From Sipunculus nudus (taxonomy: Eukaryota; Annelida; Sipuncula; Golfingiida; Sipunculidae), in assembly GCA_026874595.1 (NCBI GenBank), contig CM049315.1:68457916-68521915 (forward strand): a stretch of 64,000 nt of DNA, given 5' to 3'. Under the pieces are notes generated by a model that worked only from the letters and a program-made list of their open reading frames with translations, made no database searches and was not told the DNA's origin. Shown piece after piece: positions 1 to 64,000 of this stretch; within the stretch, counting starts at the first letter, position 1; each line of letters begins with the position of its first letter. Position numbers and translations under genes: made by a program.

Positions 1-1560
1 CGGTGTCGTCCCCAAGCCGAGCTCAACCAAGAAGGCAACCTATAGGTCATTTGACATAAGTATGTTTGACGCAGCTTAAATTGTGCCAGACAGTCAGTCA
101 GACAGACAGACCGACGGACGGACGGACGGACGGACAGACATACAAGGTGCAGAACCGTATCAATGTATGCAGCCGTTTGTTTCGGTTCCGGTAGGTCTTT
201 TTGGTACCATTATACCGGTCGTTATAGCTATCTTAATAAATCACCGAATCTTGGTGTAACAGATCGGGTACACCTCATGCGCTGTAGTATGATTCTGTGA
301 TATTAAACATTGAAAAAAAAATGAGGGATAGGTCCATCTCCTGTTGGTAGCACTATATGTTGAAGAGAATTGAAAATTATAAGAATGGTATGTTATCGTT
401 GACCTTTTGGATTTCAGATTGTATACCCATATACGGACAGGAGAAGTGTTTAAATCTTTAAGGACTGAAGAGCGACTTTAGAGAGAATCATTGAGGTTTT
501 ATTGATATTTCACCCTTTTTCCTTTGGGTTTTAACCTCTGCTTGTGCCCCAAAAGTCATTTGAGCTAAAGGATGGGTCTATATTCTTCAGTTTTTGTCCG
601 TCCGTGCTCCGGGTAAGAGAAAAATCACAACCGTCAGAGCAGAAAATTTAACTTCACATACTGACAATGCCTGTTAGTCCTTCGAGGAATTTAGAACTAG
701 GTCATTTTTTACATATATTCTCCGATTTTGAACACGTAAGTATTCAGTTGCATTTTTGAGTGGAGCGTGGTGGCGAATTGGTGAGGGTATTTACAATTTG
801 TGCCGCCAAGGTTGTGGGTTCACTGTCCCGTTCTGAAATCATACCGATTTTAACACTCCTAACCAATAGCATGCGCTCATACAAAAAGGATCGAATGGTT
901 ACTGGTCATTGGTGGTAGGCAAATATAGAACGAATAACCTTCTAACGCTTAGTATTGCTGCTTGGGTTGCATGTTCTCAAAGGTGTTTAGAAAAGCTACA
1001 AGCAACGTATACATTCGGATGAGACAGACATCACGGTGGCCTATATATTTTTGACTTTGAGGCCCCAATATGCAGGATTTATCAGCCTTTAAATTAAATT
1101 CTGATGCATAGAAACACATACTGCGGTTGTCTTTTTGTTCGCGAGGGTTCAAACTCGCGATATTCGCGAAAAGAAAATTATCGCGAAAATAAAACTTTCG
1201 TGGAAAAGAGTCTACATCTTCAGTGTAATGTCGAAAGGAAAAACATTGCTCTTATAAATGATATCAGAGTTTCAAATTAAATGTGAATAATGAAAAGTAA
1301 TTTCCACTCTTCGATATTCACTTTTATTTCTGTACAATTGTTACGATTTTGCTGAAATGTTATTTGATTTATTTAATTCATATAATAAAGATTAAACTAT
1401 ATTTAGGTTATTGTTTGTTGAGATCGCGAAAATGGAACCCATGCGAAACAACGGAAATGTAAAACTGCAAAATTTTTACCTCGCGAATATATAAAGCCAA
1501 TCACAGTATATTCTAACCACTAGAGTTGGGAGGTCAAACGTCACATGCACTAAAGACGAG
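1..1560. repeat. R block, copy 1 (array-unit repeat)
   Basis: Non-coding repeat that opens each array unit. Related blocks lie at 20940-22980 (diverged) and 38340-39080 plus 46776-48060 (near identical, split by the LTR element). It holds a GACG/GACA microsatellite near 96-140, a tRNA-like stretch near 769-830 with A-box-like and B-box-like motifs (a decayed SINE is possible), and a cluster of TCGCGA motifs at 1137-1195, with more near 1423 and 1490. No convincing protein is encoded. Confidence 0.8.
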
Positions 1561-2718
1561 TTAAAGTGGCAGACTATTTCCACATATATAAGCTCTATTA
1601 ATAGATATTGCCGCTATACTACTCCAGAGGAAGTTATTTAAGTCTGATAGGGCCCAAGTCTTACGGAAAAGTTGTAGTCTGATTGGCCATCTGGTCGCTG
1701 TACAACCTAAAAATGTGGCATTAGTTTACATTAAAAAAAACAGGTGGCGTCTGTGTGTTTAACCATACAAATATTGTCCCCTAACGACTGATAAGCAGAA
1801 CACTCATACATCTGTTACCACAGAACAATCAGGAAAAACGTTTCCTTAAACAGATATTTTTAATATTTAGACTAAATGTATATTTCGTATGGTATTGTGT
1901 TTATTCCCCAGACATTTGCCAGTTCCCTTTCTGTGCACTCCTATCTTATGAGAACCAGACACACACGAAAACACACATATATCATCATCATCATCATCAC
2001 CAAAAACATATGATGTACGAAAGCCAAAATGATAACTGAGACTTTTTTGCTTTTCAGACATGAACTTTTATTTTAATTGATTTAGAATCATTTAAATACG
2101 TTTTTGGAGAAACACAAACACAGATCGGATACACACATGTACGCGCGTCATCGTCGCACATAACACTAACCTTGTCTTGCATGTTGCGCTTTTACTTCGC
2201 CTTTACCCTGTAGTTGTATGTAATTAATAATCATACATGATAAGCATCTACGGTATTTGAAATAATGTCGCATAAAGAACATGATAAAAATATGTTTTTT
2301 TTTTATTTCCACCTCATTGTCAAGGCTCGCATCAATGCTACTCTCATATCGAATATAGCGGTGTCAATACGTGTATTATTTAATATTGCGTACTATGTGG
2401 ACGAGGCTAAGACTTGGTCAGTTCTGAACCTTAGCTCCCGTGCTCTCTGCTCCCACCACGCTGTGCTAGACCTTGGATACTGGTCTACGCCGCACATATA
2501 CAGTTACTCTTCTCTCTGATCCAGCAGACCACGTCCTGGAGCAGTTGTTTCCGTGGACCCGTGGCTCCGCCTGTGGCCACTTCATGCTTCACGCAGCTCC
2601 TGTCAACTCATCGTCAGACCATAGACTGCACTGACTGACCTGCCAATACGTCACGATCGTGGTGTACAGACTTGTACAGACTTGTAACAATGCCTAGTGG
2701 ACTTTTTCCGCTCCTTGT
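1561..2718. other. Interval between R block and gene 1 (3' flank of gene 1)
   Basis: No gene recognised. Contains an ATC microsatellite at about 1981-2000. Because gene 1 runs leftwards, this is its 3' flank; an AATAAA on the minus strand at 2302-2307 is a possible polyadenylation signal, implying a 3' UTR of about 400 nt. Repeated at 48061-49143. Confidence 0.5.
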
Positions 2719-5531
2719 TTAAGACGTCTGTGCTTTCCTCAACTTCTGAAGCACCGCGGGTAAAGTGTCCATCTTCTGTCTCACCTCCAACGGAATAAAG
2801 TCATTCTCCTTAAAACTGTAAGAGACAGAAAGAGAGAATAAGATGTAAACCCAGATTTATATAAACTGTGAGCAAATAAATATGGCTAAATGAACTGAGA
2901 CATAGATTCTGGTATTGACAAAATGATTCTAATCAAGCTATTTTGTCTGATTTTAAGGTTTAATTATTTCTATGTTGGCTGTGGAGCTAATCGACTTGAA
3001 TATGATTATAGTCAATTTAAATACCTAGCTTCGCTGTGATATGCTAGGCTTGGTATTGAGCTTGTATTTGTCAAGATTTTTATATTATTTATATTATTAT
3101 ATTTAATATAAGTTATATTAGGGTTAAGGAAATACGTACCTAGCTGAGAATCCATTAGCACCCGTGTACTTGATGACCATGGGACTGGGTTGAAGTTGAA
3201 GTTCTGAACCGTCAACAAACTGGACATACACTTCCTTGTTGGACCACTGAGTGCCACAGCCGATACCAGGGACAAATACTTTACACAGGACCGTTGGTTC
3301 TACCAGACACCAATTGTTGCTGCTTGGTGACGATGAAGCAGACGATGGTGAAGGAGGCGCCCCCTGGTTTGGCGTGGATTCCGGAGACGCCGCCATGTTT
3401 GTAGGTGGATTGGATGACAAAGATGATGTCCTCGTTGAACAGCTGGTTTGTAGAGATGCTTTCTTTTCTAAGTTCGACGACTCTGTCCGAAGAATCGAAA
3501 CACTTGAAGCCGGAGCTGTGCACCTCGGATTTAAAGGAGGGCTGGCCTTGTTGGCAGGAGGACGGCTGCAAAAGTAAAGAGACCAGATGATTAGTCTGAG
3601 CATGCGTGATCACACCAAATTTGCGAATAATAATATTATCTTAATATTTTGTATTATTTGTCTTTACTGAGGTCAATAATAATTTACGCATTAAAAATAA
3701 ACACTAAGGGACAAGTCGGTATTCTAGTATCTTTAAATTAACTGGAACAAATTATTGTTAAAAATAGATACTATATCGGATGTTAACTTAACCTTTTACC
3801 AAATGTTGTATGTAGAAATCGCTTCGTTTAATCATTGTAAAAAAAATGTATACATCGGATAAACTCTGATTTTTTGCTAAGATTTTATAGAAATACTGTA
3901 ATGCTTGTCTCACCTTCCGATCACTACTGGGAAGCAGGTGGCATTTGATCTTGATCCTCCGTTCATCCCCATCGTCATCAGGGAGACGAGATTTAGACAT
4001 TTCTGACGATACTGAAAAGACAAAATAAATTTGTAATTGAAAGGTTAATTAAACAACCTTGCATATGCCAAACAGCGTTGAATAATATGCACTTGTATAT
4101 ATGATTCTTTTTTTATAGCAATTATTAAACGAGGAAGAAAATTTTAAGTACCGGTTATTTCAATAGGTCTAATTAAGATCTTTTATCAAGTTCAGTCTAA
4201 ATTAGTTGTAAATTCTTACCCTCATCGCATAACTGTAGATCTCCCTGTTCTTCGGGTCCAGTTGTTGGAAGCTGGTGTCAGTCTCCAGTGTGATAGAACC
4301 TCCGTTACTCTGAGTGATGATTGTGACGTCATCGCTGCTGCGGACCTTGACGCCGTCATAAAATGCCGCCTCAAAGTCACAGTTATCGTTCTCCATCAGC
4401 ATACACTTGGCTTTGTCCGTGTACATGGTCACTTTTGGTGTTCTCGACTTGACCAGTTCAACAAATCTGAAACATAAATCACAAATAATGTTACATTGCA
4501 AATGAACCAGAAAACAGAAAGAAAATAATAATTGTTTTTAACGAATTTTTAAGAAATTCGTAAGAAATCAACTTGTTTTCATGTCCTTTAAATATCAATA
4601 ATTCATTTTTTTTCCGTATTTTGAATATAATCACCTTGCCGCATGCTGGTACTTCTTCCAGTATTTCTGGGGCAGCCTGTCGTGGCTGAACTCTCTGACG
4701 GAGCCTGCTGCAGGGCTGGCTGGGCTGTCACTGACTGTCGTGTTGTCACACTGGGGCTGATAGACCTGGACCACGTGACCATCAAGGCTGATCTTCATCA
4801 CTTCTTTCACAATCTCCAGGTCCTGTTTATTTCTGAGAATCTCCAAATACACGCTGCAATCGTCTGTGATCGTCATCTGTAAAGGGAAAAAATGTGAATA
4901 TAGAAATGATTCTCAGTAACTATCGCATTTTATCAATTATCTATAGGTTTCCCAGTTTAGCTAAAGAACAAATCCAGTATCTATATTACAAATATTGATA
5001 AATAACTGTTTTCTTTAAATAGTACAAGAAACATAACAAGAATATATCGATGTCACGTTTCACACGTTTCCGATCATCTCGTGATGATAAATGTACAACC
5101 TTTGAAATAACCTTACATTTATAATGCAGAGAAAACTAGAACTTACCACAAGACTGCGAATTTTCTGACGAAAAGGCTCCAGGCGAAAAGACGTGAGAGG
5201 AAGAGTCGGACAATTGTCCACGTGACCATAGGTGACGTCATCCACTGAGGCGGAACACCTTCCTCCCTGGCTGTAACTGGATACCTGAATAAACATTGAA
5301 ATTAATTTATGGTGTATGGCTTTATGGAATAATTCAAATGTTACATGTTTCTGTACAGTATATGTACATAAATATGTCTTAAGTTCAACCAAATTATATA
5401 TTTTCATGTTCTGTCAACGTTATGGTTAAAATGCAAATAGGCTTTAATGAATGAATTAAAATGTGTTCTCAGTTAACTTGTATATTTTACATTTTTTTAA
5501 AGTTCAGACTTACCACATTTTGAACTCCCAT
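2719..5531 (-). CDS. PLK4-like polo-box protein without kinase domain (gene 1)
   Basis: Seven exons (high to low): 5531-5514, 5284-5147, 4876-4635, 4466-4220, 4011-3914, 3565-3140, 2815-2719. All introns are GT..AG and phases join cleanly, giving 421 aa. Residues about 30-133 match PLK4 polo box 1 (ends KYWKKYQHAAR), 134-247 polo box 2 (RFVELVKSRTPKVT, CDFEAAFYDGVKV, then CFPVVIGR), 248-338 a Ser/Pro linker, and 339-421 polo box 3 (VFVPGIGCGTQW, VQFVDGSEL). In PLK4, PB1-PB2 dimerise and dock on centriole scaffolds (CEP152/CEP192) and PB3 binds STIL. The N-terminal kinase and its phosphodegron are absent: an in-frame TAG lies 21 nt before the ATG and no kinase exon is seen upstream to 9 kb. 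Likely role (inference): scaffold, competitor or regulator of full PLK4. Expression is unproven. Confidence 0.87.
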
Positions 5532-5900
5532 TGTTGTGTGTTGTCTCGTCTAATGATTCTGCTAGACCTTCAGAATAAGATCAAGTTATATATAATTATA
5601 ACGGCTGAGGCGGGTAGTTATATATATATCCTTAACTGAGCTCTCGTCGAGAACATCTGATGGATTCTGAGGACCGTTCATTTTATTTATTCACATTAAA
5701 GTTAAGAAACATGTTTTACCTCGCCCGCCCCGACCCGTTTGATCTTGTTTTATAAATCACGTGACCTCTTGGGTTAATCAGTCGGGTGTATCGTTGTAGA
5801 GTAAGATATAATTAAGAGTAATCAGACCAGTCGCTGCGAGCGAGCAAGGACGGAGCAATCATCCTGAACGTAATTAGTGCACATGATAATGAGAACATAG
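5532..5900 (-). promoter_or_regulatory. Upstream region of gene 1
   Basis: Reads towards gene 1 on the minus strand. TATA-like stretches lie at about 5585-5600 and 5618-5630. An E-box CACGTGAC is at 5758-5765 (227 bp before the ATG) and ACGTAATTAGTG, with a homeodomain-type TAATTA core, at 5868-5879 (337 bp before). The same two motifs at matching spacing precede genes 2 and 4. That conservation is visible in the sequence; regulatory function is inference. Confidence 0.55.
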
Positions 5901-6145
5901 GCAATAATGATGATTAATGGTACTGCTGTACTATTTTCTCATACTTTTTGTTTTCACAGTATTTATTCAAAAATTGCTTATACATAAGGACTAGAGATAT
6001 AAAAATTTTAATTCTGTTCGCCATTACGTTTACATGGATCTGCTTCCTATATGCTCTCCACTTCTAGTATATATATATTCATCCAGGAAAAAATAAATCT
6101 CGAACGTGATAAAATTTAATTGAACTCTACAATTGAACTATCTAC

Positions 6146-6150
6146 GTATA

Positions 6151-6181
<31 letters not shown>

Positions 6182-6209
6182 ATATATACACAATATATAT
6201 ATATACATA

Positions 6210-6240
<31 letters not shown>

Positions 6241-6245
6241 TATAC
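6146..6245. repeat. TA dinucleotide microsatellite
   Basis: About 100 bp of interrupted TA repeats. The right copy has a shorter TA tract at 52565-52615 directly joined to what corresponds to 7310 here, so this tract marks a deletion or insertion breakpoint between copies. Confidence 0.9.
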
Positions 6246-7309
6246 CTAGGAAAAAAATTTAATCTCATTTTTTCATTTGGAGTTGAAAATTATCAAAATT
6301 AATCTCTGTAGCTTTAATTCGTATGAATACAACATTAGAATATTCCAATAATCTTAATTATTTTTGGATTTGAAGCGAATTGTTCCCAATGCAGTGGCAG
6401 TTCCTGAAATTCGAGAACGGGGGGCGCGAATGTATTTGGTTAACGGTTGATGGGTATTAAGCTTTATATATATATATATGCAATATTTTATTACCCATAT
6501 ATATGTACGTAAAATATTTTCATCTTATGAAGTTATAAAATTTTATGAATACATGTATATATGAATAAAATCTAAAGCCATGTTTATTTGGAAAGTTAAT
6601 TACAGGTACACCGGGGAGGGTATGGGAGTGCCCCCCCTCCCATATTGAGAACATGTTTAAATATACAATGTAAAGAGGACATTTTGAAGCATCTTTCACA
6701 AAAATATGAAGATTTTCTGTTCCTTATCTACTGTTCTCTTAAATGTCTTTGATGTCAGACTTTAGATGGCGGGGGTTCACGTGTAGCTGGCTATACAATA
6801 TTTATATTTCTTCAGAATTTGGATATTAATTGTCTAGTTCAAATATTCATCGTTATATATATCATATATTATAATCGTTAGTATCAGGTTAATATTGGGG
6901 GGGGGGGGGGGGTTCTGGATCCGCGACTGCATTTTATAGATTTAAACGAACAAATCAGATATAAATACTTTTAAATGTAATTTATAGGAACAAGATATCA
7001 GTATATACTATTAGGTATATTGTAATGATATAATTAATCTAATATACAATTTGTATTTTGGTATTTATTTATAAATCTGGAGCAATTTGATCAAAATGTT
7101 AACAATGTGGAGTAATTTGAAGAGCTCAAAGATTAATGTGAATACTACTGGTCATGCTGGACCAGGCTTTGTTCTTTCTATGAAGTGAGCAGCAGTTCAC
7201 TCACGCGTGAGATGACCAGTCATCCATACAGAGTTATATGAAAGGGGTATGCCGGCCTTGACCTGGAAATTTATTTAATACGCACGGGTGATCAAGTGCC
7301 CCGCCGAGA
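6246..7309. other. Segment present only in copy A
   Basis: Unassigned AT-rich DNA absent from the corresponding place in copy B (around 52615). It contains a pure G run at 6896-6912 and short fragments that look like dispersed repeats (near 6385-6440 and 6605-6650). No ORF is believable. It was either inserted here or deleted from copy B. Confidence 0.6.
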
Positions 7310-7859
7310 TCCCTAAAATATCAAACCCATCGCTCACACATACAAATGACTATAAATAAGGCAGGGTGCCAAACTAGTCTTCTATGTGTCAGTAAGAGTC
7401 ATCAACATCAAAACAGCAAAAAATAACACACAAGTTTCTTTTGGTCACAGTGCAGGGTTATAACTTCCATCCAAAATAAAAAAAAAAAAAAAAATACCAC
7501 AGACCACACACGTGAAAAAATAAACACCACACACACATGTACAGACACACGAATGCATCAATATAACGTAGTGTGCCAAATTGGGTGTCCATGTACCCGA
7601 CAAAGGTCACCAAACGTAAGACAGTGGAAATTAAACAACAAAATTGAAAGCGACACTAAAATAATTAGGTGCAATCCATTGATAATAAGAATGTACAAAT
7701 ACATGTACCTAAGTTACATCTACTAACCAGTATTTACTTAGGTGTGTTCCGTAAGTAACTTTGGTGATTTTTCCCTTATACTTAAACAAGATCACCAAGT
7801 AGTGTGACTAAAGCTGGTAATATGGACACCTCACTGTGGAAGAGACTATAATAATAATG

Positions 7860-7895
<36 letters not shown>

Positions 7896-8324
7896 TTAAT
7901 AAAAATAATTATAATTTAAAAAGATCCCCTTTTTTTAGCAAATTAGATAAAGATAAGTAATAATATCACTTGAACACATATAGAAAAGGCTCGAAGAAGT
8001 AGAAAAAAACACACGAACCAGAAAAATACGCAAGAACAATGCTAATTTTAAACTTTATTCTTACAAACAACAAATGGAATCTGCAGTACAATCCTCCATT
8101 TTATTCAAGAATACAAGCGGATAAAAGGATTACACACAATAGAAACTGACACGCGATTCACTTGTTTATTTCTGTTCAACAAGGTCAGTTGTACATTTCA
8201 GGCCACACCTGCTACAATGAAAATGACAAGTCGTTGTTGTGAACACCCAAAACAATAAATAAAGTCACGGAGATACCAGACATAGGTGTGACATTGGGTA
8301 TAATAACAATTTTATTGCATGATA
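7310..8324. other. Interval without recognised gene
   Basis: AT-rich, collinear with 52618-53560. Contains an AAT microsatellite at about 7850-7893 that is longer than its counterpart in copy B. Nothing else recognised. Confidence 0.5.
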
Positions 8325-8680
8325 TGATAATGGGTGGTCCATAGGTCATGAATCAAGGTGATGCCACCTTGTCACTCTTTGGCAATGTCTTTTGTTGCCA
8401 AATTCCAAAATGGCGCCTGTAAATAATTTAAAAAAATATGAGAATTATGTTTTAACTTAATGTGATTACAATTATATTTCATAAATTTCAAGATGGCGTT
8501 TGTAAATATTGAAAAAAATCATAGAATGGATGCAAATGAAGCAATACCCCGGTGTAATTACAATTTTTTTTCTAAAAATGGTAAACAGTAGCATGTAGAC
8601 CATGAATCAAGCGGGTGCTACTACGTCTTACGTGGGAATTCTTTGCTTTGGCGCCAAAATCCAAGATGGCCTCTATGAAA
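8325..8680. repeat. Degenerate direct repeat with ATGGCG motifs
   Basis: A cassette with CATGAATCAAG followed by an ATGGCGCC or GATGGCC motif occurs near 8345-8420 and again near 8605-8680, period about 255 bp, with a partial unit between (CAAGATGGCG at 8489-8498). These resemble YY1 sites. A perfect palindrome TTTGGCGCCAAA at 8647-8658 fits an E2F site. Also present in copy B. Confidence 0.55.
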
Positions 8681-9007
8681 CCCTAAAACAGCGTGTGGTG
8701 GTGGAACCTGATCTTTAAAATGGCAATTGATTGTTAAACAATTAAAACTGTAACGTTTAAACACTTTTGCTTCTTTCTACCGTTTATTGATTTTAATGGC
8801 CAAACAAAAAGCCGAACTTAGAAGAAAAAAAAAAAAAAAACACATAAAGACAAAAAAGTAACAGAATTCTTAAGCAGAAAAAAAAAAAAGAAATACTAAC
8901 TTTTAATATGTGTGTTTTCCGAAAGAACTGATAGCTGACTGATTCTGCCATGAACGATTTCAGTGTGACAAAATAATTGTGATATGGTAAACGTTTCGGG
9001 AGCTCTA

Positions 9008-9019
9008 TGCGCATGCGCA
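9008..9019. promoter_or_regulatory. NRF1-type palindrome
   Basis: TGCGCATGCGCA is a perfect palindrome equal to the consensus for nuclear respiratory factor 1 and is kept in copy B at 54295-54306. It sits downstream of the YY1/E2F-like cluster. The transcript it would drive was not identified. Confidence 0.4.
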
Positions 9020-9335
9020 ATTAGTAGTATGTGCCACACGGACAGTGTTGGTGGCATTTATTGATGCAGAATGGAACGTACAATCTTTTGTAACGATCGA
9101 CCATTCTATGGGAATGATTGTTCCTCCTGATCTGATCGAGTATTATAAATCTGTTTGTGTCTATAGGAATCATTTATTATCAAATTCCTTATTTAAAGGG
9201 ATTGTTATTATTTATAAAGTGTGTCAAGCCACGTCAATGTGGCAAATGTGTTTTCGGGTCCAAGGAAATGATGAATCAAGTTGTCATAACAAAATATATA
9301 TCGCCACCCATACTTTTCATTCTTCGTTCTCGCTT
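9020..9335. other. Open but unrecognised stretch
   Basis: A plus-strand reading frame stays open for roughly 100 codons up to 9374 and stays open in copy B despite a 6-bp length difference. It has no good ATG in copy A, no recognised domain and another open frame overlapping it. Copies this recent carry little evidence for coding. Confidence 0.2.
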
Positions 9336-9425
9336 TGCGTTATGAACATAAATTTTGTAATTGAGAAAAAATAATCAGATTCTGTAACACTAGGCAGCGT
9401 GAAATATCTAGGGGAATGAATAAAG
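9336..9425 (+). repeat. Left arm of 90-bp inverted repeat around gag-protease relic
   Basis: Runs from TGCGTTATGAAC to AATGAATAAAG and is nearly the reverse complement of 11456-11545. The two arms point inwards and flank the gag-protease pseudogene. Confidence 0.85.
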
Positions 9426-9471
9426 CATTGTTTACAAGATTTATCTCAGTGTTTTTTTGTTATTGTTTTAA

Positions 9472-11440
9472 CATTTGAACATGGCAGATTTCAAACCTGA
9501 GACATTTGTTGACGATCCCGACCCTGATCAACTCGGGCAGTTGACAAAGGAACAGTTGTTGCGTTTGGGACAACACTTGGGGCTACGTGTGAAAAGCCTG
9601 GTATCATTGCTAAAATCAAGCAAAGGTTTAATTGAAGAAGAAGAAATGGAAACATAAAAAATGACAGCCTTGCTATGCAGTTGGAATTAAAACAAATTAG
9701 AAATGCAAAATGAGCTAGAATTAAAAGAGAAAGAAAAAAAAATTGAGTTAAAACGACTGGAGTTATAAAGACTTAAACTAGAACATGGTCTACTTGCTGC
9801 CCCAACTCACCGTTTTGATGTTGCTAAACATATCAGACTTATCCCGCCTTTTCAAGAAAAAGAGGTTGATAAATATTTCTTACACTTTGAGAAGGTTGCT
9901 GAAAATTTAAAATGGCCTATGGAAAATTGGACTATGCTATTCTAAGTGTATTGACTGGCAAGGCCATAGAAATTTATACAGAGCTTTCAGTAGATGCCGC
10001 TGCTGACTATGACCTGGTTAAACGGTTAATCCTAAAAGGTTACGAGTTAGTTCCGGAGGCTTACCGCCAGTAATTCAGAAATTGGGAAAAGCGCAGAGAA
10101 CAGACCTACGTCGAATTTGCTAGGACAAAAGAGCAATTGTTTGATCGCTGGTGTAGTTCTAAAAATGTAATGAAAGATTATGACAATTTGCGCCAGTTGA
10201 TTTTGCGTGAAGAATTTAAGCGCTGCATAAAAGCAGATGTTAAAACTTTACTCGATGAGAAAAGTCCTGAAACACTTGACATTGCTGCTCAATTAGCTGA
10301 TGATTATTCATTAACACTCAGAATATCCTTTACTAGCAAATCAAACCAGTCATTCACAAACAAGAAAGTAAATCAGTATGGTGAAAGGAAGTTTAATGCG
10401 CAGTCGCCCAGTACTAGTAGTCCTGATAATCCAGCAAAGTCCATTGCTACACCTCAGTATACGTCAACTGTGTCTGGATCCAACCAAGGCCAGTCATTTT
10501 CAAAGAAAATCTGTAACAACTGCAAGAAGGAAGGTCATCTAAAATCTGACTGTTGAAAACTTGCGAATAAATCAAATAGAAAACCTTCTAATTTTGTTTC
10601 AAAATCTATAAATAGCATAGTACAAGAGCCAGGCCCTTTTCATGTAAATAAGGGGTACAACTCCTTTATTGACTCTACAAAAGAGTTTGATGCTACGGAG
10701 GCCAACGTGCCGTCTGACTCCAAAGAAGAATCCGTAGCTTGCGAGGTAAAAACCTCAGTTGATTCCTGCGAGGAATTTAATAAAGCTAGATCCTTTTAAG
10801 TTTCCTGCGAGGAGTATTCTCTGAATAAGGAAGTCCTTTTATGACCCCTGCGAGAGTATTTCAAATGAGGCCAGGTCATCTTATGACAAACAGAAGTTTG
10901 TTTCTGTTGAGGAAAATTCCTCTGTTGACTCCCATGAGGAGTGTGATGAAAAAAGGATGTAGATTCCTTAAATGACTCTGCAAAAGAGTTTATGACTGAC
11001 ACCTTCAATGTCAGTTCTTTGTTTAATGAAACTGAGGTAGTATCTGAAATGGAGTTATTTGACCCATTCATACATGATGGTTTTGTATCACTTTCAAGTG
11101 ATTTTTCAGACTCTACCCCTATTAGAATTTTGAGGGACACTGGTTCAGGCCAAACCCTCATGTTAGCAAACACTTTGCCATTTTCTAATAGGTCTTTTAC
11201 TGGTGCACATGCACTTGTTAATGTTGTGTTTTCCGACAAGCACACTTCAGTTCCGCTTCACAGTATACATTTAAAGTCAGATTTGATTTCTGGGAATATT
11301 ACTGTGGGCATAAGAACTACTTTACCCTTTTAGGGAATTCGGTTTCTGCTAGGCAATGATGTTGCCGGTGACAAAGTAGAGCCTGTACCAATAGTGACAG
11401 AAAAGCCGTATATGACCAAACTGGGTAATTTGTCAACAAA
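9472..11440 (+). pseudogene. Ty3/gypsy-type gag-protease relic
   Basis: Starts near an ATG at 9481. Frame pieces show a retrotransposon gag: a charged N-terminal part, a capsid-like region around 9800-10310 (RFDVAKHIRLIPPF, LTGKAIEIYTELS), a zinc knuckle CX2CX4HX4C at 10512-10553, then about 11100-11400 a retropepsin-like domain with an active-site DTG (RILRDTGSGQTL) and a flap-distal GND. Stops and frameshifts interrupt it: TAA after the YRQ motif, a frame slip around 9940, and TGA directly after the zinc knuckle; the first and last are shared with copy B. RT, RNase H and integrase are missing. The gag resembles that of the LTR element at 39-47 kb in layout but is clearly another family. Flanked by inverted rather than direct repeats. 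Confidence 0.82.
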
Positions 11441-11455
11441 AAAAAAAAATAACTT

Positions 11456-11545
11456 CTTTATTCATTCCCCTAGACATTTTACGCTGCCTATAGTGTTACA
11501 GAATCTGTTTTTTTTCTCAATTACAATATTTATGTTCATCACGCA
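11456..11545 (-). repeat. Right arm of 90-bp inverted repeat
   Basis: Near-perfect reverse complement of 9336-9425, starting just after an A-rich run at 11438-11449. Confidence 0.85.
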
Positions 11546-13649
11546 TACGTGATCTTTTGATATTAGGTTTCGTAACACACGGTGAAAGCGATCTGATTCC
11601 TGGTTCAATGTTCCGAAATCTCGAAATAACGAGGAATTTGTGCAAAATTTATACACCGTTTAATTAAAGACACACTCAAGGATCACATTTAAAAATAAAA
11701 AAAAATAACCAAACAAATGGAAATTTGGTCTAGAATCAGCATAATGTGATTGTTTACAGTCTGTAGTATTCAGAACCACAACGGTGTCGAAAGCTCTCAT
11801 CACAGAAACCAAATTCATCACTCATCAGCTGTTGTTTAAATATCACAAAACTCTCCAAAATGGGGGTACATTTGTATACGTGACATTAACATCCATAAAC
11901 CAATACTCAAACCATGAACAAAAATTGGGGCCTTCAAAATTTCACCAACTCCTCTCAGATTCCGTCCGTCTCTATATACGGAAAGCCGTCAAATCTGAAA
12001 ATTCAGTGACGTCATAATTATGCACATAGATCAAATCACCACCATGAAACAGTGATCTGATGGAAAAATTAAAAGTCCGCCATCTTGTTATCCATATAAC
12101 ACATACTTTTAAATTAACTTGATCGCACATCCAGATCATTATATCATGATTTAAAGCTCAAAATTACTTATCAAATAAACATATTAAATAAAAATATCTT
12201 TGCGTATAAAACCTGTATATATGCACAAAGTTGACTTTATTTCAGGTTCTAAATATACACCTTGTCAGTATTTTGAGCTCCTCTGACCATAAACCAAATC
12301 CAAATTACAAGAAAGCTACTACACAAGATCTCGACACTAGTCTGGATTTCCCTACCATAAATATAAATAATACAAAAACATATTTCGATAATGGTCTATA
12401 CCCCCAGTACATACTAGTAGTTGTTCTCCCATCACCCGCTGGCAGTATACATAACCCAAACACAATAATACACACACGGACACAAACACATAAAGGCAAC
12501 ACGAATTAATAACAAAACGTAAAATCGATGCCTTAATCGATTAAGTAACAGAACCTTTGCTGCTGGCTGATGAAGAAAACAAAAATCACTCTGTCATCAT
12601 TCAAATGAAGGTAGAGAGTAGTGCCAAACTGTCTGCATGCGGTCCGCTGTGGTGTTCAGGCCCTCATCACGGTGTGGGCGTGGTCACTGTCTGCATGCGG
12701 TCGGCTGTGGTGTTCAGGCCCTCATCACGGAGTGGGCGTGGTCACTGCTGCTCTGCTGGCTCGTCAGACTTCTCGTCGTGACCTCGCTGCTGGGTGTTCT
12801 GGAGCTAACCTGGGGAGGCGTCTTGGACCTCTTTGTGCTTGGCTTGCTGTGACATCTACAAATACTTTAACAAATTTCGTCCCTATTTTCGGAGGCTAAA
12901 GAACCTGAAAACAATCTATGTCTGGATTTTGTCGTTGGTGGGGGAGCTGATGTGGCCCGGTTTGCTTGAGTCTACGTGATCGGCTCCAGCCCCGACTCCA
13001 CTTTCTTGGAACCATATATCTAAACACAACAATGAATACGCTGACCTGACCTTCAGAAAATAACGCTCTCTGTGGTGATCCATACTCCTAAAAATAAATA
13101 TTCAACCTTTAAATTTTTGTTTACATTTTCATATCATTTTGAAAATGAAGGTAGATCCATGATTAAAATAAATGGTGTGAGTACAATATGTTTCACTAAG
13201 AAAGACATAGCTAAACACTTATGCGTGACAAATATTAGAGGCACTTTATTTAACCGTAGTCCCCTGTTAAAATCGATACTGGAAGTGTATTGTAGTAAAA
13301 GTACAATATAAATGACCTGCCTAATCTCTCGTCTGGTGGCGGTAACCGGCTCTTATTTTTGCTGCTTTGGCTCCTGGTCCTCAGCATTCTTTAGCGGAAA
13401 CTGGTGACACAAAGAACAGACCCCGGTGATGAAAAAACACATAAGCCGGCCCCTCTGTTCGGTCAGGGGAGTGTTTTATTGACGGCCACCAGGCCAACGG
13501 GTGCATTCCGAGGGACAGGGGAAGGGTGACATTTTCGAGTCGTACATGCGAGTCGTTTTTACATTGGAAGTTAAAAAATTGTATTTATCTTCGTTGCAGC
13601 GAAGAGATAATGTAAATGATGGCAATGGTAACGATAATGATGATAATAT
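11546..13649. other. Interval without recognised gene
   Basis: AT-rich with a GC-richer patch at 12620-12850. Small ORFs at 12231-12509 and 13072-13311 persist in copy B, but the copies are too alike for this to mean much. A palindrome CTTAATCGATTAAG lies at 12532-12545. Nothing matched a known family. Confidence 0.4.
12631..12746. repeat. 58-bp tandem repeat, two copies
   Basis: GTCTGCATGCGGTC starts at 12631 and again at 12689, followed in each by the same CTGTGGTGTTCAGGCCCTCA stretch. Also in copy B (60731 on), where the second copy has diverged more. Confidence 0.85.
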
Positions 13650-14120
13650 ATATTATTTTTGCTACTGCTTTTCTAAACATTTACTTAACATGTGTGCCAA
13701 GAATATCCAGTTAACAAGATCGTGATAATACTGGTCCGAATATTTTCCACACTGACTGCATTAATGGTGCTTGACAATTTTGGACTGTAAATTCTATTCA
13801 TATTTTTATTTATTTATTTTCATAATGCACATGGAGATCTTACCCTTGAGCTGTGATGAGGCAATTTTTATCTCCGCCAGTGGGGTAAGCGTTCATCCCC
13901 GCTCGTGTGTGTTTGTGTGTTTTTTTCACAACATATCTCAAACGATAATAAACGGAATCTAATGAGAAATGTTCAAAGTATTTCGGGAATGGCCCAATGA
14001 AAAATAGATTAGCTTTGGCGTGGATCCGGTACATCAACCAGATTCAGTATATATCTAGGTCATGTTTATGACCAAGGAATATTCACAAGTGTACATTCAC
14101 TTATGCAAGAACGAACCTGG
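13650..14120. repeat. Array-unit homology block
   Basis: Matches 26310-26780 in unit 2 (diverged) and about 61740-62210 in unit 3 (near identical). Non-coding. Confidence 0.7.
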
Positions 14121-14159
14121 GTAAATGGGCCGAATAAGTTAATGCAAAGTCGGGTTTGG

Positions 14160-14330
14160 TAACATGACCTTGAGAATAAATAAACCGGATGTATCATTGC
14201 AGAGTACGATATGATGATCAGTAATCAAATAACTATCGTCTAGTGAGCAATTAGAGAGTAATCATCCTGCACGTTATTAGTGTATGAATACATATACAGC
14301 AATTATTGATCATAATGACGCTTTCTTGGG
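14160..14330 (-). promoter_or_regulatory. Orphan copy of the PLK4-like upstream block
   Basis: Aligns by eye to the gene 1 upstream block at about 5770-5900: same order of GTATC.TTG.AGAGTA, AGTAATCA, ATCATCCTG.ACGT.ATTAGTG. The 12-mer at 14271-14282 has one change (ACGTTATTAGTG), while the counterpart at 62365-62376 is exact. No PLK4-like exon 1 or 2 follows it leftwards. Probably a relic of a lost copy or a separated control element. Confidence 0.5.
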
Positions 14331-14466
14331 TAAACACTCTATAATAGTCAGGGCCGTGCCCCCGTCCGAAACAACATGGAAGAAAACCCCCATGGGCGAG
14401 TCAGTCAAGGATAACTTGTGTAATAGATATATTTAAATTTTTTACCTGGCTTCTGCTATTCTGTTG

Positions 14467-15773
14467 ACGGTTATTCCATGTTTCTTTCTCCTAATAACAC
14501 ACACACACACACATATATATATATTGTCAGACCAGTAGCATGTCTAGCTTTCTGATGAGGCCTACTATTTGGTTTGTCCATTCTTTGAGGATATAGAACG
14601 AAATATACTAAAGATCAAAATCAAAACGATTTTTCGAGGACCACTCTGGATACTAAGATGGAGAATACTCAGACCTAAAGTTATGACTTATTTCCTGTTC
14701 AAACTCACCTTGTTTCAACTTATTACCATTACTAAGACCTATTTTGGTTTGAGATGATCGAGGGGGCTGTGGGTTAACATTGATGCTCGTTGGGATACAG
14801 TGAATACATGAAGCTTACCTTTGAATTTTTTTGGGATGTGCCCTCTCTCTCTCTCTCTCTCACTGGTTGAACACACATTTAAAAGATTTTTTTTTCTAAT
14901 CTAGATATTCACCTAGTAACCTCGAATTTAAGAGCAGAGTTGTCTTTTGTCTCCGTGCCTGTCTCTCTCAGGTATTTTTCTCCCCCCCCCCTCTCTCACA
15001 CACACACATACACACACAATGCATGCAGTAGAATCATTAAAATCTTTTACACCAAGCTTTATTACAATTATGTGTACCTGTTTTTATGAGCCTGCAAACC
15101 GCACATGTATAGCAAATTTAGCAAGTCAAACACATTGCATAATCACGTTTTAAAATTTGACGGAAATTGGTATAAATGGTGGTAGAACTTGTAAGGCTTT
15201 TACAACAAGTAATCACAAACATCTCGGTCTCTTGTCATCATCATCACCACCATTATCATCATAATAAGACAATGAATAACATGCATATCACACTCTCTCC
15301 ACAAGCTTTGAATGAGTCCATGTGTATATGTGCTCATTTCCTGAGAGAAGTCTTTGGCTGCATCCCAGAATTCCGTTCGGTTTCTCGGCTTCCACTTTTC
15401 AGTCTCCTCCGTCTCTGTGTATGTAGAGTTCTTGGTGCCCTTGACCGATCGATGGACGTGCATGTTCCTAATTGATTCCCGTCCTCTGAAACTCCTTTCT
15501 TGTTGGCGGCTTAGACCGTGGCAGCTTGTTATCAGCCTGTACCCTCACCCGCGTGTTGACGCAACGCCTGTCCTTCAACCTGTGTCAACAGTGTCAAGAC
15601 TGTCAGCTGTGTCAGATTGTGCCATCCGACAGACGAGTGGGTGGACCTTTGAGAACAGCTCTGTGAACTCCTGGGTGGAGGTCTGGGTTCTTATAGCTTG
15701 CCTGTAGCCATCCGTGTATACACAGATGGTCTGTAGCTATCCGTGTATTAGCTCAATATGAACCTACTTTGAA
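14467..15773. repeat. 3' flank of gene 2, repeated three times in the window
   Basis: Lies downstream of gene 2 (minus strand) and recurs next to gene 3 (31140-32342) and gene 5 (62575-63896), so it has travelled with gene-2-type copies. Contains CA/TA (14500-14523), CT (14842-14861) and CA (14998-15017) microsatellites and two units of a 29-bp motif at about 15706-15755. A minus-strand AATAAA at 15058-15063 could end the gene 2 transcript. Confidence 0.7.
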
Positions 15774-18700
15774 TCAAGCTCCAGACGTCTGTGCTTCACT
15801 CAGTTTATGAAGAACTGCTGGTAGATCGTCCATTTTCTGTCTCACCTTTAGAGGTATATGATCATTTTCCTTGAAACTGAAATATGTACCAAGACAAATA
15901 AAGAACTATCAGAAATTTATATTATGAGTAAAAGTATATTTTCATCAGCCTTTAAAGGTTACTATCATTAAGAAGTCGGTACTTCAAATGTATGAATATT
16001 TCCAAGGGTTTACATAATTATGTGTTGCTGTATTTAAAAAAAATGTTCCTGTATTGGTTTTAACATTCATTTGTTCAAGAGGCATTAAGTATACACACCT
16101 TGATGCGTTTCCTTTTGGACACGTGTACTTGATGACCATGGGGTTGGGTTGCAGTGATAGTTCTGACCCGTCATCGAACTGAACAGACACTTCCTTGTTT
16201 GACCACTGAGTTCCCCAGCCAATACCGGGGACGAATACTTGGCAGAGCATCCTTGGTGACGGTAAAGGGAAACTGTTACAGCCAGAGGCAGACGACAATG
16301 TTTGATCCTGGTTTGGCGCCATTTCAACTGACGACAGCGTCTCATCCGGTGTAACAGATATATCTGAACTCCCGTCGATTGGCGTGCTGCTTCTTGGGCT
16401 TTCTCTGGTGGACAAAGGATCTGTTGAGCTGACTCGAGACTTTGGGCTGTCGGTACATGAACGTCTGGATAATGGGAGAGATAATATGATGATTAGAGAC
16501 CGATACACTTTGTAAAGTTAAAGACTAAATATTTTGTATTTTAAACTTCTTAAATCAGTAAATAAAGTAAAATTACATAGGTCGCACCTATATTTTTTAT
16601 CATGAATGACCCATGCATATGATTCAGAACTACCGGTCCATTTCTATCTGTATAAGTGAAATATTAAAGGTACGATATGTATCAAAATACGTCTAATAAG
16701 ATTCACCTTCCGATGACAGCAGGGAAGCAGGTCACATCTTCTCTTGATCCTACGTGATCGTCCATTGACGTCACCAGGTAAACAAAGTCTAAACATTTCT
16801 GACGAATCTGAAAAAAATACAGACATTTTAATGAAAAAAATGTTTTTTTTTTAAATTTTTTTTGTAGAGGCAATCGCCTCCATTTTTAATGCTGACTAAT
16901 CTAAGTAATAAGCTAAGTATTTAAATCTGCAGAGTTCCTTTCCGGATTGGGACTACTTGACAAGGCGGTAGCACTCGCTTTATTTTATATTTTGTCATTT
17001 TTATTTTATATTCTGGTGTCACCCAGGCCCGGGTTCTACCGCACCTGCAGGACCTGGGTGTGAAATCATCCAAATTGCTGGGTCATAACACAGAGGTACC
17101 TTCCAAAGACGCACTCGTTTGTGAGTGATACACGGTTGTGGGGCACAACCTTCCCATTTAACCTGCAGAACGCTCACCCCGGGGTTAGGGCCGACCATGA
17201 AAATCTTAACGCTTCTCGCTGAGATTTGAACTCGCGACCTTCCGGCTCGTGCTCTACCCCTGAGCCACAAAAAAACAAGTCATATTCACAACTGTTTGTA
17301 TATACAGTGAGTGTTTTTGTTGTTTTGTATATTTTTAATATTCTTGATTTTGAAATCGTTAGAGTTATCTAAATATACCTTATAACTTGATACGTTTTTT
17401 TCATATGACCAAATACTCTGGAATAGTTTGTATGATTCATGATGTAAAATTATGATTAGATGTGCTATATTAAGATATAAAAATAAAATTAATATAATAT
17501 ATTACTATTAATTTTTTACCTTTAATGCATGTTTGAGGAGTTGCTTGGTTTGAGGATCAAAGTTGAAAGAGCTTGTTTCAGAATCAAGCTTGAAATATTT
17601 TCCGTCGCACTTGGTGATGCTCGTAACGTCATCACAACAACGGACCTTGGCTCCGTCATAAAACGCCGCCTCAAAGTCATAATTGTCGTTCTCCATCAGC
17701 ATACACTTGGCCTGGTCTGTGTACATGGTCACTTTCGGGGTCTTGGACTTGACCACGTCAATAAATCTGTAAGAATATAAACACATATGGTTCACAATCT
17801 ATAGTTTAGAAAAGTTGTTCAAAAGGATATGTTTCTCGACGTTTTATGTCATTTCATATATTTTATATGTTTCAGGACAATGACATTATATGTAAACTTG
17901 CTTAAGTAAAGATAAAAAAATTTAAAAAGTAATAAAATCGAGTAAGATCTAGATCTGTTTTAATATGCGTGACATGCATGTTCTGTACCTATTGTCGAGA
18001 GACAAAAAGAATAGCACATGTTCTCCATACTTACTTTGCTGCATGCTGGTACCTCTTCCAGTATTTCTGGGGCAGCCTGTCGTGGCTGTACTCACTGACG
18101 GAGCCTGCTGCAGGGCTGGCTGGACTGTCACTGACTGTCGTGTTGTCACACTGGGGCGGATAGACCTGGATCACGTGACCATCAGGGCTGATCTTCATCA
18201 CTTCTTTCACGATCTCCAGGTCCTGTTTAGTTCTGAGGATCTCCAAATACACGCTGCTGTCGTCTGTGATCGTCATCTGTTGAGAAAATGGTGCAAAAAG
18301 GAAATGTGACCACTTGTATTTATTCCTACTACATATCTCTATTCTCAGTTAAATTATCCGATCTCAGTTAAAAGTGTAAAGTCAGGAACGGTAATATAAT
18401 AAGATTTCATTTTTCACAGTTTTCTTCTATTAATCGGTTCGATGATTCGGTTGTCTTCGTCTATTAGTTGTTTGATCAACAAAAGTGATCTTTGACCCAC
18501 ATATAATTTATTTTTTTTTCAAAAAGATATCAATACTTGAATTATTTTTTTAAAATGATAAAATTCTCAGATATAGTGCTTGTGTTATATCGGTGTAAGT
18601 ATATAATCATCGCTGAGTATAATAAATAACGGTAACTTACCACGACGTTACGTATTTTCTGACGACAAGGCTTCAGACGAAAAGACGTCAGAGGAGGAAT

Positions 18701-19112
18701 AGGACAACTGTCCACGTGACCACTGGTGACGTCATCGGCTGAGGATGAACGCTCTTCTCCTTGACCGTGACTGTATACCTAAAACATGAAGGTTTGAAGT
18801 GAGTTTAGGATACCAGTATATTGACATGCGTCGGATATCGGATGAGTCACTCAGATCTAGCGATTATGTATACTCATATCATATATTAAAATACATAAAT
18901 TAACAACACACTTTCAATTTCTGTCATTCATGCATTTAAGTATTCGAAGTAACTTTGACATATAAATGGGCTCATTGTAAGTAATCGGCTGAAATACGTA
19001 GTCGCGAAAGATTGTATTAAAAGATTAATTACAACAGGGTTTCGTTTTATGGCCAAAATAAAATTAAATTTAAAGTCTATATATAATCAGAATCAGTGAA
19101 AGCCCTTACCAT
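15774..19112 (-). CDS. PLK4-like polo-box protein without kinase domain (gene 2)
   Basis: Seven exons: 19112-19110, 18778-18641, 18276-18035, 17766-17520, 16807-16707, 16464-16099, 15876-15774. All introns are GT..AG and coding phases match gene 1; exons 2, 3 and 4 have identical lengths (138, 242, 247) in both. Product 399 aa. PB1 about 25-130 (ends KYWKRYQHAAK), PB2 about 131-243 (DVVKSKTPKVTMYT, YDFEAAFYDGAKV, then CFPAVIGR), a shorter Ser/Pro/Thr linker, and PB3 about 312-399 (VFVPGIGWGTQW, VQFDDGSELSLQ). The start codon is the last codon of exon 1, directly before the donor (ATG|GTAAGG), with an in-frame TAA close upstream. No kinase domain is encoded or seen upstream. Diverged from gene 1 mainly in linker and exon 5 while polo-box cores stay alike. 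Intron 4 carries a SINE. Function by analogy only: centriole-scaffold binding. Confidence 0.87.
16925..17275 (-). mobile_element. tRNA-derived SINE in intron 4 of gene 2
   Basis: Read on the minus strand from 17275, it has an A-box-like TGGCTCAGGGG and a B-box-like GAGTTCAAATCTC about 35 nt later, the spacing of a Pol III tRNA-type promoter, followed by an unrelated body. T-rich DNA lies at the far end (about 16815-16865). Genes 1 and 4 lack it. Exact ends and family not determined. Confidence 0.6.
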
Positions 19113-19470
19113 ATTTTTTATTTTATTCTTTTTCCCGATGATGAACGGACTTGACCTTGAGGTATTAAGATATGACCTTGATATGTTATGGCCTTGTGAC
19201 AGCTGAAGCAGAAGCTACCTTTCTGAACAGATCTCAAATCGAATACAACTGATAGAATTTGTGGAAAATCCTTTTTTATACCTGTTGAACTTAATAAACG
19301 TGTTTCACCTCGTCATATCCTGACTCGCCCGTTCTTGTTTCATTTATCAAGTCACGTGACCACATGAGTCAACGGGGAGTGATTAGTCAAGTACAATATA
19401 ATTAATACTAATCAATGCAGACCCACAGGTCGAGTATGGATGGGGGACGTAATTAGTGGGAATTAAATGG
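19113..19470 (-). promoter_or_regulatory. Upstream region of gene 2
   Basis: TATA-like TATAAAAAAG on the minus strand at 19271-19280, E-box CACGTGAC at 19353-19360 (241 bp before the ATG) and ACGTAATTAGTG at 19447-19458 (335 bp before). Motif order and spacing match gene 1. Proximal sequence is otherwise diverged. Confidence 0.55.
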
Positions 19471-19821
19471 GCTATAACTATGGAAGTAACATGACGATCA
19501 CTTTAATGGTCATGATACTAATGATATAGTATATATTATTTAATATTGGTTAAATAATATTTAATTCAAAAGGCAAGAATATTAGAAAATAAGCCATAGC
19601 CCTATATTATTAATTCATGTCCTCCTGAATATGCAAATAAACATTTCACATATTATTGTCTAATATTGATTTCTATATATGACGATATAGTTAATACATG
19701 TCCATGTATTATTGCCCGCCTTAATTTGTTAATAAGAATAGCTGAGATTAAAAAATATTTTTTCTTTTCTCCTTTTATAAACTGTTATATATTTTTACAT
19801 GTTTTACAATACTTTTAAAAC

Positions 19822-19878
<57 letters not shown>

Positions 19879-20173
19879 AACATTCTTATACAGGGTTTCT
19901 TAAATTCAATGACTGTATAGTCTGTTAATATGTCGTCATCTCATTTCCCATTGGTGATTTATAACGAAACTGAAAGACATTATTCTCCGAAATATATACT
20001 CTGTGCTTTGGCTGTGACGTGTAATGCATGAATATTATTCCAGTTTTATAAAATATACAATATTTCATAATATTAATAAATTGATCGACAGCTTGTAATT
20101 TTGCTAGTTTTGTTATCTCGCTTCATTAAGGTGTAAAATAATCGTGTACATTTCCGAGGGGAGGACGGCTAAT
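19471..20173. other. Distal upstream flank of gene 2
   Basis: No gene. Homologous to 34783-35455 upstream of gene 3. Includes a CA then TA microsatellite at about 19825-19878 absent from the gene 3 flank. Confidence 0.6.
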
Positions 20174-20513
20174 GCTGCGTTTACCGGGCGCGCGGAAAGC
20201 GAAATGCGGAATGTGGTATAAAATCGCATTGGGCATTATTTTGCCGTCGGTAAAACACTGCGATATGGGCCCGATGATGTCAAATCCCGCTTGGTCGAGC
20301 TGCGTCTGTAGTTCATGCATATTGCAACCAGAGCCCATGGGCGCTGTGTCGCGCGCGTTATGCGGATCAAATTCTGCCTCGAAAATTCCATTTTACCGCG
20401 TCTCTCATGCCGCATACTGCCTACCGGTTAACAATTTACGATAAAATAACAAGGGCAAAAAATATCTTTTTCGCAAACCGCATACCGAATACCGCGTGTC
20501 CGGTAAACGCAGC
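20174..20513. mobile_element. 340-bp MITE with 14-bp terminal inverted repeats
   Basis: Starts GCTGCGTTTACCGG and ends with its perfect reverse complement CCGGTAAACGCAGC. Interior is unusually CpG-rich for this window. The matching flank of gene 3 (35440-35460) lacks it, joining GCTAA directly to GGCCGTT, which is a natural empty site. No transposase, so non-autonomous; superfamily not assigned because the target duplication is short and unclear. Confidence 0.85.
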
Positions 20514-20939
20514 TGAAGGCCGTTATTAATTTTTTATTCCCTTTTATTGCAAGATTGCTGATTTATGTAGGATTGTAAGATTGGTCACGGCGAGGGTAAA
20601 CCTACTTAATATTAAATTTTCTCGATGTAGGTTTATTCTTTGTAGTTAGGAGGAAACTACAATGTAAATAAAGCAACCTTTTTCTAAAACCCGAAAAAAA
20701 TGAGTGTATATAGTTATTCGAAGCCCTTCGACATTAATTGATAATATAAAAAAACTGTATCATAAAATGGTGTTTTAAATATACAAAAATGTTTTAAAAC
20801 ATCGTGCTTAGGCGTTTCTACCCTAAGTCAATACCTAATAGTAAACTCTTTTAATAATATATTATGTCGGAAAATATATTTCAGGCAAAAACAAATATGT
20901 TAAATTAAAAACCTACATTGAAAACACATGAAATAATGT
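20514..20939. other. Interval between MITE and R block
   Basis: AT-rich, no gene. Left part matches about 35460-35790 next to gene 3. Confidence 0.5.
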
Positions 20940-22980
20940 ATTAATGTTATTACCATTTTTCCTTTTGACTTCTCCGTCTTCTTCTATGTATTATTATTTT
21001 TTTTCTGTGCCTCGGGAATGACCTTCCTTCGCTTAGCGGGCCGTTGAACTACCGTCTGTTCCAGGACCTGAACTCGGTGACGTTGTTCGCACTCATTGAA
21101 CTCTGATGAGCGGTCACGCTCTGGAGGCGCCCCCTGTCCGCATGAACCGAGAAACTTGTTAATGCATCATTGTCAGGAACATCATGGGTAAGATATACTT
21201 TATTGTTCTGAATCACGTCAGACAGACCCATGAGGCGTGGAAGCCTGATTTAACAACGGGACAATCTCGGTCGGGTTGCTGTCAACATCACAATTATAAA
21301 CCGTTATATACCCATTGGTATATGATCAACATTTTCAGCTACTACCGGACTCGTCACCAAGCCGAGCTCAACCGAGTACGTCACCTAGGTCATGTGACAT
21401 AAACATGTTTGACGCAGCTTACATTGTGCCAGACAATCAGCCAGAGAGACGGAAAGGGAGCTAGACAGGCAGACAGACAGACAGACAAAGTGACAGACAG
21501 ACTGACGGACGGACGGACGGACGGACAGACATACAAAGTGCAGGATCGTATCAAAGTATGCAGCAGTTTGTTTCGGTTTCCGACAGGTCTTTGTGGTACC
21601 ATTATACTGGTCGTTATAGCTGTCTTAATAAATCACCACATCTTGTTATAACTGATCATTCACACCTCATGAGCTGTAGGATGATTCTGGGATATTAAAC
21701 ATTGAACAAAATGAGAGATAGGTCCATTACCTGTTGGTAGCACTGTGTATTGAAGAGAATGGACAATATAAATGGTATGTTATCATTGACATTTTGGATT
21801 TCAGATTGTATATCCATATACGGACAAGAGAAGTGTTTAAATCTGTAAGGAATGGAAGAGCGACATTAGAGAGAATCATTGAGGTTTTATTGATATTTCA
21901 CCCTTTTTCCTTTGAGTTTGAACCTCTACTTCCATCCAAAAAGTCATCTGAGCTACAATGATGGGTCTTGATTCGTCGGTTGTTTGTCCGTCCGTCCTCC
22001 GGGTAAGATTGAAATCACAACCGTACGAGCGGAAACTTTAACTTCACAAATTGACAAGTCCTGATCAGTCCTTTGTGGTATTTAGAACTGGGTCACTGGG
22101 ACATGTATTCTCTGATCTCTGAGTTACTTGAACACCTGAGTTTTAGATGCATTTTTTTAGTGGAGCGTGGCGGCGAATTAGTGAGGGTATTACAATTTGT
22201 GACTTCAAGGTTGTGGGTTCACGTCCCGTTCTGAAATAATTCCGATTTTAACACTTCTAACCAATAGCATTCGCTCTGTCTACCAAAGACTGAATGGTTA
22301 CTGGTCATTGGCGGTTGGCAAATGTAGAACGAATAACCTTCTATGGCGCTTATTATGGCTGCTTGGGTTGAATGATTAACAAGGGGCGGACTCGCTGAGA
22401 AAAGCTACAAGAATGAACTAGACTAGAAAAGACCAAATAAGCAAAGTGTACATTCGGATGAGATTGACATCTCAGTGACATATATGATTTCGACTTAGAG
22501 GCCCTAATATGCAGGATTTAGTGGCTCGTAAAATAAATTCTGATACATAGAAGTACATACTATGGTTGCCTGTTTGTTTTTGAGGGTTCAAATTCGAGAT
22601 AAAATTATCGCGAAAATAAAACCTTCGTGAAAAAGAGGCTACTTCGTCAGTGTCACGTGGAAAGGAGACAATCTTATAAATTATATAAGATTTTCAAATT
22701 ATCTGCGAATAATGAGCAGTTATGTCTTTTCTTCGATAGTCACCTGATTTCTGTACAATTTTTACGATTTGGCAGAAATGTTATTTAACATTTTAAATTT
22801 TTATAATAAACATTATACTCTTGGTAGGTTATTGTTTGTTGAGATCGCGTAAATGGAACTCTGTGAAACAACGAAAACGTAAAAACTGCGAAATTTTTAC
22901 CTCGCGAATATAAAAAAAGCACAATATATTCTGGCCATTTCAGCTAGGAAGGTCAAACGTCACGTGCACTAAAGACAGTG
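20940..22980. repeat. R block, copy 2 (diverged)
   Basis: Matches 1-1560 and 38340-39080/46776-48060, including the GACG microsatellite (21500-21530), the tRNA-like stretch (about 22165-22220) and part of the TCGCGA cluster. It begins the middle array unit. The LTR insertion site sequence (around 21731-21740) is uninterrupted here too. Confidence 0.75.
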
Positions 22981-24739
22981 GCGGAACCAGAGGGGGAGCT
23001 TTGGGGGCTGAAGCCCCCCCCCTTCCAGGGTGGAAACATTGTTATCATTTTTTTATCAGAGAGGATTTTCATTACATTATTTCAGTTGCCGTCATACAAA
23101 TATCACCCTTTCAACTGAAACATAAACGTTGAAAACCCAAGGAATCGTTAGGAGAGGCGCATGTCTACACCAGGATCAGGCATCTATTTTATTCCCCCGC
23201 CGTTAAGTAGGAGGACTACTAAAATGTGCCGCGTCTGTCAGTCCCTCGGTCCTTTCGTCCACCTGTCCTTCAAAATCCGTCCGTCCGTCCCACACCATCA
23301 CTGATGCCACATTTTCCTGGTTAACATATAGCAGGGGACCATTGGGGCCCTAGGTCCTTTTGTATTTTTAAATAATTACTTGGGCATCCCAAAATTGGTA
23401 ACAGACGTTAAAAATTTCGAATTACAGAATCTATCATCCGTGGCTCCCTCAAGTATTTCTTATGCAATGCTCCAGCTGTCCTTGGGCTTGGACATCTTGC
23501 TTGTGAACATGATTAAGCGTTTAAATAAAAAGCAAACCTTTTTCACCTATTTATCCTAGAAATAAAAATCATTTTCTCTTTTTAACAAAACGTCAATAGG
23601 TTATCATTCAAATAAAAAAAAAAATAATAAACAATGTCTGAATATGCTTACATCATAGCATTCGTTTTTCATGATAGGCAGTGGAAATTTACTGCCTCGT
23701 CATAAATAACATGTATGGTGGACTGGGATTTTGGCTGTATATATCAGTTTGATTTCTCAATGGGGAATCTGTGTTGAAATTATTTTTCCTTGTCGCTCTT
23801 TAAAAGAAAAAAATGTAAAAAACGGTACAAGAAACTTGAGTAAACTGACAATTTTTTATACCTTTAGCGTCCTTTTATGGAAGATATATTATCGATTACA
23901 AATGTATAAATTACCAAATAAATATGGAAATGATAATGCATAAATATGCGAACGAAAGAAATGCATTTTATACTTCAGACGTTATAGACTAAAGAAGCAA
24001 CTGCAAATATGGAGAAGTAATTTAAGCGGAAAGAAGAAACCGCCTCGGGCAGATAACGGACTGGAGGAGGCCGCCGCGGCCCAGGGAAGGCGGGCGGAGC
24101 GGCTTTTGGGCAGGTCACTTGTTTTTCACTTTTACCTGTATTGTTATATGGATCATTAGAAAATAGAAAAAAAAACTGTAATTACAAACTAATTATAAAA
24201 TCGGTTAAACACATAATCGAACAGATCGATATTTTTGTAGAAATACAAAAGTCATCAGGAAAATCTGACTTGTTGTCAAAAATACACCGAACGTTTATGT
24301 CAGGATTCTTCCTTTGACAAAATAGATCAAATGTTAAAAAGAAAAACAGATGTCTTACCGTACATGATGGTTTATACACCAAAGGAAAAGTGCAAGCAGA
24401 ATTAATACCCAAAACTGTACAGGTTTAGCAGTTGTATACTCGATATCACGTCCGGCTTCCCAAGAAGTATGAAATACAGTCTTTACGTCAGTCACGTTGC
24501 CAGGCACCATGATAGCTGAACGTTCGGACGTTACTAGGGTGATGAACTCATTACGTCATTTTTTTACCTTATACAAACGTTCGGCAGATAGGTGTTTATG
24601 TAATTAACGCCGTGAACGCTTTACATGATACAGATTTCCTGCCGTTATTACATTGTAAGTTAAACAATTTTTCTCATCCTCGTAGCATTGTGGAGATAAT
24701 GATAATGATGACATTGGTAACGATAATGCTAACATATAT
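22981..24739. other. Interval without recognised gene
   Basis: Holds G/C runs at 22990-23035, a GTCC/GTCCGTCC-rich patch near 23220-23310 and an isolated GC-rich patch at about 24030-24110. In the outer units a gene-1-type copy occupies the equivalent place; nothing of it is recognisable here. The last about 60 bp match 13600-13650. Confidence 0.4.
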
Positions 24740-26303
24740 GGGTCATTCTACGAAAAACGACCCATTCCAGCGGGTACAACATCTGAAAAATAACTTATCA
24801 TAATATTTATTTTATAGAGTCTCTCATGGAAATAAAAATGTAAGCTGCATGAAATTAATTTCGGCAGAGCACCTTATATAATGAAAAGTTATAGTTTTGG
24901 CTGATTTAATGTCCTATGTGTATCATCAATTTCAACAGCGTTACAGACTTTAAGCAATGCTTGGAAATTATCATGAAAGATTGAGCTGGATTTTTTTTTC
25001 TAGCCAATTTCATGGTCCCACATAATTTATTTAGAAAAAATAAGAAGGGCTCACCTGTACGATGTATTTTATTATAAATACATATTTTAACCCTATAAAA
25101 TGCATATTTTTAATATTATGAGTTACGTTTAAATCCTGAAACAAAATACAACCGAAACCCACAGAAGGTATAATGCAATAAATAGAAGGAAAATATAGCA
25201 ATCTACCTCGGTAAATAAAAAATACAGGAGATAAAAGCATTTTCTAAAATGTTTCAAGTCATTTTTTACTTGAAATTAGGTCTATTTTCAAAATATAAGG
25301 GTGTTGAAAAAGGATAACGGTGCTTAATTACAATAAATGGGATCATTGGCAAAATTATTACTTAAAGCAAGCAGACTTCTTATATTATATTTTAAAGTTT
25401 AATATTTAAAAATACATATCACAGTGATAGTTATAAAAAACTATGAAATTCCTGAACAACAATGCCAGTTTGTAGAATTTAGATCTTACATCCATCCTGC
25501 CACCTATTTCTTTCAACACCGTTCATTAAGATTCATCTCCATTAAAAGTGAAAAGTAACGGTGTTGATGCATAATGGTGTTGAAAAAAGATATATTTATT
25601 CAAAGAAACTTAATTACTCCTTCAACCTTTCTAGTACTCAGTATATGTATGTGTTTACAGTGTACGCTATATTCCAAAACTAAGAAAAGCATAAATATTT
25701 CCATTATTTTGGAGAAAAATAGGTAACGGTGTTGAAAAGCAATAAATATACGGACATTTTTTCACAATTATCGAAATTTCCTGTTGTAAAATGACAAAAT
25801 ACATACCAATAATGATGGTTTTTTGGAGTCATTCTGTGACGTTACTTCAACTTAGGTGGGTTTAAACAAGGAGTAATCAATCAACATCGTGTCAGAGCGA
25901 TCAAATCGTCTTTATAACGGTGTTGAAAAAAAATCTGGGGACACACATTTAAGTGCAATAAAAGTGGAAAAATTAGAGGGATGTAAAGAAACTTGTGGAA
26001 GTTTTAAAGTAATGATTTGATTAAACATGAAGAGTGAAAAAAATCTTAGGCCAATACCATTTTTAATAAAAAAAGGAGGATAATCAGTTTTTTATTATGG
26101 CCTGGGGAGAAGTACTTTTCAATGACCTTTGAACCATTAAGTATAGATTTGAAGCATTTTAGGTATTACTCCGCTAAACAAATAAGCTCAAATTAAGCAG
26201 AAAATATTAGGTACTAAAATTAAATCCCGAAAGCACAATGACAGATGATATATATATTTACTATGGCACTGTGAATGCTAGGTCGTTTTCTGTAGGATGA
26301 CCC
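24740..26303. mobile_element. 1.56-kb element with terminal inverted repeats
   Basis: Left end GGGTCATTCTACGAAAAACG is matched in reverse complement by the right end (GGGTCATCCTACAGAAAACG), about 23 bp with a few mismatches. ATATAT flanks both sides (24734-24739 and 26304-26309), a possible target duplication. The corresponding site in unit 1 (about 13647) is empty and has a single ATATAT. No transposase ORF. The interior carries six copies of a motif near AACGGTGTTGAAAA at 25300, 25511 (reverse), 25557, 25573, 25725 and 25916. Non-autonomous DNA transposon, family unknown. Confidence 0.75.
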
Positions 26304-26780
26304 ATATATTGTTTTTGCTATTGCTATTCTAAAAGTTTACTTAACATTTCAATCAAGTATTTCCAATTTACAAGATCGGGCCAATACTGATCCGAATATT
26401 TACCACATTCACTGCGTAACAGTTGCCGGTTCATTTTTAGATTGTAAATTCAATTCGAATTTTTATTTATTTGTTTTCATAATGCATATGACGGTCTTTA
26501 CCCTTGAGCTCTGCTAGAGCTATTTTGTCTTCGCTGATGGGGTATGCGTTCATCCCCGCTCGTGTGTGTGTTTTTGTGTTTTTTTTTACACACATAACTT
26601 TTCAAACGATTATGAATGGAATATCATAAAATTTTAAAGGCATATCGGGAATGGCCAAATGAAGAATCGAATAGATTTTGGTGTGGATCCGGTACAGCAC
26701 GCGGATACAGTATCAAGGTCATATATATGATCAAGGAATACTCACAAATGTACAGTCACTGTTGCACGAATTAACTGGGT
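26304..26780. repeat. Array-unit homology block, unit 2
   Basis: Diverged counterpart of 13650-14120, resuming directly after the TIR element and ending where the next inserted element begins. Confidence 0.7.
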
Positions 26781-26782
26781 AG

Positions 26783-27122
26783 GGATCTGATTCACGGACT
26801 ACACAACACGCCAACTGATATATGTATAAGCAATATATACACATGTTTGTCAAATAATGTGTATTCTCCACCTCCTTGCAAACCGCTGGAACACCGCTGA
26901 AAAGAAAACACACATATATCTAACGGAAACCTCACTTAGGCGCACAACTAGCTATAACGGACTTGATAGTTGAGTCCCTTTAAAATTCCCTATATGTTAT
27001 GTATAAGCGGAACCTCTATAACGCGGACACCTCGATCACTACTGCGGACAGCGGACAGCAGATTTAAACTCAAACCAACATTCTAGGTGTAAATGAATCA
27101 CTTTTAGACAGGTTTCACAGTA

Positions 27123-27188
<66 letters not shown>

Positions 27189-27771
27189 AATATATATATA
27201 TATGTTTATATATATATATATATAATCGATTAAAAACGGTTATGCATGCACATTTAAGAATCTAATCCCGTTAGAAATATATAAGAACACAAATATGCAA
27301 CCAATTTAATCCATTATAATATATAGCGACCAAACATTGGTTTAACACGTTAATTGGCATACTACCAATACGTATTATATATAAATCAGACTATTGCTTA
27401 TATGCAGGCTATATACATCAATGTTTTAGTAAAAGTGAGTTTATTTCTAGAGGTACTAATGTTTGATGTCACTATCAGATCAAGGACAGTTGTTTCATAA
27501 CATTTGAAACAGATGAACACTGGCACTTGTGCATGGTCTCGTTTCTAAATTTTATTTCCATATTTAATTTGCAATATAAGCATAGGAAACCCCCTACATA
27601 GCTGTATCCCTTGCACATCGTCGGGATATATTATCTTGTCAAACAAGAACAATAACTGATAGACATACGTATTAATAATGACATTAACAGTATCCACCGG
27701 CTCCGCCATTCTAACACAGCGCTGGCAATATCTCTCAAGGTTTTCAGTCTTTTCACACACATACACACACA

Positions 27772-27829
<58 letters not shown>

Positions 27830-28611
27830 AGATTGTAGTAGAGATTAAACTCCATGAAGAGTGGACCTATTTACATTTTTAGCCATTTATATTACAGTAC
27901 TCGAGCACGAGGACCGACTACTCCAAATGTACTCATGATTACTGTTATGAGTACTTTCAGCAGTTAAACCTAAGATGTGGAATGGAAATAAAACAATGTC
28001 TTCTGTTTGATGTCATAAAAATATGATGCTTTGTGAAGCTTATGAAATGTCTACTCAACTTGTTTATTTTACATGTAACTAATAAAAATTTAATAGCCAT
28101 AAGAGCTGATTCACTTTTAAATAAGAATAATTATCTTGAACATTCTGATAATTATTGTGAGATATTGTTACAAATCCAAAATGTAAGAAATTTGCCTCTA
28201 AAAAATTATAAGCACTGTTGTGGCTAGTTATTGTTATAATTAAAATACAGTTACTCTCCGACGCGTATGTTTTATTAATAATAGCATAAATTTAGATTCC
28301 CATGTGAATATTCAATAGATTGCAAACTTGTGACATTCTAAAACACATACAATGATGATTAGGTGATAAGTTGTCAGTGTTCAGTTCTGCAATGATATAT
28401 AATCAAAGACCATACTTGATAACGTTTAATTAAATTTATAATCAGTATAAATATTATCTCATCATTTAAAGGTGATATTAAAAATACCTTATTTAAAAAT
28501 TAATATTCCCTTGTCCTATAATGCATCCCTTTTAGTTTAGTTATGCCAGGTTTTATTAGACGTTTCTTTGGGTTAATTTAGAGTATATACATACATTTTC
28601 TTGGTATTTCT

Positions 28612-28647
<36 letters not shown>

Positions 28648-30987
28648 CTGTACTGTGTTAACTCGCACACAGAACCATGACAACGTATAAAACGAGGGAC
28701 CCATGGGCCACGGCGCTCAGCAAATGCAAAATATGCAAAAATATTCTATTGTAATGTTTTTCATTTATATAAGCATATGAGAAGCTAAGAGGAAAGGGGC
28801 CCTTCTACTTGGTTATAGTAAAGTTCTAAATATATGATTGCAAAACAAGACTGTCATAAAGAAAAACAGTAAAAGTTTTGAAATACTGTGTTGCACTTGA
28901 AAAAATTACAGATGGACAGGTAAATGGACAGAATGGACTAATACCTTTATTTCATTTCCAAGGGAATAATGCATTTATGTTTATATATAAGCCCATTTTT
29001 TTACCATATCCACTTTTTCCATTAAAGGTTTTTTTTTTTCTTATTCATTTTTTTATTTAAAAGTTTTATAAATTTGTAATAAAAAAACTGAAAATATAAG
29101 TAAAAATATCAGAATTCTAAGTTACAACCATTATATATCCAGAGTGTAGCTCATATTGGGTCATATTATGCATACACATATATTTGATTTTTTAAAATCA
29201 CAAATGTTTAAACTGAAATTAAAAAATATGATGCCACAACATGGCATCTTCAAGATTATTCCTTGAATCACTATTTAAAAGTTTTGCACATTTGAGTTTT
29301 CAGTACATGCTTAATATTACTACTAGGTGGGCTAGATGTAAACAACACTTGACATGGTATATGAAAACTTGAATAAAAGCTACCCTTTTCAATCATTTCC
29401 TTTGAAATTTCAGATTTTAAAAGATTAAATCTTTATGTATATGCTGTGAAAATTAATTCAACAATGCTTACCGGGAAAAAACGTGCCGTTGCCAAAGTTG
29501 GACAAAATATTTGCAAAATTCAGATCTTAATTTTGGGTACACAATTGAATCTTGATTGAATAAAGTTATATTCTTGAAAAAGTCTCCAGCTTCAGCAATT
29601 CTCATGTTAGGTGAGTAAATATATTTCCTGATTTTTTTTTTAAAAATTGCATTATATTTGGGCATAAAATTGGGCATTTTAAATTGCATTATATTTGGGC
29701 CTAACTTCAAAATAATACGCAATACTGACCTAATTTTTGGTATGCTCAAAGAAAATGTAGAAAAAAATATGAATACTAAATATGATCAAAAACAGATCAG
29801 TGGTTTTGATATTAGGCAGCCTTGAAGTGTAACAATGGCTTTTTTATGGAGAACGGAGGTTTTTCCTTAATATCTCGAAGAGACAATGTCCTAGTAAGCC
29901 AAGTTTCGGTATGGTAGCAGATTTTTGGGACATCTAAGGGTATGCAAAATTTTGGAATCGTAGGTCTAACGGTTTCAAAACGTACCTGTTGACAGACGGA
30001 CAACCGGACGGACAAAGGACCACAACTATAGCTTAGATGACATACAGTCAGCTGAGCTAACCAGTGAACAGGAGATATTAAGCCCGTGTATCGGCATGGA
30101 TATGCTTGACAACTTTCGTTATCAGCCTAAATGAGTGAGACTATACACCTATATTCATTATTGCAAATGAATATGTACCTGAAGTGTCACTTATAGAGGT
30201 GTCTGTAATACAGAGATGCCAATAAGGAGAGGTTCAGGAGTTTAATTATGAAACGAAGTGCTTGATCCTATAAGTTGAACTTCATGCCGTCTACAGTAGT
30301 CGGAAGAGTTACACTTACATGTACCACATATAAGATCTTGTACTTATACGCAGATCAAACCGATCTGAGGTGTAGGTTTTACCACCACTTCAGCCTGACA
30401 TATGAACAAAAGACTTTTTATTATATATTTATTCTTCTTTCACAGATTAATCGCATGTCCATGAGTTATACTCCTTGAATTTTAATTTTTATTTTGTTCA
30501 AAATAAAAAATTGTATGTACCGCATAAAATGGGTTGCTGTTCAAGAGGCAATATTTGTCTTATTAACATTATGACAGGTTCACTGTTATAACATTATACG
30601 CTGCGAACAGAATTTTATCACCTATCTCAAAATGAAAGTTCTGTATATGACCTGCAGACAACGACTTGATATATTTCGCTTCCTTGAAATATTTCAGAAG
30701 CCTAGACACAGAAAAATGATATTATCGAATAGCCTTTAAATATATAGTACATGTATATATATAGATGTATGATTAGCCAACGTCAGTGAACCGACTTTTC
30801 TGTGTATACCATTCCTATCTAGTACATGTATATATAAATATTATAGAAATATATAAATATGTTCGTTTCAACGATGTTCCAGCTGTTTGCAAGGAGGTTG
30901 AGTGCTAACATACATTATTTTGCATATATATATATATTGCTTATACATGTATCGGTTGGCCTGTTGTGTACTCTGTGAATCAGTTCC
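26783..30987. mobile_element. 4.2-kb insertion with about 120-bp terminal inverted repeats
   Basis: The left end (26783-26900, starting GGATCTGATTCACGGA) is repeated in reverse complement at 30868-30987 (ending TCTGTGAATCAGTTCC). The arms share long stretches such as TTTGCAAGGAGGT and ATTGCTTATACAT. Interior is AT-rich with no believable ORF and includes a decayed repeat near 26925-27080 (CTATAACGCGGACACCTC, resembling pogo/Tigger-type ends) and a dispersed repeat near 29815-30040. It interrupts sequence homologous to unit 1. Probably a non-autonomous DNA transposon with nested insertions. Confidence 0.6.
27122..27224. repeat. TA microsatellite
   Basis: Roughly 100 bp of TA repeats with short interruptions. 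A GA microsatellite follows at about 27774-27830 and another TA run at 28615-28644. Confidence 0.95.
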
Positions 30988-31002
30988 GTAAGATTTATTA
31001 TG

Positions 31003-31035
31003 TCGTACGTACGAGATAGTATATCGTACGTACGA
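31003..31035. repeat. Paired TCGTACGTACGA palindromes
   Basis: The perfect 12-bp palindrome TCGTACGTACGA, followed by GATA, occurs at 31003-31014 and 31024-31035, a 21-bp period, just outside the 4.2-kb element. Confidence 0.9.
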
Positions 31036-31139
31036 GATAAATAATTTATTTTTCTTTTACCAGGTGGCAGCAATACGCTTCCGTAGTTATGCTTTGGATT
31101 TCAGAATAAAAAAATTATCTTAATAAATGACTTTTGTTG

Positions 31140-32342
31140 AAAGAAACCGTTCAAGCTGACGGTTATTCCATGTTTCTTTTTCTTTATAACACATACACAC
31201 ACACACACACACATATATATTGTCAGACCATTAGCATATCTAGCTTTTTGATGAGACCTACCATTTGGTTTGTCCAATCTTTGGGGATATAGATCGCCAT
31301 AAACTAAATTCAGGAGATAAAAATCAAAGAGAATTTTTAAGGACCACTCTGGATCTTTTATTATAATCGAGATATGCACCCAGTGACCTCGAATTATAGA
31401 GCAGAGTTGTCTGTTGTCTCAGTTTCTGTCGCTCTCAGGTATTTTTTTTATCTCTCTGTCTCTCTCACACACAATAAAGCCATAGAACCAGAAAACTCTT
31501 ATACACTGAGCTTTATGTATTAATATTGTGTGTATATAATTTATGTGCCTGTGAGCCGCACATGTATGGCAAATACAGGAAGTCAAATGCCTGACGTTAT
31601 CACGTTAACACTTGGCGGGTATTTTTACAAATGGCGGTAGAACTTGTGCGGCTTTAACAACAAGCAATCACAAATATTTATTTCGCCCATAACCTCGGTT
31701 TTATTATCATCATCACCAACACCACAATCATAAGACAATGAATAACATGCATATCTCACTCTCTCTCTACATGCTTTGAATGAGTCCATGCGTATATGTG
31801 CCTATTTCCTGAGAGTAGTCTTTGCTGCATCCCAGAATTCCGTTCGGTTTCTCGGCTTCCATTTCCACTTCTCCTCCGTCTCTGTATTTGTATAGTTCTT
31901 GGTGCCCTTTACTAATCGATGGACATGCATGGTCCTCTTGGACTACCGTCTTCTGCATCTCTCTTCTTGTTGGCGGCTTAGACCGTGACAGCTTGTTATC
32001 AGCCTGTATCCTCACCCGCGTGTTGACGCAACGCCTGTCCTTCCACCTGTGTAAACAGTGTCAAGACTGTCAGCTGTTTCAGATTGTGACTTGCGAAAGA
32101 CGTGTAGATGAATCTTTGTGAACACCTCTGTGAATTCCTGGGTGGAGGTTTAGGCCTACTGTTCTTACAGATGGTCTATAGCTATCCGTGTATATACAGA
32201 TGGTCTTTAGCTATCCGTGTATATACAGCTGGTCAATAGCTATCCGTGCATATACAGATGGTCTGTAGCTATATCCGTGTATACACAGAAGGTCTGTAGT
32301 TAAACGTGTATATGCTCCATATTAACCTCCTTGGAATCCCGC
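31140..32342. repeat. 3' flank of gene 3, with expanded 29-bp minisatellite
   Basis: Diverged copy of 14467-15773. Includes CA repeats at about 31196-31213. At 32165-32310 a 29-bp motif (CAGATGGTCT...TAGCTATCCGTG) is repeated about five times, against two at genes 2 and 5. Confidence 0.75.
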
Positions 32343-32493
32343 TCAAGAAGTCTGTGCTTCTCATAGTTTGTGAAGAACTGCTGGTAGAGCGTCCATTTTC
32401 TGCCTCACTTTGAAAGGGATATGCTCATTTTCCTTGAAACTGAAATATGTACAAAGACAAATAAATAACTATCAGAAATTTATATTCTCAGCA

Positions 32494-33110
32494 GGGTTGG
32501 GTTCAAACACTTTAAAAATAATCGATTACAAATATAATTACTTTTAAAAATAATCGATTACAATTACAAATACTTTTGTGTTTTCAAAAAAAGTAATTGA
32601 TTACAATTACAAATACTTTTTAAAGTAATTTGAATTACTTTTACAATTACTTTTTGCTTTTAGGGTATTAACATTGTGATAGTGACAACAAACAACTTTG
32701 TATTACCTTGTTTACATATCAAAATCTAAAAATAAATGTATCACACAGTGATGAATGCACTCTATACAATTTCAACATGGGTCTTTCCAAAATAATTAAA
32801 CGCTGTATCGTATTTGTTTTGTGAAGACAGTTCTCTGCTAATGCTGACTCCTGGATGTTTAGTCTAAACAAAAATGTGAACATACTCATCAGGGTTGGGT
32901 TTATTCAAATCGTTCTATAAATATTACTGTTAGTTTCATTGTTATTATATTGCTATTGCTATTACTAATTTACTATCGCCACAGTTCCTCATCTATTACT
33001 TCTTAGTGACATTTATTACTATATTACTTAACTAAATAACAAAATAATTTGGAATGAGACATTTTTTAATTTACTTTATTATTACAAAAATGTTACATTA
33101 CAATACTTTC
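32494..33110. mobile_element. hAT-like terminal sequences (decayed)
   Basis: CAGGGTTGGGTT occurs at about 32494 and 32889, each followed by DNA rich in AATTACAATTAC and ATCGATTACAAA motifs, the look of hAT-type ends in invertebrates. No transposase, no clear target duplication. It sits within gene 3. Confidence 0.4.
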
Positions 33111-34107
33111 TGTCAAATAGTGGTGCAAGGGTATTTTCAAGTTATTAAAATTCAGCATTAATTGTCAAACGATTGAATGGTCATCTTAATTAACAACTGT
33201 CCTGTCCTTTTATGTAAATATGACTCCAGTGTTGCTCCTAGAGTGCATCATTGCGGTAATGCCGCAGTTTTGTTGGCCGTGTCCCTCTGTTTTTAGGCAG
33301 GCGCGCCCATATGGACGCACTATTTTTACATGCGTCCCCTAAAAGTTTCAATAATGCGACCCTTTAACGAACGTAGTTATATAAGAATTTAAACGTTTGA
33401 GGTCTACATTTAACAAAACAAATCTATCCCTTCAGAAAGATTTGTGGGAATCCTCCGGTAGGGATTTCTGATAAAACCATATATGCGGGATTACATGATA
33501 CACATACTGTAAACTGGTTCAATGGTAACACCATCGATGTCTAGAATGCATCACCTTAGGGTTGGTCCATTCAAATGGTTGCACATGTTATGACAAAGAA
33601 CAATGTTCTAGTGGTCAGAATAAAGTTGCAAGCGTGTGTCCAGTGTTCAACGGGATGTTGTTAAGCCTACATAATCTCACATTAAGATGCATTTTAATTA
33701 TTTATAAAAGAATATGAAAAAGCAGATATTTTTTTGGATTAAATGAAGTTTAGAATGTGCGCCCACGGTCGACATGATCAATCTTTATGACATTTCCCCC
33801 TAATTTAATCCGCGAAGCGCGGTAGGAAACTCGCCTCCCCGACATTTCGAAAGTTCGCTTGTCATGATGTCAAACAGTTCTAAGCAGCATTAAACAGTTT
33901 AGAATTATACCAGGTCGATCATAAATTACATTATAATGCATCAGATGACGTTGTTACAATTGCTAAGACGATTATTTCGCTCAAGCAACTCCGTTCAGGT
34001 TTCCACCGTTCTCAAACTACCGGTATTTGTCTGTCGTGACACCGTTTCATGGCAGACCAGCCAACCGACAGCCGCTCTTTTTTATATTTGCATATTTTTA
34101 TTCTGGG
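33111..34107. other. Unassigned sequence inside gene 3
   Basis: Occupies the place of the missing exons 5 and 6 and part of exon 4. No polo-box sequence, no other recognised family. Confidence 0.5.
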
Positions 34108-34687
34108 CCGAACCTTCGCTCCTAAATAAAACGCCGCCTCAAAGTCACAGTTGTCATTCTTCATCAGCATACACTTGGCCTGGTCCGTGTACATGGTCAC
34201 TTTTGGGGTCTTGGACTTGACCACGTCAACCAATCTGTATGAATGGAAACACATATGGTTCACAATCTATAGTATAGAGATATTTCATCATTTATGTTAA
34301 AAATGATATGTTTCTCGACGTTTTATAACATGTCATATATTTGATATATCTTTCATGACAATGACATATTATGTGAACTTGCTTTTGTAAAGATAATAAA
34401 GGATAACAAGAAATAAAATCGAGTAAGATCTAGATCTGTTTTGAAATGCACGACATGCATGTACTGTACCTATTTGTTGAGAGACAAAAAGAACAGCACG
34501 TTCTCCGTACTGACCTTGCCGCATGCTGGTATTCTTCCAGTATTTCTGGGACAGCCTGTCGTGGCTGTAATCCCTGACGGAGCCTGCTGCAAGGCTGGCT
34601 TGACTGTCTCTGACTGTCGTGTTCTCACACTGGGGCTGATAGACCTAGATCACGTGACCATCAGGGATGATCTTTATCACTTCTGAG

Positions 34688-35790
34688 TCGACGAAGACTG
34701 ATTAGTCGAGTACTATAAAATTAATATTAATCAGTGTAGTGTGCCGACCCTCAGTGACTTAGGGCAAGGGACGTAATTAGTGGGAAATAAAATGGGCTAT
34801 ATCTACAGAAGTCACATGACGATCACTATGATGGTCATGATAATAATGATATAGTATATATCATTTAATATTGGTTAAATAATATTTCATTACTGAAAGA
34901 ACGAGTATTAGAAAATAGAACACAGCCCTTTAATAATTAACGTCCTCCTGAATATACAAATTAACATTTCATATGTTATTATCTAATATTGATTTTTTTA
35001 ATGATTAGATAATTTATATAAGTGCAAGTATTATTGCAAGCCTTAATTTTTGATTAAGAATAGTTTGGATTAAAAAAATATTTGCTTTTATACTTGAATT
35101 ATCTTTTTATATATTTTTACATGTTTTACAATACTTTTACATTCAAATGTACTTTCATATATAAACATTTATATACGGGATTTCTTTTATTCAATGAATG
35201 TATAATCTGTTGATATGTCCTCATCTCATTTCTCATTGGTGATTATTAACGAAACTGAAAGACATTATTCCCGATATATGTATACTCTGTGCTTTCGCCG
35301 TGACGTGCCATGCATGAAGGTTACACCAGTTTATAGAATATAAAATATTTCATAATATTAATAATTTTAACAACAGGATGTAATTTTGTCAGTTTTGTTA
35401 TCTTGCTCCATTAAAGTGTATAATAGTCGTGTACATTACCGAGACGAGCTGAGCTAAGGCCGTTTATTGTTTATCCCTTTTATTGCAAGATAGCAAATTC
35501 TTATGGATGTAGGTTTATGCAAGACAATTTGAAAACCGATCCTCTCATTTGTAGTTCTGAGGAAACTACAATTTAAATAAAACTACCTTGATTAAAAAGC
35601 CCGGAAAAATGAGTGTATTGTTATTCTTTAAGACTTTCGTGTGAAATTGACTAAAGTTGATAATATAATAATACTGTATCATATAATGGTGTTTTTAGAT
35701 ACACTAAAATTATTTAAAACAGTTCGTGCTTAGACTTTTCTACCCGAATGAATCTAGTCCTTATATTATACACTAATTATTCTATATAAT
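34688..35790. other. Upstream flank of gene 3
   Basis: Homologous to the gene 2 flank (about 19367-20830) minus its MITE and microsatellite. Retains ACGTAATTAGTG at 34771-34782, although the start codon it would serve is deleted. Confidence 0.65.
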
Positions 35791-35794
35791 TAAT

Positions 35795-38280
35795 ACGGAG
35801 TTGGGTTTTTCTAGACCACGGTTTACGTGCTTCCGTTCTGATTTGACTCTCCAAATTCGGCAGACGTTTCGGTGGTGCGCTCTTCTAGGACAAGTTTGTT
35901 CTATTTTACGGGATAATACCCTATTAAGCTGAATAATTAATAACTTTTATATTTCCCCATATGCAGCCCCTATTTCTTTAGTTGTGCAAGGTCCTCCACG
36001 CCTGTGGCGCTTTTTCAGGAGGCGCCTCGGGGATTTTAACTGGCCTGTTAAGACCGTGGCCAAAGCGCATGACCTGCCCAAAACGCATTTCCGTGCAATA
36101 TGCGGTCACGCAGGTCCACTATAATCCCCATTGATCCCCCATATCCATGTTAAGGCCTCTACGGGATTTTTTTTTCTCTCTCAAAAGGAAGTAAAGATTT
36201 TTAATCCAAAGGCCACATCAATGCGAGGGCTTTTCAGTATGATCAACACTGGGCACTGAGTCCAGTGATGTGACTTCCGTTTGACACATTTTTTATGGGT
36301 TACAGGTATGTTGATTTTTATACATTCAAAAATATCTTTCCATGATAACCATGGTTTAAAAAAGTTCGGCCAAGTCATGTGTTTTATGAAGTATTTCTTT
36401 TTTCAAAAAGAAGCCCCACAACTTAATTAACTTTCGGGTTGGGTGGGGGGGGGGTTACATATGTGTTAAGATCCATTGTCTGTAGGGACGGTGAAACATG
36501 AAAAATTATCACCAGTACATCTTAAAATTGATAACAAACTAGAATCTGTAGTCAGGGCGTACAAACCTCCACCATGCAGAATATCCTTTAATATCAGTCG
36601 TGTGTTCACGTGTATGCGTTTCATGTGTGAACACTGTCATGCTTGTGAACTCACACGAGTTCACCTTGCGAGTGGCAGAACAAATAAATACGAATGGATT
36701 GCTTCCACACTGGCACAAAGGAATAGTCCTTTGTCATAATGGTTTATAGGAAAATATATATTGTGGTGATTCTTTTTACCTCCAAAATGAAATGAAATAT
36801 TGATATGTCTTTACCCTAACCCTCTAACGCTTTTTCAGGAGGCGACCTGTAATCCCCACTGACCCCCATTTCCATTATATCGCCTGTTAGGGAATTTAAC
36901 TCTGTCAAAAAGAAAAAGTAAAGATTTTCAATTCAAGCGCGGATCACATGTCCACATTAATCTTGTAATAGAGAGCACTCTTCCGATGAGTGGACACAAA
37001 GAGCTGAGACCCTTTACACGATCACCGTTTTATAGGTTTACAGGTATGTTGATTTTTACACATTCAGAAGTATCTTTCCATAATAACCATGGTTTTAAAA
37101 GTTCGGCCGATTTATTGGCTGTTTGAAAGAAAAAAGTTTTTTTTTTCAAAAGGAAGTCCGGGGGAGGATTACACAAACCGCTAAGGGTCCTCACTCTCTT
37201 GGTCACTTTGAAACCCCCACCAGAATCTATTTATCAGGCGTACGTTCATACGTGCACGTTTCAAGTAAAACATTGTCATGGTTCAGAATCACGGGTTCAC
37301 CAGGCGAGTGGCAGAACAACTGCATACGAATGGGCGGCTTCTACTCGGGGACAAAGGAAGAGCCCTTAATAATTATTCTTTTGTGGAATTGTGATTATTG
37401 CACTTAAGAAAAAATATAGTATGGTGATTCCGATTACCTCCAAAAATGTAATCGATTACGGATGCAGTTTTACTCTACCCCTCTACAAAGTTTCAGCAAA
37501 ATCTGTATATTACATTTTGCGTTAATCTGCTGAAAGATAATGCAAGGAACCAAGGCTGAAGTGGTTTCTTTGCTAAATGCTTTCATCGAAATATATCAAC
37601 CTGCTTTCTTTTTATCTGGCAGAGTTGTCAGTTTTGCATCAGACCTGCTTATTCCATGACAATTTACACTACTTAAACCAAACATTTAATACTGTTAGAA
37701 TATATTTTTCTGGGCCTATCTTTTTCACATTGGTAGCTATACGTTTCGCGTACAGGAGACTTCAACGACATATGTATGTGTATAAAAATAACGCATGAGC
37801 TGTTAATATGCCTTAGAATATACTCTCAACTGACTTCACTGAATAAACATCGTTTTTTCACGATGTCGCCTGAACTTCAACTAATACAAACCATCTTTCA
37901 TATAATTTCACGGTAGAATGCTATTTTATACAATCATTATATCTACGATATTTCCCAAGCAATGAAGCTGTCGGACCTATGCTGTTTATAAAAAAAAAAA
38001 ATCTCGCTTAAAATTTCGTACACCCTGAATATACCTCACGTCTCTTTTCAAAATTCATTTTTTGTGTGATTTCTGGTCTAGAATAATTTTTCTTTCTATG
38101 TTGATATTTTGGGGAGGATGTTCTTGGAGAATTCTAGCAGAATTAGTCTTTATATTATATAAGTGAAACACATAACAAAAGTTCCTGCAAATACCTTAGG
38201 ATTAAAATATGCGTCGTTTAGTACCTATCAGCTCATTACAAAAATATGCATCAGATAGAGCCGTGGATTTTCCACGGGTG
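35795..38280. other. 2.5-kb segment specific to unit 2
   Basis: Interrupts the homology between the gene 3 flank and the R block (unit 1/2 equivalents are continuous around 20830-20870). No coding potential recognised. Contains the tandem repeat annotated at 36180-37440. Confidence 0.55.
36180..37440. repeat. Imperfect tandem duplication, unit about 640-740 bp
   Basis: Shared landmarks in order: AAAGATTTT, ACAGGTATGTTGATTTTTA (36302 and 37040), ATAACCATGGTTT, AAGTTCGGCC, GAGTGGCAGAACAA (about 36669 and 37306), GGTGATTC...TTACCTCCAAAA. Indels make the period vary. Confidence 0.8.
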
Positions 38281-38339
38281 CAGTTAGTAAAAAATTATAT
38301 CAGAAAATATATTTCTGGTTGAAAAATATGTTAAATTAA

Positions 38340-39080
38340 AAACCTTCATAGAAAACACAGGAAATAATGTATTAATGTTATTAACATTTTTCCTTTTGAC
38401 TTCTCCGTCTTCTTCTGTATTTTTTTTCTGTTCCTCGGGAATGACCATCCCTCGCTTAGCGGGCCGGTGAAGCGGTCGGTCAAGGACCTGAACTCAATTA
38501 TGTTGTTCGCACTCATTGAACTCTGATGAGTTGTAACGCTCTTGGGGCGCCCCCAAGAACCGGTAAACTTGTTAATGCATAATTGCTAGAAACATTATGG
38601 GCGAAGATATACTTTATTGTTCTAAATCCCATCAGACAGACTCCTGGGGCGTGGAAGTCTGATTAAACAACGGGCGATCTCGGTCGGGTTGCTGTCAACA
38701 TCATAGTTAAAAAACACATTGGTATATGATTTATATTTTTACCTATTACCGGTGTCGTCCCCAAGCCGAGCTCAATCAAGAAGGCCACCTAGATCATGTG
38801 ACATAAGTATGTTTGACGCAGCTTACATTGTGCCAGATAGTCAGTCAGACAGACAGACGGACGGACGGACGGACAGACAGACATACAAAGTGCAGGACCC
38901 TATCAATGTATGCAGCAGTTTGTTTCAGTTTCCGGTAGGTCTTTGTGGTACCATTATACTGGTCGTTATAGCTATCTTAATAAATCACCGTATCTTGGTA
39001 TAACAGATCGGGTACACCTCATGCGCTGTAGCATGATTCTGTGATAGTAAACATTGAAAAAAAATGAGGGATAGGTCTAT
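38340..39080. repeat. R block, copy 3, left part
   Basis: Continues at 46776 after the LTR element. Its portion from 38749 matches window base 1 onwards. Confidence 0.85.
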
Positions 39081-39085
39081 CTCCT

Positions 39086-40234
39086 TGTCACCCCTAACTT
39101 AACGTGAAAACTTTACAACGGATATATCCTATAAAACCATACGATGGGTTTACGCTCGCCACTTGATTTCACTCATCAAGAAATTAGATCCCGGTCATTA
39201 CAGGTGACATTTCCAGGTTCTTTTAAGGACGTGTATTAAAATACCAGACAATCATACACCCAGATCAATAGAAACTATGAGACATCAGGTTAAATTCACA
39301 AATATAATTCAAGACAATACTTACAGAGACACCAATGTGAGTGTGTGCGTTGATGTGTCAATACGACAGTTCTTCACATTAAAATTACAGGATATTTTAC
39401 TGAGTCCATGGTTTGTATAAAAAAACCATAAAGTCCAGTTCCTTCAGAGATCTCTGGTTACTGTTTTGTGTAGAATCTAGCGTATGGTTAGTACCATATA
39501 GATCTAGTCTTTCTGAGTTTAGCGATCTTCAACTGATCTTGCTTGTCTGCGACCCGGGTAGGTTTACGTTCACATGCATGCAATAACGCTCTTTGTTTAT
39601 GTAGAGCTTAGAGTCCTTGACCTTGCTCGTGTAGCAACGGTTTCACGGCTTACGGCGGTTATGTATCTAGGTCAAGCTGAACTAGGCCGGCAGGTGACGA
39701 GCGCGCTCTCTCACTTTATCACCAATACGAAGCTCCGTCGGCAGCACGGCTGAGTTCTCATGAGCTGGGTCCTTGCCTCATGTAGAAGCTTGCTTCTATG
39801 CCGTTCCTGGCGTTTCAATGTTCCTACTCCCGTTCGTGCGTGCTGCCACCTCAAGCTTCAAGACCCAACTGAAGGCAGCTTCCAGCGTCTCTCCCTGAAC
39901 TCTGACGTCACAATCGTCGTCACAATACGGCGATCCGGTTCTCTGATTGGCTCATTTCTCAAGTGTCCCATATAAGGATATATGTGACCTAGTTTGACTG
40001 TTAGCGTCACCATGGCGACCCACATACCAAATGTAATAATTACACACGATGCGTGACACGGATAAATCAGCTGATAGCCGATGGGATTCCATACAAGAAT
40101 ACACAATATATATATATACAATCAAGACCTGTCAACGCTTTAGGATGACGCTTCACGTCAATATCAATAGAGAACAGACTTCGTTAAACTATGATACAAA
40201 ACACCGTACATATTGTCACCGATTTCTGGTGACA
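39086..40234 (-). repeat. 3' LTR
   Basis: 1149 bp, ends in the 7-bp inverted repeat TGTCACC/GGTGACA. Contains, in transcription order, a CArG box (CCTTATATGG, 39977-39968), an ATTGG/CCAAT box (39950-39946) and a perfect cAMP-response palindrome TGACGTCA (39910-39903). Confidence 0.95.
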
Positions 40235-40237
40235 TCA

Positions 40238-40249
40238 CCCCCTCCTTTT
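40238..40249 (-). other. Polypurine tract
   Basis: AAAAGGAGGGGG on the element's sense strand, 3 nt before the 3' LTR, the expected primer for plus-strand DNA synthesis. Confidence 0.75.
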
Positions 40250-40454
40250 AAGGAAAATACACAGTATTTTCTCGATACATCGTATCGTTCTATCTTACAG
40301 GGTCCAGCTAAACATATTTACATGTAGCAATACATAGCAATACATAAGGGTCATGTAACAAGTTGTCATTAGTACATGCCCACGGTCTATGACACAGGGC
40401 AAAATCTAGTACATGTTTAGACTTAACTGGCTAAACATTATAGCTCATTACATC

Positions 40455-41030
40455 CTAACACTCAGGCAGTCTGCTAAGAAAATCAGGTCCATGGTTTAGT
40501 TTACCTGACACTGCTTCAATATCAAATCTAAACTCTTGTAGAACCAGTGCCCATCTCATTACTCTCTTATTAGCACATTTTGATTTGCTAATACACTTTA
40601 ATGGTTTGTGGTCGGTCTGAATGGTGAACGGTCTACAAGCCAGGTACATCTCAAATTTCTGTACAGACCATACAATTGCTAATGACTCTTTCTCGATGGT
40701 GGAGTAATTTCTCTCCCTGGGCAATAGTTTACGACTGGCATAAGCTACTGGGTGCATGATCCCCTCGTGTCTTTGCATCAGGATACAGCCAATACCCACA
40801 TCAGATGCATCACATTTCAAATAAAATCGTTTACTGAAATCAGGTAGCTTCAGTATGGGAGGGTCTGACAGTTTAGCCTTTAGAGAACAGTACGCGTTCT
40901 CGTGTACGGGTTTCCAGTCTAGTTTGTTAGGTTGACCTTTACGCGTTAGATCAGTCAAGGGCACCGCTATTTCCGCATAGTTTGGCACGAATTTTCGATA
41001 GTACCCTGTAAGACCTAGGAATGCTCGCAA
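40455..41030 (-). CDS. RT C-terminal region and RNase H of the LTR element
   Basis: 191-codon frame continuing pol after a frame break near 41037. It starts in the RT connection (FLGLTGYYRKFVPNYAEIA) and runs through RNase H: FYLKCDASDVGIGCILMQ with the first catalytic Asp, YSTIEKESLAIVWSV with the catalytic Glu, and TDHKPL with the next Asp. It ends with a DFLSRLPE motif, common at the end of RNase H in Ty3/gypsy elements. Overlaps the upstream frame by 80 nt. Comparing the frames around the KTKK motif suggests one extra base, so it is more likely a mutation than programmed frameshifting, though the latter is not excluded. Confidence 0.85.
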   Translation of the reverse strand: MRAFLGLTGYYRKFVPNYAEIAVPLTDLTRKGQPNKLDWKPVHENAYCSLKAKLSDPPILKLPDFSKRFYLKCDASDVGIGCILMQRHEGIMHPVAYASRKLLPRERNYSTIEKESLAIVWSVQKFEMYLACRPFTIQTDHKPLKCISKSKCANKRVMRWALVLQEFRFDIEAVSGKLNHGPDFLSRLPEC

Positions 41031-44000
41031 AAGCCTTCTTTGTCTTAGGTCTATCAGTGCTCTGTATTCTCTTGAGCAAAACTGGATTAGTGGCCAAGTT
41101 GCCCGTGCCTACAAGGTGTCCCAAAAACTCTAGGCTCTGGTAGCCTATGAAGGTTTTAGCTGGTTTAGCTGCTAAGTTTGCACATTCTAATCTAACTAGC
41201 ACTTCTCTAAGAGTTCTTAAGTGCTCGTCCCAAGTCTCTGCGTGTATTAACACGTCATCTACATAACATACTACATTCGGCATGTCGCTGAACATTTTCC
41301 GCATCATGCGGGTGAAAACCGCTCCGGCAGTTACCAGGCCGAATGGCATAACCCTAAATTGGTAATGGCCATCGGGTGTAACAAAGGCCGTCTTATCCCT
41401 GGATTCCTCAGAAACAGGGATCTGCCAGTAACCTTTCGTCAGGTCAAGTTTTGTAAAATACTGGCTTTTCGCGACTTCGACAAAAAGTGTTTCTGGATCC
41501 GGCATGGGTTCAGGATCGAACACGACTGATTGGTTCAGCTTTCGGTAGTCTATCACGAATCTAGTCTTACCGTCAGGTTTCCTAAGCAGGATACAGGGGG
41601 ACGCATAGCTAGAATCTGACTGTTCAATAATGCCTAAGTTTAACATTTCCTGGATTTCTGTTCGCATTGTCTCTCGCAGTTCAAAAGGCACCCTATAGGG
41701 CCTAGTTTTTACAGGTACATCAGATGAGAGTTTAATGCTACATTCTACAACATTGGTAAGCTTGGGTACATCTGTGAATACATCCCCATATTGCCTAAGC
41801 AGACTGAGTATTTCACGGCGCTGACACTTGCCTAGGTCAGCATTTACCTGAACATCTCGCTCAGTCTGGCGGCGCGCATACGACGGTAACGACATGTGGG
41901 CATCCTCATCAATCCCTTCTGGGTTTAACTCTCCGAACACGGGAGGCTCTGTTTCCCCGTCTACACCGTCAGGATCATGTATAGAATCAGGTGCGCCCTT
42001 GGCTACCGCTGCCAGAATATGCTGGGGCTCGTTTCTAGCATGGTACCGTTTCAGCATATTCACGTGGAAGGTTTTAACCTTATCGCCAATCTTAATCCGA
42101 TAGTCTAAGTCCCCAACCCTGTTTACAATAGTATAGGGGCCTTTCCACTGTACCATTAATTTGTTCCGCTCCGTCGGGAGTAACAACAAAACTTCGTCTC
42201 CGGCCTCAAACCTGCGCGTGCATTTACCTCTATCATATAACAGTTTGTGTCTGTTCGCTGATTTGTTCAACGCCTCTCTAGCTAACGCGCATGTGTCGCT
42301 TAGTTTGTCTTGTAGGTCCAGGACGTATTGGTACGTGGTTTTAGTCTCGACGCTAGTATCTCGCTTGGTCCACAGATCCCTTAGAATCCGCATCGGTCCT
42401 CTAACGATCCTACCATAGAGCAACTCAAAGGGTGAGAACCCTGTGCTCTCATGTGGCGCTTCTCGGTACGCAAAAAGCACGGCGCTGAGGTACCGATCCC
42501 AATCTCGCGGTCTTTCCTCGCACATCCGTTTCAACATTAACTTTAACGTTCCATTGAATCTCTCCACCATTCCGTTGCACATAGGATGGTAAGGAGTAGT
42601 GGTGAGCTGTCTTACAGACAAAACACGGCTAACTTCTCGCATGAGGTCTGACGTAAATTGTGTTCCCATGTCAGTAAGCACCTCTGACGGCACTCCTAAC
42701 CGCGCATAAATATCAACTAGCGCATCAGCCACAGAGACTGTATCTATGTTCTTTAAAGCAACAGCCTCCGGATATCTAGTGGCATAATCCATAACGGTCA
42801 GAATATACCTGTGACCTCTCTCGGACGCTGGATGGATCGGCCCAACCAGATCCATCGAAATTCTACGCCAGGGCTCATCAATTAATGGCATCTGGCCTAA
42901 CGTAGCTCCAGGCACCTTGCCTTTCGGTATGGTTTTCTGGCAAATGGGACAGGACTTGCAAAACTCAGCAATGTCATTATACATCCCTTTCCAGAAAAAC
43001 TGAGTTCTCACGCGGTCGTGCGTTTTGTCTATGCCCTGATGACCCGCCATAACCGCTTCGTGGCCCATCCTCATTACGTCGTACCGTAACGTCTGAGGTA
43101 CCACCACTCGAGATCCATCTTGATCTCCCCGTTTGTCACTCACAACCCGAACTAAATATCCGTCCTCAATTCTAAATGGACTATCATTTCTAGCCTCTCT
43201 AGCTAGCCTCCAATACGGCGCTAAAGACCCATCCTCCTCCTGCGCCTTCAAAAATTCGGCCGGACTCACATCGGCAACTGGGTTTGCAACATTCAAGCTA
43301 CGCGTCGGTATCTGTTTCTCTCGTGCAGCGCTCCGTGTCTCCACCGCGGACGACACCTCCTTTTGTGACTCTACACCGTCACACACTATGCCTGAGGACC
43401 GCTCAGACTTCCACGTCGGGTCCGGATCATACGGATCACGCGCTCCCGCTACGTTACCTAGCGCTAAATCACATACAGCATCCCCGACCACCATTGCCTC
43501 GATAGTACCGACAAAGTACGCACAGTCCACATTAATCCTAGCCGTAGGAAATTGTCTTACAGACCCGTCGAACAACCTACACTCGACCTGGTGTCCGGTG
43601 AACTGATTCGGCTCCACGTACGACTCACGTATTCCTGCCGAGGAACATCCCGAATCCCGCAGCACCCTCGCTGACTTACCATTCACCAGCCCTTCACACA
43701 CAGGTAACGAGATTCCGCCTTCTGTCTGGGCAGCAAATCCTAACGACTGACTCGGACTCTCTACTTCCGGTTTCACCGCACCGACTGTCTCCGTTTCCGC
43801 CTCGACTACTGCCATTGACATAGTCTCCGGTTTCTGTTTTGGGTTATACGGGGGGCTAAAATTAGTCCTATACCTCTGCTGATCGCCAGCAGCACGCCCT
43901 ACTTGAGGGGAAGACCTAGGCCTCGACCGGGCACTAGTCTTACATTCCCGCGCCTTATGTCCCAGTTCATTACATAAATAACATCTGATGCCTCCTGATG

Positions 44001-44901
44001 GCTTAAATGTCTGACCGTCCGGACTGCGCTCAACCTCTCGCTTCTCTCTAGGCTGAGATACCGGTTGCGCTGGACGCGGCACATTATTGCCATAACGAGG
44101 ACCTGCTGTAAGGCTGTGTACACCGTGAGCCTCCGTATAACTCTCGGCTAAGTCTACCATACTATCAAAGTCACGACACCGTCTCTCTTTCAAAAACATA
44201 GAGAGATCCCTACTACAGCAGTTTACGAACTGCTCACACATCAACAGGTTAACTACCCCGTCGTAGTCACCTCCGACCCCTGCCATCCCTATCCAATGGT
44301 CTAGGTATCCACTCAGTCTCACCGCAAACTGACTCGGCGTTTCGCCTCGCTCAGGCCTACAAGTCCGAAACTTGTGTCGATAACCCTCTTCGGTCATTTG
44401 GTATCGCTTTAACAAGGCTATCTTTAACTTATCGTAATCCATGGCCTCACAAACCGATAACTGTGTGTAAGTCCCTAGCGCCTTACCCCGCAGTAACGGA
44501 CTCAGGTGTAACGCCCAATTCTCCCTATCATAGCCTTGACATACAGCTAATCGTTCAAATCGCTCAAGAAACGCATCTAGCTGATCGTGAGCCTCATCAA
44601 AAGGTGGAAGCTGGATTTTCGGGAATACATCCCTACTTCTCTCTTCTTTAACCCCAGAGTCAGACTTTAACCTTAGAACCTCTATTTCGTGGGCTCTAGC
44701 CTCTCGCTCGCGCTCTAATTCCCGCTGCTCACGCTCTAATTCCCGCTCTAATTCCCGCTGTTCCTTCTCTATTTCACGTTGCCTAGCTCTTTCCTCACGT
44801 TCCTCATCCGCACGCCGTCTAGCCTCAACATAATCTTGTAAAGCCTGGTCCTTAAGCCCCAAGGCCTGTCCGCATCTAACAAGTGACTCTAACGTTTCCA
44901 T
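40951..44901 (-). CDS. Gag-protease-integrase-RT polyprotein of Gmr1-like element
   Basis: 1316-codon open frame. Residues 25-72 are a charged, probably coiled-coil segment; about 95-260 a gag/capsid region; 307-320 a zinc knuckle CX2CX4HX4C; about 400-490 a retropepsin with DSG at 416-418; about 605-655 an HHCC zinc domain (H614, H621, C651, C654); 680-790 the integrase core with D684, D744 and E780 (exact D-35-E spacing); about 895-955 a GPY/F-like module (GPYTIV at 921); about 1040-1275 reverse transcriptase with VMPFGL and the catalytic YVDD at 1213-1216. Integrase precedes RT, unlike ordinary Ty3/gypsy pol. The frame is broken only near its end, where RNase H continues in another frame. 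All catalytic residues checked are present. Confidence 0.93.
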   Translation of the reverse strand: METLESLVRCGQALGLKDQALQDYVEARRRADEEREERARQREIEKEQRELERELEREQRELEREREARAHEIEVLRLKSDSGVKEERSRDVFPKIQLPPFDEAHDQLDAFLERFERLAVCQGYDRENWALHLSPLLRGKALGTYTQLSVCEAMDYDKLKIALLKRYQMTEEGYRHKFRTCRPERGETPSQFAVRLSGYLDHWIGMAGVGGDYDGVVNLLMCEQFVNCCSRDLSMFLKERRCRDFDSMVDLAESYTEAHGVHSLTAGPRYGNNVPRPAQPVSQPREKREVERSPDGQTFKPSGGIRCYLCNELGHKARECKTSARSRPRSSPQVGRAAGDQQRYRTNFSPPYNPKQKPETMSMAVVEAETETVGAVKPEVESPSQSLGFAAQTEGGISLPVCEGLVNGKSARVLRDSGCSSAGIRESYVEPNQFTGHQVECRLFDGSVRQFPTARINVDCAYFVGTIEAMVVGDAVCDLALGNVAGARDPYDPDPTWKSERSSGIVCDGVESQKEVSSAVETRSAAREKQIPTRSLNVANPVADVSPAEFLKAQEEDGSLAPYWRLAREARNDSPFRIEDGYLVRVVSDKRGDQDGSRVVVPQTLRYDVMRMGHEAVMAGHQGIDKTHDRVRTQFFWKGMYNDIAEFCKSCPICQKTIPKGKVPGATLGQMPLIDEPWRRISMDLVGPIHPASERGHRYILTVMDYATRYPEAVALKNIDTVSVADALVDIYARLGVPSEVLTDMGTQFTSDLMREVSRVLSVRQLTTTPYHPMCNGMVERFNGTLKLMLKRMCEERPRDWDRYLSAVLFAYREAPHESTGFSPFELLYGRIVRGPMRILRDLWTKRDTSVETKTTYQYVLDLQDKLSDTCALAREALNKSANRHKLLYDRGKCTRRFEAGDEVLLLLPTERNKLMVQWKGPYTIVNRVGDLDYRIKIGDKVKTFHVNMLKRYHARNEPQHILAAVAKGAPDSIHDPDGVDGETEPPVFGELNPEGIDEDAHMSLPSYARRQTERDVQVNADLGKCQRREILSLLRQYGDVFTDVPKLTNVVECSIKLSSDVPVKTRPYRVPFELRETMRTEIQEMLNLGIIEQSDSSYASPCILLRKPDGKTRFVIDYRKLNQSVVFDPEPMPDPETLFVEVAKSQYFTKLDLTKGYWQIPVSEESRDKTAFVTPDGHYQFRVMPFGLVTAGAVFTRMMRKMFSDMPNVVCYVDDVLIHAETWDEHLRTLREVLVRLECANLAAKPAKTFIGYQSLEFLGHLVGTGNLATNPVLLKRIQSTDRPKTKKAFASIPRSYRVLSKIRAKLCGNSGALD

Positions 44902-45621
44902 GGTAACGCTCTAACCTAGTAAGATTCCAGTATCTAGTAATATCCGCTCTTAAAAATCCGTAAATACGTACTGTTAAAGCCAACCTAACGAACCGGCGGT
45001 ATCCGTACAATAACACTACGGTAGCTCTACGCATCAAAATTCTACTTATACGGACGGACGGACGGAAGGTCGGACGAAGGGTCAGACGGATGGACGGATG
45101 GATATCAAGATATCAATAAACACCATGCACCTATCATTACCATGCCAATCGGGAGGGGTAAACTTACCTGTCAAGAGACCCTACCACGTGACCAATCACA
45201 AACTAGTGTAGAAAAAATTATACCAGGGCGTATCTAACAACATCAAAAATTTTCACTCTAATCTGGGTTTATATCAACCCAATAATGATGTCCAGGTATC
45301 ACTGAACTAGCATTTCTCACAAAACATGCATGTGTTCTAGCCAAATCTACAAGGTATATGCCGATCTTGAAACAATGTTGTGCTTCAGGTAATATTCTCA
45401 CTGAATAAATATTAACTCCTAACAGTGGGGTAATTTCATTGTGCAAGTATACACTACAACATCAGTTTGGTGTCATTTCCAATTATTAATTCAGATCAAC
45501 TCTAGTTTGAGTATATGAATGTCTGGTTTCAGTACTGTTTTCTCAGTTCAAAACTTCTGAAACTTACTGTAATTAGCCAGTTTTTTAAGGCTAATTATAT
45601 CCTGGCACGCTCGCCATACAA
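44902..45621 (-). other. 5' leader of the LTR element
   Basis: 720 nt between the 5' LTR and the gag ATG, with a GGAC/GGAT microsatellite at about 45052-45103. The primer-binding candidate is at 45599-45616, five bases after the LTR; the cognate tRNA was not determined. Confidence 0.6.
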
Positions 45622-46770
45622 TGTCACCCGTAACTTAACGTGAAAACTTTACAACGGATATATCCTATAAAACCATACGATGGGTTTACGCTCGCCACTT
45701 GATTTCACTCATCAAGAAATTAGATCCCGGTCATTACAGGTGACATTTCCAGGTTCTTTTAAGGACGTGTATTAAAATACCAGACAATCATACACCCAGA
45801 TCAATAGAAACTATGAGACATCAGGTTAAATTCACAAATATAATTCAAGACAATACTTACAGAGACACCAATGTGAGTGTGTGCGTTGATGTGTCAATAC
45901 GACAGTTCTTCACATTAAAATTACAGGATATTTTACTGAGTCCATGGTTTGTATAAAAAAACCATAAAGTCCAGTTCCTTCAGAGATCTCTGGTTACTGT
46001 TTTGTGTAGAATCTAGCGTATGGTTAGTACCATATAGATCTAGTCTTTCTGAGTTTAGCGATCTTCAACTGATCTTGCTTGTCTGCGACCCGGGTAGGTT
46101 TACGTTCACATGCATGCAATAACGCTCTTTGTTTATGTAGAGCTTAGAGTCCTTGACCTTGCTCGTGTAGCAACGGTTTCACGGCTTACGGCGGTTATGT
46201 ATCTAGGTCAAGCTGAACTAGGCCGGCAGGTGACGAGCGCGCTCTCTCACTTTATCACCAATACGAAGCTCCGTCGGCAGCACGGCTGAGTTCTCATGAG
46301 CTGGGTCCTTGCCTCATGTAGAAGCTTGCTTCTTTGCCGTTCCTGGCGTTTCAATGTTCCTACTCCCGTTCGTGCGTGCTGCCACCTCAAGCTTCAAGAC
46401 CCAACTGAAGGCAGCTTCAAGCGTCTCTCCCTGAACTCTGACGTCACAATCGTCGTCACAATACGGCGATCCGGTTCTCTGATTGGCTCATTTCTCAAGT
46501 GTCCCATATAAGGATATATGTGACCTAGTTTGACTGTTAGCGTCACCATGGCGACCCACATACCAAATGTAATAATTACACACGATGCGTGACACGGATA
46601 AATCAGCTGATAGCCGATGGGATTCCATACAAGAATACACAATATATATATATACAATCAAGACCTGTCAACGCTTTAGGATGACGCTTCACGTCAATAT
46701 CAATAGAGAACAGACTTCGTTAAACTATGATACAAAACACCGTACATATTGTCACCGATTTCTGGTGACA
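45622..46770 (-). repeat. 5' LTR (promoter-bearing)
   Basis: Pair of 39086-40234. Drives the element leftwards. CArG box at 46513-46504 and TGACGTCA at 46446-46439 are both intact. Confidence 0.95.
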
Positions 46771-46775
46771 CTCCT

Positions 46776-48060
46776 GTTGGTAGCACTATATGTTGAAGAG
46801 AATTGGAAATTATATGAATGGTATGTTATCGTTGACCTTTTGGATATCAAATTATATACCCATATACGGACAGGAGAATTATTTAAATCTGTAAGGACTG
46901 AAGAGCGACATTAGAGAGAATCATTGAGGTTTTATTGATATTTCACCCTTTTTCCTTTGATTTTTATTCTTTGCTTGTGCCCCAAAAGTCATTTGAGCTA
47001 AAGGATGGGTCTATATTCTTCATTTTTTGTCCGTCCGTGTTCCGGATTAGAGAAAAATCACAACCGTAAGAGCAGAAAATTTAACTTCACATACTGACAA
47101 TGCCTGTTAGTTCTTTGAGGAATTTAGAACTAGGTCATTTGTTACATAAATTCTCCGATCTTGAACATCTAAGTTTTTAGTTGCATTTTTGAGTGGAGCG
47201 TGGCGGCGAATTGGTGAGGGTATTTACAATTTGTGCCGCCAAGGTTGTGGGTTCACTGTCCCGTTCTGAAATCATACCGATTTTAACACTCCTAACCAAT
47301 AGCATGCGCTCATACAAAAAGGATCGAATGGTTACTGGTCATTGGCGGTAGGCAAATGTAGAACGAATAACCTTCTAACGCTTAGTATTGCTGCTTGGGT
47401 TGCATGTTCTCAAAGGAGTTTAGAAAAGCTACAAGAATGAACAGGCGAGTAAAAACAAATAAGCAAAGTATACATTCGGATGAGACAGACATCACGGTGG
47501 CCTATATATTTTTTACTTTGAGGCCCCAATATGCAGGATTTATCAGCCTTTAATTTAAATTCTGATGCATAGAAACACATACTGCGGTTGTCTTTTTGTT
47601 CGCGAGGGTTCAAACTCGCGATATTCGCGAAAAGAAAATTATCGCGAAAATAAAACTTTCGTGGAAAAGAGTCTACATCTTCAGTGTAAGGTCGAAAGGA
47701 AAAACATTGCTCTTATAAATGATATCAGAGTTTCAAATTATATGTGAATAATGAAAAGTAATTTCCACTCTTCGATATTCACTTTGATTTCTGTACAATT
47801 GTTACGATTTTGCTGAAATGTTATTTAATATATTTAATTCATAAAATAAAGATTAAACTCTATTGAGGTTATTGTTTGTTGAGATCGCGAAAATGGAACC
47901 CTTGCGAAACAACGGAAATGTAAAACTGCAAAATTTTTACCACGCGAATATATGAAGCCAATCACAGTATATTCTAACCATTAGAGCTGGGAAGTACAAA
48001 CGTCACATGCACTAAAGATGAGTTAAAGTGGCAGACTATTTCCACATATATAAGCTCTAT
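46776..48060. repeat. R block, copy 3, right part
   Basis: Matches about 341-1610. Includes the tRNA-like stretch (about 47205-47265) and the TCGCGA cluster (47600-47650). Contains about 20 bp not in copy 1 near 47430-47465. Confidence 0.85.
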
Positions 48061-49143
48061 TAATAGATATTGCAGCTATACTACTCCAGAGGAAGTTATT
48101 TAAGTCTGATAGGGCCCAAGTCTTACGGAAAACTTGAAGTCTGATTGGCCATCTGGTCGCTGTACAACCTAAAAATTTGGCATCATTTTACATTAAAAAA
48201 AAAAAACAGGTGGCGTCTGTGTGTTTAACCATGCAAATATTGTCCCCTGACGACTGATAAGCAGAACACTCATACATCAATCACCACAGAACAATCAGGA
48301 AAAAACGTTGTTAAACAGAAATTTTTAATATTTAGACTAAATGTATATTTCGTATGGTATTGTGTTTATTTGCCAGTTCCCTTTTCCTGTGCACTACTAT
48401 CTTATATGAGAACCAGACACACACGAAAACACATATATCATCATCATCATCACCAAAAACATATGATATACGAAAGCCAAAATGATAACTGAGACTTTTT
48501 TTGCTTTTTCAGACATAAACTTTTATTTTAATTTAGAATTATTTAATTATTTAAATACGTTTTTGGGGAAACACAAACACAGATCAGATACACACATGTA
48601 CGCGCCTCATCGTCGCACATAACACTAACATTGTCTTGCATTTTGCGCTTTTACTTCGCCTTTACCCTGTAGTTGTATGTAATTAATAATCATACATGAT
48701 AAGCATCTACGGTATTTGAAATAATGTCGCATAAAGAACATGATGAAAATATGTTTTTTTTTATTTCCGCCTCATTGTCAAGGCTCGCATCAATGCTACT
48801 CTCATATCGAATATAGCGGTGTCAATACGTGTATTATTTAATATTGCGTACTATGTGGACGAGGCTAAGACTTGGTCAGTTCTGAACCTTAGCCCCCGTG
48901 CTCTCTGCTCCAACCACGCTGTGCTATATCTTGGATACTGGTCTACTCCGCATATATATATACAGTTACTCTTCTCTCTGATCCAGCAAACCAGGTCCTG
49001 GAGCAGTTGTTTCCGTGGACCCGTGGCTCCGCCTGTGGCCACTTCATGCTTCACGCAGCTCCTGTCAACTCATCGTCACGGTCGTGGTGTACAGACTTGT
49101 ACAGACTTGTAACAATGCCTAGTGGACTTTTTCCGCTCCTTGT
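48061..49143. other. Interval before gene 4 (its 3' flank)
   Basis: Counterpart of 1611-2718, shortened by a few small deletions (for example around 49078). No gene recognised. Confidence 0.5.
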
Positions 49144-51954
49144 TTAAGACGTCTGTGCTGTCCTCAGCTTGTGAAGCACTGCGGGTAAAGTGTCCATCTT
49201 CTGTCTCACCTCCAACGGAATAAAGTCATTCTCCTTAAAACTGTAAGATACAGAAAGAGAGAATAAGATGTAAACCCAGATTTATATATACTGTGAGCAA
49301 ATAAATATGGCTAAATGAACTGAGACATAGATTCTGGTATTGACAAAATGATTCTTATCAAGCTATTTTGTCTGATTTTAAGGTTTAATTATTTCTATAT
49401 TGGCTGTGGAGCTAATCGACTTGAATATGATTATAGTCAATTTAAATACCTAGCTTCGCTGTGATATGCTAGGCTTGGTATTGAGCTTGTATTTGTCAAG
49501 ATTTTTACATTATTTATATTATTATATTTTATATAAGTTATATTAGGGTTAAGGAAATACGTACCTAGCTGTGAATCCATTAGCACCCGTGTACTTGATG
49601 ACCATTGGACTGGGTTGAAGTTTAAGTTCTGAACCGTCAACAAACTGGACAGACACTTCCTTGTTGGACCACTGAGTGCTACATCCGATACCAGGGACAA
49701 ATACTTTACACAGGACCGCTGGTTCTACCAGACACCAATTGTTGCTGCTTGCTGACGATGAAGCAGACGATGGTGAAGGAGGCGCCCCCTGGTTTGGCGG
49801 GAATTCCGGAGACGCCGCCAAGTTTGTAGGTGGATTGGATGACAAAGATGATGTCCTCGTTGAACAGCTGGTTTGTGGAGATGCTTTCTTTTCTAAGTTC
49901 GACGACTCTGTCCGAAGAGACGAAACACGTGAACCCGGAGCTGTGTACCTCGGATTTAAGGAGGGCTGGCCTTGTTGGCAGGAGGACGGCTGCAAAAGTA
50001 AAGATACCAGATGATTAGTCTGAGCATGCGTGATCACACCAAATTTGCGAATAATAATATTATCCTAATATTTTGTATCATTTGTCTTCACTGAGGTCAA
50101 TAATGATTTTCGCATTAAAATAAACATTAAGGGACCAGTCGGTATTCTAGTATCTTTAAATTAACTGGAACAAATTATTGTTGTAAATTGATACTATATC
50201 GGACGTTAACTTAACCTTTTACCAAATGTTGTATGTAGAAATCGCTTCGTTTAATCATTGTAAAAAAATGTATACCTCGGATAAACTCTGATTTTTTGCT
50301 AAGATTTTATAGAAATGCTGTAATGCTTGTCTCACCTTCCGATCACTACTGGGAAGCAGGTGGCATTTGATCTTGATCCTCCGTTCATCCCCATTGTCAT
50401 CAGGGAGACGAGGTTTAGACATTTCTGACGATACTGAAAAGACAAAATAAATTTGTAAGTGAAAGGTTAATTAAACAACCTTGCATATGCCAAACAGCGT
50501 TGAATAATATGCACTTGTATATATGATTCTTTTTTTATAGCAATTATTAAACGAGGAAGAAAATTTTAAGTACCGGTTATTTCAATAGGTCTGATTAAGA
50601 TCTTTTATCAAGTTCAGTCTACATTAGTTGTAAATTCTTATCTTCATCGCATAACTGTAGATCTCCTTGTTCTTCGGGTCCAGTTGTTGAAAGCTGGTGT
50701 CAGTCTCCAGTGTGATAGAATTCCCGTTACTCTGAGTGATGATTGTGACGTCATCGCTGCTGCGGACCTTGACGCCGTCATAAAATGCCGCCTCAAAGTC
50801 ACAGTTATCGTTCTCCATCAGCATACATTTGGCTTGGTCCGTGTACATGGTCACTTTCGGTGTTCTCGACTTGACCAGTACAACAAACCTGAAACATTTA
50901 TCACAAATAATGTTACATTGCAAATGAACCAGAAAACAGAAAGAAAATAATAATTGTTTTAAACGAATTTTTAAGAAATTTGTAAGAAATCAACTTGTTT
51001 TCATGTCCTTTAAATATCAATTATTCAGTTTTTTTTCGGTATTTTGAATATAATCACCTTGCCGCATGCTGGTACTTCTTCCAGTATTTCTGGGGCAGCC
51101 TGTCGTGGCTGAACTCTCTGACGGAGCCTGCTGCAGGGCTGACTGGGCTGTCACTGACTGTCGTGTTGTCACACTGGGGCTGATAGACCTGGACCACGTG
51201 ACCATCAGGGCTGATCTTCATCACTTCTTTCACGATCTCCAGGTCCTGTTTATTTCTGAGAATCTCCAAGTACACGCTGCAGTCGTCTGTGATCGTCATC
51301 TGTAAAGGGAAAAAATGTGAATATAGAAATGATTCTCAGTAACTATCGCATTTTATCAATTATCTATAGGTTTCCCAGTTTAGCTAAAGAACAAATCCAG
51401 TATCTATATTACAAATATTGATAAATAACTGTTTTCTTTAAATAGTACAAGAAACATTACAAGAATATATCGATGTCAAGTTTGACTCGTTTCCGAGGCT
51501 CTCGTGATGATAAATGTACAACCTTTGAAATAACCTTATATTTATAATGCAGAGAAAACTAGAACTTACCACAAGACTGCAAATTTTCTGACGAAAAGGC
51601 TCCAGGCGAAAAGACGTGAGAGGAAGAGTCGGACAATTGTCCACGTGACCATAGGTGACGTCATCCACTGAGGCGGAACACCTTCCTCCCTGGCTGTAAC
51701 TGGACACCTGAATAAACATTAAAATTAAATTATGGTGTATTGCTTTATGGAATAATTCAAATGTCACATGTTTCTGTACAGTATATGTACATAAATATGT
51801 CTTAAGTTCAACCAAATTATATATTTTCATTTTCTGTCAACGTTATGATTAAAATGTAAATAGGCTTTAATGAATGAATTAAAATGTGTTCTCAGTTAAC
51901 TTGTATTTTTTACATTTTTTTAAAGTTCAGACTAACCACATTTTGAACTCCCAT
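49144..51954 (-). pseudogene. Broken copy of gene 1 (gene 4), at most PB1-PB2
   Basis: Exon positions by homology: 51954-51937, 51707-51570, 51299-51058, 50888-50624 (read-through), 50433-50336, 49989-49565, 49240-49144. Two lesions relative to gene 1: the exon 4 donor GGTAAG is GATAAG, so translation would run five codons into the intron and stop at 50624; and exon 6 has lost one base from an A run, putting TAA eleven codons in. Exon 1's donor is GTTAGT, still GT. Polo box 1 and 2 are otherwise intact and nearly identical to gene 1, so a 220-aa PB1-PB2 protein is possible if transcribed. PB3 cannot be made from this allele without rescue by a cryptic donor. An assembly error is conceivable for either lesion, less so for both. 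Confidence 0.83.
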
Positions 51955-52310
51955 TGTTGTGTGTTGTCTCGTCTAATGATTCTGCTAGACCTTCAGAATA
52001 AGATCAAGTTATATATAATTATAACGGCTGAGGCGGGTAGTTATATATATCCTTAACTGAGCTCTCGTCGAGAACATCTGATGGATTCTGAGGACCGTTC
52101 ATTTTATTTATTCACATTAAAGTTAAGAAACATGTTTTACCTCGCCCGCCCCGACCCGTTTGATCTTGTTTTGTAAATCACGTGACCTCTTGGGTTAATC
52201 AGTCGGGTGTATCGTTGTAGAGTAAGATATAATTAACAGTAATCAGATCAGTCGCTGCGAGCGAGTAAGGACGGAGCAATCATCCTGAACGTAATTAGTG
52301 CACATGATAA
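51955..52310 (-). promoter_or_regulatory. Upstream region of gene 4
   Basis: Near-identical to that of gene 1: E-box CACGTGAC at 52179-52186 and ACGTAATTAGTG at 52291-52302, 337 bp before the ATG. The promoter has not decayed with the gene. Confidence 0.55.
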
Positions 52311-54294
52311 TGAGAACATAAGCAATAATGATGATAAATGGTACTGCTGTACTATTTTCTCATACTTTTTGTTTTCACAGTATTTATTCAAAAATTGCTT
52401 ATACATAACGACTAGAGATATAAAAATTTTAATGCTGTTCGCTATTACGTTTACATGGATCTGCTTCATATATGCTCTCCACTTCTAGTATATATATATA
52501 TATATCCAGGAAAAAATAAATCTCGAACGTGATAAAATTTAATTGAACTCTACAATTGAACTATCTACGTCTAATATATATATATCTATCTATATATATA
52601 TATATATATATATATAATATCACACCCATCGCTCACACATACAAATGACTATAATTAAGGCAGGGTGCCAAACTGGTCTTCTATGTGTCAGTAAGAGTCA
52701 TCAACACCAAAACAGCAAAAAATAACACACAGTTTTCTTTTGGTCACAGTGCAGGTTTATAACTTCGATCCAAATACAAAAAAAATATCACAGACCACAC
52801 ACGACAAAAAAATATACACCACACACACATGTACAGACACACGAATACATCAATATAACGTAGTGTGCCAAATTAGGTGTCCATGTACCCGACAAAGGTC
52901 ACCAAACGTAAGACAGTGGGAATTAAACAACAAAATTGAAAGCGACACTAAAATAATTAGGTGTAATCCATGGACAATAAGAATGTACAAATACATGTAC
53001 CTATGTTACATCTACTAACCAATATTTTCTAAGGTGTGTTCCGCAAGTAACTTTGGCGATTATTCCCTTATGCTTAAACAAGATCACGAAGTAGTGTGAC
53101 TAAAGCTGGTAATATGGACACCTCACTGTGGAACAGACTATAATAATAATGATAATGATAATAATAATATTAATAAAAATAATAATGATTTAAAAAGATC
53201 CCCTTTTCTTAGCAAATTAGATAAAGATAAGTAATAATATCACTTGAACACATATAGAAAAGTCTCGAAGAAGTAGAAAAAAACACACGCACCAGAAAAA
53301 TACGCAAGAACAATGCTAATTTTAAACTTTATTCTTACAAACAACAAATAGAATCTGCAGTACAATGGTCCATGTTATTCAAGAATACAAGCGGATAAAA
53401 GGATTACACACAATAGAAACTGACACGCGATTCATTTGTTTATTTCGGTTCAACAAGGTCAGTTGTACATTTCAGGCCACACCTGCTACAATGAAAATGA
53501 CAAGTCGTTGTTGTGAACACCAAAAACAATAAATAAAGTCACGGAGATACCAGACATAGGTGTGACACTGGTTATAATAACAATTTGATCGCATAATATG
53601 ATAATGGGTGGTCCAAAGGTCATGAATCAAGGTGCCGCCATCTTGTCACTCTTGGGCAGTTTCTTTTGTTGCCAAAATCCAAAATGGCGCCTGTTTATAA
53701 TTTTAAAAAAATTTGAGAATTATGTTTTTACTCAATGTAATTAAAATTATATTTAATAAAATTCAAGATGGCGTCTGTAAATATTGAAAAAAAATCATAG
53801 AATGGTTGCAAATGAAGCGTTCCCCCGGTGTAATTACAATTTTGTTTCTAAAAATGGTAATCAGTAGCATGTAGACAATGAATGAAGCGGGTGCTACTAC
53901 GTCTTACGTGGGAAATCTCTGCTTTGGCGCCAAAATCCAAGATGGCCTGTATGAAACCCTAAAACAGCGTGTGGTGGTGGAACCTGATCTTTAAAATGGC
54001 AATTGATTATTAAACGATTAAAACTGTAACGTAAATAAAACTTTTGTCACTTTTGCTTCTTTCTACCGTATATTGATTTTTAATGGCCAAACAAAAAGCC
54101 GAACTTAGAAGAAAAAAAAAACAAAAACATAAAGACAAAAAAAGTAACAGAATTCTTAAGCAGAAAAAAAGAAATACTAACTTTTAATATGTGTGTTTTC
54201 TGAAAGAATTGTGTTTGATAGCTGACTGTTTCTGCCATGAACGATTTCAGTGTGACAAAATAATTGTGATATGGTAAACGTTTCGGGAGCTCTA
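52311..54294. other. Copy B counterpart of 5900-9007
   Basis: No gene recognised. TA tract at 52565-52615, AAT tract at about 53142-53170. The ATGGCG-motif repeat is at about 53610-53945, with the TTTGGCGCCAAA palindrome at 53923-53934; the NRF1-like palindrome follows at 54295-54306. Confidence 0.5.
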
Positions 54295-54618
54295 TGCGCA
54301 TGCGCAATAAGTCGTATGTGCCACACGGACAGTGTTGGTGGCATTTTTATTGATGCAGAATGGAACGTACAATCTTATGTAACGAACGACCATTCTATGG
54401 GAATGATTGTTCCTCCTGATCTGATCGAGTATTACAAATCTGTTTGTGTCTATAGGAATCATTTATTATCAAATTCCTTATTTAAAGGGATTGTTATTAT
54501 TTATAAAGTGTATCAAGCCACGTCAATGTGCTGTTTTCGGGTCCAAGGAAATGATGAATCAAGTTATCATAACAAAATATATATCGCCACCCATACTTTT
54601 CATTCTTCGTTCTCGCTT

Positions 54619-54707
54619 TGCGTTTTGAACATAAATTTTGTAATTGAGAAAAATAATCAGATTCTGTAACACTAGGCAGCGTGAAATGTCTAGGGGAATG
54701 AATAAAG
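54619..54707 (+). repeat. Left arm of inverted repeat, copy B
   Basis: Counterpart of 9336-9425; reverse complement of 59550-59640. Confidence 0.85.
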
Positions 54708-55494
54708 CATTGTTTACAAGATTTATCTCAGTGTTTTTTTGTTATTGTTTTAACATTTGAACATGGCAGATTTCAAACCTGAGACATTTGTTGACGATCC
54801 CGACCCTGTTGCGTTTAGGACAACACTTCGGGCTACGTGTGAAAAGCCTTGTATCATTGCTAAAATCATGCAAGATCTAGTTAGCAAAGGTTTAATTGAA
54901 GAAAAAGAAATGGAAACATAAAAAAATGACAGCCTTGCTATGCAGTTGGAATTTAAAAAAATTAGAAATGCAAAATGAGCTAGAATTAAAAGAGAAAGAA
55001 AAAGAAATTGAGTTAAAACGACTGGAGTTATAAAGACTTAAACTAGAACATGGTCTACTTGCTGCCCCAACTCACCGTTTTGATGTTGCTGAACATATCA
55101 GACTTATCCCACCTTTTCAAGAAAAAGAGGTTGATAAATATTTCTTACACTTTGAGAAGGTAGCTGAAAATTTAAAATGGCCTATGGAAAATTGGACTAT
55201 GCTATTCTCAGTGTATTGACTGGCAAGGCCATAGAAATTTATACAGAGCTTTCAGTAGAAGCCGCTGTTGACTATGACCTGGTTAAACGGTTAATCCTAA
55301 AAGGTTACGAGTTAGTTCCGGAGGCTTACCGCCAGTAATTAAGAAATTGGGAAAAGCGCAGAGAACAGACCTACGTCGAATTTGCTAGGACAAAAGAGCA
55401 GTTGTTTGATCGCTGGTGTAGTTCTAAAAATGTAATGAAAGATTATGACAATTTGCGCCAGTTGATTTTGCGTGAAGAATTTAAGCGCTCCATT

Positions 55495-58310
55495 GAAGAT
55501 AAATGCTTTTTTTTTCTTGAGTGGGTTACCTTTATGGACAAACTCTCCTTAGTGTCAGAGAGTGTATATGTGACAGGAGACCTAAATTTTCACACTGATG
55601 ATCCAGGCAATAGAGATGCTCAGCAGCTTGTCAGTCACCTAGATGCCCTTGGTTTTTATACAGCATGTCACTCAGCCCACACACAAAAGGGGTCATACAT
55701 TAGATGTGCTTATCACTCGGGAAGATGATCCTACCTTAATGGGTGTACCATCCATACTTGACCCATGCCTTGGGGATTCTGCAGGACATAACTGTAGTGA
55801 TGATTTGGCTGTGCTGTTTGGTGTAGACATAAAGAAACCAGGCTGTGTACGCAAGGAGGTCAGTTACAGAAAACTGCGCGCCATCAGTGTATATGATTTT
55901 CAGCATGATGCATCACTGTCCCCAGCCATCCATGACCTGGACAAGTCTCTTGACACCTTAGTGCAGGCATACAACACCACTCTGGCAAGTCTCATTGATA
56001 AGCATGCACCGCTTATCACCAAGCAGACAACCCTCAGGCCCCATGCTCCTTGGTATACCGAGGAGCTACGGGAGGAAAAGCACAAGAAAAGGAGTCTGTA
56101 CACCACCAGCTCTTCAAAGAACAGTGCAAGGCAGTAAATAGAAAGCTCCATCGGGCAAAGCAGGATTTCTATACCATCAAGATTTCTGAGTGCGAAATTT
56201 GTTTGCACTGGCCAGGAAGCTTATGGGTGAGTCTGACAAAGGGACTTTGCCTAACCACAGGTCGTCTAGAGAACTAGCTGATCGCTTTGGTGAGTTTTTC
56301 ATAAACAAAATTACTACCAAACGCAATAACATCAGCTTTGAGAGCTCAACAGCCTTCGATGTAGAAGCAGAGCCAGTCTATGATGGTGTGCCTCTCACAG
56401 AGTTCACTCCTGTTACAGAAGAGGAGGTACAGAGATTGGTCTCAAAAGCGCCTTGCAAGTCATGTGACCTTGACCCCCTCCCTACTTGGCTCATCAAGGA
56501 GTGCTCCACTCAGCTAACCCCACTGATCACCGCTATCATTAATAGATCCCTGACCACTTCTACAGTACCAGCATCCTTCAAGACAGCTCTAGTCAGACCA
56601 CTGCTCAAGAAGAAAGGGCTGGACCAGGACACTTTAAAAAACTACAGGCCTGTGTCGAACTTGCCATTTATTTCCAAGCTGATGGAGAAGGCAGTATCTA
56701 GTCGCATAGAGAACCACCTACAAAAATACCATCTCCACGATGACTTCCAGTCCGCATACCGCGTCGGTCACTCTACAGAGTCGGCACTGCTGAAGGTCCA
56801 GGCAGATATTATGGAGTCTCTTGACCATGGAAACTGTGTCGTTCTCGTTATGCTGGACCTCTCGGCAGCGTTCGACACTATTGACCATAACATCCTACTG
56901 GACCGCCTTCGTCACCGCTTTGGTATTACTTCACGAGCACTGGACTGGTTTCGCTCATACTTTGAGGGTAGGACACAATGTGTGGCCATAGGGGACGCCA
57001 AGTCAACTCCGCAGGTGTTGCAGTATGGTGTACCTCAAGGATCAGTGCTGGGGCCAAAGGCATATTGTATATATACCAGACCTGTTTCTGATATCATAAG
57101 GAACCATGGTTTCAAATATCACTGCTATGCAGATGATTCACAGGTCTACACTATGGCCAAACCATTAGAAAACTGGGATGATATATTCTCCCGAATCCAG
57201 GTGTTAGCGGAGGAAGTGAAGGGATGGATGAACAGGAATATGTTAAAGTTAAATCAAGATAAGACAGAGGTCATCATTTTCCACCCTAAGCAGTGCGAAA
57301 ATCTGTTCAGAGATTTAAGTGTTACCATTGCAAGTCACCGTATTGCCCCAGCTAAACAGGTCAAGAACCTTGGCCTGGTGCAGGATTGTCATCTCACCAT
57401 GGCATCCCAAATAAATGCCATTAGCAGGACCTGCTATTTTCAGCTGCGGAACATCGGTGCCATCCGGAAGTACATTACAGCAGATGCGTGCAGGACACTA
57501 GTTCAAGCCACTATCACATCGAGGCTGGACTATGCCAACTCTCTGCTATATGGAATACCACGCACCCTTATGAATCGCCTACTGAGAGTACAAAATGCTG
57601 CTGCCAGGCTTATCACAAGGACACGCAGAAGGGACCACATCTCACCTGTGATGGCCAGTCTTCATTGGCTTCCGGTGGAATACAGATGCAAGTTCAAGGT
57701 CCTGGTGTTCACATACCAAGCACTTGCAGGCATTGCTCCACAATACATCTGTGACCTTGTGCAACGCCGCCTACCTGCTCGGACTCTAAGATCCTCCTCA
57801 AAGTCCTTGCTTGTCGTACCAAAAACGCGGACTGTAACATATGGTGACCGTAGTTTTAAAGCGGCTGCACCAACACTTTGGAATGAACTTCCTGACATTT
57901 TAAGGGATGCACCATCGCTCTTGGCTTTCCGCAAAGGACTAAAAACCCATCTCTTTAAACAGGCACACACACTGATAAATAGCGCCAAATAGTGAGAGTG
58001 CGAGTCACTATGTTTTACTGCAGAGGACTTCATTTTTAATCAGCATTATAGCCATGAACTGAGTGGAATAATTACTTTTATCATCTCTTATCCTATTGCT
58101 TTTATCATATATTAATTTTTTACTTTAAATGGAGTTTCGGTTTTAACTTGGAGACTAGGTTTTTAAATCTAGTCTCTAAATGGATATTAGTGTTTTTTTT
58201 CAACTCTTTCATTTTACATGACTGCCTAATGTAAAGCGCTTTAGAGCGATAATCTTATTGGATAAAGCGCTATAAAAATGTTGTAATATAATAATATAAT
58301 AATAATAAAA
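55495..58310 (+). mobile_element. 5'-truncated CR1/L2-type LINE
   Basis: Absent from copy A, where gag runs uninterrupted at about 10230. Begins in the endonuclease domain (VTGDLNFH, then LDVLITR after a frame break near 55690), runs through RT and ends with a short UTR holding AAAGCGCTTTAGAGCG and GATAAAGCGCTATAAA, an L2/CR1-type 3' end, and an ATAATA repeat tail. No long target duplication is evident. 5' truncation is typical of target-primed reverse transcription. Confidence 0.9.
56190..57992 (+). CDS. LINE reverse transcriptase (ORF2 remnant)
   Basis: 600-codon frame with fingers NYRPVSNLPFISKLMEK (151-167), catalytic block LDLSAAFDTIDH (222-233), GVPQGSVLGP (280-289) and catalytic YADD (313-316), then the thumb and a C-terminal region typical of CR1/L2 elements (about 480-595, LHWLPVEYRCKFKVL). 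The frame itself is uninterrupted; the endonuclease part upstream is in other frames with breaks near 55690 and 56140, so the complete ORF2 is not open. Its first Met is internal, not the native start. The intact RT after insertion fits a recent event. Confidence 0.9.
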   Translation: MRNLFALARKLMGESDKGTLPNHRSSRELADRFGEFFINKITTKRNNISFESSTAFDVEAEPVYDGVPLTEFTPVTEEEVQRLVSKAPCKSCDLDPLPTWLIKECSTQLTPLITAIINRSLTTSTVPASFKTALVRPLLKKKGLDQDTLKNYRPVSNLPFISKLMEKAVSSRIENHLQKYHLHDDFQSAYRVGHSTESALLKVQADIMESLDHGNCVVLVMLDLSAAFDTIDHNILLDRLRHRFGITSRALDWFRSYFEGRTQCVAIGDAKSTPQVLQYGVPQGSVLGPKAYCIYTRPVSDIIRNHGFKYHCYADDSQVYTMAKPLENWDDIFSRIQVLAEEVKGWMNRNMLKLNQDKTEVIIFHPKQCENLFRDLSVTIASHRIAPAKQVKNLGLVQDCHLTMASQINAISRTCYFQLRNIGAIRKYITADACRTLVQATITSRLDYANSLLYGIPRTLMNRLLRVQNAAARLITRTRRRDHISPVMASLHWLPVEYRCKFKVLVFTYQALAGIAPQYICDLVQRRLPARTLRSSSKSLLVVPKTRTVTYGDRSFKAAAPTLWNELPDILRDAPSLLAFRKGLKTHLFKQAHTLINSAK

Positions 58311-59549
58311 GCAGATGTTAAAACTTTTCTTGATGAGAAAAGTACTGAAACACTTGGCATTGCTGCTCAATTAGCTGATGATTATTCATTAACACTCAGA
58401 ATATCCTTTACTAGCAAATCAAACCAGTCATTCACAAACAAGAAAGTAAATCAGTATGGTGAAAGGAAGTTTAAAGCGCAGTCACCCAGTACTAGTAGTC
58501 CTGATAATCCAGCAAAGTCCATTGCTACACCTCAGTATACGTCAACTGTGTCTGGATCCAACCAAGGCCAGTCATTTTCAAAGAAAATCTGTAATTACTG
58601 CAAGAAGGAAGGTCATCTAAATTCTGACTGTTGAAAACTTGCGAATAAAACAAATAGAAAACCTTCTAATTTTGTTTCAAAATCTCTGCATAGCATAGTA
58701 CAAGAGCCAGGCCCTTTTTATGTAAATAAGGGGTACAACTCCTTTATTGACTCTGCAAAAGAGTTTGATGCAACGGAGGCCAACGTGCCGTCTGACCCCA
58801 AAGAAGAATCCGTAGCTTGCGGGGTAAAAACCTCAGTTGATTCCTGCGAGGAATTTAATAAAGCTAGGTCCATTTAAGTCTCCTGCGAGGAGTATTCTCT
58901 GAATAAGGAAGTCCTTTTATGACCCTGCGAGAGTATTTCAAATGAGGCCAGGTCCTCTTATGACAAACAGAAGTTTGTTTCTGTTGAGGAAAATTCCTCT
59001 GTTGACTCCCATGAGGAGTGTGATGAAAAAAAGGATGTAGATTCCTTAAATGACTCTGCAAAAGAGTTTATGACTGACACCTTCAATGTCAGTTCTTTGT
59101 TTAATGAAACTGAGGTAGTATATTCCTCTCCTGACTCTGAAATGGAGTTATTTGAGCCATTCATACATGATGGTTTTGTATCACTTTCAAGTGATTTTTC
59201 AGACTCTACCCCTATTAGAATTTTGAGGGACACTGGTTCAGGCCAAACCCTCATGTTAGCAAACACTTTACCTTTTTCTAATAGGTCTTTTACTGGTGCA
59301 CATGCACTTGTTAATGTTGTGTTTTCCGACAAGCACACTTCAGTTCCGCTTCACAGTATACATTTAAAGTCAGATTTGATTTCTGGGAATATTACTGTGG
59401 GCATTAGAACTACTTTACCCTTTTAGGGAATTCGGTTTCTGCTAGGCAATGATGTTGCCGGTGACAAAGTACAGCCTGTACCATTAGTGACAGAAAAGCC
59501 GTATATGACCAAACTGGGTAATTTGTCAACAAAAAAAAAACAATAACTT

Positions 59550-59640
59550 CTTTATTCATTCCCCTAGACATTTTACGCTGCCTATAGTGTTACAGAATCT
59601 AATTTTTTTTCTCAATTACAATATTTATGTTCATCACGCA
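59550..59640 (-). repeat. Right arm of inverted repeat, copy B
   Basis: Counterpart of 11456-11545. Confidence 0.85.
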
Positions 59641-62259
59641 TACGTGATCTTTTGATATTAGGTTTCGTAACACACGGTGAAAGCGATCTGATTCCTGGTT
59701 CAATGTTCCGAAATCTCGAAATAACGAGGAATTTGTGCAAAATTTATACACCGTTTAATTAAAGACACACTCAAGGATCACATTTAAAACTAAAAAAAAA
59801 AAAAATAACTTAACAAACGGAAATTTGGCCTAGAATCAGCATAATGTGATTGTTTACAGTCTGTAGCATTCAGAGCTACAACGGTGTCGAAAGCTCTCAT
59901 CACAGAAACCAAATTCATCACTCATCAGCTGTTGTTTAAATATCACAAAACTCTCCAAAATTAGGGTACATTTGTAAACGTGACATTAACATCCATAAAC
60001 CAATACTCAAACCATGAACAAAAATTGGGGCCTTCAAAATTTCGCCAACTCCTCTCAGATTCCGTCCGTCTCTATATACGGAAAGCCGTCAAATCTGAAA
60101 ATTCAGTGACCTCATGATTATGCACATAGATCAAATATCCACCATGAAACAGTGATCCGATGGAAAAATTAAAAGTCCGCCATCTTGTTATCCATATAAC
60201 ACATACTTTTACATTAACTTGATCGCACATCCAGATCATTATATCATGATTTAAAGCTCAAAATTACTTATCAAATAAACATATTAAATAAAAATATCTT
60301 TGCGTATAAAACCTGTATATATGCACAAAGTTGACTTTATTTCAGGTTTTAAATATACACCTTGTCAGTATTTTGAGCTCCTCTGACCATAAACCAAATC
60401 CAAATTACAAGAAAGCTACTACACAAGATCTCGACACTAGTCTGCATTTCTCTACCATAAATATAAATAATACAAAAACATATTTCGATAATGGTCTATA
60501 CCCCCAGTACATACTAGTAGTTGTTCTCCCATCACCCGCTGGCAGTATACATAACATAAACACAATAATACACACACGGACACAAACACATAAAGGCAAC
60601 ACGAATTAATAACAAAACGAAAAATCGATGCCTTAATCGATTAAGTAACAGAACCTTTGCTGCTGGCTGATGAAGAAAACAAAAATCACTCTGTCATCAT
60701 TCAAATGAAGGTAGAGAGTAGTGCCAAACTGTCTGCATGCGGTCCGCTGTGGTGTTCAGGCCCTCATCACGGTGTGGGCCTGATCGCTGTCTGCATGCTG
60801 GTGGCTGTGGTGTTGAGGCCCTCAGCACGGAGTGGGCGTGGTCACTGCTGCTCTGCTGGCTCGTCCGACTTCTCGTCTTGAACTCGGTGCTGGGTGTTCT
60901 GGAGCTAACCTGGGGAGGCGTCTTGGACCTCTTTGTGCTTGGCTTGCTGTGACATCTACAAATACTTTAACATACTTCGTCCCTATTTTCGGAGGCTGAA
61001 AACAATCTATGTCTGAATTTTGTCGTTGGCGGGGGAGCTGATGTAGCCCGGTTTGCTTGAGTCTACGTGATCGGCTCCAGCCCCGACTCCACTTTCTTGG
61101 AACCATATATCTAAACACAACAATGAATACGCTGACCTGACCTTCAGAAAATAACGCTCTGTATGGTGATCCATACTCCTAAAAATAAATATTCAACCTT
61201 TAAATTTTTGTTTACATTTTCATATCATTTTGAAAATGAAGGTAAATCCATGATTAAAATAAATGGTGTGAGTACAATATGTTTCACTAAGAAAGACATA
61301 GCTAAACACTTATGCGTGACAAATATTAGAGGCACTTTATTTAACCGTAGTCCCCTGTTAAAATCGATACTGGAAGTGTATTGTAGTAAAAGTACAATAT
61401 AAATGACCTGCCTAATCTCTTGTCTGGTGGCGGTAACCGGCTCTTATTTTTGCTGCTTTGGCTCCTGGTCCTCAGCATTCTTTAGCGGAAACTGGTGACA
61501 CAAAGAACAGACCCCGGTGATGAAAAAACACATAAGCCGGCCCCTCTGTTCGGTCAGGGGAGTGTTTTATTGACGGCCACCAGGCCAACGGGTGCATTCC
61601 GAGGGACAGGGGAAGGGTGACATTTTCGAGTCGTACATGCGAGTCGTTTTTACATTGGAAGTTAAAAAATTGTATTTATCTTCGTTGCAGCGAAGAGATA
61701 ATGTAAATGATGGCAATGGTAACGATAATGATGATGATATATATATTATTTTTGCTACTGCTTTTCTAAACATTTACTTAACATGTGTGCCAAGAATATC
61801 CAGTTAACAAGATCGTGATAATACTGGTCCGAATATTTCCCACACTGACTGCATTAATGGTGCTTGACAATTTTGGACTGTAAATTCTATTCATATTTTT
61901 ATTTATTTATTTTCATAATGCACATGGCGATCTTACCCTTGAGCTGTGATGAGGCAATTTTTATCTCTGCCAGTGGGGTAAGCGTTCATCCCCGCTCGTG
62001 TGTGTTTGTGTGTTTTTTTTCACAACATATCTCAAACGATAATAAACGGAATCTAATGAGAAATGTTCAAAGTATTTCGGGAATGGCCCAATGAAAAATA
62101 GATTAGCTTTGGCGTGGATCCGGTACATCAACCAGATTCAGTATATATCTAGGTCATGTTTATGACCAAGGAATATTCACAAGTGTACATTCACTTATGC
62201 AAGAACGAATCTGGGTAAATGGGCCGAATAAGTTAATGCAAAGTCGGGTTTGGTAACAT
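59641..62259. other. Copy B counterpart of 11546-14159
   Basis: No gene recognised. The two-copy 58-bp repeat is at about 60731-60846 with more divergence between its copies. Confidence 0.5.
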
Positions 62260-62440
62260 GACCTTGAGAATAAATAAACCGGATGTATCATTGCAGAGTA
62301 CGATATGATGAACAGTAATCAAATAACTATCGTCTAGTGAGCAATTAGAGAGTAATCATCCTGCACGTAATTAGTGTATGAATTCATATACAGCAATTAT
62401 TGATCATAATGACGCTTTCTTGGGTAAACACTCTATAATA
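62260..62440 (-). promoter_or_regulatory. Orphan PLK4-like upstream block, copy B
   Basis: Counterpart of 14160-14330, with an exact ACGTAATTAGTG at 62365-62376. No PLK4-like exon follows on the minus strand. Confidence 0.45.
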
Positions 62441-62574
62441 GTCAGGGCCGTGCCCCCGTCCGAAACAACATGGAAGAAAACCCCCATGGGCGAGTCAGTC
62501 AAGGATAACTTGTGTAATTGATATATTTAAATTTTTTACCTGGCTTCTGCTATTCTGTTATGTTCTGTTATGCT

Positions 62575-62608
62575 TTTGACGGTTATTCCATGTTTCTTTC
62601 TCCTAATA

Positions 62609-62640
<32 letters not shown>

Positions 62641-63896
62641 TGTCAGACCAGTAGCATGTCTAGCTTTCTGATGAGGCCTACTATTTGGTTTGTCCATTCT
62701 TTGAGGATATAGAACGAAATATACTAAAGATCAAAATCAAAACGATTTTTCGAGGACCACTCTGGATACTAAGATGGAGAATACTCAGACCTAAAGTTAT
62801 GACTTATTTCCTGTTCAAACTCACCTTGTTTCAACTTATTTCCTTTACTAAGACCTATTTTGGTTTGAGATGATCGAGGGGGCTGTGGGTTAACATTGAT
62901 GCTCGTTGGGATACAGTGAATACATGAAGCTTACCTTTGAAATTTTTTGGGATGTGCCCTCTCTCTCTCTCTCACTCACTGGTTGAACACACATTTAAAA
63001 GATTTTTTTTTCTAATCTAGATATTCACCTAGTAACCTCGAATTTAAGAGCAGAGTTGTCTTTTGTCTCCGTGCCTGTCTCTCTCAGGTATTTTTCTCCC
63101 CCCCCCCCTCTCTCACACACACACATACACACACAATGCATGCAGTAGAATCATTAAAATCTTTTACACCGAGCTTTATTACAATTATGTGTACCTGTTT
63201 TTATGAGCCTGCAAACCGCACATGTATAGCAAATTTAGCAAGTCAAACACATTGCATAATCACGTTTTAAAATTTGACGGAAATTGGTATAAATGGTGGT
63301 AGAACTTGTAAGGCTTTTACAACAAGTAATCACAAACATCTCGGTCTCTTGTCATCATCATCACCACCATTATCATCATAATAAGACAATGAATAACATG
63401 CATATCACACTCTCTCCACAAGCTTTGAATGAGTCCATGTGTATATGTGCTCATTTCCTGAGAGAAGTCTTTGGCTGCATCCCAGAATTCCGTTCGGTTT
63501 CTCGGCTTCCACTTTTCAGTCTCCTCCGTCTCTGTGTATGTAGAGTTCTTGGTGCCCTTGACCGATCGATGGACGTGCATGTTCCTAATTGACTCCCGTC
63601 CTCTGAAACTCCTTTCTTGTTGGCGGCTTAGACCGTGGCAGCTTGTTATCAGCCTGTACCCTCAACCGCGTGTTGACGCAACGCCTGTCCTTCAACCTGT
63701 GTCAACAGTGTCAAGACTGACAGCTGTGTCAGATTGTGCCATCCGACAGACGAGTGGGTGGACCTTTGAGAACAGCTCTGTGAACTCCTGGGTGGAGGTC
63801 TGGGTTCTTATAGCTTGTCTGTAGCCATCCGTGTATACACAGATGGTCTGTAGCTATCCGTGTATTAGCTCAATATGAACCTACTTTGAATCAAGC
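62575..63896. repeat. 3' flank of gene 5
   Basis: Near-identical to 14467-15773, with CA/TA (62610-62640) and CT (62958-62975) microsatellites and two 29-bp units near 63823-63868. Confidence 0.75.
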
Positions 63897-63993
63897 TCAA
63901 GACGTCTGTGCTTCACTCAGTTTATGAAGAACTGCTGGTAGAACGTCCATTTTCTGTCTCACCTTTAGAGGGATATGATCATTTTCCTTGAAA
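63897..63993 (-). CDS. Last exon of a further PLK4-like gene (gene 5), partial
   Basis: Acceptor TTTCAG at 63994-63999, then 97 nt encoding the C-terminal part of polo box 3 (FKENDHIPLKVRQKMD...), ending QTS and TGA. Nearly identical to exon 7 of gene 2 but stopping three codons earlier, at the same point as gene 1. The remaining six exons lie beyond the right edge, so intactness cannot be judged. Confidence 0.85.
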
Positions 63994-64000
63994 CTGAAAT

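Follow-up and report, generated by a model that had tools for sequence, protein, structure and literature searches.

The stretch of Sipunculus nudus DNA analysed here (64,000 nucleotides, referred to below as the window) carries a series of genes and relics, all on the minus strand, that encode the polo-box part of the kinase PLK4 and belong to the following loci and associated features.

5531-2719, minus strand: gene 1, type A, 421 aa (spliced protein-DNA alignment)
5531-5514, 5284-5147, 4876-4635, 4466-4220, 4011-3914, 3565-3140, 2815-2722, minus strand: coding exons of gene 1; stop codon 2721-2719
Gene 1 protein: PB1 aa 35-139, PB2 140-250, linker 251-338, PB3 339-421 (Pfam and PDB sequence matches)
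5757..5765, minus strand: GTCACGTGA box of gene 1, 234 bp upstream of the ATG
19112-15774, minus strand: gene 2, type B, 399 aa (spliced model)
19112-19110, 18778-18641, 18276-18035, 17766-17520, 16807-16707, 16464-16099, 15876-15774 (stop included), minus strand: coding exons of gene 2
19352..19360, minus strand: GTCACGTGA box upstream of gene 2
About 34683-34108, minus strand: gene 3, polo-box relic with parts of exons 3 and 4 only, one frameshift and one stop
51954-49147, minus strand: gene 4, a type A duplicate of gene 1 that has lost the exon-4 splice donor and carries a frameshift in exon 6
63993-63900, minus strand: last coding exon of gene 5, type B (locus L018); remaining exons outside the window

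Gene 1 comprises seven exons, with intron phases 0,0,2,0,2,2 and GT-AG borders throughout in the spliced protein-DNA alignment. Gene 2 begins with an ATG|GT exon 1, reads 396 aa through AQTS and then GA-stop to give 399 aa, and has GT-AG at all five modelled introns; the 421- and 399-aa spliced models put forward in the initial annotation are confirmed. The DNA upstream of gene 3 (34684-35466) resembles that of gene 2 (19365-20183). The block holding gene 4 is 94.9% identical to the gene 1 block, and gene 4 is probably a pseudogene judging from its sequence. Gene 5 is intact beyond the window (to C10:68524817). Comparison of the window with itself reveals a tandem duplication whose units are offset by 38.7 kb, a distance that a 7.7-kb LTR element extends to 46.4 kb. 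Of the at least five related genes or relics reported earlier, only genes 1 and 2 are complete inside the window; the polo-box family itself is real, and larger than described.

In Pfam the protein of gene 1 matches Plk4_PB1 (PF18190, E 4e-31) and Plk4_PB2 (PF18409, E 4e-30) and shows no kinase domain, which bears out the original description of PLK4-type polo-box genes without a kinase. It also matches the solved PB1-PB2 of PLK4 in the PDB (E 3e-45) and solved PLK4 PB3 chains (E 3e-11, or E 7e-10 with the whole protein). The PDB sequences matched number 13, including 12 named PLK4 (one a chimera) and one named 'serine/threonine kinase'. Polo boxes of the PLK1-3 type are ruled out, since Plk4_PB1 and Plk4_PB2 are the only Pfam matches of gene 1 at E<=0.01.

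Across the genome 51 PLK4 polo-box loci, relics counted, are distributed over a 1.6-Mb array on contig C10 (which includes the window), a small cluster and a single locus on C16. Pfam returned 50 Plk4_PB2 and 48 Plk4_PB1 matches, all above its cut-off and one of each being PLK4 itself; PB1 and PB2 occur together in 45 of the 51 loci and the others carry one only. The best E values of the genome-wide polo-box search reached 1.8e-23 in PLK4 and 3e-21 among the array copies, and matches of this number and strength rule out chance. The copies, assigned to three types (A, B, and C), lie on both strands and two contigs, in tandem and inverted blocks where damaged copies stand beside intact ones. Integrity was scored for 33 modelled copies, 16 more being unread: 15 run unbroken from the ATG to a stop codon, 6 are open but incomplete and 12 are damaged or relics. 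Aligned copies differ in coding DNA by 6.8% (A) and 9.9% (B) on average. In a simulation of neutral substitution 11–24% of single lineages stayed free of stops, shared ancestry and indels lying outside the model; indels would make this share still lower. Seven pairs of stretches are spaced by +393 or +474 kb, and five of these pairs are 99.7–99.8% identical over 10 kb.

The full-length PLK4 that the initial annotation proposed to look for in the assembly is represented by one gene on C10, at about 70.113–70.121 Mb and about 70 kb outside the array. Its kinase exons (on L037) carry a GRGGFACVY loop, HRDLTLANLLL and DFGLA. With one 80-aa PLK4 kinase exon as query, the genome search gave a single occurrence, at the true PLK4, and nothing near any array copy; the next match, on another contig, has 39% identity. 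The DSGxxS/T motif (beta-TrCP degron) matches twice in the PLK4 frame after the kinase and is absent from all 34 array models (33 distinct copies). In the PLK4 model the PB2-PB3 stretch is unreliable and the start codon lies outside; array polo boxes are 49–54% identical to this local PLK4, and the synonymous distance is large or saturated. STIL_N matches are confined to one place, C4:84.26 Mb.

That the array genes are fragments of kinase genes is ruled out by the single genome-wide occurrence of the one kinase exon searched for, together with the own ATGs and upstream in-frame stops of genes 1 and 2, so that the earlier view of genuine 5' ends holds. The stops said to lie just before both ATGs are found in gene 1 (at -21, -33, and -57); the statement is weak for gene 2, where the 120 bp examined before the ATG contain a single in-frame stop, at -105. 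TATA-like upstream sequence, also described before, takes the form of a TATATA that 9 of 11 type A copies have 63–70 bp ahead of the ATG, but the surrounding DNA is AT-rich and the motif is weak as a candidate promoter. Of the copies examined, 10 of 11 in type A and 4 of 11 in type B have the GTCACGTGA box in a comparable position; L004, one of 11 such copies, has too little upstream DNA to judge. Genes of types A, B, and C have three introns that match PLK4 in position and phase, which rules out retrocopies, plus one additional intron that falls inside PB1, and the first exon of types A and B is their own and not that of PLK4. In a tree type C groups only weakly with PLK4, with a support of 41, and many exon-3 nodes are also weak, below 60.

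Selection was estimated from Nei-Gojobori counts with codon bootstraps on 6 type A, 7 type B, and 2 type C genes, omitting the near-duplicates L030, L031, and L032 and all damaged or incomplete copies; within-type pairs are non-independent. A dN/dS near 1 between genes 1 and 2 had been named as evidence against the original proposal; the value is 0.41 overall (PB1 0.39 with a bootstrap range up to 1.04, PB2 0.30, PB3 0.15), so that this objection does not apply. The ratios for PB1, PB2, PB3, and linker are 0.18, 0.40, 0.32, and 0.99 within type A, 0.27, 0.53, 0.15, and 0.67 within type B, 0.23, 0.32, 0.16, and 0.90 between A and B, and 0.32, 0.23, 0.36, and 0.52 between the two type C genes. 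The polo boxes evolve under domain-specific purifying selection (0.15–0.53), the linker standing at 0.5–1.0. Exon 3, by contrast with the type-specific parts, has been homogenised across A, B, and C, a pattern consistent with gene conversion.

Individual residues were compared using the human PLK4 positions for PC3 and for STIL contact given in passages of PMC6823436 and PMC4530586. According to part of PMC6823436, PLK4 phosphorylates purified PB1-PB2 in vitro. Like the local PLK4, all 15 array genes aligned (6 A, 7 B, and 2 C) have S, T, T, and T at the PC3 sites (human S698, S700, T704, and T707); K711 and N717 are likewise kept in these 15 genes. A looser PC3-like pattern, with Ile allowed at T704, occurs in 32 of 34 models, the two exceptions being a relic and a model that starts downstream; in L027, a damaged copy, the residue at T704 is Ile. 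The ten hydrophobic STIL-contact positions of human PB3 are hydrophobic in 15/15 genes, apart from an Ala that replaces L955 in a single type C copy. At the PB3 backbone contacts for STIL, G922 and K943, the side chain is changed in 15/15 array genes, as it is in the local PLK4. In 7 of 7 type B genes, Ser takes the place of V758 at the tip of PB2.

Centriole number is controlled by the level of PLK4. Taken together, the gene structures and conserved positions make it somewhat more probable than the opposite that the array is an ampliconic family of catalytically empty partners or competitors of PLK4, by whose dose PLK4 action would be set. Such a family would have originated by partial DNA duplication of the neighbouring PLK4, the kinase part being omitted; the founder copy would then have acquired a 5' end of its own and been multiplied into the 51 loci and three types by tandem, segmental, and inverted duplication. 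Intact copies would encode PB1-PB2-linker-PB3 proteins lacking catalytic activity, which may pair through PB1-PB2 with PLK4 or with one another, dock on scaffolds of the CEP192/CEP152 type, bind STIL through PB3, and become trans-phosphorylated by PLK4 on the conserved PC3 residues, with the result that PLK4 would be titrated or buffered at centrioles with a strength depending on gene dose. For the array proteins we infer expression, stability, dimerisation, binding and an effect on centrioles; a catalytic role in centriole duplication is unlikely because the kinase is absent.

Counting against a partnership with PLK4 are the lower constraint on PB2 within types A and B (0.40 and 0.53), the Ser at V758 in type B, the Ile at T704 in L027, the side chains at G922 and K943, which are however changed in the local PLK4 too, and the 12 of 33 modelled copies that are damaged or relics. 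In addition, the distance of the polo boxes from the local PLK4 means that their function may have drifted. A neofunctionalised family, in which the folds are kept and other partners served (for instance in gametes or early embryos) with PLK4 and centriole number no longer affected, is conceivable but rather unlikely. Type-specific divergence (A-B dN of 0.44 in exon 4b, 0.25 in exon 5, and 1.19 in the linker), the 49–54% identity to PLK4, the many copies and the rapid turnover of the array agree with it, as does the precedent of a testis-biased, fast-evolving duplicate of Drosophila Polo described in passages of PMC11708218; however, the PC3 sites and hydrophobic STIL-contact positions are kept in all three types, and PB3 has the lowest A-B dN/dS (0.16).

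The family might also be decaying and non-functional, with segmental duplication and gene conversion preserving an intact look and the constraint being the memory of a few functional ancestors. This is improbable: the 12 damaged copies or relics, the exon 3 homogenised across types and the five near-identical pairs among seven compared would be expected, but 15 of 33 copies are intact despite mean coding differences of 6.8 and 9.9% (stop-free share under neutrality, 11–24%), and dN/dS varies by domain as predicted from fold constraint. More doubtful still is a selfish ampliconic system, in which dose-dependent PLK4 antagonists would bias transmission (for example through sperm centrioles or meiosis) and the array would be driver, suppressor or both. 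Tandem and inverted blocks, conversion between copies and damaged genes beside intact ones are features of dosage-driven amplicons, families of which, Stellate and Kindr among them, are treated in parts of the review PMC10618873. Stated as a mechanism, and at similarly long odds, intact copies would evolve like a meiotic-drive or gamete-competition amplicon and, in germ cells or zygotes, poison or gate the assembly of centrioles; gene conversion would keep a PB1-core exon common to all types, and the contested targets would be STIL and the single PLK4. Least credible is an artefact of assembly or annotation, whether through false haplotype duplication or because the exons belong to longer genes joining other domains. 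The five pairs spaced by +393 or +474 kb could be false duplications, which would lower the locus count and leave the family standing; the copies nonetheless differ by 6.8% (A) and 9.9% (B) on average and are spread over two contigs and either strand. Genes 1 and 2, moreover, each start with an ATG of their own behind in-frame stops and share an upstream box, and the PLK4 kinase exon searched for is nowhere close to array copies.

If the preferred reading of dose-dependent PLK4 partners or competitors is true, S. nudus would provide a naturally occurring test of dominant-negative or buffering control over centriole assembly, with the kinase-free half of PLK4 at 51 loci (at least 15 intact) and one kinase gene. 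The array offers a way of testing whether centriole number can be tuned by the stoichiometry of PLK4 polo boxes alone, and would represent an ampliconic family made from the targeting half of a cell-cycle kinase. With full-length PLK4 (SAK) its genes have in common PB1, PB2, linker, PB3, PC3 phosphosites, hydrophobic STIL-contact positions and three intron positions and phases; they differ from PLK4 by the absence of kinase, L1 linker and DSGxxS/T motif and by the extra PB1 intron, their own first exon (A and B) and multiple loci. PLK5 of mammals, a paralogue among the polo-like kinases, functions with no active kinase domain, groups with PLK1-3 and is single-copy; the array genes resemble it as members of the polo family lacking a kinase, whereas they match Plk4_PB1/PB2 and are multicopy. 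No kinase-less PLK4 family or array was found in the titles and abstract openings of the open-licence PMC papers among the matches listed. Many copies, inverted blocks and gene conversion are also seen in Stellate/Su(Ste) and Kindr (passages of PMC10618873), although the present array is known from its sequence and not from a transmission effect or sex linkage. A further parallel is the testis-biased Dpse-polo-dup1 of Drosophila pseudoobscura, which arose by duplication of a polo-family kinase gene and is under altered selection (parts of PMC11708218).

The polo-box genes of the window, all on the minus strand, were modelled with a purpose-written spliced protein-to-DNA aligner, which reproduced the lengths of 421 and 399 amino acids (aa) that the initial annotation had claimed for genes 1 and 2:

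Gene 1: 7 coding exons by spliced alignment, 421 aa; intron phases 0,0,2,0,2,2; GT-AG introns only
Gene 2: first exon ATG|GT at 19112, 399 aa
Gene 3: relic
Gene 4: duplicate of gene 1, damaged
Gene 5: duplicate of gene 2, intact; the last coding exon alone falls inside the window

Self-comparison places a tandem duplication within the window (338-15883 vs 46771-64000, blocks 92-97% identical), both copies of which carry a 58-bp tandem repeat (12628-12751 and 60728-60859). The gene 1 protein matched Plk4_PB1 and Plk4_PB2 and no kinase family in Pfam, and it aligned with solved PLK4 structures over PB1-PB2 (E 3e-45) and PB3 (E 7e-10).

Across the genome (1.43 Gb, 153 contigs), at least 50 matches to Plk4_PB2 and at least 48 to Plk4_PB1 merge by place into at least 52 loci, namely the true PLK4 and at least 51 array loci; these counts are lower bounds because the profile search scores the best candidates only. 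PB1 and PB2 occur together in 45 of the 51 array loci, which are distributed as follows:

C10 68.45-70.04 Mb: main block, at least 44 loci (30 minus-strand loci followed by 14 plus-strand ones)
C16 58.97-59.03 Mb: small cluster, at least 6 loci
C16 39.61 Mb: single locus

The assembly search for a full-length PLK4 proposed with the initial annotation gave one kinase-exon locus, on C10: the query, a single kinase exon of 80 aa, was found once genome-wide (C10:70118405-70118644), and its ten other matches were 28-44% identical, none of them on C10. The remaining kinase motifs (GRGGFACVY, VAIK, HRDLTLANLLL, DFGLA) lie in exons of this locus, which a distance of about 70 kb separates from the nearest end of the array, its last copy. 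STIL_N had three matches inside 5 kb at C4:84.26 Mb.

Three introns share position and phase between array genes and PLK4: a phase-2 intron following YQHAA, a phase-0 intron that closes the main PB2 exon and a phase-2 intron ahead of the last exon. The pattern points to DNA-level duplication of the 3' half of PLK4 and the later addition of a new 5' end. One additional intron within PB1 occurs in all three types of array genes (A, including gene 1; B, including gene 2; and C), whereas the local PLK4 has an open frame at that place; the intron reflects either a gain in the array or a loss in PLK4. Synonymous distances to PLK4 are large or saturated in every exon compared, so the split was old or evolution fast. 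In 10 of 11 type A copies and 4 of 11 type B copies, the GTCACGTGA box precedes the ATG by ~225-262 bp (for L004, one of the 11, the upstream DNA is too short), and it was not seen in the single type C copy examined.

Integrity was scored in 33 of the at least 51 array loci. Fifteen (8 type A, 7 type B) are complete from ATG to stop with GT-AG introns only, and the complete type A genes include two pairs whose members are nearly identical (L024/L031 and L025/L032). Six are open yet incomplete:

L013, L016: truncated by the edge of the sequence stretch taken
L033: normal last exon missing
L022, L030, L035 (C10:68.627, 69.020, 69.407 Mb): type C, a third and more divergent type; recognised exons open, first exon not found

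The other 12 are damaged or relics (genes 3 and 4; L017, L020, L021, L027, L028, L029, L034, L039, L040, L042). When neutral substitutions alone were simulated, leaving out shared ancestry, single lineages stayed stop-free in 24% (type A, 3.3% divergence), 13% (type B, 5%) and 11% (type A, 5%) of cases, and plain decay is hard to reconcile with 15 intact copies. Of seven stretch pairs compared, +393 or +474 kb apart, five (L020/L028, L021/L029, L022/L030, L024/L031, L025/L032) are 99.7-99.8% identical over 10 kb and represent either recent segmental duplication or false assembly duplication; the remaining two match in pieces of 97-99.4% and one piece of 87%.

Selection was estimated from 6 type A, 7 type B and 2 type C sequences.

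dN/dS by region (Nei-Gojobori counts; codon-bootstrap ranges in brackets)
Within type A (n=6): PB1 0.18 (0.08-0.35), PB2 0.40 (0.22-0.73), PB3 0.32 (0.16-0.66), linker 0.99 (0.61-1.70)
Within type B (n=7): PB1 0.27, PB2 0.53, PB3 0.15, linker 0.67 (0.45-1.07)
A vs B: PB1 0.23, PB2 0.32, PB3 0.16, linker 0.90
Between two type C copies: PB1 0.32, PB2 0.23, PB3 0.36, linker 0.52 (0.20-1.29)
Gene 1 vs gene 2: PB1 0.39 (0.17-1.04), PB2 0.30, PB3 0.15, linker 0.86

With the linker (between PB2 and PB3) as internal yardstick, the folded domains are under constraint and the linker under less or none. Genes 1 and 2, for which a ratio of about 1, together with a lack of transcripts, would count against their reading as genuine genes in the initial annotation, give 0.41 overall. 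The short N-terminal part, at 2.44 within A and 0.82 within B, is unconstrained or poorly resolved.

One study on human PLK4 describes a phosphosite cluster in PB2 (PC3; S698, S700, T704, T707) whose autophosphorylation converts PLK4 from a ring to a dot and shifts its binding from CEP152 to STIL, and reports that PLK4 phosphorylates purified PB1-PB2 in vitro (PMC6823436). Each of the 15 array genes in the alignment (6 of type A, 7 of type B, 2 of type C) has S, T, T, T at the PC3 positions, and neither K711 nor N717 varies among them. At the PB2 tip, L752 and L761 are still hydrophobic in these 15, Y750 is replaced by I, F or V, and V758 is Ser in 7/7 type B genes. PMC4530586 lists ten hydrophobic positions of PB3 that contact STIL; all of them are hydrophobic in 15/15, except that one type C copy has Ala at L955. 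The two residues that make backbone contacts, G922 and K943, are changed in array genes and local PLK4 alike. One basic patch of PB1-PB2 is bound competitively by CEP192 and CEP152, according to PMC7479937. The degron motif DSGxxS/T was found in 0 of 34 array models, which represent 33 distinct copies; the PLK4 frame has two matches downstream of the kinase.

Judged from sequence, the array proteins would retain the parts of PLK4 for homodimerising, scaffold docking and STIL binding, together with its trans-phosphorylation site, without kinase or degron. If expressed, they would dilute PLK4 at the mother centriole or compete with it there, and could outlast PLK4's self-destruction. Titration would lead to fewer centrioles, shielding and co-clustering of PLK4 to more, and sequence cannot tell which. 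We lean, by a modest degree, towards action of the array proteins on the PLK4 pathway; a function elsewhere appears rather improbable, and decay, selfish action or artefact jointly take up what is left. Kinase-less polo-like proteins are already known as a kind (PLK5); a kinase-less PLK4 family was not reported in titles or abstract openings of the open-licence PMC literature, among the matches listed.

In a tree of 31 sequences built outside exon 3, plus- and minus-strand copies group in mirrored order (69.697/69.446, 69.720/69.399, 69.732/69.386, 69.787/69.321 and 69.800/69.310 Mb, plus/minus), which implies an inverted duplication with its centre at about 69.55-69.57 Mb. Exon 3 codes for the PB1 core:

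4876-4635, minus strand: exon 3 of gene 1
18276-18035, minus strand: exon 3 of gene 2

Its synonymous distances between types (A-B 0.23, A-C 0.24, B-C 0.22) are close to those within types A and B (0.21, 0.20), and between-type distances in other exons run from 0.37 to saturation. The types are intermixed in the exon-3 tree (32 sequences), with one C-A grouping at support 92 and many weak nodes. Repeated gene conversion centred on exon 3 seems the simplest reading of these sequences.

The window also contains mobile elements:

39086-46770: LTR retrotransposon inserted into one of the two tandemly duplicated copies; 1149-bp LTRs, 99.74% identical, TGTCAC...GTGACA
55493-58305: insertion missing from the other duplication copy, probably a non-LTR element; reverse transcriptase frame of 600 aa (RVT_1, E 4e-31)
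10074-10556 and 58287-58634: duplicated gag-like fragments

The frame of the LTR element comprises a SCAN-like gag, a CCHC knuckle and an integrase (H2C2, rve), followed by reverse-transcriptase motifs read by eye, an order known from Gmr1-like elements. The gag-like fragment at 10074-10556 has a SCAN match and a zinc knuckle slightly below cut-off.
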